Assembly: GCA_011109175.1 (NCBI GenBank)
Contig: RDEW01000064.1
Span: forward strand, 74,653 to 120,715
Direction: 5' to 3'
Length of the DNA: 46,063 bases
DNA from: Dicyema japonicum
Lineage: Eukaryota > Dicyemida > Rhombozoa > Dicyemidae
The notes below the pieces were generated by a model. It was not told the origin of the DNA and searched no databases. It was given only the letters and a program-made list of their open reading frames with translations. How positions within the stretch are numbered: the stretch's first letter is position 1; every line of letters begins with the position of its first letter. The translations under genes were made by a program, and so were the position numbers. Shown here in pieces: positions 1 to 46,063 of the stretch.

Positions 1-765
1 TACTGCATAACTAATTGGTTGAAGTTTTTTGATTGTTTCTCTGTTCCTTTTCTCTCTTCCTAATAGAGTGGTGTCATGTGATCCCCCTGTCTAGGTGTTC
101 CCCAGCGCCTGGCTGGCACAAAAAAAGATCATTTGCTTTCCCCATTCCAATGGAGGGGTTTCCACAACTGCAAGAATGGAATCTTTACCCTTTATGCTGA
201 TTCCGGATAAACTCTGTTTCTGTAGAAGTGGAGATTGGGCAGACGTAATTAGTTGTTTACGTTAACTTCTCTCTCGGGGTATCCGGGGTTAATAAATTAA
301 ATCTAAATTTTGAAAAATGGCAAAGCCATCACGTCATTCGTAGTTGACCCTTCCGCTTACCCAAAAGACGTCCTGATAAAATCAGACGTGCTCAATAACG
401 CCAGACATTTTACTTTTCCATGGACATCTATTTTATATATTTTTATTCTCCAGTTTTATATTTTCTACTTTTTTGTGCATCTTTGTCTAACATTAATACT
501 TTAGCCTTATTTGGATATTATCGAGAAGCATCATAGGTTCTTTGAAAAAGGTGCTTTTACTGTTTATGGTTCAAGCACGTGAGACGTCTCAACGAAGATC
601 GGCTAGAAAGAGAACCACAATGCTACGGTACTTACTCCTTTTCGAATCTTAAGCACTACTATCTGCGTAACCCACACACAACGATGACTCTAGCGGAATT
701 GCGTATGAGAAATTATTCGTGAACGTTGAATCCTAAGAAAGACATCTCAATTGGCTCTATGGCAT
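1..765 (+). repeat. Long interspersed repeat, copy 1 (SINE-like S2a plus 3' extension)
   Basis: About 700 bp is highly similar, same orientation and order, to 39945-40715. The first 300 bases are the SINE-like unit S2a, with a TGGCTAATTGG-type pol III A-box-like start in other copies, a middle with 'GATCATTTGC' and a 3' end 'GTTAATAAATTAAAT'. S2a recurs alone at 42782-43090 and degraded at 17385-17550. The remaining 450 bases (from about 310) occur only with S2a in these two copies, so they may be a larger element or a duplicated locus. The small open frame of copy 2 (40575-40691) is interrupted here by a TAA. Confidence 0.75.
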
Positions 766-1140
766 GGTCGTTACGCTATCCGGCCTCTTTTCATCACCTT
801 TGTTATGTCCGTCTGCTTCCAGAAGGGCACAGTGGAAAGACATTTGAAAAAGTTTGAAAATTTGTTTAAAAATTGGGAATTCGCATTAAAATATAATTTC
901 TATCCACGACGCACGTGAGACCCGGTGGCTACTCCAGTTGATCTTTGTTGCAATCGTGAAAGGCAACGCAACGTCGATAATGTCGGCGGGGTCCATTTTG
1001 GATGGATGGCAGTTTTAAATAAAAGAATAAATTTTGTTAATTTAAATTTAATTTCTATCCCATTTTTTGTTCCTGTTGATTAATTTTAAAAATATTTATA
1101 ATTATTATGCATTCGAAAATTATATATTATTTATGCAAGA
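766..1140. other. Intergenic stretch, no gene recognised
   Basis: No supported gene. Around 803-920 the plus strand reads a short stretch like the end of a BED-type finger (…GTVERHLKK…), as in hAT transposases, but it is too short and isolated to call. The rest is AT-rich. Confidence 0.4.
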
Positions 1141-1144
1141 TATA

Positions 1145-1390
1145 TAAATGGGCGCATAGTGCCGTGTGGTTCCACGTGGCTACTTGATTGAAGATTTCTC
1201 TTCCATCCCTCTTGGCGTCATTGGATCCACCAATGCCTGGCCAGCATTCAAAAGGATTCATCCATTCCTCAGAGATACAATTTTGCTCCCTAGCAAAGAA
1301 TTCTGGATCGACCTCAGCTTCTCGGATAACGGCTTCCTGATAACATCTAGCATTTGCCTTCTATGGAACGCGTCAATTAAGTAAGTTCTA
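1145..1390 (+). repeat. SINE-like repeat S2b
   Basis: Shares with 7025-7290, 43135-43400 and 32935-33130 the blocks 'CACGTGGCTA', 'AATGCCTGGCCAG' with 'ATTCAAAAGGATTC', and a 3' part about taking 'CTCCCTAG…TTCTGGATCGACC'. It is diverged and truncated at its 3' side. Confidence 0.55.
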
Positions 1391-1504
1391 TTATGGGTTT
1401 CCCCAAGTGGCAACATTGTACCTTAAAATTGGAAATATGAATCCATTTACAACCTTGGGCAGGTTTTGTCTCCTACTGACGTTTGCTTAACAAAATCCAT
1501 TGTA

Positions 1505-1720
1505 ACTTATAAATTTTCGCCAAAGTTTTCCGTTTGATCGAAACTGCATTGTCCTACCTATACTGCAATACAACTCGGGAATGTGGGTACTAACCCAGAC
1601 ATGGAAAACAACTAAGGACTCAGACAGCATCCGAAAAATCTGAATCTCTAGAAGACCTTGGCGGAGTCTAACAGAATGGATCATTTGGGTGGCACAAACA
1701 ACGGGAAGAATTTAGCTTTC
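1505..1720 (+). pseudogene. LINE family A, reverse-transcriptase C-terminal fragment
   Basis: The plus strand encodes a stretch like the post-RT region of the family A elements (…VLPILQYNSGMWVLTQ…), matching '…PILIYNCGTWGLSK…' in the element at 22201-25290. It is followed about 70 bases later by a piece like the end of the protein (…SLTEWIIWVAQTTGRI), so the middle is deleted. It has stop codons and no 5' part: a decayed, internally deleted insertion. Confidence 0.55.
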
Positions 1721-1984
1721 ACATTGCGATTGTGTATAATAAATTATGATTTATTATAGCATGAATGAGACCGTGTTGTCAACTAAACCACGGGACACGT
1801 ATCTCGCGATTCGATTGATCTAAGACGCTATTTGGAAAGAATACAATTTTGAATTATTTTTTATTAAATAAAGCAATTTATTACGTAACAAAAAATCAAA
1901 ATAATCCAGCAGAAAGAATTAAATGGCTGTTTTTCCTTACAACTCCCAGAAAAATCCTTTGGAACAGTCACTTGGTTTCCCAAC

Positions 1985-2400
1985 GTTCGTTACCTGCTTT
2001 CGATTTCATATACCCAAGCGATTTTACAAGAGACCGTCTTGGGCCCAAAGATTCCGCTCGTTTCGACGACAGCGACCTGTACGTAATCTGGTGGAGAGGC
2101 TGTCATATTTTCTTATGTTGGAATTCCAGGGCCATCGGTTCCAGAGATGACGGAATCCAGCTGTTCCAAGATAGCGCATGACCTCGTTAATAGCTACAGA
2201 GACGTACAGATTTCTGTTCTCAATAATTTCAATGGAGACGTGTCTTCTACTCAAGCAATATAGAGGTAATCATTCGGCATGACCTCGTTAATAGCTACAG
2301 AGACGTACAGATTTCTGTTCTCAATAATTTCAATGGAGACGTGTCTTCTACTCAAGCAATATAGAGGTAATCATTCGACTTACAGAAACCAGGAAGAATG
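1985..2400 (-). pseudogene. PHD-RT-endonuclease retroelement (family C), C-terminal fragment
   Basis: On the minus strand a piece like the C-terminus of the element at 9618-12740 can be read: '…AINEVMRYLGTAGFRHLW…' aligns with '…AINGIIKRALESAGFRCR…' there, and '…VAVVETSGIFGPKTV…' aligns with '…VAIETSGNFGPKTLK…'. The RPDG motif and the WDVT endonuclease core between them are missing. A 101-bp tandem duplication (2176-2377) lies in the same piece. It is a dead fragment. Confidence 0.6.
2176..2377. repeat. Exact 101-bp tandem duplication
   Basis: Bases 2176-2276 are repeated directly as 2277-2377 with no difference that I can see and no spacer. It lies within the family C fragment and disrupts it. 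Confidence 0.9.
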
Positions 2401-2431
2401 TTTTTTGAGATTAGGGATTTTGACCTTATTT

Positions 2432-2470
2432 TGTCACATGGGGGGCGCGTAACGCATGGGCAGCCTGTTA
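2432..2470 (+). repeat. Left terminal inverted repeat of the Ginger-like element
   Basis: Starts TGTCACATGG and ends ATGGGCAGCCTGTTA; the mirror copy is 3709-3747. The mismatches sit in the middle of the repeat. The preceding TATTT repeats after the right end. Confidence 0.85.
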
Positions 2471-2512
2471 AATTTTTTCGACCTTGAAAAGGTCTTTTGA
2501 TTATCCGACATT

Positions 2513-2619
2513 ATTATTATTATTACCCCCAGGATCACTAAGTCAAAAAGAAAGAAATAAAAGTTCTCATCTAACTAAGTGATCCCAGACCGACAAAGGT
2601 GAAGATGAGTCCCTCTTTG
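2513..2619 (-). mobile_element. 5'-truncated LINE family B insertion with 14-bp target duplication
   Basis: This is the last ~105 bases of the LINE at 7319-9400, in the same minus orientation: an ATT repeat, 'ACCCCCAGGATCAC', and 'AAGTGATCCCAGACCGAC'. It is flanked by perfect 14-bp direct repeats GATTATCCGACATT (2499-2512 and 2620-2633). That is the signature of target-primed reverse transcription with severe 5' truncation. It is nested inside the Ginger-like transposon, so the LINE moved later. Confidence 0.9.
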
Positions 2620-2762
2620 GATTATCCGACATTTAATTTTATATATCCGATTTATATCGTGATTTAATCCTGTTAAATTAGTTTTTTATTCATAAATGTT
2701 ATGATTATAAAGATTTTATTTTTTTATAGCGGTAAACCTAGATTTCTAGCGTGATTTATAGC

Positions 2763-3483
2763 ATGGAAGATTATTTTGTTGCAATGGCTTCTTACAAGGG
2801 TTTTGTGAAAGATTGCGTTGAATATCAAACTTTAAAAGATGCTTTGCATGATAAATTTCCCGAAAATCTTCCGAGGCACCGAAAATATAGGCTTGTAAAG
2901 AAGATAGAGAATTTTTCTATTATCAATGACAGGTATTGTAAATTTTCAATAATTTTAGACTGTATCTTAAATCAACTGATCCCAAGTTAGTCATATCCCT
3001 CGATAATGAAACCGAAATGGAGCATGTTGCGAAATCGTTGCACGAGTTTTCACATGGAGGAGTCAATAAAATTGAGTATGAATGTCGACAAAGATACTTC
3101 AGTGTCGAGAATGAGATTATCAGAAAATTCATTCGAAATTGTGAAGTCTTTAAATTTTCGCGTCCCTTAAAAGTTCGTGATTTTTTATAATTGGAGATAT
3201 AAATCATCATGTGTTTGCTTCTTCTCCAAATGAACGTTTTCAGGTAGATCTAATAGACCTGAAAAAATTTTCAACATTAAATGAAAATTTCAAATGGATT
3301 TTAACGGTCATTGACATATATAGTAGGCTGGTTTTTTTTTTAATTTATAGATTCGCTTTTGTACGACCACTCTATAATAAGTCTGGTAAAGAAGTATGTG
3401 AAAACTTAAGATATTTGTTCCGCCTGAATGGGCCATGTAAATTTCTTCAGTCGGACAATGGATCTGAATTTAAAAATCAATAA
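2763..3483 (+). CDS. KRBA2-like integrase of the Ginger-like transposon, with mini-introns
   Basis: Four exons can be joined: 2763-2932, 2959-3176, 3197-3326 and 3351-3483, giving 651 nt (216 codons plus stop). The introns are 26 nt (2933-2958, GT-AG), 20 nt (3177-3196, GT-AG) and 24 nt (3327-3350, GC-AG). The product has an integrase zinc-binding region (LHEFSHGG… then …RNCEVFKF; the second Cys of the expected C-x2-C is Phe) and the start of the catalytic core: first Asp in FQVDLIDL, second in LQSDNGSEF. The reading stops at NQ-TAA before the expected catalytic Glu. About 20 bases on, a piece like the family's C-terminal segment (NILSNNRVAVVLN) appears in another frame, so the middle is deleted. 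An upstream exon is possible; the ATG at 2763 is only the first suitable one. Homology is clear; activity is unlikely. Confidence 0.7.
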
Positions 3484-3708
3484 ATAAGTATTATCCAGTT
3501 GCAGAAATAATTAATATTTTATCGAATAATCGCGTGGCGGTAGTTTTAAATAGTTTAATTTGATAGATAAAAAATTCGAAAGGAGAAATATCGGCTGTAT
3601 TAATGAGTAGACTAAAAAAAGTTACTTAAATTTAATTTTTTGTGGTTAATAAATCATTTATAAAATTAATTGAAGTTAATTGAAGTTAATCTTGGTTCAA
3701 GGTTAATG

Positions 3709-3747
3709 TAACAGGCTGCCCATAGGTAACGCTTGGCCCATGTGACA
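3709..3747 (-). repeat. Right terminal inverted repeat of the Ginger-like element
   Basis: Reverse complement starts TGTCACATGG and ends ATGGGCAGCCTGTTA, pairing with 2432-2470. It is followed by TATTT. Confidence 0.85.
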
Positions 3748-3799
3748 TATTTATTGTCAATTAGACTCAGTTTCTTATCTGATGGAAGAAAGGCTGTAA

Positions 3800-4330
3800 A
3801 TATTTTTTCCAGAATCGTCTATAGCCAATTTACCATAAGCCAGAAGCTAAAGTCGATCCAGATATGTTGCTTTTTCCATACTGGATGTCCAGATCATGTA
3901 TGATCAGCATTGTGTCGTCATTGGTCTGTATATTATTTTAACTCCCGGTATTGCAAGGTCTATCTGTCAAATAGCCCATAAATGTTGATTTTTCTACTTT
4001 GAAGCTATGTTAAAAAGGTATAAATAACATTTATATTTTCAAAATGACAATCCTCTCCATAACTTTAGTTATTGAGTAAAGCAATGGAACCTATCAATAT
4101 GACGTGGGTCGTTCCCAGGTTTTAGAATACGATGTATATGCACAAGTTTCCAGTTTTTCGGATAAAGTTCGAGTTAATTGATTGGTTGTTGATATACGTG
4201 AGAGGAGCGACTCCCTGTTCTCTTAATTTTTAGGAAGAATATTGGAATCCTACCAGATCCTTGAGAGTTGTTCTTATAAAACTCACGACATCCCTTACTA
4301 TATAAGGGTGAATAATAATATAAGGACCGT
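3800..4330 (-). pseudogene. LINE reverse-transcriptase fragment
   Basis: The minus strand shows N-terminal RT motifs in shifting frames: IHRILKPGNDPRHI (the 'KPGKDP…YRP' region of Jockey/I-type RTs) followed by TKVMERIV, then a diverged stretch with several stops. No catalytic YxDD is visible. It is too decayed to assign to one of the families here. Confidence 0.5.
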
Positions 4331-4492
4331 CTCGAAATTCACAATCCTCATAGCTCCTCTTGGACAAAACGCTCACGTTATTTTATTGTACAGAACTGTT
4401 AGTTAATTAAGTAACCCCTGCCTCACTAACTTGCAGGAGACCAGAAGCTATTAGATAGGACGCAGCAAATGCCGGTCGCTTCCATAGATCAG

Positions 4493-4740
4493 TCAGTACT
4501 GACATTGTAGACGACGTTGTGCTAATTCATGACATTCAAATAGGTTATTTGTTGTCAACTCGTAGAGGTTGCAAAAGGGACAGAGGACATCGTTTATCGG
4601 AGAGATGTGGTGCCCACATCGTAGACGAGTCAGGTTTACCTGGACGAGGCCGTTTATGTTGAATTGCAGGTAATTCCCGTTCTTGTATGGCAGGAGTTCT
4701 GTTCGATGTCCTAAGCAAGGATTAGGAGTAGCCAATCCGA
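4493..4740 (-). pseudogene. LINE C-terminal zinc-finger fragment
   Basis: An 80-codon minus-strand frame ends like the C-terminus of Jockey/R1-type LINE ORF2 proteins: LTRLRCGHH followed by a C-x2-C pair (LCPFCNLYE), then an F-E-C-H segment and an Arg-rich end. That layout is the terminal CCHC-like motif after the RT. There is no RT next to it on the upstream side, so it is an isolated 3' remnant, probably not from the same insertion as the RT scrap at 3800-4330. Confidence 0.55.
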
Positions 4741-4744
4741 TCTT

Positions 4745-6600
4745 TGGGAGAGAAAGATATGCGCCTGCTTAAAAGTCACAATCATTCAGTCCAAATTCCC
4801 AGAGGTCGTTGAACAGGTTTAATGGGGAATAAGTGTGATTTTTTTAGTTGCCGAATCAATTTTGTCCTCGTGAAGGTGAACCACATCAATAATTTAAAGA
4901 ACTGTAATGCTAACTAATCGATGAAAAGGAGTCCTTAATTAATTTTTTGTTTTGTGCGCTGGCTCATGTAGACGAACCTGTTCTGCAGAGAATATTAACT
5001 GGTGGCTTCGTTGCTTGTTGAATTTATTTACTTGTCAACTTTATAAAATACCATTCAAATATCTGATTTTTAAATTAAATAAAATATTTTTTTGTTTTAT
5101 AATTATTTTTAATTTTCGTTCAAATTTATTGATTTCATGTCAAATTTATGTTTCCTGAGAAAGATATTTTCATTTTTATTTGGGAAACTTTGAATATTAC
5201 TTTAATTTGTATCATTAAATTGAATTAAACCTGTTATCACTAAAATATATAAACTTAATTTTAAATGGCCCTACATTAGTTGACAGTTTCTCACTACCAA
5301 ATTCTATTGTTTCGAAAGATCTTATGGATGTGAGTCTTGTTGTTTTCAAAAATTATCATATGTAAAAGATTGGGGGTTACACAATATTCTTTTGGAGGGT
5401 GAGAGAAAGGACTATTCGTTAGGGTATACACATACCATTAGAAAACCAGAAATCGGGTTATGAATTTAAAGTATTCATATGATTCCCTCCGGCATTTCAA
5501 ATAAAGTAATTTGAGTATGTAAAATTTTTTAAATTAATTGCTGAATCTTTACGAAATAGTGGTGTTAAAACGATACCGACAAACTCAAAGTTGAGCTACT
5601 AACTACCCCCTACCTAAGAAGAAACCGTTATGGGCTTCATATATATGATTAAATATTTTTAGATTAATATTCAAAAAAATTTCATTAATTCATTTAGAGC
5701 CTTATTTCGTGAAGCCTGTATTGAAAAAAACCGTATTTTCTCCAATATCCTGATTCTGTTTTGATCCTGAACTTAGAACTTATTCCTTGGTGGCTAATTC
5801 GTACAGGGATTTTAGGGATTGGCATAACGCCAGTTCAATAACAGCCATAGGTTCGGTTAGGAAAGAGAAGTATTTCTTTAGAGCAGTGGTTCCCAAATAG
5901 AAAAACCGTGGATAGCTTTCGACCAGAAAGAATTGAACTCACGGATAATTGGTTCTTTGTATTTTTAAAATCATTTGTGCTTTTTTGTGAACTGTCCCTT
6001 CATTATAAAGTTTTCTAGTTCTGTCCATTTAACAACCCCCCGTCATCTTAGATAACATGAAAATCTTCTATTGACGGATTATTTAAAACAGTCGATATTG
6101 AAAATCAATTATTTTTGACAAATGAATGCCTAAATTAACTTTATATAAGTGAAGCCTCTGACACGTGATCCTACAATTTTGGCCGGACTGATTTGAACAC
6201 AGATACTTTGCAATCCCACACTCTTTGTTGAGTTCATAAATTTTGGTTTCTGATGTCTCTCATATTCGCCACCTCGTCTTGCAGACTTGTGCCAGGAGCA
6301 GCGGGTTACGAGAGATGAACAGTCTTAAAGAATCTCGAAGGGAATAGTTTTCAAAGTAGACGACTACATCTAAAATATAAAATTAGCAAAACAGGAAGTT
6401 TTTCAAGGAATTTGTGAAAAAACCAGAATCCTAATAATATTTCCGAAATTCTCAAGAGCATCTTGTACATACATAAAGTGCATTGGTTTCCGGGACGATC
6501 AGAGAGCATAGATGGGGACGGGATCACTGAGAACCATGTATTTCCTTTTAATTTGTTGGTGATTTTTCGTTCAAATAAATAAACTGATTAGAATCTTTAT
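4745..6600. other. AT-rich stretch, no gene recognised
   Basis: I see no supported coding region. At 5884 'CAGTGGTTCCCAAA' resembles the terminal inverted repeat start of Charlie-type hAT elements, but no partner end or transposase was found nearby. Confidence 0.4.
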
Positions 6601-6603
6601 CAT

Positions 6604-6830
6604 AGGTATTGCCGACAACAATGGTCTTACTGAGCGTTTTGAAAAAAAATTTTCGTTTCAAAGTTGAGTCGCGTCGTAAGACGATCCTGACTTTGTTAGC
6701 GACACCTTTACGCATTATCTCGTACGCTCTAGAAATTTCGAAGCCGATTGTGATGAAACGAAAACGATCTCCGAGGGCAACTGTTTCTTCAACATCTACC
6801 TTTGATAAAACGATTTTTTAATTTCTAAAA
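6604..6830. other. Two opposing open frames of unknown status
   Basis: The plus strand has a 70-codon frame (6609-6821) and the minus strand has an equally open one over the same bases, rich in hydrophobic and basic residues. The region has a higher CpG content than its surroundings. I recognise no family in either direction, and no mini-intron pair clearly extends either frame. Confidence 0.3.
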
Positions 6831-7024
6831 AATATAAATTAGTGAGCAATTCTCGTGATTAAGTGTATTCTCTTTTACTACTTGCATGGAAAGTGCTCTA
6901 TCATTCATATCTTTTCTCGACTATTTTTTCCATTACATTTTGCTAGTAACGATAGATGAGCTTAATCAAAGTGTTCCCTTAAGGTTGCGTATTTTTTCCT
7001 TTAGCGAATTAGGTTCGCCGTGTC

Positions 7025-7290
7025 AATTAGCCTAAATAATTGAATACTTTTTTTCCTCTAGTAGGAGAACCTCAATGCCTGGCCAGAATTCAAAAGGATT
7101 CTTTCATCCAAATAGAGACTGTCCACCTTACTCAGGAGACGCCTAATGCCTGGTTGAATTCAAAAGGATTTTTCTTTTTATCAAACTGGAGACTATTTCG
7201 CTCCCTGGAGACGTGTTCTGGTTTTAACCATCTAGCTGAGGCTCAAATGGAACTCGTTAAGGTTAAACTCACTAACTAGGTGATCTCAGC
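7025..7290 (+). repeat. SINE-like repeat S2b
   Basis: Contains two tandem versions of the 'AATGCCTGG…GAATTCAAAAGGATT' block followed by 'TTTCGCTCCCTGGAGACG' and 'GTTCTGG', matching the S2b copies at 1145 and 43135. It abuts the 3' end of the LINE at 7319. Confidence 0.55.
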
Positions 7291-7318
7291 GTCCAATATC
7301 TCACGAACTCTCCATAAT

Positions 7319-9400
7319 TATTATTATTATTATTACCCCCAGGATCACTGGGTCAAAGAGAAAGAAATAAAAGTTCTCATCTAACTAAGTGATCCCAGAC
7401 CGACAAAGGTGAGGACGAGTCCGGCGGGGTCGAGAATCCTGAACAGCTCTTCTCATAGGACATGGCATCGGCTCACAATTTCTGTATGATTGTAGATAAT
7501 TCGATAGTATTTGGAATAGAGGGCAGCTCGGTAGAACAGCCTCCTTTAATAGTTTTCGTTGTATTTCAATTAAAAAATTTTCAATAGGTTGGATGTTATG
7601 ATCTGGTCCAATTAACCTCATTGCAGTCTCCTCGATTGCAGATAACTTCAATGTGGAAGATCGTGACATTTGCATTGCCCATATAGGGCTTGCATACGTC
7701 ATCGTTGGTCGGATGAATTGTTTGTATATCGTGGCAAGGATCCCAGTTAGATCTCTAAATATTTTTGAGAGCACTTTTAAAATTCTTAATTTTTTCAGAG
7801 CAGAAGTTACTCTGTTTTCAACATGCCGGATAAATATGAGTCCCTGATCAAAGGTTACTCCAAGAATCTTCGGTGTTTTGTTAATAGAGATAGCTTCGTT
7901 CTTCATAAAGACTTTTGGTTCGATACAGAGCTGTCTCTTGTAGGTGGTAAACAGTGTGACAAAGGACTTTGCTGCTGATGTGTCAAGTCTCCGCTTCGAG
8001 AGCCATAGTTCCAAGTTGTCAAGCATTTGTTGAGCCAACTGAGTCGCTGATTGAATGTTTCTGTCCTTGGAGGCAAGAATGATATCGTCGGCATATGAGA
8101 GGATTAGACAGTTTTCATTACAGGTTTGTGGCATGTCGTTTATGTAGAGATTGAAGAGTAGAGGTGATAGTGGTGAGCCTTGAGGGACTCCATTTGGGAA
8201 ATAGCGAGATCTTGATTTGATGTTGTTGCAGAGCACTTGTGCTCGTCTTCCGTTTAGGAAGTTTCCAAGCCAAAGTTTCAGGTTCGGATGGATGTTGGTT
8301 TCATATATTTTTTTTGTTAGAAGTTTCCTAGGGACTGAGTCGAACGCTTTTGTGATGTCCAAGGATATAAGTACTGTCCTCTGATAGGGTTTGAGGGAGT
8401 TAAATCCTTCCGCAATGAATTATGTGTGGGTTGTAAGGTGTGTTGTCGTCGAATGGTTGTCCCGGAATCCGTGCTGGGACGGAGGTATTGAGAATGAGTC
8501 TTGTATTTTTTCCAAAACAAGCCTTTCAAGGATCCTTGAAACCGGACTTAGAATAGATATTGGGCGATAGGAAGATGGTTCATCTATTGGTTTGTTGGGT
8601 TTTCGGATAGGTCTGCTTAGAGACTTCTTCCATATTTCAGGGATTGTATTTGTGTTAATGGAGAGGTTGAATATATAGGCTAATAGTTCCAGGGCTCGAT
8701 GGCCTAGGTGCTTCAGTTCACATGTGGTTATGTTGTCTGGTCTTTTGGCCTCTGAGTTGTTGGCCTTAGATATGGCTCTGCGAACATCCTGACTAGTAAA
8801 TAGGATCCAGTTATCGGAGCGTTTCGGTTCAATCTTTTTCAGGAATACTTGGTGTTCTTTTGAAAACTTCCTGTAGGATATAGATGTGTAATATTTTATC
8901 AGAGTGTCTGGTTTTATGTAGACTTCGACTTTTCTCTCTGAGGAGGGTCTTTTGATGTTTTTGATCCACTTCCACACTCTTTGCATTGGGGGTTTTTTGT
9001 AGAGAGCTTTCGGTAGTCTCGTCCATCTATTTGCATTTTCTGTCTTTATGTTGTTGTCGATCTCTCTGTACAATTCTCGTATTTTCCTGATGTTTTCTTC
9101 TGTTGGCGATTTTACCATCTTTAGATTGTTTCGTTCTCCGATCAGATGTTTCGTCGTTGTGTTAAAACGTTTTGATGACGTTGGTTGACTCCCCATAGGA
9201 ATGTACTTCTTTTTCGCATCGTTTATAATGGAGTTGAACCATTTCACTAATTGTTCGACGGAGGGAAAAGTGGGGAAATTTAGTCCAATACAATTATCGA
9301 CGTATTCCTTGAATCCTTTCCAATTCGCAAGGCTGTAGTCCATAAATGTTGCACTATGACTCAACTGCAATCCGAATCTCGTTATAAATTTACATAACTC
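7319..9400 (-). mobile_element. LINE family B, 5'-truncated, RT pseudogene
   Basis: Minus-strand non-LTR retrotransposon. An upstream frame (9370-8420) carries the region before the RT and its first motifs (KPNKPIDEPSSYRPISIL, ILERLVLEKI, QHGFRDNHST). A second frame (8362-7385) continues with DITKAFDSVPRKLL, NGVPQGSPLSPLLFNLYIND and the catalytic YADDIIL, then the thumb and C-terminal region. The two frames are joined by a frameshift near 8400. No endonuclease is present, so the 5' part is missing. The 3' end has 'CCTGGGGGTAATAATAAT', that is a (TAA)n tail, and a near-identical tail is found with a target duplication at 2513-2619. The motifs are of the Jockey/CR1 type; I do not give a clade. 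Confidence 0.85.
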
Positions 9401-9474
9401 ATAATTTGCCTTTAATTATAAAAAATATTATAAATTGTCGTCAAAAAACGTGTCGTCGTTGTGTGTTGTTGTTT

Positions 9475-9612
9475 TTCGCCTATTGTGATTATTTTCCTAT
9501 TTTTGACTTTCTCTTATTGACTATTTTCGCCTATTGAGACTATTCTCCTATTCTTGATTTTCGCCTATTGAGATTATTCCCCTATTCTTGATTTTCGCCT
9601 ATTGTTGATTCA
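9475..9612 (+). repeat. 34-bp minisatellite upstream of the family C element
   Basis: About four units of the pattern CGCCTATTGAGATTATT + CTCCTATTCTTGATTTT, each about 34 bp with small changes; the first is elongated and the last partial. It lies immediately upstream of the first ATG of the family C element (9618), so it may be its 5' untranslated or promoter repeat. Confidence 0.8.
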
Positions 9613-11024
9613 GTGGAATGGTACTCGAAAAGTCATCGTCTAATTGCTCTACCTGCAACATGAGCAATTTGAGAAAGTTTGGAATTTCTTGTTCTGTCTG
9701 TGGAGTGTTCTCTCACATCGGGTGTTTGAAGCTCTCTCAGGCCTCTATCCGTGCTCTTGGGGTATGGCACTGCCGCTCGTGCCTTGGAATTGGTTCGGGG
9801 TTTCCTAATAGTCACGCTGTCGTAGCAGATCCTGATGAAGCTCTGAAACTGATCTCTCGAACGCGCTCGGACGTGACCATTCTTGTGAAGATTCCCAAAA
9901 GTGCGAGAACTGCTGTTGCCGAGGCTCTGATCTCCACCATCAAGGATGTTTTGAAGCCTGACGCCGTTTCTTCGGAATGGGTCAAATTTTTCCTTTTCCC
10001 GTCACTCACTCTTGGGATCAGAAGACCAACGGAAGCATCCACTTCTCTCGCAACGAATATCAAAAGAGAGTTAGACTGTTTCTAAATGAACATAAAATGT
10101 CACTTACTGCTTTAAAATCAACTCAAATTGCACCCCGGAGCTCAAAGCGTCCGAAAACAGAGGAACTTCGCTTAATAAAGAAACTAATCAGGATGAAACT
10201 TATGGAAGGCGATATTCGTGGTGCTGTACGGCTATTAGTTTGTGATCCTGGGACACTTAAAAACACCCCTGAAACGCTCATGTCTTTACGAGAAAAACAC
10301 CCCGGATCCCCCGAAGACTTGAGAACTATAAAACCTTTCCACGAGGAACAATTGCTCCCTCTAACGAAGATATAATCACCTCCCTGCGTTCATTTCGTCC
10401 TAGTAGTGGAGGTGGTATTGATGGCTTGAGACCCGGTCACCTACGTGATCTCACAGCTCCAATGATGGGATCTGTCGGAAAGGATCTTTCGAATGTTATT
10501 TGCGAACTGATCAACAAAATTCTTTCTGGATGTTTGTCTCCTTTCGGTCGAGATATGTTATTTTCTGCTAATCTTGTTGCTCTCCGAAAGCCTGACGGCG
10601 GTGTCTGACCGATTGCTATTGGAAACGTGTTCAGGAGACTTGCAGCTAAAGTCGCTTGCTTTTCTGGGGTTCAAAGATCCTATTTTCAGTCCTATACAGA
10701 TGGGCGTTGGAGTTGTGGCGGTGCAGAGGCTTGTGTCCACGCAGTGAGGAGTTTTTTCACGTCGTCGTCCCAATGCAAAGAGGACGTTGTTTTCTGCAAA
10801 GTAGATCTTTAGAACGCATTTAATTCCATAAGGAGAGATCATTTATTGGAGTTATGCCAAAAAAATTTACCACTTATTTGAGAGATTGTTCGCCTTTCAT
10901 ATTCTAAGCCATCATCATTGTTTTTCCACGATGCCATCATTAAATCACGAACTGGTGTTCAACAAGGCGACCCACTTGGACCTCTTCTCTTTGCTTTAGG
11001 GATCCATGGAGTAGCCGCATGCTT

Positions 11025-11322
11025 AAAATCACTTTTAAATTTATGGTATTTGGATGACGGAATCATTGGTGGACATCCAGATACAGTTTTGGAGGACGTG
11101 CGTCGTTTGATATCTGAATTCGAAGCGATTGGCCTTTCTGTCAACAAGGCCAAATGTGAATTAATCAAGATCAAAAATCACTTTTAAATTTATGGTATTT
11201 GGATGACGGAATCATTGGTGGACATCCAGATACAGTTTTGGAGGACGTGCGTCGTTTGATATCTGAATTCGAAGCGATTGGCCTTTCTGTCAACAAGGCC
11301 AAATGTGAATTAATCAAGATCA
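11025..11322. repeat. 149-bp tandem duplication within the RT of family C
   Basis: Bases 11025-11173 are repeated as 11174-11322. The duplicated segment includes the YLDD catalytic motif, so the RT core appears twice in different frames. Confidence 0.9.
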
Positions 11323-12384
11323 ATTTGAGTCCCGATCTGACAACTTTCTACAATGACCAGTTTAAATACACTCTCGAAAATTATGCATCGGTTCCAGTTG
11401 GGGAGTCTCTGTTCCTTGGTTCTCCTATATTCGAAGACCGAATTGTGGACGTGTTTAAAGAAAGGACAATAGAGCTCGGTACTTTTGAGACCCGTTTGCG
11501 GCATGTTGACAACCATATTGCCCTCTTCCTATTGAGAAACTGCTTGTCCATTCCAAGATTAAACTATTTACTAAGGACTGCACCATGTTATAAGTGTGAT
11601 TCCCTTTTAATGGAATACTCTGATTGCCTCAAAAGATGTACTGAATTCGTACTTAACGTTTCTCTTGACACCCCTGGATGGATACAGACTCAATTACCGA
11701 TATCATTGGGTGAAATCGGTCTTACTACTCCCTGCCAAATTGCTGGCCCGGCGTATTTTGCCTCAAAACTTTCATGCAAAAACCAAGTGGACTCAATTCT
11801 TTCAAAGCTTCCATCTCGGAAACTGTCCAATGACTTGGTTGAATACATGGACGTGTGGCGGAGTGAAGGGCTTTGCGAGCCGCGTAATCCAGACCAACAA
11901 TCGTCTTGGATGATCCATAGATGGAATGCTCTGGCATCCAACCTAGTCAGCCGGCTCTCTGGACACTGCCTAGACTGTTTCCAAAATTCGAGGGAGGCGG
12001 TTGATGGATCTTGGCTTGGGGTTTACCCATGTCAAGAAGTTGGTGGATTGTTGGATGATGACTCCCTTCGTACAGCTGTATGTCTACACCTCGGATTGCC
12101 TGTTTGCACCAAATCGAAGTGCAAATGTGGCTGTCTATCGGACGAACTGGGTCTCCACCTCCTCTCATGCCGGTGCGGAATTGGCAGATCTTCTCGACAT
12201 TCGGCAATCAACGGCATCATTAAGAGGGCATTAGAATCGGCTGGATTCCGTTGCCGGATCGAACCGACTGGTCTATTTGACAACGGAAGACGCCCTGACG
12301 GCATGACCTCCTTTCCTTTCGAGCGAGGGCGAAACCTTGTATGGGATGTGACCTGTGTCTGCTCTTTCGCCCCAAGCAAAAAAA

Positions 12385-12564
12385 TAATTCACCGGGCAGA
12401 CCTTCTTCTCAAGCAGAGCAAATGAAAAATGCTAAGTATTCGGATATCAGCGACACGTACATTTTCGCACCTGTTAATTCACCGGGCAGACCTTCTTCTC
12501 AAGCAGAGCAAATGAAAAATGCTAAGTATTCGGATATCAGCGACACGTACATTTTCGCACCTGT
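12385..12564. repeat. 90-bp tandem duplication near the C-terminus of family C
   Basis: Bases 12385-12474 are repeated as 12475-12564 without visible differences. The length is a multiple of three, so it duplicates 30 codons without changing frame. Confidence 0.9.
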
Positions 12565-12740
12565 CGCGATTGAAACTTCGGGGAACTTTGGCCCTAAAAC
12601 GCTGAAGTTCCTGAACCATTTGGGAAAACTACTAACTGACAAAACTGGTGATCTTCGTAAGACGAGATGGCTCAAGGAGAGGCTCTCGTTGGCTGTTGTC
12701 CGTGGGAATAGCTTGTGCATCTCCCAACGGCTGAATTAAA

Positions 12741-13149
12741 ATTAAAATTAACTATTCTTTTTCCAATAAAATTAAAATTGAATAAATAATATTTTTAGAC
12801 AGGGTAACCAATTAGTATAACACGCGCACATGCAATTAACATAATTTTCTAGTGATGCAGATGTATATATTTCATCGGATTTTTTTGTTATTGATTTTAA
12901 TCTAGCTGTTATCAAAATAATGGATATTCAACTATTTCGGTAACTTCAATCAAGCAGTATTGCTTCAATAACAAGAATTCCCCCTTATTTTATTTTTTTC
13001 ATATGCAGTTCACTATCAAATTATTTTTATACTCCAAGCACAAAATTATTCAAACAAAACAATGTTAACACATCAATCGAAGTAATTCATGAGACTTATT
13101 CCATTTTTGTCCCACGTTTTACCCTCGCGGACATCACTTCATTCTTAAG
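12741..13149. other. AT-rich intergenic stretch
   Basis: Nothing recognisable. It follows the AAAATTAAAATTAA-type 3' end of the family C element. Confidence 0.4.
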
Positions 13150-13440
13150 CGGAATAGTTTTCATAATGCAATCTTCATCAGAGGATTTAGGTCAGGGAGA
13201 AATGTAGGAAGATCCTTTTTAACAACTGTGTCATTCCAGAAGGACTCGTCGTCTCATGGGTGGGATCTGTTTGACAAAAATTGACCTTCGCTGAAACTCT
13301 ATCTTTCGGATTTGAACCCACGACATTTCCATTTTGAATATTTCCGTACCGGCTATTGCTCTATACTTCTTTGTGATATCCACCGAATGGTGTTCTTCCA
13401 TAATGTGTGTGTCCATTCCTTAGATTTTATTTTTTTCACC
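13150..13440 (-). repeat. Possible tRNA-derived repeat S3
   Basis: The minus strand contains GTGGGTTCAAATCCG (about 13308-13322), an excellent pol III B box / tRNA T-arm match. No convincing acceptor or anticodon stem can be folded around it, and no A box is clear, so a SINE remnant is more likely than a tRNA gene. I found no second copy in the window. Confidence 0.35.
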
Positions 13441-13910
13441 ATCTTAGCAATAAACATTAGTGGTGGTTTATTAAACGATTCAGAGACATCTATTAACCAC
13501 GGATATTCCGAAGGAGTTAATATTTAACAAATACTTAATGTACCCTATTACAATGATTGTATATATGGATTAATTTCCGACGTATTGACTCATTACATAA
13601 TATTAATTTCCAATTGAAATACTAAAAACGTCATTTAGCATTGATAAACCAAATAATATTGCGTTAAAAGTGGAAATAATATTATCTTACTCGGAAATAT
13701 ACAAGTGTCTTCCAATTGATCACTTGCATTAAGACTCATCATTGTAATTTTATTATTTATTTAACCACAAGACCACCAGGAAAAATAGGATTTTAATTTA
13801 AATTTTGTTTAATAAATTGTTTTATATTAATTTATTATAGCAAACTAATGTATTAAAATGCACTATATAAACAATTCATTGAACCATGAATCTCTTATGC
13901 ATGTGGTATA
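13441..13910. other. AT-rich intergenic stretch
   Basis: No coding or repeat signal that I can support. Confidence 0.4.
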
Positions 13911-13911
13911 T

Positions 13912-14180
13912 AGGGCCCATTCATCTCTTGGACAAATGTCTTGAAGATCGAGGATATCCGAAAAAGAGCCCCCAAAATCATGGAACGCTGGATTTCTGGA
14001 GAGTTCCAGCCATCAATGTCTCTTGAAGCCTTGATACGAATGAACTATGGAACCCGCCGTCGTGACTGCAAAGGTCTAGTCACTCGATCGATACGCGCTT
14101 GTGTGGGGTCGAGGGAGCATCGAGCCAAGATGCGGTTCCTGCTAGAGCGTGCTGGGATCACGTGATTAGTTAGTAAAATC
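13912..14180 (+). pseudogene. LINE family B, 3'-end fragment
   Basis: Encodes the C-terminal end of the protein seen also at 18208-18560 and 37050-37250: …DIRKRAPKIM…, …SLEALIRMNYG…, …RSIRACVGSREH…, ending LLERAGIT-stop. It is followed by 'GGATCACGTGATTAGTTAG', the start of the 3' tail of this family. No RT core is present; it is a 5'-truncated insertion. Confidence 0.7.
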
Positions 14181-14829
14181 TAAATCTATGTAATAACCCG
14201 GAACGAAGTTCAAGCTGTATTATCGCGTTTTCCATTTCGAAATAACATGTAATAACTTTATATTTTTCCCTCTATGCATTTGGAGACAATTGATCAGTAG
14301 GCTAGTTGTCCCTTTCCCTTTTCAGAATTTCCATTAAAAATTTTACGACCAATCTACCAAAATGTCTTATCCTCCATAAAATTGAATTTTATCAACCAGA
14401 CATAGAATTCAAATTTATTGAACCAGAAAAACATCGTCATAGTCATAATGAAAAAACTCAGGTGATCCCAGCCTACCTCAGCAGTCTTCGCAAAATTGGA
14501 CTTGAAGGAAATGCCGTCCAAGGATAATTTCTTTGGATGGTTGTTGATAATGAAACTTTTTTTAGTAACAATAACAATTTTTTTAACAAAAGAGTTGAGG
14601 AGTTTTTTGGAGGGTATTACTTACGAGTCATACCATAAGGCATAGACTCCACACCAGGACCCTTCCGCTTTTTTAAAAATTTTTTTTGCAGAACGTTTTG
14701 CCCAGTTTTAATTTGTGTCCTGGATCCTTGATCTCCTCCTGAAACTATAGATCCGACCCTTCACAATATTACTAATCAGTTCTAAGCTTGTCTTGGTACT
14801 CTCTTCGGCAGTCTATCAGTTTTTTGATT
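14181..14829. other. Stretch without a recognised gene
   Basis: A 73-codon open frame ends at 14527 on the plus strand, with no recognisable motif. At 14460-14480 'GGTGATCCCAGCC' resembles the LINE B 3' tail. Confidence 0.35.
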
Positions 14830-15070
14830 AAGGAGACTTACTGGCCGGTCGCCTTGTCTGCTCTAGAAGCGATAAGATCTTCTTCTTGTGATCCAAGAAC
14901 CACCCTTCGACCCATAAAGTAGGCTAGGGAGAATAGCTCCCTTGAAGATGAACGGCTAACTTGTAACTTTCGTGAACTTCCTTCTCTCCCTTTCGTCGTC
15001 CATGTAATATCCTGCGTGTCCATAGTTGACCCCCAGATATCTCAGACTCGTGCATTGTTTACTCTCAGAG
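14830..15070 (-). pseudogene. LINE RT thumb-region fragment
   Basis: Reading the minus strand gives SLRYLGVNYGHAG, then EREKEVHESYKLAVHLQG, then SLLYGSKGG. This matches the region downstream of the YADD motif in LINE RTs (K-Y-L-G, then I-x-P-x-L-L-Y-G). It is interrupted by a stop and has no neighbours from the same element. Confidence 0.5.
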
Positions 15071-15079
15071 TGTATTATT

Positions 15080-16450
15080 GTTTAGGTATTTTTTCATATT
15101 ATTTATTCGGATTTCACATGATTTTTCAGCAGAGTCACTAACAATTCATGCTTAGTAGAGTCAAAAAAGAAGAGGATGAACAGAAACAAACAAAAAATCT
15201 TCAATTCAAGTAGCCACATAAATCGACTCTATCGTTGACGCCACGTGGCCTAGTTGAGTATTAAAATACATAAAATTTCCAATTTCAAGCATTATTGCTC
15301 TGAATAAATTTCACACATTTTAATTTTAAAATATTAACTGATGTGATTGATAAAGTCCGTCTCCTCTTAAAGCCATGCCTACCCCTACATTACGGCTCTT
15401 TGTACTAAATAGTTTGGCTCGTCATGGGATGAGTATTTCATTCCTTAATTTCATTGTTCAAACGTCAAATAAGCAGCATCCCCCAATCGGTTGGATGTTT
15501 ACAAATCCATGGCATCGGGAATTCACTCGACAATGATAATCTTTATATTGGTAATTCATATCGCTTTGGCTTGAGTGTTTATGAGTTATGAGTTACACCG
15601 ATGGCTCTTGGAAGATGATCGAGGATTTTTTCTATTTCAGTCTTAAAATTATCTTCAGCATTTTTGTAGAGGTCAGAGGGTTTGTTTTAGACATTACAGC
15701 TAATTAATGCGGAAATGGAAGATAACCTTAGTGAAAGATCAAGAGACATCTTTAATCATTGGGACAACTCCCACGTCTCATTTATTGAGTCCATTTGTTT
15801 AGTATAACGAGATGTTAGACCTCTGAGTCGACTTAGAAGTAATTTCAGTGCTTACACTCTTATTAATATGTATGTCCCCCTCTTTTTTCTGCCAAATGTC
15901 TTCTTTCTGAAATTTCTACTCAACTCCAATAACCCTATCATTTACAATGAACTCAATTTTTCTGACTCACAATGATATTTGGTTCAGTTCTCAGATACCA
16001 GAGAAGGATATACTTCATGTAGTCAAGCTTTAGGATAGTGTACTGAGTAGTGCAAGTGAAATTTATGAAGAATGATGAGAGTTACCACAATTCCACTATG
16101 AGAGCTGACCAGTAAGTGATCTGTAAATTTAGATATGGCTCATACTCTAAAATTTTGCAAAAATCAATATTTTTTTAGTCAAATGTCCAGATTTTTTCAT
16201 AGTCGCAAGCTGAACCACAATGTGATTCTTATTGATATTTTTATTGCCTCAGAGAAAGTATAATTTACATAAAACCCAAAAGCTACAAAATTTTATCTAA
16301 AATGTGATTTTATTACTTAAATTGGGAAAATCAACAAAAATGGGAGAGTAAAGACCAAGTCCAGATGTTAGTTGTATAATTAACAACTATCCATTTGTTG
16401 AATCCCATAATTAGAAGACCGATTGGGAATAATGAGATCAGAAATAATTT
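15080..16450. other. Stretch without a recognised gene
   Basis: No frame longer than 60 codons and no domain. At 15190-15260 'GCCACGTGGCCTAGTTGA' hints at an S2b start. Confidence 0.4.
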
Positions 16451-16454
16451 TTGA

Positions 16455-16690
16455 CTTAAACTTTGACCGGCTTGACGAGTGACACCGTGGATACTCACTG
16501 GAAAACTGGATTGTCTAGAAAAGACCCACACACGAGAAAAAGAAAAAAAGAAGTGAAGATCATTCTTTGGTTCAACGATTAGTTAAAAGTAACTGTTCTT
16601 TACTTAAATAAAGTGTGTATTCTGCTTATGCAGAGCTATCGATATTATGGCTCTCGTAAAAAGGGTGTTATTATTATTATTATAATTATA
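16455..16690 (+). repeat. SINE S1 copy, 5'-truncated
   Basis: Matches 42200-42440 and 29960-30200: 'TTGACGAGTGAC', 'GGATTGTCTAGAAA', 'AAATAAAGTGTGT', 'GGCTCTCGT', and a TTATTATTATT tail. The tRNA-related head is missing. It ends within the 3' flank of the CAP gene on the other strand. Confidence 0.8.
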
Positions 16691-16797
16691 AAAAACTATA
16701 TTGGGAACATGGTTTTCCTGTTTTATGAGAATTTCCTGTATAATTGTGTGGACTGAAGTAAATACAGCTAAAATACTATGGACGGTAATTGCAGTAA

Positions 16798-17284
16798 GCA
16801 AAATACGAATGCATATGAACCAAGTGAGCCACAGAAATTTTTAGCACATCCTAATTCATAGGTATCAGCCTAAACAACCAACATATTATAGAAATAAAAC
16901 AAATTTGAGTATTAAAATCGTAATATTCTTCTTTTTTGTAAAATTCCTTTACAAACTCTGTGAGGGTATTGCTGTCTCTAGTCGTATTAACAGATAACTT
17001 TTAGAAATTGTAGAGAAGTATTGTCCAATTGTGAGGGTTGGTAATAAACATTTCTTGCTTGATTTTTTAGCTTCTTCTTCAAGTGCATCACTCCAAACCT
17101 TTATAAATTTAGATTTAACAACCATTTTTCTCATATTGCTTCCAGCAGGTTTAGCCTTAGATCTGAAGTAATTATGGGCATCCAAAAGTTCATTTTTTTC
17201 GTATTCAGTAAATGATTGTTGCACTGATATTTATTTAATGCATCAACTTACTTTAACTGAAAGAAATAACAATAATTCAATCAT
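16798..17284 (-). CDS. CAP/SCP-domain secreted protein with mini-introns, possibly broken
   Basis: The minus strand encodes a CAP (SCP/PR-1/CRISP) domain. Exon 1 (17284-17248) has a short hydrophobic signal-like start (MIELLLFLSV). Introns of 24 nt (17224-17247), 24 nt (17099-17122) and 23 nt (16976-16998), all GT-AG, then join exons carrying LLDAHNYFRSK (CAP helix 1), NMRKM|VWSDALEEEAKK…C (the Trp and Cys of the family), TIGQYFSTI and TLTEFVKEFYKKEEYYDF. The last block, ADTYELGCAKNFCGSLGSY with AFVFC (16869-16798), is the CAP end but lies in another frame. Removing 8 bases (about 16870-16877) would restore it, far too short for an intron, so either an indel broke this copy or the structure is not fully solved. 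The HYTQ-type motif is not conserved. CAP proteins are secreted and often expanded in parasites; the role here is unknown. Confidence 0.65.
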
Positions 17285-17384
17285 TGCATCGGTTATTTAA
17301 TTTTGTTTTTTATAAATGTATAGGAAATTAATTTTTGCTGGTTTAATTATTTAGGTTTTTACATAAATAGGAAAATCATCTTTG

Positions 17385-17550
17385 GTGTGGCGTCATGTGA
17401 TTAACCAGTCTTTGGTGGTGCCCAGTGTCAGGCTGGAGTTATAAAGGATCAGTTGCTCCACTACACATTTCTCCCACGCCAACTGAGAGGTTTCCACAAT
17501 TGAAAGGAATGGAAGTCTTTACATGCTCGTTCTGGATGAATGTGTTTTAA
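17385..17550 (+). repeat. SINE-like S2a fragment
   Basis: Resembles 60-220 and 42840-42990: 'GCGTCATGTGATTAACC', 'CCAGTGTCAGGCTGG', 'AGGATCAGTTGCTCC', 'GGTTTCCACAA'. Diverged, no 3' tail. Confidence 0.6.
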
Positions 17551-17574
17551 AATGAGATTTTGGAGATTAATTAC

Positions 17575-17760
17575 GATATGAGTAGACGATCCGGTTCCGC
17601 AATGAAGAGTTCACTGCTGATGACGTCACTCGTCAAGCCAAATCATCATAGATGTGTGGAACCTTCAGTTGGAATGAACAGAGGCAAGATTCGAACTAGG
17701 AGCCATCAAGCCTTTTGCCCGGCCCAAGTTATGTTATCCATTCGAATTAAAATCCAATTC
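17575..17760 (-). repeat. SINE S1 copy, diverged, minus strand
   Basis: The reverse complement contains a B box-like TAGTTCGAATCTTGCC (about 17686-17701), 'GAAGGTTCCACACAT' and 'GACGAGTGACGTCATC', in the same order as S1 at 42121-42440. Confidence 0.7.
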
Positions 17761-17989
17761 TTGGAATGCACAACTGAAGCACTTTTAGAGAGAAAATTTT
17801 TTTTATTTTAAAACCAAGAATCAGCGACAAAATAAAATAAAAGATTGGGGGCCGTCAGGTGATCCCGGCCTCCTTATATTAGGAAATAAGTGTACATCAT
17901 TAAAAATAAATAATGCCGTAATTTTACTTTAATTATTTAAAAACAGCATGTGGAACTCCATCTACCTTTTTCCAGTTTATGACGCTTTC

Positions 17990-18620
17990 TGGAAAACAGG
18001 CTCGTGGTGAATGCAGAGAAGTAGTCTACGTCACTATTTACCTCGGACAAAAGATTGGGAAGGAAGACAGTCACCTTGAAGTTAAACAAGGTCGGCATCC
18101 CTTTCCACAGATGTCAAAGGATCTTGGGTGTGACAATTGATATGCATCTCTGTTAGACACCTCACGTAAAAGACATTCTATTAAAATGCGAGAAGAAACT
18201 GAACGAATTGAAAAGTTTATCGGGAATATGGAAGAGTGGTACTCACCAAGTCTTGATGAACTTGTACAAACAGTATATCGAGCCATGTTTCTCATATGCA
18301 TGCGCTTCGTGGGGACCGTCCATATCTTGGACAAATATGAGGAAAATTGAGGAAATGCAAAAGAGGGCTTACAGAGTACAGAGCGTTGGATTTGTGAAGA
18401 TCATCGACCCGGACCTACGCCTCTGAAGGCCCTTATGAAACTAGACTCCAGATTACGGGAAGTTGGCCCTGAAAATTCAGGCAGCCGTCCTGTACATTCA
18501 TGCGCGGGCACGAAGGAAGAACAACGGGAAAAGATTAGGTCTCTGTTAGAATCATCGGGATCAAGTGATAATTAGTTTTGTTTTACCGTGGTCTTGGGTT
18601 AAATAAATAAAAATTAATAA
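17990..18620 (+). pseudogene. LINE family B, 3' half fragment
   Basis: Post-YADD region to the 3' end in shifting frames: RQKIGKED-like start, LNELKSLSGIWKSG, YKQYIEPCFSYACASW, KIEEMQKRAYR, then the C-terminal LLESSG. It ends with the tail 'GGATCAAGTGATAATTAG', 'TTTTACCGTGGTCTTGGG' and TAAATAAATAAA. The tail is nearly the same as at 37270-37340. Several stops make it dead. Confidence 0.75.
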
Positions 18621-18767
18621 ACATGACGTTTTTCTTGCTCTAAAAAACCATTTTCAGTGAAAACTCAATTTTGGTTGTATTTTATACCGAAAAATGCTAA
18701 AATGTACACAAGAGAAAATTTGCAATTAATAATATCTGAAAATTTATTAAAAATTAAAAAAAGTTAA

Positions 18768-20451
18768 TTAAAAATCGGATATAAAAAAGCTTCGAATACG
18801 GTTCTGTTCCTTCACTTCCATCTTAAATTTCTACAATAACAATAAACACTACCTTTCTACTATTTGGGGACATATCCCTTATTCTAACAACATTAACGTC
18901 CTTCCCGCTCTCATTCTCACCACTTACAACCTCTTCACAGGAACCACCCTCAGAGAGTTCCTTACCTACTATTTGGGGACATATCCCTTATTCTAACAAC
19001 ATTAACGTCCTTCCCGCTCTCATTCTCACCACTTACAACCTCTTCACAGGAACCACCCTCAGAGAGTTCCTTACTGGAATCACTCCCATCCACCTTTGGG
19101 GTAGAAATGTTAAGGCCGACAACACTCACGTAGTTAATCTAAAATTAGAAAACTCAATACAGCATCCATATCTCCATCCAGAACCAACTCAAAGTCCCTC
19201 TCAGCATCCTTTAGATCATCCAAAGTTCAGGGGATATAAGTATTCATAAACACTTCATCCAAGTCATAATTTGGGAGGACTTCAAAGTTCATAATCATCT
19301 CCAACTGATCCTCTCCATCACCAAATGTAGGATCTACCACAAAGTCAAACAACTTCCGAATGGTAAGGGTCCCAACATTATTCCTTCGAAAAAAGGCTAA
19401 GATCACAACATGGGGGTACCTGTTACATTCTTACAGTCCATTCTGAGAAAATTCAGGGCATTTGGATGGTCATGTTCAACAGCCTGGGCCACATCAATCA
19501 CATGCATTTGGTCTCCGACCATCCTAAGAGTTATTACGATCCTTACATTATGTTGAATTCACTCAAATCCGCGTGGACCAAATGACACACGTGGTATAAC
19601 TTCCTCATTATGAGAACACACTGCACGTATAGTCTTCGTGCCAATGAACCACCAAGTTGGACCTGCTTCAATAAATGAGCAGGCCAACCATCCTCTCCGA
19701 TGAAGGACATAACAATCACGTGCTCTTTTATGGAGATTGGCTCAGGACAGGGAATTCCTGCCTTGTACATTCTGGTATAAGGGTACAAATCGACCTATTG
19801 AGGTTCCCAAATTCTTTTTCCGCCCACATGGATATACTTTTCCGTGAATTTCCTCGAAATCCCTGTCTGAACCTATACTCCCCCTGCAAGTATCGTTGAC
19901 GGTCCTTGAAGACGAGAATAGAGGTTTTGAAGATCTGCAAGTTAGTGGAAGCAAACCTTAACGGCTAACTGTCGGTTATTAGAGGAGGTGGCATAATACA
20001 CGTTGGCCTCCTTCCCAGTGTTGATGCAACCGTTTATTACAGAGATCATTCGACTTCTGACCAGTTTGTAGAGAATAAGTAGAGTCCGCTGATCAAGGAC
20101 CTGCTCAGAGGTTGCTCGACTGGACTTGTCGCGAGTTCGGTTCGACTTGTTGTTTGGTGAGAAACAATCATCTTCAATAAAGGAGTTAATGCATCGGAAA
20201 GTGTCTAAGATAGTAATTGACTCAAAAACCAGAGCTCAGACTTTGTAGTAGTCCCTTATTGGCTGGTAATGGTGCGCTGCTGACTGATTTTGTGAATTCG
20301 GACGTCTCAGCTGTATAATTCATTAATATTATCACTACCGCTTCCATTAGATACTTCTCGTCCTCGTCAGACTTGCTATAGTCTTTAATAAAGATATTAT
20401 TAAAATACCCTCGTAGAAAATTATCCCACCATCGTCGACACCACCAAGCAT
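18768..20451 (-). CDS. RIOK1: RIO1-type atypical protein kinase with eight mini-introns, one nonsense codon and a tandem duplication
   Basis: RIOK1 kinases act in late 40S ribosomal subunit maturation in the cytoplasm. Nine exons are separated by GT-AG introns at 20383-20408 (26 nt), 20205-20229 (25), 19935-19956 (22), 19772-19794 (23), 19524-19546 (23), 19397-19419 (23), 19139-19160 (22) and 18831-18852 (22). Motifs: [14 protein letters not shown] (ATP-binding), [49 protein letters not shown], catalytic [10 protein letters not shown] and metal-binding [16 protein letters not shown]. Codon 361 is TGA (19227-19229) where the family has Arg (YIP-x-TL), just after the kinase domain; homology continues beyond it. 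A 109-bp tandem duplication in exon 8 shifts the frame. Without it the length is 463 codons including the TGA. The start ATG at 20451 assumes intron 1; without that splice, an alternative in-frame upstream reading ([10 protein letters not shown]) would need another 5' exon. The locus is either a recent pseudogene or a working gene with assembly or base errors. Confidence 0.88.
18857..19074. repeat. 109-bp exact tandem duplication in RIOK1 exon 8
   Basis: Bases 18857-18965 and 18966-19074 are identical. Because 109 is not a multiple of three it shifts the RIOK1 tail. With one copy removed, the reading runs through the last 22-nt intron to a lysine-rich end, as expected for the family. Confidence 0.92.
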
Positions 20452-20572
20452 CCTTGCTGAAAACTATATTTAAATTTTTATTTATTAAATATTTAAATAA
20501 TAAAATATATTAAAACAAATATTCTTTATCTAAGCAAATATTAATATTAAGAATAACTACTTTATACCCAAG
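20452..20572. other. AT-rich region upstream of RIOK1
   Basis: Almost pure A/T, with short ATTTAAATA-like palindromes. It would hold the RIOK1 promoter or a 5' exon; no specific element can be named. Confidence 0.3.
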
Positions 20573-20946
20573 TAAGGAATACGAATAAGACATAGTGCAA
20601 TAGAGATGTCGTCACCACCTCAACCAGAATGTAAAGCACTCACGTAAATAAACAACAAATGACAATATTCGTATTCCTTACCGACTTCTCCGTTCACTCT
20701 GGGAACTTTTAATTGCTGAGGACTTAAAAAAATTTTACGTTCTAGATCCTCGTTCCTGGCCGATTTCGACCTCCCATAGTCACCACCTCAACCAGAATGT
20801 AAAGCACTCACGTAAATAAACAACAAATGACAATATTCGTATTCCTTACCGACTTCTCCGTTCACTCTGGGAACTTTTAATTGCTGAGGACTTAAAAAAA
20901 TTTTACGTTCTAGATCCTCGTTCCTGGCCGATTTCGACCTCCCATA
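20573..20946 (+). mobile_element. LINE family A 5'UTR piece, with inverted start
   Basis: From about 20668 the plus strand has 'TTCGTATTCCTTACCGACTT', 'CTCCGTTCACTCTG' and 'AATTGCTGAGGACTTAAA', as in the 5'UTRs at 30770-30840 and 28755-28810. Just before it, 20573-20660 is the inverted counterpart of 30735-30770 (its reverse complement reads 'CTATTGCACTATGTCTTATT'). This makes a perfect 15-bp inverted repeat TAAGGAATACGAATA (20573-20587 / 20666-20680). No coding part follows. A 5'-inverted, 3'-less fragment is the likeliest reading. Confidence 0.6.
20611..20946. repeat. 168-bp tandem duplication
   Basis: Bases 20611-20778 repeat as 20779-20946 without visible change. It covers LINE A 5'UTR sequence and 'GATCCTCGTTCCTGGCCGAT'. 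Confidence 0.9.
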
Positions 20947-20971
20947 GTCGGTATGGGATCACTTCATTAGG

Positions 20972-21279
20972 TGGGACATTCATTCTCTATTAGTCGCCAC
21001 TATAATTTATTGTCGTATAGCATCACGTCCGGGTAAAGTATCACGTCCGGGCTGATAAGTCTTACTTATTATTCTAAAACAAATGGTTACCGGCTTCTTT
21101 TTGAAAGAAAAACGAAATTTTTAATTGGGACATTCATTCTCTATTAGTCGCCACTATAATTTATTGTCGTATAGCATCACGTCCGGGTAAAGTATCACGT
21201 CCGGGCTGATAAGTCTTACTTATTATTCTAAAACAAATGGTTACCGGCTTCTTTTCGAAAGAAAAACGAAATTTTTAAT
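20972..21279. repeat. 154-bp tandem duplication with one mismatch
   Basis: Bases 20972-21125 repeat as 21126-21279; one base differs (CTTTTTGAAAG versus CTTTTCGAAAG). Each copy contains two near-direct 'CACGTCCGGG' repeats. The sequence is otherwise unrecognised. Confidence 0.9.
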
Positions 21280-21411
21280 TTCGTTCAAAAACATGTTCGA
21301 CGTAGTATGGGACAAAAAAGGAAGACCTTGACATCGGTCTCCGATTTTTAAAGGAAAAACGAAATTTTGTATTTCGTCCAAAAACATGTTCGGTCTCCGA
21401 TTTTCAGATTA

Positions 21412-21515
21412 ATTAGGGTGAATTAAAGAATGGATTAGGGTGTATTAGAGAATGTGTTAGGGTAAATAAAAAAATGAATTATGGTGTACTAGAGAATGGA
21501 TTTGGATGTATTAGA
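21412..21515 (+). repeat. Degenerate ~22-bp tandem repeat containing TTAGGG
   Basis: Four to five diverged units like GGATTAGGGTGTATTAGAGAA. It is too irregular for a telomere array. It ends where the hAT relic begins. Confidence 0.6.
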
Positions 21516-22200
21516 GCAGAGCTTTTCAAAAAATAATTCTCGCGACACACTAATTGTAAAAAAAATTATCCACGGCACACATTAAAAAATAAAAAAATTA
21601 ATTTTTTAAGATGTGTAAAACTAATTACAAAAATTGGTAATTTAATGCCCAAATTTTTATTAATAAAAAAATGAATTCTTAATTATTATTGTTTTTGCAT
21701 ATATCATCAATATCAGGTCGAATGGTTAACAAAGGCACACGCATTTCAGCACAAATCCGACGAGAAACAGTGTTATCTGACAAAGGTATCTTCATTATTT
21801 TTTGTTCATATTTATGACCAAACATAGTCCGAGCAATAATACGACAAGCAGGGATTATCAAGTTTTCGCCAATATTGTGAGGTTTTAGTTGTTTTGTTAT
21901 CACTTCTGAGATCAGGTATAAACATTTCAATGATTCCTTTGTGTTTAAAAAAGTTTCACTGAACATCATTTGACTAGATATACGATTCATAGTAAAAACC
22001 AAATAATACTTAAGTTGTTTTTTTCAAATGGATAAAATAATCCACAGAATTTTAGGAATAGTCCGGATGCTTGGAAGTAAAATGTCTCTTTAGTTTGCTA
22101 AGAACCATTGCCAAAAATCCATGCAAATTAGACATTGAGGTAGTTTATTTTTATCTTTGCATATACATCCAAATTTGGTTAAGGTGGTGACGTCCCTCTT
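21516..22200 (-). mobile_element. hAT transposon relic with BED finger (ZBED/SCAND3-like)
   Basis: The minus strand begins with a BED-finger piece (KFGCICKDKNKLPQCLIC, then SKLKRHFTSKHPDYS in another frame) and continues (22002-21679) with …LKCLYLISEVITKQLKPHNIGENLIIPA… and …KIPLSDNTVSRRI, the segment typical of ZBED5/FAM200/SCAND3-type hAT transposases. The rest of the catalytic region is missing. Next to its lower end, 21516-21540 has 'CAGAGCTTTTCAAA' and 'CTCGCGACACAC', resembling hAT terminal sequence. Upstream it is cut by the LINE A start. It is a dead fragment. Confidence 0.7.
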
Positions 22201-25200
22201 TGAAAATATGTCTTCTTCGCGCTTAATTACCCGTTGCCCATTCTCTCTTGGTACTTTCAACACTCGAGGCTTGAAGTTCATCACCAAAAACATCAACTCG
22301 CACGTGATTCATCTATCCATGGTGTCAGTATTTGCTGCATTCAAGAGACAAAGATTACAGCATATTCTATTACGAAATTGGATGATTACTACATGATCAC
22401 TTTGGACTCTGACTGCCGACATTATGGTCTTGAATTTGCGGTTCACAGGGATCTTTACGACCGTGTGAAACGCGTATGGACTGTCTCGGATCGTATTGCA
22501 GTCATGCAACTGAAGTTTGGAACAAAGCCCAACTATGTTATTTCTATCATCAATGTTTATGCTCCGACCGCTGTCCGGGCTGATGCCAATCCTGAAGAAC
22601 TTGGTGCATTTTACTCATGTTTGACAGGGACATATGACTCACTTTCGTCGTCATATCTGACGTTTATTGGTGGAGACTGAAATGCCAGAGTTGGTAAAGT
22701 ACGGAATGGGGAGACTTGTATTGGATCACATGCTGAGAATCGTCGAAATTCATCTGGTGTCTCATTGGTTCAATTCTGCGAATCCTACAACTTATTTATT
22801 ACGAACACTGCTTTTGAACACCCGGCAAGACATAAGACTACCTGGACTGGTTCACGAAAGGACAAAAATGGCAACTTGATTAAAATATATAATCAAATTG
22901 ATTATATCTTGTGCAGAAGAAGGAACAAAAACCTAATACGAAACTCGAGATCATACGATGAGCTTGAAACATCAAGTGATCACAAATTGGTGATCACTCG
23001 GTTCTCTTTGGGAAGTTTGTACAAACCTGGAAGATATGGAAAAACGGAATTCGAAAGATTGGATACAGAAACTCTAATAAGCAATGAAATAAAGATGAAA
23101 GAGTATGGCGAAAAACTCAGAAAGGAATTAAGCAAGATGAATACAAACCATAGTGCACAGGATTTGTGGAATGACGTTGGAGTTGCAATGAAGAATACCG
23201 CGTCGTTGGTTTTGGGGACTACTCACAAAAACAAATTCAAATATAACAATGAAGAAATATCATACTTATCTTCAGAACAAAAGAATTTGAGGATTAGAAT
23301 TAATAATTCAAATAAACCGAGTCTAAAAAAAGATCTAAGGATAGTTCGTAACTCAATTTTAACAAAAATCAAAAAACTTCAAAAATATCAAGTAAGAAAG
23401 GAAGTGGAGGAACAGGTCGATGAAATCAAGAAATATAAGAACGGATCCAAAATGTTCAAAGCCATTCGGATTATTAGCAAAAAGAAACGACCAGGGAATA
23501 TTGTTATTCACGACCAACATGAACGATCAGTATTGAATGTTATTGAAAAGGCGAACATAGTCTCTTCACACTACTATGACATCTTTAACAATCAAGAAAT
23601 TGAAAACAATTCTCCAATAACATCAACGGCTCCTCTTAACTGCCCCATTATTAACGCGGAAACTATTCAGGCAATAGGAAAACTAAACTACAGGAAAGCG
23701 GCTGGTCCTGATAATATACCTGCAGAGTTAATAAAATGTGGAACCACTGAATTGGGTGAAATAATCACCATCATACTCAATAAAGCATTTGAAGACATAA
23801 ACGATCTTGGAATTGGGAGAGGATGGCTAATTCTAATACCAAAACCTGGGAAACCTAGAGGTCCCGCAAACAGTCTAAGACCAATAATTCTACTATCGGT
23901 CTTACGGAAAACCCTCTCTATCATTGTATTAAATCGAATCAAAGGGAAAGTCGATAAATTCTTATCGCCTGGACAAAGCGGTTTCAGGGAAAAAAGATCA
24001 ACCGCCGACATAGTTTGGACGCACAAATGGTCTGGCGCTATATGTCAGAAATACAAAAAATGCATAGAAGTTCTGGGGATCGACATGAGTCGTGCATTCG
24101 ACTCTTTACACAGGGGACTACTTATTAACATTCTGAATACATTTCTAGACACCGATGTTGTTAGAATTATTTCCTTGCTCCTAGAAGATACTCACCTAGC
24201 TGTCAAAATCGGAAATACCGCTTCCAATCTTTTTAAAACCACTCGGGGAGTTCCACAAGGGGATTCGTTGTCTCCTATTCTATTTATTATTTATCTTGAG
24301 GCTGCACTGAGGGATTTCAGATTATCCATTAAAGGACAATATTATGAGTTGATTTACGCAGACGATCCGGACTTTGTATCGGATGATTCTGAATTTCTCA
24401 AGTACATATCTTGAGGCTGCACTGAGGGATTTCAGATTATCCATTAAAGGACAATATTATGAGTTGATTTACGCAGACGATCTGGACTTTGTATCGGATG
24501 ATTCTGAATTTCTCAAGTACATATCGAACATCTTCCTAACATTTTCCAAAAATGGTTCTCGAAGATAAACACTGACAAAACGGAATTTACATCATTCAGC
24601 CGTGCAGACGAGACGTGGAGAAGACATAAGAAGGTCGAATCGCTCTTGGGGGACGAGGAAGATGTAGCTCGACGGAAAATCCTTGCATCTGCTGCTTTCA
24701 GAAGCCTATCTAAAATATGGAGTTCGGGAAGAAGACTTTGTGGAAAAATAAAGCTTATGATATACAAATACTTTGTTGTGCCCATTCTAATATATAACTG
24801 TGGGACATGGGGTTTGTCTAAACGGGCAATGGAGTCTATTAACAGTTTCGACCGCAGTATGCTTTGGAAGGCACTTAATATTCACTACAAAATAAAGATC
24901 AAAAACGAACAATTATATAAGTTGAGCAAAACAAAACCATTATCCATGAAAATCAAAAGATCGAGATGGAGACTGTTCGGTCACATTCTGAGGATGGACC
25001 TGGATGTCCAGGCAAATCACGTAATAGATGAATATTTCATAAAAAAAACAAAATCATTTCGAGGAAGGCCAAGAACAACCTTACCTATCACGTTAAATTA
25101 GGACCTAAAAGCCATAGGCAGGGAGTTGAAAACAATGGATGACCTCTATGAACTAAGAGATCTTGCGAAACGGAGAGGCCTTTGGATGCGATTGATGCAA

Positions 25201-25290
25201 AGGGTAGCTGGCAAGGCACAAGGGAACCTTAATTGACTTTTGTTTTTTTATGTGTTCTCGGCAGTGCTAATAATAATAATAATAATATTC
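22201..25290 (+). mobile_element. LINE family A, near full-length but disrupted (APE endonuclease + RT)
   Basis: Non-LTR retrotransposon encoding an apurinic-type endonuclease and RT. Endonuclease motifs: TFNTRGLK (start), CCIQETKI (Glu), IINVYAPT, GGD*NARVG (a TGA at 22678-22680 inside the GDxNA motif) and TSSDHKLVI. RT motifs: YRKAAGPDNIPAELIK, LILIPKPGKPRG, SGFREKRSTADIVW, GIDMSRAFDSL, GVPQGDSLSPILF and IYADD. Downstream come PILIYNCGTWGLSK, RLFGHILRMDLD and FRGRPRTTLP. It ends with AQGNLN-stop and 'TGTTCTCGGCAGTGC' before a TAATAATAAT microsatellite, a usual 3' end of RTE-like LINEs. Breaks: an early frameshift near 22330, the TGA, the 115-bp tandem duplication (24292-24521), a frameshift near 24570 and a TAG at 25099. 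It resembles the family whose database entries are often named craniofacial development protein 2-like. Confidence 0.85.
24292..24521. repeat. 115-bp tandem duplication over the YADD motif
   Basis: Bases 24292-24406 repeat as 24407-24521 with one difference (GATCCGGAC versus GATCTGGAC, so YADDPDF versus YADDLDF). The second version matches the family, so the first copy carries the mutation or error. Confidence 0.9.
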
Positions 25291-25479
25291 ATCCAAATGA
25301 CAAATAAGAATCTTTATAAGAACGACGAACTGATTTGCCCATAAGCACATTGATGCGCACGTTATTATAAAATTTATAAATAATAATTTCCTCAGTCTTT
25401 TTGACACAATTTTTATGGTCTTCTTTTACTTCGTGTGTGAGATACTATAATGATGGCTTTCTGTAAATTCACAAAAAAT

Positions 25480-26440
25480 CTTTTTTTTCAAATCAAAGGT
25501 ATATAATCCAAAATAAGCCTTTTTCTATAATAATGTTTAAAGTTCTTGATTATTCATGCATCCATGGTTGAAGATGTGCAGTTGTGTTTTTTGGAAGGAA
25601 TAGAATTTCAATTTTCAAAAAATTTCGTTAAAACATGGAACATTATTAATCAGTAAAAAGAACTTTTTTTCTGTAACATTTTAATTCATCATTATGATAA
25701 CTGATGAAAATATTAAAAAATTCTGTTGTCATTCAAACTTTTTTATTTACATAGTACAATAATTTTTCAAAGTCAAAATCTTTTAAAAATGGGTATTTTA
25801 TTATGGACAAAAAGGATTAATTTTTAATGTTCTAGATTCATTATAGCTATAATAATTTTTATCTTTGATTGATTTATGCCATTTCTATCTTTAGATGAAA
25901 TTGTTTAAAAGGGTAAGATTGAAAAAAGAGTCTAGTTTCATCCATTTTTACCAATACGTCATGGTCAACTTTTTTTAACTGATCATATTTGTCTATTCAA
26001 ATTAATTTTATCTTGTGCAAAATGTTATCTCCTCCATGAAGAACTTTTAGTTTAAGATTAAATCTTGTTTTAAATCTGTGTAGCCCTTACTAACTTCAAA
26101 ATCATTGATTCCAAGTTTTTCACCAAATACTTAGATTATGAAATGATGATATCTTCAGTTATAAAACCATTAATTTTATCCATTTAACAAGTGAATTATC
26201 AAGTCGATGATGTTTATACCACTTGGCTGTCTGACTTGTTAATCGGAGTTTCACAGTTTTCCAACTTTCACGGTTTTTTAGAATTTCTGAAAGTGTAAAA
26301 ATTCGCAAAAAAGGGTTCATTTTTATTTCACAGATATGGGATAATTCTCTGAGAGTCATGTTTGATGTATTTTTTATATTAAAAATATTAATTTTTTCTA
26401 ACATTTGATACTGTTGGATTTTAATTTAAATTCATCGGAA
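25480..26440 (-). mobile_element. Tigger/pogo-like DNA transposon relic
   Basis: On the minus strand, a frame at 26404-26159 holds an N-terminal helix-turn-helix-like part (MTLRELSHICEI … LSEILKNRESWKTVKLR). Further on, in shifting frames, come LHRFKTRFNLKLKVLHGG, matching the second CENP-B-type binding helix of TIGD proteins, and ILFLPKNTTAHLQPW, matching the DDE_1 motif FLPPNTTSxLQPxD. The last Asp position is not conserved and many stops interrupt the frame. No inverted repeats were identified. It is a clear relic. Confidence 0.6.
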
Positions 26441-26689
26441 TCTATGATAAAAACAAAATAAATTAATCCGAAATTTTTAATAAATGTCTTTCGGATTGCG
26501 GATTTTGAAGTTTCGGTTTATTGAAGCTTGTTTGTAAGAAACTTTGTAAAATTTTGAAAACTCATCAAAAAATTCGGATTATTGAAGTTTTCTGATTATT
26601 GAAGTTCGGATTAATGAGGGTTTACTGTAATTGAAAAAAAAGAAGGGTGCCAGGAAATGTTTTTGTAACTTTTTTATTGTGTGCGAGTC

Positions 26690-26765
26690 CTTTGCAGAGG
26701 ATCCGGTTCCGCAGTGAAACATTCACTAATGACGGCGTCATTGATCAAGGAAAACAAACATGAGA
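26690..26765 (-). repeat. SINE S1 fragment
   Basis: The reverse complement of 'GATCCGGTTCCGCAGTG' and 'TGACGGCGTCATT' is the centre of S1 (compare 42230-42280). The head and tail are missing. Confidence 0.65.
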
Positions 26766-26839
26766 AGGTTCCCAGAGTTAAAAAAAGTATAGCTGTAAGG
26801 GAAGTCAATTACCAAAATATAAAAAAACACACATACACG

Positions 26840-28735
26840 AATTCCCATAAAAATCGATAGTTATAAACGGTGACATAAGAACATCGGAGATAGCTTTCAC
26901 GTGAATCGACAATCACCTGTATCACTAATCACAGGGTCCACCCGTTTATTTTAAAAATAACAAAAACAGAAAACAAAAAAGTACAATATATGTGTTTAAA
27001 CAGAAACAAAACACAAATGTATATGGCAGCTCGTTTACTACGCCACACAAACCGGAAGGAACGAATAATCATCAAAGACAAAAATGGCAAGACATAACTG
27101 AATACTGAAGAGCAAGCGGAGGTAAGTACAACACATTTTGAGAAACTTTTTAATGTGGCTACAGCAATCCCCCTATTCAAAGGAAAGCCTATACCTTTAA
27201 AAGAACCAATTTCAATTTTGGAAGTAAAAACAGCATTTCAAAAAGTAAAAAATAACAGAAGCCCTGAACCAGATACGATAAACCCAGAATTACTGAAATA
27301 CAGGCTTGACCCCCTTTTTGAAAAAATCGCTACAATACTAAATGAAATGTTTTCAACTAACTCAACCTTGCCCCTGGGAACGGGATTACTAATACCTATA
27401 CAAAAACCCAATAAACCCAAAGGACCAGTTGAAAACTTACGACCTATTATATTATCAAATTCTCTACGGAAAGTCTTAGCTAACATTGTATTGGAACGAA
27501 TAAAAGGACCCGTCTATGAATACCTACCCGAAAGTCAAAGTGGGTTCAGAGAAGGACGATCAACAGCTGATGCAGTCTGGACTCACAGATGGAGATATGC
27601 AACACATCAAAGATATTGCAATGCCATCCACATTCTGGGAATAGATCTATCAAAAGCCTTTGACTCGGTTAACAGGATAAAATTGATGACAGTGCTGGAA
27701 GGGTTTATTGACGAATCGAGTCTAAGAATGATTCAAATCCTTCTATCTAACACAGAGCTCCTTGTGAGAGTTGGAAAAACCTACTCAAGAAAATTTGAAA
27801 CAAACACAGCCACTCCTCAAGGAGACCCCCTCTCTCCCCTACTATTCACAATATACTTGAAGGCCGCTATGAGAGAACTGAGATCATTATATCAAGGAAA
27901 AATAAAAGAAGTGATTTATGCTGATGATGTCGACCTAATCTCTGAAGACAAAGAACTCCTGGAGCATGTACTAGAAAAAGCTCCAGATATACTTGGGAAA
28001 TGGTTTCTCACCATGAACAAGTAAAAAAAACAGAACGGATAGAAATAAGGCGAATGAATAAGTCACTCGAAGAGAAATAAAGACACACAAAGAAACTTGG
28101 CTCACTACTAGGAGATAGCGAAGACATCATACGGAGAAAAACATTGACAAATGAGGCATTGCAAAGGTTTAAGAATCTTTGGCTAAAACGGAAAGAATAT
28201 AACATAAAACAAAGGATAATGTTATTCGACACTTTCATCAAACCAATTCTACTATACAACTCTGGGACCTGGGCCACCTCTAAAGAGGAATTGAAGAGGC
28301 TAGACTCATTTCACAGGAATCATCTAAGAAACATAACTGGAATGTCCTGGCCATCCAAAATATCGCGGAATGGACTGTACAATATGTGTGACTGTATACC
28401 ATTAAGCCACAAGATCATTAGCTCTCGTTTGAGACTTTTTGGAGACATCCTGAAGTTGGACCCGATATCCCCTCCGAATATAGCAATGGAAGATTACTCC
28501 TCCTCCAATGTAAAACGCTTTCGTGGAAGACCGAGAACTACCCTCCCGGTCGTTCTACAAATTGATCTGAAATCCGTAAAGAAAACATTGGCATCTGGTG
28601 ACGATCTGGACTCACTGAGGGACCTAGCAAAAAACAGAAGAGCTTGGAGCAACCTAACTAATTCTCTTATATTTTTTGCTTCACATACGGGGCTATAAAT
28701 ATTATGGCTCTCGTGAAAGTGCTAATAATAATAGA
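26840..28735 (+). mobile_element. LINE family A, 5'-truncated copy with SINE-like tail
   Basis: Starts in the linker before the RT (MYMAARLLRHTNRKERII, as in the other family A copies) and has a long RT frame (27155-28024): SPEPDTINPELLKY, LLIPIQKPNKPKG, SGFREGRSTADAVW, GIDLSKAFDSV, ATPQGDPLSPLLF and the catalytic YADDVDL. A frameshift and stop near 28020-28140 separate it from the C-terminal frame (28144-28698: PILLYNSGTWATSK, RLRLFGDILKLDP, FRGRPRTTLP). The 3' end is GGGGCTATAAATATTATGG then CTCTCGTGAAAGTGC and TAATAATAAT. Bases 28692-28718 are identical to 42400-42426 of SINE S1. The endonuclease is absent. Confidence 0.85.
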
Positions 28736-28739
28736 AGTG

Positions 28740-29325
28740 TTTGTCATTTGTATTTTTTACCTACTTCTTTGTTCACTTTGTGAACTTTCAATTGCAGAGG
28801 ATTAAACGACCTCAAAAGAAGCACCAACTGGTATGCGACATAACCACAAAAGAGGATAGAACTAAATACCAGGTTTAGTATATACAAAGCTTTTTTCATC
28901 CCGGTACTGACCTACAACTCTGGGATTTGGGGAATCTCTAAACGGGAAATGGACCGTCTTGACTCTTTTCACTGAGCTCAGCTCAAAAATCAAGAATAAC
29001 TGGCCTATGAACATTTCTGATGCAAACCTTTATAATAAATGCAAATACGGCGTGCTGTCAGATGATATTTTCACGTTAAATGACCAGGTCCTATCAAATT
29101 TCGCAATGGTCAACTACTTCGCACACACAGGAGTCGGATTTCGCGGAAGACCAAAACAACACTTCCGACTATCTTGAACGAAGACCCATCGGCCGATGGT
29201 ATGAGACTAACTTCGGCACGATCTGGACTACCTAAGAGAACTAGTGCGCAACAGAGGATCATGGTCGAGGTTGACGGAAGGATGATTAGGAATACCGCAC
29301 AAGGGAAATTTAACTAATTTATGTT
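28740..29325 (+). mobile_element. LINE family A, internally deleted derivative
   Basis: 5'UTR ('TTCTTTGTTCACTTTGTGAA', 'CAATTGCAGAGGA', 'CACCAACTGGTATGCGA') is fused directly to the C-terminal region: PVLTYNSGIWGISKREMDRL, YWPMNISDANLYNKCKYG-like, FRGRPKQHF, DYLRELVRNRGSW, ending at AQGKFN-stop. Endonuclease and RT are deleted. The same layout is seen at 30721-31205, so this is a recurrent short form. Confidence 0.7.
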
Positions 29326-29335
29326 TTCTGTGTCC

Positions 29336-29660
29336 ATCAACAACTGTAGAATTCCTGTACTATGGAAAATACAAAATAATCCCAACCCTGAAGCCCAATA
29401 AAGATCTTTCAGATCCAGGATCTTTAAGACCGATTTCACTATTATCTGTAGTGTCAAAAATTGTTAAACGTGTTGTATTAAAACAATATCGGAGTATCTT
29501 CCCCTCCCAGATTCTCAATATTGTTTTCGTCCGCAATATTCGAAATAACAAATCTCTATACCCTGACTCAGTAAATCGCATTGGGTTAATTACAATCCCC
29601 CTATCCTTGAATCGATTGACCTAACCAAGGCGTTTGAATCGCTGACTTGTATAGTATTGT
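29336..29660 (+). pseudogene. LINE RT N-terminal fragment
   Basis: The plus strand gives DPGSLRPISLLSVVSKIVKR, the RT fingers motif (S-L-R-P-I-S-L-L), and 150 bases later SIDLTKAFESL, the RT motif A with its Asp. Frames shift between them. No downstream YxDD is present. Confidence 0.55.
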
Positions 29661-29884
29661 AACCCTAATGGTCGTTTGGCATCGTGGAATGGAGGTTATA
29701 CTAATACTCGGTGAAAGATGGTAAAAATTCTTTTTGCAAAAATGAAGTAGTATGAATGTTCTCATCGGTAATGATATAAGTTTGGGTCAACAATGTATTT
29801 GTTGGTCATTAGTGAAGCATTCTACAATATAAGTGGAGTGTACATAGTATGTCAAGTCTGGCATTTCATGCTCATTCAACTTGA

Positions 29885-30205
29885 ATGCAAATCCGGGCTT
29901 AAGTGGCTTAGGCTACGTGTTCGAATCTCGCTGCTGTTCACCTGGTGGAAGGTTCCACGCATCTACAATGCAGAAATGTTTTGACGAGTGACGCCGTCAT
30001 CAGTGAATACTCACTGCGGAACTGGATTTGTCTAGAAAGGACACTCACACAAGAAAAAGAAAAAAAGAAGTGAAGATCATTCCTTGGTTCTACGATTAGT
30101 TAAAATTAACTGTTTTTTACTTAAATAAAGTGTGTGTCCTGCCTATGCGGAGCTATAAAATACTATGGCTCTCGTGAAAAGGCTTTATTATTATTATTAC
30201 TAAGC
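29885..30205 (+). repeat. SINE S1 copy
   Basis: About 300 bp similar to 42140-42440: 'CGGGCTTAAGTGGCTTAGG', B box GTGTTCGAATCTC (29918-29930), 'GACGCCGTCATCAGTG', 'AAATAAAGTGTGTGTCC', 'TATGGCTCTCGTGAAAAGG' and a TTATTATTATT tail. The A-box end is lost. Confidence 0.85.
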
Positions 30206-30720
30206 AGACTAATTTACTTATAAAAAATCCATTTGTTTGAAATAAATGTTGAACTTTTCAATGAATTGTCTGGATGATAAATATTTGGATATTCGGACTT
30301 TATTTCTCTCAGGTACAACCTTAAGAAGTCAATTCACACAAGAATTCAGTTCAATGCTAAATTTTGGTCGCATGGTACCAGTTCTTTTTACGATATCTGC
30401 CTCGAAATACTCCCTTCGAGTAATTCTTGTACTATTCGAGACAGCCACTTTGAATTATCATAGTTATATTGCCACATTATTCCAAAACTTTCCATTTGAA
30501 TCATTTCTTTCGAAAAAATGTTTATATTTTCTCCCTTTAAGTTTTTATTTTTACAGGTTTTCCATTAATTTAGTTAAAATTAAATGTCACCGTCCGTTGG
30601 AGGAATCCTCCGTTGAAGGAATATATAGCTTATTTCCAAAATAATTACACAAAAATAAATAAGGGAAATATATTAGATTTGTTATAAAAAACTAAAAAAT
30701 ATTCTATTTTAAAAAATAAT
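30206..30720. other. Stretch with an unrecognised 132-codon frame
   Basis: A plus-strand frame at 30246-30644 is open for 132 codons, hydrophobic and Phe/Leu-rich. The minus strand can also be read in pieces (…VSNSTRITRREYFEAD…). Nothing matches a family known to me. A chance frame in AT-rich DNA is the safest reading. Confidence 0.3.
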
Positions 30721-31205
30721 TAATCACACTTGTTGGTTGAGGTGATGACGACGCCTCTATTGCACTATGTCTTATTTGTTTTCCTCACAGACTTCTCCGT
30801 TCACTCTGTGATCTTTCAATTGCAGAGGACTTAAACAATTTTACTAGAAACACCAACTGGTATGCGATCTAACCAAATATGATTTCTCTGTCTGCTGTCT
30901 ACAAGAGACAAAAACGACCTACAATGTACAGAACTGTTTGGAAAATTCCACCTTTTTATTCTCCCATCGGCCTGCCGACATATGGTCTCGGAGTTGTAGT
31001 CCATCAGGACCTGATTTACTACGTTACAAGGGTGTGGAGAGCATCTGATATAATAATGGAAATTGCGGACGACCTGGACTACCTAAGAGAACTAGTGCGC
31101 AACAGAAGATCATGGTCGAAGCTGACGGAGAGGATGATTTGGAATACGGCACAAGGTAAACTTAACTAATTTTATGTTTTCTCGGGAGTGCTTTTTAATA
31201 ATAAT
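30721..31205 (+). mobile_element. LINE family A, internally deleted derivative
   Basis: 5'UTR ('TTCTCCGTTCACTCTGTGA', 'CAATTGCAGAGGACTTAAA', 'CACCAACTGGTATGCGAT') then the endonuclease start (SVCCLQETK; YGLGVVVHQDLIYYVTRVW) is fused, close to the 'ASDI' equivalent of VSDRI, to the protein's end (DDLDYLRELVRNRRSWSKLT … NTAQGKLN-stop). It then shows 'TTATGTTTTCTCGGGAGTGC' and TAATAATAAT. The fusion keeps one open frame of 96 codons. Confidence 0.75.
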
Positions 31206-31224
31206 AATTAATCACACGAGATAA

Positions 31225-31490
31225 ATCATTCTTATGGGTTTCTATGCTTGCAGGAACCCCCAAGAGGTGGGGAGAAGTTATTGGCTCTTTCGTTTCTTTC
31301 TGGAATGGGTGTCACCTTATCGGGTGAGCCACAAGACCACGTTAACCATGTCTTTTATTAAACACGAACAATGGAAACGCACAGGCTTAGGATGGCACGT
31401 TTGGTTGCGGGAACAGGGATCATCTTACTAGTTGTCTTTACTTTTGATTTTCTTTCTCGGTAATCGCGGGGTTAATAAATAAATGGGTTT
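31225..31490 (+). repeat. SINE-like S2 copy
   Basis: Ends with 'TTCTTTCTCGGTAATCGCGG' and GGTTAATAAATAAA, like the S2a ends at 270-300 and 40225-40250. It also has 'GGGATCATCTTACTAGTTG', like the LINE B/S2b ends. The 5' part is diverged. Confidence 0.5.
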
Positions 31491-31810
31491 CTATAAACTG
31501 ACAACACAAGAACTTAACAAAATTAAGATATTTCAGTCACAAGATGTATTTCCAATTATGCCAAAATAGAATAAAAATCAGATTTGGCTAAAAAAATGGC
31601 TAAAAAAATATTATGCCTAAAAAAGAATGAAAATCAGATTTTTGGCAAAAATGCTAACATTTGAGGATGAAAATTGTTATTTCATCTCATATAATGTAAA
31701 AATCCGAATTTTTTTACAATCCAAGAGAGAACTGAAAATGACCGAGGTAGTATTTTTTATAATAATAGTATGAACAGCAATTAATCCATTTCGGACTCGA
31801 TCGACTATAC

Positions 31811-32934
31811 CAGGGGTGTCAAATTCATTTCGCTTCAAGGGCCGCATTTATTTTTCATCAAGGGAAGATTAGACCTGATTTACAAGATTAGTCCTGATGT
31901 ATTATTTTTTAAGAATATAGTTATTTATTTTTAATGAAAAACCAAAAATAAGAAAAAATTATTTAATTATCACCCTTTAATTTTGGTGTGAGCTAATTCC
32001 AGAGGATTGACATTTTTTTTGATATGTCGGCCTCAGCTATTCGATTTTTATTAAAGCAAATAAATTTTCATAAGTGAGTCTTGTTCTTTGAGCAGTTTTT
32101 GTCAATTTTATAAATGAAAAAAGATTTTCACAGACATATGTCGAACTTAACATAGAAATGATTTTTGTTGCAAAATTTTTAGTTTAAACTTTTTAGGAAG
32201 ATATGAATGAGCAGTTTTTGTCAATTTTATAAATGAAAAAAGATTTTCACAGACATATGTCGAATTAAACTTAGAAATGATTTTTGTCGCAAAATTTTTA
32301 GTTTAAACTTTTCAGGAAGATATGAAAAGAAAGCAGTATCTAATTTCCGAATATTTAACTTTAAGTATAGAATCTGATTGGATTTACAATACTTCCATTT
32401 GTAAGCTTTCATCTGCATTGGAAACATTAAAAGAAAATGGTGCTCTGACTGATGAAAACTTTTGTTCAAAAGACTAGAAATCATTAAATCTTTCTTGAAA
32501 CTCCTTCAACAGCCATTCTAGTTGTCTTTACACTTGAGAAAAATCATTACAGAATGTTCACAACAGTACTCCTGATCTCTTTGAACGTAGGAAAATAGAC
32601 TAAATCTTAATTTAATAGCTGAGAATTAAAACACTTGATGTCACCTCCAAATGAGTTATGAGCTTGTCTTTGTCCATTCCAAATAAAGGTCGTTCATATG
32701 TGACGTAATATCCACAAACTTTAATTGGTGTTTCAAATACATTTCATTAATGTGTCGGCAACAGTGTTTCTGGTTAATTAAATATCTCTAAACAAGTGGT
32801 CTGGACAAATAATTTTTTGCTGATTTTTACATAACATTGCTTGATGAACTCACCATCGCAATATGATTTTCCATTCATTGCACGCATTCTGCTGATTTCA
32901 TAGCTTGCAGTATTTCGTTTATGATTTTCATAAA
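31811..32934 (-). mobile_element. hAT transposon relic, GTF2IRD2-like
   Basis: The lower end at 31811 reads CAGGGGTGTCAAATTCATTT, a terminal inverted repeat start seen in hAT elements. The minus strand encodes, from high to low coordinates, ASYEISRMRAMNGKSYCDGEFIKQC (family: A…GKxFxDGEFIKxC; read here in a piece at 32910-32830), SLSRNTVADTLMKC and, near the C-terminus, a decayed dimerisation region (…FKLKILRQKSFLSLI…SVKIFFHL; TYENLFALIK-like). Many stops and frame changes occur, and a 119-bp duplication lies in the C-terminal part. The upper inverted repeat was not found; an S2b repeat abuts it. Confidence 0.65.
32089..32326. repeat. 119-bp diverged tandem duplication in the hAT relic
   Basis: Bases 32089-32207 and 32208-32326 are tandem copies with several differences (for example GAACTTAACATAGA versus GAATTAAACTTAGA). 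Unlike the exact duplications elsewhere, this one is old and therefore real. Confidence 0.85.
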
Positions 32935-33135
32935 TGCGTCTGTAAAGCGTCCAAAAGGATCTAATTATTCTACAGTGAGACAATTTCGTTTCCTGGCAAC
33001 GAGTTCTAGAATCGACCTCAGGTCCCCGAACATTCCTCTGAATCATTGTTATTGTGTAAAGGTTCTTATGAACTGATCAGGATCAAATAATTAGTTCGTT
33101 TGGTTTTACCCTTGGTCTTCAACTGTACTAACTTT
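32935..33135 (+). repeat. SINE-like S2b fragment with LINE B-like tail
   Basis: 'TCCAAAAGGATC', 'ATTTCGTTTCCTGG', 'GAGTTCTAGAATCGACCTC' match S2b. It ends with 'AGGATCAAATAATTAGTTC' and 'TTTGGTTTTACCCTTGGTC', resembling the LINE B tail at 37274-37315. Confidence 0.6.
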
Positions 33136-33169
33136 ATTAGCAAGGAAAATTTAAGAGGGAGTCAGTTGG

Positions 33170-34330
33170 CCTCATGCCGCAAGTCTTGCAAATTCTAGCA
33201 CTCTTCTCTGCGCTCTCAGACCCCTCTTATCATTTATTCTGTGCTGCAACATACGACTAATGATGGCATCTTTTTTTAGGAAGTTTTGCTTCCTTTTCTC
33301 TGCTGCATCTCTAATTGACATTACTAGCAAATTTTCATCTTCATATAGCTTCTCGTTGAGTCTTTAGTGTAAGGCAATCTTGATCCTGCTCTCATCTTTT
33401 TTTCAAGAAGCAAGATAAAAAGCTCTTTGTATGCAGTGTAATACCATCCTTCCATTCCATAAAGGAAGTAGCACGTCGTCTCCGTATATCAGAGATTTTG
33501 TACTTGGTGTAGTCTGGGACGGGTAGCCGGCCACTAGAACGTTAATTAATAGAGGGCTCAAAATTGATCCTTGTGGTACTCCTCTCTTGAATAACATCAT
33601 ATTTGAAAATTAGCGTCCGCATCTAACATAGGATTTTCTTCCTACTTTTACCAAATTCACGAGTTCCTTTGGGTTTCCTGTCCGAAATAATTGATCGATT
33701 ATGGCTCTGTGCTTAACACTGTCAAATGCTTTTGATATGTCGAGACATATGACATTCAGGAAACATTTGGATTCTCTGGCTTTCATAACTTGGAGTTGAG
33801 ATGATATAACCAATCACCGGCTGACCGTCCTGGGCGAAAACCAAATTGATCATTTCTGAAGTAGTCTTTTTTTCAGCTGATTTGTAAGCCTCCAGAAAAC
33901 AATTTTTTCTATAATTTTCGAAATTGACCGAATCAGTTTGATAGGGCAATAATTGAAGTATCATTCTTCGATCTTTTTGTCTTACCTACCATCCGTACAT
34001 TAATCTTCTTCAATCGTGTGGAGCATGACCAATTTTTATGCATGCGTTTAACAAATCTTTGAGAACAGATTAAAATTTCCTGGTCTTCTTTGAACATCCT
34101 ATCTTTGATGAAATCACTGCCCGGAGGTTTTTTCTATACAGCTCTTATTGCTATCTTCATCTCTTCTAGAGAGATATCTATATTGCTGTTAGTCTCCAAG
34201 ATTCTTTAGGGGGATCATTGGGATCTTATCCGGTCCGTTAGAACAGGTTTTTTAATGGCTTCAATGGTGATTTTAGTTTCTTTATACCGCAATATTTCCA
34301 CTTTTTGAACAATTAAATGTCTGGTGTAGC
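33170..34330 (-). pseudogene. LINE family D reverse-transcriptase pseudogene
   Basis: The minus strand shows, in several frames: LEEMKIAIRAV with PPGSDFIKDRMF (start of the RT), PIKLIRSISKIIEKIV, GFRPGRSAGDW, CLDISKAFDSVKHRAIIDQL (motif A), KRGVPQGSILSPLLINVLV, and IYGDDVLL in place of YADD. It ends with the post-RT helices. It is distinct from families A and B in its motifs (SISKIIEKIV, FDSVKH). Stops and frameshifts throughout; no endonuclease seen. Confidence 0.7.
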
Positions 34331-34939
34331 CTCCAACAAAAACATTCCGACCTATGCTTGCTTTAAATTATTCAAATTTTTAAAAATATTTAAAAAAATA
34401 GGAAAAATCAAATAAAATGACAAATTTAAGAGTGGCATATTTGAGAGTTTACTGTATTATAAATTTCACGTAAATTTAATCCGTCGTATTCAAAAGACGT
34501 TGGAGAGTATGTTTGGTTGAGTTAAATACGAAGTATCCACTATCGAGAACGTTTTTGCAGTAACCAATCACTTGGTTGAACTAAAAACTCAGTTGAGAAC
34601 GGTGGCGAAGAGAAAACATAGAATTATCGGATTTCAGCTCCCCCAAGAAGAGAAAGGTCAAAGTAGAAAAAGCGAGTAATAATGATAATTTAATTGGGTC
34701 GATTGTATATTAAAAAAATCTGCGAGCGATACCTTTTTTATAATCAGAATAAAATATCCTCAGTACTAAATAATCCATGCTCTTTATCAGTATTTGCGAA
34801 AACTAAATTCGGGACTAACTGAGTATTCCCGATGCTATGAACCAATTAATTTATACTAAAAAAATAGCAACTGATAAATAATCAGTAAAACACCAAATAA
34901 ACCCATATTTAGAAAATAAAACTAAGTGTAACATCGATC
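34331..34939. other. AT-rich stretch with a repeated block
   Basis: No gene. At 34912-34980 a ~70-bp block ('AAAACTAAGTGTAACA', 'ATGATTTCACGTTTGTTAG') recurs at 43804-43875; its nature is unknown. Confidence 0.5.
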
Positions 34940-35640
34940 GTATGATTTCACGTTTGTTAGAAGCTTAAACTTTGGATAACAAATTTCTTAAGTGGACGAA
35001 AAGGACGTGTATGCCTCGGAAGACTAAAATCAGTCTTCGTCTTCTCCCAAACGGTGTCTCCCCAAGGATCTCTTTTATCCCTTGCCTTATTTATTTTATA
35101 TCTGGCAGACCTCCCGACACCGGAATCCAATAACGATGTTCTACTCATATATGCGGACGACACTGTTTTGGCCTCGCGTGATCGGGATATCCAAAATGCT
35201 ACAGATAGATTACAAATTAACCTGGACCGACTCAACGCCTGGGTAATGAAGAACGACTCACAATGAATTCCAGAAAGTCGCTCACGTCTATGTCTACTTC
35301 GGACAAAAGGTTGGGGAAGATGACTGTCAAGTTAAAATTGGACAACATTGAAATCCCCTTCAACAAATGCCAGAAGATCCTGGGCGTGACACTGGATACA
35401 CACTTATGTTTGTCACCACACATGTTAAACATTGTTCTAAAGTGCGAGAAGAGGATCAATGTATTAAAATGTTTATTGGGGATATGGAAGACAGGTCTTG
35501 ATGAACATTTACAAGCAATACATCGAACCATGATTCTCGTACACGTGTGCTTCGTTGGGACCTTCATTATCATGGACAGACATTAAGAAAATTGAGGACG
35601 TTCAAAAGAAGGCTTTCAGAATGAGATCCAATAAACATGA
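34940..35640 (+). pseudogene. LINE family B, RT fragment
   Basis: Encodes VSPQGSLLSLALFILYLADL, IYADDTVLASRDRDIQNAT (catalytic motif) and, in other frames, KCQKILGVTLDTH, YKQYIEP-like, and KIEDVQKKAFRM. It stops there without the tail. The motifs are very close to LINE B at 7319-9400 and 17990-18620. Confidence 0.75.
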
Positions 35641-36720
35641 TAATTTTATTCTATCAGAGATGATTAATTTAATTTATGTGAGCGATGAAGTGACAAATTT
35701 ATAAAAAATAACTTTATTAAAGAAATTTTATTTTTTTAAGAAAATGAATTCTAAAGACAACAGTAACACTAAATAAACTAATCAAGTGATCCTAGCAGGT
35801 CCAAAATAGACTTCAGCTTGGATCCTCCCTCATGTCTACGCAAGTCTACGAATAACTGGTTCCTTGTAGTCTCAACGACACGTTCCTCGGTTCTTACTTA
35901 TTAAGGTTTTGAGAGCCATTGGAGACTGCGAATTTCTATAAGTTCATCTATTCGTAATTTTGGAAGTCATTTTTTTGCAAGCCTCGATTTTCATGGAATT
36001 TGTCCAAGAGCTAGACGGGCCTATGAAGCATACCATATGAAATGAATGGTTTGACGTAATGCTCGTATAATGTTTTCGACTCGACGTGAGTAACGCGTGC
36101 GCATTTTGAATGTGACTCACAGAAATTTACCGGTGTTGCCAAATGGGATTTATGGTTTTCTAATATGAAGAATATCAACGACAAGTTTTTGGAAAGAAAA
36201 TCCAGAAAAGAAAATTTCTAAACTTTATGAGAACCTTATTCTTCCCAATACCTTTACTATTCAAAAAACCAAGGAAAAAGGATTGATATGTTATGGATAT
36301 AAGAAATCTGAGAAAGGCGAGCTAACATAGGTTTTTATTATTATCAAGCACAGAATCAAGATATTGAGAAAATAATCATTTTATGAAGAAAAGAATGCAC
36401 TCAGGAATGATAATTGTGCTTTTAAGAAAATTGTGGAGAGTCTATTCTAACCCTACCAATGAGGACCAGAGAACTGAGTTTGGATTTGAAAATGACAAAT
36501 ACCTCTTGATTTAGTTGACGGTGTGGGAATGGATAAAATTTAAAGTCGCTCAATATCATTGGAAGGCAGATTACTAAAGTAGAATACTCTCTCTTAATAA
36601 ACCAAAATGGAAAAGTTTGTTCAACAGTTTAATTTATGTAAAGAAAGGGTATGATCGGTGGACCATATCTTTCTCTATAATGTTTATACTGTTCTAGCCT
36701 CAACGTGGATTGGGGGGTTT
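35641..36720. other. Stretch without a recognised gene
   Basis: No frame of interest. At 35785 'CAAGTGATCCTAGCAGG' resembles the start of a LINE B tail. The rest is unassigned. Confidence 0.4.
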
Positions 36721-36859
36721 TAAATAGACAAATTAGCTAATGGAAAGTTATTCTAAATTTGAACGGGGACAGCTTGTTCCAATTTCTTATAAAATTGAAT
36801 GTATGTTGTATCAGTTCATGACTTATTTGAAACGAAAGATTAACATTTGTCTCAGAAAG

Positions 36860-37345
36860 AATGGAATCCTGTGGTTCCTTGAATCTAGAAAAACACACAT
36901 TGGCACAATCGATAGACCGTTGCGGCTTTTTCATTGGAGGAAACGTGGTCTTCTGCGAATGGATGGGAAAAGTGCCTTTGATTTGCTATAGCTGCCAACA
37001 AATTGGACACTTTGCATACAAATGTAATGAGAAGAAGAATTGTATACGATGTAGGACGTTCAAAAGAACTTCAAAAGAAGGCTTTCAGAATGACGGAGCT
37101 GTGGTCTTGTGGGAGACACAGAACTGGACCGACTACTCTGGAGGCTCTCATTAAACAAAACTCCGGCATGCGGGAAGGTGGCCCTGCAAATACAGTCAGC
37201 CGCCCTGTACGAGCTTGTGTGGGTACGAGGAGGAGCATCGAAAAAGAATAAGGATTTTGGCGGAGCGCATCAGGATCACGTGATAGTTAGTTTTGGTTTT
37301 ACCGTGGTCTTGGGTGTTAAATAAAAAAATAAATAAAGCATAGCA
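36860..37345 (+). pseudogene. LINE B chimera: ORF1 zinc-knuckle piece fused to the 3' end
   Basis: 36905-37050 encodes a Gag-like ORF1 piece (IGGNVVFCEWMGKVPL, then ICYSCQQIGHFAYKC, a C-x2-C-x4-H-x4-C knuckle). At about 37050 it passes straight into the protein end of the LINE B type (VGRSKELQKKAFRM, TLEALIKQNSGM, SRPVRACVGT) and the tail 'AGGATCACGTGATAGTTAG', 'TTTTACCGTGGTCTTGGG', (TAAA)n at 37320-37340. So ORF2 is deleted. Confidence 0.7.
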
Positions 37346-38450
37346 ACTTTTCTCGTCCTACGGGAACTGCAATTGTTAAATCTTTCACGGAGGAAGACAA
37401 GAGCTAAATCCGCAATCAGAATTCCTATAACGATGACAAACCCAGAACCCATAACCAAGAAGGATGAGCCTGTTTGTGAATGCGATACGAAATCGACCGA
37501 CACCTCTAGGAGTCACTCAGACAACCTGGCTGTATACATCTCAGTCTACTTTACTATGAGTTCGATTAAGATCGCTAACGTATTGTCCACTTACGACAAA
37601 TCAAGTTAATGAGCGACAAAGGCTCGTGCACTTTCCATTTCGGATTCTGCAGCAACTCTAACAAGATGGCTTTTTATAGAGGCCGTGAACGATACTTGTC
37701 CTTCGGACCGGACAATCACCGGTTCAGAGTGATAACCTCGAGGCCATCAGAAATTGTAGTAAAACCTACACATTTGGATTTTAAAAAGCGATTTTCTGGA
37801 CTACCTACAAGCGATGGTTTCATCAACTACAAAGTCTTGAATGTTAAGAGGAGAACATACATTGCCAATGGTCAAGGCGTCAGTCGGAAACAAATTAGAG
37901 GCCACATCAATAGACAGTTGAGGCTTTTTCATTGGAAGAAACGTGGTCACTTACGAATGGATGCGAAGAGTGCCTTTGATTTGCTATAGCTGCCAACAAA
38001 TCGGACACTTTGCATACAAATGCAATGAGAGGAAGAAGTTTTTCCGATGTCCAGGGGAAAACGATATTTTTGAACCAACATAGATCCGAGATCGAAAACA
38101 AACTGTGTCAACTGTTTCTAAACACGTGGCATATATGGAGGATGCCCAGTGATATTAGAAGCTAAACGAAAATTTGATACTTGCAACAATTAAATGGAAT
38201 CAAGAAAGAAGGAAAAGACCAAAGTTGAATGCAACAGGGAAACATCACATAAAGTGAACACGGCCTCAGAGCCAAAGATACCGACTGAGAGAAATATAAG
38301 AACTCTCGTCTCCGGCTTTGCATGCACGAGAATCGGTCTTGCATACCCGAAGTAGCATGCCTGAAAAAATAATTAAAGAAATAGAAGATATAATTTCAAG
38401 ACTAAAGGAACTCATTAAATTTTTGGAGTGCATTTAAATAAGATGGCGGA
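37346..38450 (+). pseudogene. LINE ORF1 (Gag-like with zinc knuckle), degenerate
   Basis: Several adjoining frames form an ORF1-like protein: a charged, Ser/Thr-rich N-part (37373-37600), a middle frame (37609-37989: TSRPSEIVVKPTHLDFKKRF …) and, in another frame at 37925-38060, the same EWMRRVPL / ICYSCQQIGHFAYKC knuckle as in the preceding fragment. About 37910-38030 is nearly identical to 36900-37020. Such ORF1 proteins bind the LINE RNA. Frameshifts and stops make it inactive. Confidence 0.6.
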
Positions 38451-39480
38451 CCGGGCGAAAGAGAGCCTTGGCCACCTAATAAAACAATTGGGAAGAGGTC
38501 CTAAGATATTGTTGGTGATTTCCAAATCTCTAAAAAAAAGCATCCGTATCTAATACTACTTATGACATCCTCCAGGATTGACTTCTTGGTAGTCAACGAG
38601 ACCAAGATAAAAAAGACCAATACTACTACAAAGTAGAAATATAACTCGATAGAAATGCCACTGCTGGTACGGGAAGCTCCCTCTTCTCCGTGATGACTTA
38701 CTGGTACGGAACTCGAAAATCGTCTAGCTTCATAATACGAATTAGTGTTATTGTATTACGTTGATGCGGTTCGTGGATAAATATCGGGGGTCTGAATCGA
38801 AGGATATAAAAAAACTCTATACTGGTGTGCGACCTAAATGCCAAGAACGTGAGTTACGGATACTACGAAACCAATGGTGACGGACGAAAACTGAAAATCT
38901 TTGCAGAGAAGCTGGCCTATAGGTCGAGACATCAGATGAGCCTATCCAACTATCTCACCATGATGAGAAATGCTTGGTTCGTACTTTATGTCACCGCTAT
39001 TGTACACCAAAGTGAAAAAACCAAGAATTATGCCGGATATAGATAGTGACTATATACCACAAGAGGTGGTCTAAACCTAGTACCAGATGTCATCGAAGAT
39101 ATTTTTATAAAATACGACATATCACATATCGACTTGGAACACTACCGAAATCATCTTACAAAAACCTTCAAACGTGGACGAAGTATCCCAAATTAAATTA
39201 AAAATATGAACCGGCATCTTACAAACATCATAGTAACTTACAACTAAGAAGATATTCTCTAATGGAAATCGTAAGAAAAGAATTGACATTTCACCTAAGC
39301 ATGAGTCACATTACAAGACGAAGGAACATTTTACAAAACAAAGGGACATATTATAGAACAAGGGAACCTATTGAAAAGCATAGTAACCCAAATGGGCGAA
39401 ATCTCTGGATATTTTCCACGTTGGACCAGTCCCACTTCACTTGACTCAACATTCGATTTGGAGTCTACAAGACTATGTTA
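38451..39480 (+). pseudogene. LINE ORF2 endonuclease fragment
   Basis: Follows ORF1 as expected for a LINE. IDFLVVNETKI (38576-38610) is the ETK motif of the APE endonuclease and VCDLNAKNVSYGYYETNGDG (38825-38885) the GDLNAKxxxWG motif, with Gly replaced by Cys. Downstream the sequence decays into short frames; the RT is not reached. The Jockey-type motif order fits family B. Confidence 0.6.
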
Positions 39481-39944
39481 CAAACATTATTGGTTCCTAC
39501 AGAAGAGATGGGAATAGTTGAGAAAGACATATGGGGAATAAACCTACTGTAGAATAACTAACTGCCGAAAGACATACTAGATTTGGAGTTAATAGGTTAT
39601 AGACATACGTTAATAATGAAAAACTGGGGTATGTGTGGACTTTCCAGGCCATTATGGCGAGAACTAGATAAAAACTTTTAATTACCTTCTGTTTACAGTT
39701 GTTATGATTATGGTTTATGGTTTTTTTAAAGTGAGGTTTTGAACGTTTGACTTTGTGCATTTTCAATCCTTTTGATAATGTAGAAATTGTTCAATTCTTT
39801 TAGTTATCATGGAAATACATTATGATCCCCCGATTCATATAATTACTCATGTAACTTCATGTTGTGGAGTGATAAGTTTGACAAAAATGGCATCCATGAC
39901 AACTAAAATTAAAAAAATGAAATTTATATTGAGCCACATGGTGC
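39481..39944. other. Stretch without a recognised gene
   Basis: AT-rich, with no feature I can support. Confidence 0.4.
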
Positions 39945-40715
39945 CATGTTGTAATTCGTGGCTAATTGGTTAAAGTTTATTGATTGTTTCTCTGTTCCTT
40001 TTCTCTCTTCCTTTTAGAGTAGTTTCATGTGATCCACATGTCTAGGTGTCGCCCAGTTCCTGTCTGGCACTAAAAAAGATCATTTGTTATTCCTCACTCA
40101 ACAGGAGGGGTTTTCACTACTGCAAGTATGGAATATTTTCCCTTTATGCTGATTCCGGTTAAACTCTGTTTCTGTAGAAGTGGAAACTAGGTACACTTAA
40201 TTAATTGTTTACGTTAATTTCTCTCTCGGGGTATCCGGTGTTAATAAATTAAATCAATTTCGAAAAATGGCAAAGCCATCACGTCATTTTTTGTTCACCC
40301 TTCCGATTCCCCAAAAGACGTCCTGATAAAATCAGACGTGCTCGGGTCAATAACGCCAGACATTTTACTTTTCCATGGACATCCATTTTATATATTTTTA
40401 TTCTCCAGTTTTATATTTTCTACTTTTTTGTGCATCTTTGTCTAACATTAATACTTTAGCCTTATTTGGATATTATCGAGAAGCATCATAGCTTCTTTGA
40501 AATAGGTGCTTTTACTGTCCAGGGTTCAAGCACGTGAGACGTCTCAACGGAGATCAGCTGGAAGGAGAACCACAATGCTACGGTACTTACTCCTTTTCGA
40601 ATCTTCAGCACTACTATCTGCGGAACCCACGCACAATGATGACTCTAGCGAGATTGCGTTTGAGAAATTATCCGTGAACGTTGAATCCTAAGAAAAACAT
40701 CTCAATTGGCTCTGT
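39945..40715 (+). repeat. Long interspersed repeat, copy 2 (S2a plus extension)
   Basis: Better preserved copy of 1-765, in the same orientation. S2a occupies about 39945-40255; the extension runs to about 40713, after which the two loci differ. Small indels separate them (for example 'CTCGGGTCAATAACG' here, 'CTCAATAACG' there). Confidence 0.8.
40575..40691 (+). CDS. Small open frame with signal-peptide-like start, inside the repeat
   Basis: 38 codons from ATG 40575: MLRYLLLFESSALLSA followed by a polar acidic part (EPTHNDDSSE) and a stop at 40689. The start looks like a signal peptide with a possible cleavage after the Ala. The other repeat copy (near 622-735) has a TAA at the Ser equivalent. 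It could be the first exon of a gene that continues through a mini-intron, but I cannot identify one. No family is recognised and a chance frame is possible. Confidence 0.3.
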   Translation: MLRYLLLFESSALLSAEPTHNDDSSEIAFEKLSVNVES

Positions 40716-41028
40716 TGTATTTGGTTATTTATAGTTCTCGAATACTAGCGATGTCTCCTAAGCATTCAATGGGAATCCTTTGATTTTGAATACAAAAAGT
40801 TGATGCAGATGCCACATTACAAATCAGATTTTCCAGAGAAAAAACCTTGATCTTGTTTGCGGGTATCCCATAATCACGATATAGGAAAAAAAGTTGAAAT
40901 TGCAGAATCCCTTGACTACTTAAGTGAAAAAAAAGAAAAGAGCTACTTGGAAGACGATAATTAACGAAATTATTATGTAACGTGCTTGGGAGTATTTAAA
41001 AAAAGAAACAACAAGAAAATTAAAACAG
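40716..41028. other. 3' flank of the membrane-protein gene, AT-rich
   Basis: No gene. It lies downstream of the stop of the minus-strand gene at 41029. Confidence 0.4.
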
Positions 41029-42004
41029 TTATAGAATATGAACATATACCATTTGTCTTATCATACTTCGTCGTTTAATAACAAATGCGATGACTCCGAT
41101 GATTGTAAATGTTAAAACGGTGAGTATAGATCCTATAATTATATGAATTTTTGAATGATTATTAATTGTATTTTTTCCAGGAGTTACTTTTTCAAAACAC
41201 TTTAACTCTAAAATTCTTAAATATCAAACCTTTTCCAGTATAACGGAAATTATAATCATCCCGATGAATTTGTGCCTTAAATTGTGAAAACATAGCATAT
41301 ATTTCATCAGAAAATTTATTGAGAGACAATTCAAAGTAACATGAATTTTCAACATCAATCAATTTGGTCTTTTTAAGACTCAAGACACATTATAGATTTT
41401 ATTGACGATTAACTGAATTTTAGACATATAATATTTGTCTTGAGACAAAATAAATGTAAGAAGTATTTCAAAAATTCCCCCTTCAAGAGATAACTCAACA
41501 CTATTGTTATCAAAATTAATCTTCGTTTCCACATGATCGAATAAAATTAATAAATCATTAATCTAATATTAAAATATACAACTTACTATTTTAACACTAC
41601 GTTTATGAAAAATTATGATTTTGAAATGCCCACTTAATATAGCTTTCAGTCGATTTTCCGCAATAAAATACCAATTTCGAACTTTTGGATTGTTAGATGG
41701 ATCACAGTCATGTGCTGAATTAAATTATATAAAACCTTTTCCAATTAAAGGTGAATATGATTGATTAGTGTAGAATTCTATCACCAAAGAATATAATGTG
41801 AGAGTATTTCCTTTCTCAAAATTTATGGATATATATCCGCATCTGTAATAATTTCCTTGTTTAATATCCTGAACATATGTTGTATTTGTATAGATTCGAT
41901 TATCTTTATGTGTTAAATATTAAACTATTAAAATTTACTGACATTATGTGTTTATAGTCTAAATTCGTGATTGAGAACAAAATCATTAATAATAACATAA
42001 ACAT
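41029..42004 (-). CDS. Unrecognised type I membrane protein with five mini-introns
   Basis: Six exons joined by GT-AG introns at 41904-41925 (22 nt), 41715-41735 (21), 41563-41586 (24), 41369-41388 (20) and 41208-41229 (22) leave 867 nt: 288 codons and a TAA. Every unspliced frame has stops, and four introns are not multiples of three. The product begins with a strong signal peptide (MFMLLLMILFSI). An ectodomain of about 230 residues follows, with Cys in YYRCGY, AHDCDP, NSCYF and ELKCFE and possible N-glycosylation sites (NTT, NQS, NNS). A single transmembrane helix near the C-terminus (IHIIIGSILTVLTFTIIGVI) is followed by a basic tail (KRRSMIRQM). I know no family with this sequence. The intact frame across six exons argues for a live gene, probably a cell-surface protein. 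The 20-nt intron is the least certain junction. Confidence 0.72.
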
Positions 42005-42120
42005 GTAAAGTGAACACGTCGATGTGTATAATTTAGGTCACTTGTTATATTGATGAATTTATTTTTAATAATTAAAAAAATGATATATATATTAATTTTA
42101 TAATTATAATAATCTAATTT

Positions 42121-42440
42121 TCGGGTGGCATAGTGGTTAGGTGTCGGGCTTAAGTGGCATAGGCTACGAGTTCGAATTTCGCTCCTGTTCACCTGGTGGA
42201 AGGTTCCACGCATATACGATGCAGAATGGGTTTGACGAGTGACGCCGTCATCAGTGGATACTGACTGCGGAACTGGATTGTCTAGAAAGGACACTAACAC
42301 TAGAAAAAGAAAAAAAAGATAAGATCATTCCGTGGTTCTACGATAAGTTAAAATTAACTGTTCTTTACTTAAATAAAGTGTGTGTCCTACCTATGCGCAG
42401 CTATAAATATTATGGCTCTCGTGAAAAGGCTTTAAAAAAA
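42121..42440 (+). repeat. SINE S1, full-length tRNA-derived copy
   Basis: The head has pol III promoter boxes like a tRNA: A box TGGCATAGTGG (42127-42137) and B box GAGTTCGAATTTC (42168-42180). Then come an unrelated body ('GAAGGTTCCACGCAT', 'GACGCCGTCATCAGTGG', 'AAATAAAGTGTGTGTCC') and a 3' tail (42400-42426) identical over 27 bases to the LINE at 28692-28718, ending in A-rich sequence. Other copies: 16455, 29885, and minus-strand 17575 and 26690. It sits about 115 bp upstream of the start of the membrane-protein gene. Confidence 0.9.
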
Positions 42441-42599
42441 TAATCTAATTTTCATTAATTCATTAATCAAAAAAGTCTAAAATTATAATTGACCCTTTGA
42501 CCCTTTGATAACATTTTCTCAACATGTGAAGAACGTTTTGATAAAGGATCTCAGAAAACTAAATATAATCAAACCGCCCTTGAAGTCCGAGTCGTGACA

Positions 42600-42780
42600 G
42601 GTATGCGCCCTTGTCGTGTTCAATCAACTCCTAAAACCGACGATTGAGTATGCTTGTGCCTCATGGGCCTATAGAGCTTCGATATCAAATTCACTCAAGA
42701 TCAATTCCCTATTTGACTGAATAGCACGTCTAAAAACCTCTAGATCCTTTTGAGGAGTACCGGGATTACTTCATTAGTTG
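42600..42780 (+). pseudogene. LINE family B fragment
   Basis: The plus strand encodes VFNQLLKPTIEYACASWAYR, the post-RT 'YKQ(Y/F)IxPxxxYACASW' segment of family B, then ISNSLKINSLFD. 'ACCGGGATTACTTCATTAG' resembles the end of the protein and the tail. No more of the element is present. Confidence 0.6.
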
Positions 42781-42781
42781 G

Positions 42782-43090
42782 TTTACGTGGCTAATTGGTT
42801 GAAGTTTCTGTTTTGCTCGTCTGTTCCTTTTCTCTCTTCCTAATAGAGTGGAGTCATGTGATCCACCTGTCTGGGTGGCGTCCAGTGCCAGGCCGGCACG
42901 AAAAAGGATCATTTGCTCTTTTCTACTCCACTGGATGGGTTTCCACACCTGCAACTATGGACGTCTTTTATCCGTTATGCTGATTTCGGGTAGACTCTGT
43001 TTCTGTAGAAGTGGAAAATCGATACACTTAATTGTTGTTTACTTTAATTTCTTTTTCGATGTATCCGTGGTTGACAATTAAATAAAATAA
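42782..43090 (+). repeat. SINE-like S2a copy
   Basis: About 300 bp similar to 1-300 and 39945-40255: 'CGTGGCTAATTGGTTGAAG', 'CTGTTCCTTTTCTCTCTTCC', 'TCATGTGATCCACCTGTCT', 'TTTCTGTAGAAGTGGA', and a 3' AAATAAAATAAATAAA. In this copy the extension is absent, so S2a is a separate unit. Confidence 0.8.
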
Positions 43091-43134
43091 ATAAATCAAA
43101 AATTCCATGATGTACTCTCTAAAGCGTCATTTAC

Positions 43135-43400
43135 ATTGAAGCTACGTGGTGTCAAGTGATGCTATTTGCTAATTGGTTAAAAATTTATTTTCTTTCCTTC
43201 TGATAACTTCATTGGATCCACCTTACCAAAGAGACGCCGAATGCTTGGCCGTCATTCAGAAGGTTCTTACTATTTTTTTCCCTTGGAGATAATTTCGTTA
43301 CCTCGAGACGACTTTTAGAATTGCTGAAACGTGTCAGGATCAATTAGCTATTTTGGTTTTGCCCTCAGCTTTTAGATAATTTTTATTTTTTATTTATTTA
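43135..43400 (+). repeat. SINE-like S2b copy with LINE B-like tail
   Basis: The head 'GCTACGTGGTGTCAAGTGA' and 'GCTAATTGGTTAA' resembles S2a. The body 'GACGCCGAATGCTTGGCC' with 'TTTCGTTACCTCGAGACGA' is shared with 1145, 7025 and 32935. The tail 'CAGGATCAATTAGC', 'TTTTGGTTTTGCCCTCAG' resembles the LINE B tail. The TTTATTTTTTATTTATTTA end is reversed in strand bias. Confidence 0.6.
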
Positions 43401-44095
43401 AGAATTTATTGGTTTTTCCTGATCAAATGTTCACATTAAGTCCTTATTTAAGTGGCTAATTCTTGGCCGAACATGATATATTCAATTAATTTTTCACGTA
43501 AAAGTATCCCTAACGTAGTAGTGAGAGAATAAAATCTCAAAAACGTAATCCACGTTTAAAGAGTTTCACCAATCTTTAAGAATTATTTTCGATGATTTTT
43601 AACTTTGTAGACAAATCAATTGTTTCTAAAAGTTTTCCTCCCCTATGGCTTTGAAAACCTATTGCGGTTGTTTTCAATAAAACACGTAAATTTTGACATA
43701 TTTATTTCTGATAATCTTCCTGGTAGCTTATAAACTATGAACGCATTGTATAACTTCAGTAAATTAATCTTGTTATGGGCATATAAAGAAGACAATAATT
43801 CGAAAATAAAACTAAGTGTAACAATGATCAGATGATTTCGCGTTTGTTAGGAGCTGTAAACTGGATAATAATTGCATTGATAGAGGCTCAGTCTTATTTT
43901 ATTATCCGAAAGTCCGATTCTTTAGAGTGTGTACATAGAGAATAGTACTTGTTTGCCAGTCGCTATCAGTTTCAGAAATAACAATTTAAGAATAAACTTT
44001 TCGTAATTATAACAAAATTTGTACAACATGACCTAAAAATATAGCTCCTGATAACCAAACACTTGCATTTTTTATGACATTTTCGATTGAATAGT
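43401..44095. other. Stretch without a recognised gene
   Basis: AT-rich. Bases 43804-43875 repeat the block at 34912-34980. Confidence 0.4.
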
Positions 44096-44097
44096 CT

Positions 44098-44556
44098 CTA
44101 TATTTTTTTACTTGACTCATAGTGACACGTGTATCGTACACGTATTTTATTTTTCAGTTTATACATTTTTTTAGTTTTCACGTTACGGAAAAGACCGACA
44201 TCAACCCAGGTGACGTATGAAAAGTTATGGGAGAACATTACGATTGCTCTTCTCAAAATATCGTGTTTGGAATTCATAAGGGCGGAGTACTTATAATTTT
44301 CAGTTTCTTTAAGATGCAAGCCAAATCCAGGTAGTGTTAAAATTTGATTATTTCTTCAATTTTTTAAACCAAATCAATTCTGACCTGTTTAGGTTAATTA
44401 AAGTGGTAGGAAGGTTTTTTCTAATCTTGCCCATGTGTCTGAGTATTTTCTCGTCGTCTGAGATAAATACAAGATGGTTTTCAATGAAGGCAAATTTTTT
44501 AATCCACGTAAAATACTTTTGAGGTCTACAAAACCCATTTACTTTCATAAAACCTC
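44098..44556 (-). CDS. HtrL/YibB-like protein fragment
   Basis: Two minus-strand frames look like consecutive parts of the HtrL/YibB family (glycosyltransferase-like proteins found in nematodes, cnidarians and some bacteria). The upper frame (44548-44348) has KYFTWIKKFAFIENHLVFI, SDDEKILRHM and RKNLPTTLINL. The lower (44319-44098) has ENYKYSALMNSKHDILRRAI and FSYVTWVDVGLFRN, the family's conserved 'MNSK' and 'WxDxG' motifs. The frames differ; a 31-nt GT-AG stretch (44355-44385) would join them (…LNR|NNQIL…), but this is longer than the other introns and a plain frameshift is possible. The N-terminal strand and the C-terminal half are not visible. It is a partial gene or pseudogene. Confidence 0.5.
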
Positions 44557-44630
44557 CTATATTATGTATCCACTGACTAATAAGATGTCTTTGTTGTAAG
44601 CTCCGTCATTCGTCCAAATATAATAAACTC

Positions 44631-44804
44631 TTTACGTCAATTTTCCACAACAATATACAAATAACAATCAAACAAAGCAAGAAAATGATATTTTTGCTGA
44701 TATGTCTAATATTCATGTTTACGTCAATTTTCCACAACAATATACAAATAACAATCAAACAAAGCAAGAAAATGATATTTTTGCTGATATGTCTAATATT
44801 CATG
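44631..44804. repeat. 87-bp exact tandem duplication
   Basis: Bases 44631-44717 are repeated as 44718-44804 without visible difference. The sequence is otherwise unremarkable. Confidence 0.92.
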
Positions 44805-44879
44805 TGAATTTTATTTTTATTAACGATGAAATTTTTTGGTTGAGTTAGTGACGTGGCTCTTTAAATGCAGTCTGAAAAA

Positions 44880-46063
44880 TACAAGATTCAATGGGATGGC
44901 CTCAACCTACTCTCGTTTAATGTCAGAGGGATCTCGAAGACATAGATGAGGAAAACACTGTGCGATGATTTAGACAAGTACCGCGTCTCTATCGGATGTC
45001 TGCAAGAAACGAAGGTCTCTGATGGATGCTGTGAACACTATGGAACTTATAAACTTATTCTCTTCCCTAGTGAGTCTAAACATTACGGACAAGGTTTCGC
45101 AGTCCATGAACATCTTGTACCACGGATACATCAATTTTGGAAAGTCAACGACAGGATTAGTGTTCTGCAAATTAGGATGAATGACATGTACCCTTCCAAA
45201 AGCTACATGACAGTCATTAACGAGTATGCTCCACATAGTGGCAGATTTTTGAAAAATCCTGAGGAACTGGATGACTTCTACTGTCAACTATTGAGGACGT
45301 ACTCGGAATACGATTCTTCGTCGTTGATATTTATTGCCGGGGACTTTAACGCTAAAGTTGGGATGCGACGCAGTGGAGAGGGTGACAAACTACCTAAAAC
45401 ATATAGAGAACCACCTATATACATTAACAGCTAATATGACTATACAAGACCTATGGGATCAGACCAAAAGCATTATTTGCCTTGCCGCAAACACCCACCT
45501 TGGAGTGAGACGGCAGACAACCGGAAATATGTCACTTGGCCATCCAGACTCCTTATTACAAGCAAAACAACAACGAGAAATATGGATACAGAGTCTAAAC
45601 ACGACGGATATACATATCAAAAACAAACTACGAACTGAACGAAATATTATCAAGAGAAGAATCATGAAGCTTAATAATGAACACTCGAAGGATGTCTTCC
45701 TATCACATCTCAGAGAGCTGAAGCAACTAAAGTACAATGCACAAATGTTCGCTGCAGTCCGACTAATGCGAGGAAAGAAAAAAGCGACAGTACATGTTAT
45801 GGATGGGAAGGGGAAATTATTTTAAAACCAGACGAACAGATCGAATTGATTGCTGCCCATTTTGAAAAACTGTTCAATGCGAACGGCCAAGAACTGGCCC
45901 CTTTCATCGGAGAACCGCGGATGCTGGAAACAATTATCACATCTAAGGAAGTTCAGAGTGCGTGCAGTAAGCTAAAGAATCACAGGAGCGCAGAACCAGA
46001 CAACATCCCTCCCGAACTGCTGAAATATGGACCTATGCGTCTATTCGAAACCATTGCGACATT
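44880..46063 (+). mobile_element. LINE family A, 5' part, cut by the window edge
   Basis: Starts with SFNVRGISKT and CLQETKVSDG (endonuclease Glu), YGQGFAVHEHL, TVINEYAPHSGRF and GDFNAKVGMRR (intact GDFNA motif). After this, about 45385, part of the endonuclease (including the SDHxLV motif) is deleted and the linker follows (45334-45825: IQDLWDQTKSIICLAAN…, KYNAQMFAAVRLMRGKKK). A frameshift or stop at 45823 is followed by the RT start (AHFEKLFNANGQ, HRSAEPDNIPPELLKYG) up to the end of the window. It is closer to the copy at 26840 (SPEPDTINPELLKY) than to the one at 22201. Confidence 0.8.

Follow-up and report, generated by a model that had tools for sequence, protein, structure and literature searches.

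Support for spliceosomal introns of 20–27 nt with a compact branch site, and signs of a minor spliceosome, in a dicyemid-like genome

How short an intron an animal spliceosome can accept, and which signals it still needs, is an open structural question. Ultra-short introns have already been published for dicyemids, minute animals parasitic in octopus and squid (PMC2222250, PMC6543705), and the genome studied here has in common with Dicyema acuticephalum, D. japonicum and Dicyema sp., as described in PMC2222250, PMC6736024 and PMC6543705, that it is a small animal genome with several introns per gene, of the GT-AG type and mostly within 22–30 nt in the published cases. The means reported for dicyemids, 26.2±1.9 nt (16 introns), 38.2 bp (D. 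japonicum) and 24.93 nt (41 Dicyema introns, PMC2483917), compare with 23.3 nt for 97 introns here; a median of 27 nt is given for Dicyema sp. No branch-point signature was found in the 41 introns of PMC2483917 in 2008, whereas such a signature is present in ours. Outside the animals, uniform and very short introns are also known from Paramecium (about 25 nt) and the Bigelowiella nucleomorph (18–21 nt; PMC2222250). The ciliate Stentor coeruleus, according to PMC9505925, shares AT-richness, a branch A fixed near the 3′ end and conserved snRNAs with the present genome, but has introns of 15–16 nt with the A at position 10 or 11, compared with 20–27 nt and about 14–18 here. The original prediction of introns near the physical minimum is thus true in a relative sense only, while its comparison with dicyemids was apt: the lengths are tightly grouped near 25 nt and multiple introns occur per gene, as many as 30 in the aligned part of Prp8. 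Here, we propose, with a probability of roughly 0.8 and on the basis of sequence, that these are U2-type introns reduced to 20–27 nt around a compact branch site in a genome that has retained a minor (U12) spliceosome. Introns of this shortness were known before; new relative to the literature searched are the branch signature and the signs of a minor spliceosome.

Since codon bias was too weak for an ab initio gene finder, gene structures were obtained by homology alignment, with all genes taken from a single assembly (64.7 Mb; G+C 37.2% in the sequence examined) in which apparent 1-nt homopolymer errors are present. A protein-to-DNA aligner without any splice rule was applied to the RIOK1 copy in the window, that is, the whole stretch of 46,063 nt analysed, and to two further genes of this genome, Prp8 and ASCC3. 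Most gaps were 18–26 nt long, and for 46 of 62 a GT-AG placement scored no more than 1 bit below the best alignment (29 of 30 in Prp8, 15 of 25 in ASCC3 and 2 of 7 in the window RIOK1), the other 10 gaps in ASCC3 and 5 in RIOK1 needing a bonus or having other ends. The ASCC3 gene, on contig C119, had been considered as Brr2, an assignment that was rejected. When each of the 256 dinucleotide end pairs was rewarded in turn across the three genes, GT-AG was the best with a gain of 400.2 half-bits in 58 of 63 gaps (five remained non-GT-AG even with the bonus), against 164.7 half-bits for the runner-up GG-TA, which probably represents the same junctions shifted by one, and an average of 8.7 for the other 255 pairs. 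GT-AG also led in 18 DEAD-box loci (247.5; runner-up 89.0, mean 29.0).

The protein-backed introns number 97 and comprise a first set of 57 from Prp8, ASCC3 and RIOK1 and a hold-out of 40 from DEAD-box loci, 16 of which contributed support. Their lengths are 20–27 nt (mean 23.27, SD 1.33), a range to which the hold-out was confined, two GT-AG gaps with lengths of 29 and 37 nt being excluded. Thirty DEAD-box loci were aligned, 7 fell below the score limit, the RIO loci L002–L005 were removed ahead of the count, and one retained item (21 nt, L031) may be coding sequence. In the first set, 37 of 57 lengths are not divisible by three; of the 20 others, 16 introns enclose an in-frame stop. The 5′ site is loose, GTW with little conservation further in, and the interior is T/A-rich; many Prp8 introns consist of ATT repeats. 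These results support the view that the segments are spliceosomal introns of 20–27 nt, as originally predicted, and the T-rich interiors of that prediction are borne out by a measured 50% T across the 97 introns. Its statement that the 3′ ends are mostly TTAG or AAAG applies to just 32 of 97 (24 and 8, respectively).

RIOK1 had been the main example of the original prediction. The window copy is a damaged duplicate with the following features:

18787..20573, minus strand: RIOK1-derived duplicate, main part 98.8% identical to the copy in C68:830414-833536; broken as assembled
20205..20229, minus strand: possible N-terminal intron, 25 nt, placed by frame alone
19935..19956, minus strand: intron, 22 nt, GTTTGCTTCCACTAACTTGCAG; rule-free, a GT-AG placement scores at most 1 bit below the best
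19772..19794, minus strand: intron, 23 nt, GTCGATTTGTACCCTTATACCAG; placed with GT-AG bonus, rule-free 2.5 half-bits under the best
19524..19546, minus strand: intron, 23 nt, GTAAGGATCGTAATAACTCTTAG; placed with GT-AG bonus, rule-free gap of 26 nt
19397..19419, minus strand: intron, 23 nt, GTACCCCCATGTTGTGATCTTAG; rule-free, a GT-AG placement scores at most 1 bit below the best
19227..19229, minus strand: in-frame TGA; the C68 copy has no stop at that point
19139..19160, minus strand: probable intron, 22 nt, placed with GT-AG bonus; poorly conserved C-terminal part, weak homology
18857..19074, minus strand: 109-bp segment, tandemly duplicated close to the 3′ end; single in C68
18831..18852, minus strand: probable intron, 22 nt, placed with GT-AG bonus; poorly conserved C-terminal part, weak homology

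Splicing at four introns yields one RIO1 domain of 227.7 bits, the best single ORF reaching 92 bits. A 91-nt gap spanning the tandem repeat was left out of the intron count, as were others of 13 and 8 nt, all of them falling in unconserved or duplicated sequence of the two RIOK1 copies. Damage of this kind could suggest that the frame breaks stem from pseudogenes or assembly errors and that GT-AG segments were chosen by eye, all the more as an apparent frameshift is also seen in the C68 copy, three more RIOK1 copies are degenerate, apparent small frameshifts occur also in Prp8 and ASCC3, and AT-rich DNA is rich in GT-AG pairs. We regard this as very improbable, given that GT-AG, although not imposed, outscores the 255 other end pairs, that Prp8 has the look of a functional gene (no stops, two apparent frameshifts and 30 GT-AG introns in the part aligned), and that random errors would not yield 20–27-nt gaps with a positioned TNAY motif.

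That motif, with its A 7–8 nt before the intron end, occurs in 35 of the first 57 introns, where shuffles lead one to expect 12.7 and rotation of positions 17.5 (never above 31 in 5000 runs), and in 21 of the 40 hold-out introns against 6.6 under rotation (never above 16 in 5000). It is absent at −7/−8 from 41 of the 97 introns, and eight further window introns, mostly without homology, gave no support (3 of 8). Upstream of the A there are 13–17 nt, placing it at about intron position 14–18, and at 7–8 nt from the end it has too little sequence downstream to hold a polypyrimidine tract. The putative branch A sits in a U2-compatible context, and the 2008 statement that these introns lack a branch-point signature (PMC2483917) is hereby revised; the literature searched contained no report of such a signature for dicyemid short introns. 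A reading in which the motif would be a by-product of AT-rich, three-base-periodic introns and there would be no defined branch site, the latter as proposed in 2008, accords with the absence of a signature in those 41 introns and with the ATT repeats of Prp8. It is nevertheless unlikely, as the rotation control preserves neighbour order and still falls far short of the observed counts, the signal is sharper in the hold-out, which is less AT-rich than the first set (66.5% AT), and TNAY is near or under expectation at positions −5, −6 and −9. Under the compact branch-site reading, the major spliceosome would pair U2 with this site and recognise the whole intron as a single unit, releasing a lariat with a loop of about 14–18 nt and a tail of 6–7 nt; two near-fixed distances, from the 5′ site to the branch A and from there to the 3′ site, would then account for the narrow length range. 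A minor spliceosome would remove rare AT-AC introns of about 48–58 nt.

Among the components of the major spliceosome, matches above the cut-off were obtained for U2 (22 of 25) and U6 snRNA (9 of 10), and the best of 11 U1 matches scored 69.0 bits, slightly below the cut-off of 69.5, with the U1 5′ end intact in three of four copies read. The ACAGAGA of U6 and the branch-binding GUAGUA of U2 are intact, and exons of SF1 and a U2AF65-like protein were found in the genome. Relative to the Rfam consensus, however, all six U2 copies read carry an extra A directly before the branch-binding bases, a concrete change adjoining them; neither form of this stretch, with or without the extra A, occurred in the viral contigs scanned, which is uninformative. 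Prp8 has a PROCN domain of 559 bits and is about 79% identical to other animals in the part compared, but of 864 near-invariant columns it departs at 19, a count higher than in 86 of the 87 references, whose median is 3 and maximum 27; this may be merely a long-branch effect. In a tree it falls inside the animals (100/100) on a long branch and with the sampled bilaterians (88/97, under the star limit of the tree tool), so that its source is an animal and probably a bilaterian. The genome is probably that of a dicyemid; an origin from a protist or some other eukaryote with short introns, for which the similar or smaller introns of Paramecium and Stentor would speak, is improbable in view of this tree. 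The specialised spliceosome of the original prediction is neither shown nor excluded, the ordinary U1, U2, U6, SF1 and U2AF65-like components standing beside the U2 insertion and the Prp8 changes, which would speak for a changed one. The components also bear on removal by other means, such as DNA elimination, an endonuclease and ligase, or ribosomal bypassing. Lengths far under those of ordinary animal introns and a 5′ site that hardly matches U1 beyond GTA would fit such a process, yet the GT-AG ends, the U2-compatible branch motif in the hold-out and the presence of U1, U2 and U6 genes make it extremely improbable, as does the identification of dicyemid introns of this size by genomic and cDNA sequence analysis (PMC2222250).

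A minor spliceosome besides the major one, with a small number of introns about twice as long, is suggested by matches to U12 snRNA (85.4 bits, cut-off 53) and U6atac snRNA (37.0 bits, cut-off 33) and by three AT-AC intron candidates of 48, 52 and about 58 nt. U12-type introns have a ATATCCTT 5′ site, a TTCCTTAAC branch site and AT-AC ends. A short-gap pattern of this kind gave nine hits against four in the control, three of the nine with coding homology; the other six, without it, were set aside by eye. With a longer gap (31–60 nt) there were five hits and six in the reversed control, and no longer U12 introns are therefore inferred. Removal of the candidate intron leaves 73 residues aligned ungapped in GGPPS, with no Pfam match, and 44 ungapped residues in SMAP, where ArfGap reaches 24.2 bits (under the 28.7 cut-off); the PLC candidate has a Y domain of 95.4 bits but a gapped junction. 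The 5′ site, branch site, AT-AC ends and the pair of U12 and U6atac agree with the U12 class, for which the candidates are short. In the survey PMC10639083 the shortest average, that of Blastocystis, is just under 42 bp, introns below 30 bp being excluded. The string "dicyem" is absent from its main text, and the literature searched held no report of U12 or U6atac snRNAs or AT-AC introns for dicyemids.

The retained minor spliceosome offers an internal comparison for size limits. We tentatively suggest, as a somewhat doubtful extension, that two spliceosomes in one animal nucleus have each brought their introns to their own minimum, the major to 20–27 nt without a tract and helped by the extra U2 base, the minor to AT-AC introns of about 50 nt. 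The geometry would be fixed by a branch A 7–8 nt from the end and about 15 nt from the start, and in U2 the segment that separates the branch-binding bases from the U6-pairing part would be one base longer than consensus. The position of the A, together with the retention of SF1 and U2AF65-like genes, suggests an animal spliceosome working tract-free on about 23 nt. If this is true, dicyemids would be a natural ruler for spliceosome geometry.

Three other window genes had been credited with short introns:

16949..17230, minus strand: CAP (SCP/PR-1) gene fragment, Pfam match
17099..17122, minus strand: CAP intron, 24 nt, GTTGTTAAATCTAAATTTATAAAG; Pfam score rises on removal
41032..42004, minus strand: single-pass membrane protein gene with five predicted introns, from spliced-ORF score; no homology
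41904..41925, minus strand: predicted intron, 22 nt, spliced ORF
41715..41735, minus strand: predicted intron, 21 nt, spliced ORF
41563..41586, minus strand: predicted intron, 24 nt, spliced ORF
41369..41388, minus strand: predicted intron, 20 nt, spliced ORF, uncertain placement
41208..41229, minus strand: predicted intron, 22 nt, spliced ORF
2763..3483, plus strand: transposon-like integrase, H2C2 and rve matches slightly under cut-off
2933..2958, plus strand: integrase intron, 26 nt, by frame
3177..3196, plus strand: integrase intron, 20 nt, by frame

Removal of the CAP intron restores the Pfam match, from 16.9 to 27.5 bits (cut-off 21.1), in agreement with the original prediction, although the frame-only test is weak here (101 against a shuffle maximum of 100 and 102 on the opposite strand). 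The predicted membrane-protein introns were likewise supported: with five of them the best spliced ORF scores 248, while 100 dinucleotide shuffles reached at most 112 and the opposite strand 51. For the integrase, two of the three introns claimed give a single frame when taken out (score 208, against at most 155 in shuffles and 123 on the opposite strand). A third is not supported: removal of a 20-nt segment considered for it, 3331–3350, breaks the frame. A 24-nt alternative for the second intron also broke the frame, whereas the 20-nt version fits.

With each coding stretch aligned as DNA against a protein profile, skips of 8–200 bases were permitted anywhere at a flat cost and with no splice-site assumption. 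A GT-AG placement within 1 bit was possible for 29 of the 30 gaps in Prp8 (locus L057), 15 of 25 in ASCC3 (L067) and 2 of 7 in the RIOK1 of the window, and the remaining gaps were mostly a few half-bits or one codon away from GT-AG. A bonus was then given to every one of the 256 end pairs, one pair at a time. With GT-AG favoured, the score rose by 400.2 half-bits and 58 of 63 gaps took these ends, compared to 164.7 half-bits for the second-best pair, GG-TA, and a mean of 8.7 for the 255 non-GT-AG pairs; the GG-TA gain is probably produced by GT-AG junctions shifted one base. The same test on 18 DEAD-box loci, aligned against two DEAD domains from this same genome, yielded 247.5 for GT-AG, 89.0 for the runner-up and a mean of 29.0 for the others. 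The advantage of GT-AG far exceeds chance, and the GT-AG introns of 20–26 nt put forward in the original prediction are borne out, since GT-AG was the best of 256 end pairs without being imposed and the DEAD-box repeat agrees.

Window genes with coordinates
18787–20573, minus strand: RIOK1
41032–42004, minus strand: membrane protein
2763–3483, plus strand: integrase

Four of the window RIOK1 introns have good homology, two are in weakly conserved sequence and one is drawn from frame only. The RIO1 domain reached 227.7 bits in the spliced gene versus 92 bits in the best single ORF, and the frame-only score was 328 (maximum 257 in 100 shuffles). Taking 24 nt out of the CAP gene brought its Pfam match up from 16.9 bits to 27.5 (cut-off 21.1), but the frame-only test of this gene gave no separation from controls (score 101, against 102 on the opposite strand and at most 100 in shuffles). 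The five-intron ORF of the membrane protein scored 248 versus at most 112 in 100 shuffles. Its spliced product begins with a hydrophobic segment and contains a single further such stretch close to the C-terminus, resembling a type I surface protein. Three introns had been proposed for the integrase; removing two introns recovers a single frame (score 208, shuffles at most 155), and removal of one candidate for the third, 3331–3350, disrupts it.

Counting each gene once, a first set of 57 introns (30 from Prp8, 21 from ASCC3 and 6 from the RIOK1 copy on contig C68) spanned 20–26 nt with a mean of 23.2 (SD 1.2). Lengths were not divisible by three in 37 of these, and retention of the other 20 would bring an in-frame stop in 16. 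Adding 40 introns from 16 DEAD-box loci gave a full set of 97 with a range of 20–27 nt and a mean of 23.27 (SD 1.33). A score limit was exceeded by 23 of 30 DEAD-box loci, whose 42 distinct GT-AG gaps were used except for two of 29 and 37 nt; a 21-nt item kept from L031 may be coding sequence. With gaps of up to 300 nt permitted, the longest in Prp8 and ASCC3 was 33 nt and non-GT-AG.

The 5′ site in the 97 introns is GT followed by A (51%) or T (44%), with positions +4 to +6 nearly uninformative and GTAAGT starting a single intron, and the final four bases include TTAG (24), ATAG (21), GTAG (12), TAAG (9) and AAAG (8). A branch signature, TNAY with its A at −7 or −8, was present in 35 of the first 57 introns, against 12.7 expected from composition shuffles (maximum 25 in 2000) and 17.5 when intron bodies were rotated with neighbour order kept (maximum 31 in 5000). 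As this position was derived from the same 57 introns, the 40 from DEAD-box loci served as a test set with the position left unchanged: 21 carried the motif there, where 6.6 were expected and no more than 16 occurred in any of 5000 randomisations. The distance upstream of the branch A was 13–17 nt, most commonly 15, in the 56 positive introns. Two observations count against the signature: 41 of the 97 have no such TNAY, and it is present in 3 of 8 other window introns. A branch-point signature was reported absent from 41 Dicyema introns in the accessible part of PMC2483917.

Searches for the major spliceosome gave 25 matches to U2 snRNA (22 above cut-off), 10 to U6 (9 above) and 11 to U1, none of which exceeded the cut-off of 69.5 (best 69.0 bits). 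Among the copies read, U1 (L053–L056) is divergent and variable, with ACTTACCTGG in three and ACTTACTTGG in one, and those of U2 and U6 are nearly identical. The ACAGAGA box of U6 and the GUAGUA of U2 are both intact. Compared to the Rfam consensus, U2 (L009–L014; for example L010 1525–1545) has one extra A directly before GUGUAGUA, the copies read containing GATCAAAGTGTAGTA in 6 of 6 and GATCAAGTGTAGTA in 0 of 6. The shorter form, without the extra base, is that of human and yeast U2, and the stretch concerned connects the part of U2 that pairs with U6 and the bases that bind the branch site. SF1-HH was found at 80.5 bits, and five pieces on contig C114 jointly cover positions 168–510 of the U2AF large-subunit model, each below the whole-protein cut-off. 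Prp8 departs at 19 of 864 columns of at least 98% uniformity (one of 87 references is higher, at 27; median 3), which may reflect only a long branch. Taken together, these components and the extra A in U2 argue for a largely conventional core with one change in U2. The snRNAs are likewise kept in Stentor, with introns of 15–16 nt, and its authors implicate branching factors, according to the accessible part of PMC9505925.

From these sequence features we infer that the major spliceosome most likely recognises the entire short intron as a single unit. U1 or U6 would read the minimal GTW site and U2, perhaps with SF1, the branch site pinned near the intron end; the AG would come right after the branch site, leaving no room for a U2AF65-bound tract. 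The narrow length range is proposed to follow from two near-fixed distances. The window introns themselves belong to an already published kind, and the additions worth following are the branch-point geometry, the extra base in U2 and the retained minor spliceosome.

The minor spliceosome is represented by one match each to U12 (85.4 bits, cut-off 53; L048 1501–1629) and U6atac (37.0 bits, cut-off 33; L068), which coexist with sampled U2-type introns averaging 23 nt. A U12-type pattern with a gap of 0–30 nt had 9 matches in the genome versus 4 in the reversed control, and with a gap of 31–60 nt there was no genomic excess (5 versus 6). Coding genes hold three of the U12-type matches, all AT-AC, which start with ATATCCTT and end in AC.

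Candidate U12-type introns in coding genes
Geranylgeranyl diphosphate synthase: 52 nt; 73 residues ungapped over the junction
SMAP-type ArfGAP: 48 nt; 44 residues ungapped over the junction
Phospholipase C: about 58 nt; PI-PLC-Y at 95.4 bits, junction alignment gapped

For the synthase and the ArfGAP, reading of the sequence again puts the branch A at 8 nt before the intron end. Dicyemid U12-type introns go unmentioned in the accessible part of PMC2483917, the only paper that searches for literature on a dicyemid minor spliceosome retrieved, and the words 'U12' and 'minor' are absent from PMC6543705.

The 46-kb window occupies C153:74653–120715 of an assembly that comprises 64.67 Mb in 191 contigs, and the G+C content of the sequence examined was 37.2%. 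A Prp8 tree of 22 rows placed the genome within animals (support 100/100) and with the sampled bilaterians (88/97) at an open fork, on a long and unresolved branch. Small apparent frameshifts in the otherwise open Prp8, ASCC3 and C68 RIOK1 (L006) are possibly residual assembly errors.

RIOK1 is present in at least five intron-bearing copies, on C153 (the window), C68, C87 (L002), C62 (L003) and C94 (L004). The window copy is 98.8% identical to that at C68:830414–833536 across 1608 bases and carries three kinds of damage: a TGA within the frame, a tandem repeat of 109 bp close to the 3′ end and loss of the final coding stretch. The apparent frameshift in the assembled C68 copy is possibly an assembly error. 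The copies on C87, C62 and C94 contain 3, 3 and 2 stops and are all degenerate; their main matches are 84%, 75% and 74% identical to the window copy. Retention of introns in the copies points to duplication at the DNA level rather than retrocopying, and the kinase gene has been duplicated in this way repeatedly, perhaps carried by a mobile element. Several reverse-transcriptase-like ORFs were recognised by eye within the window.
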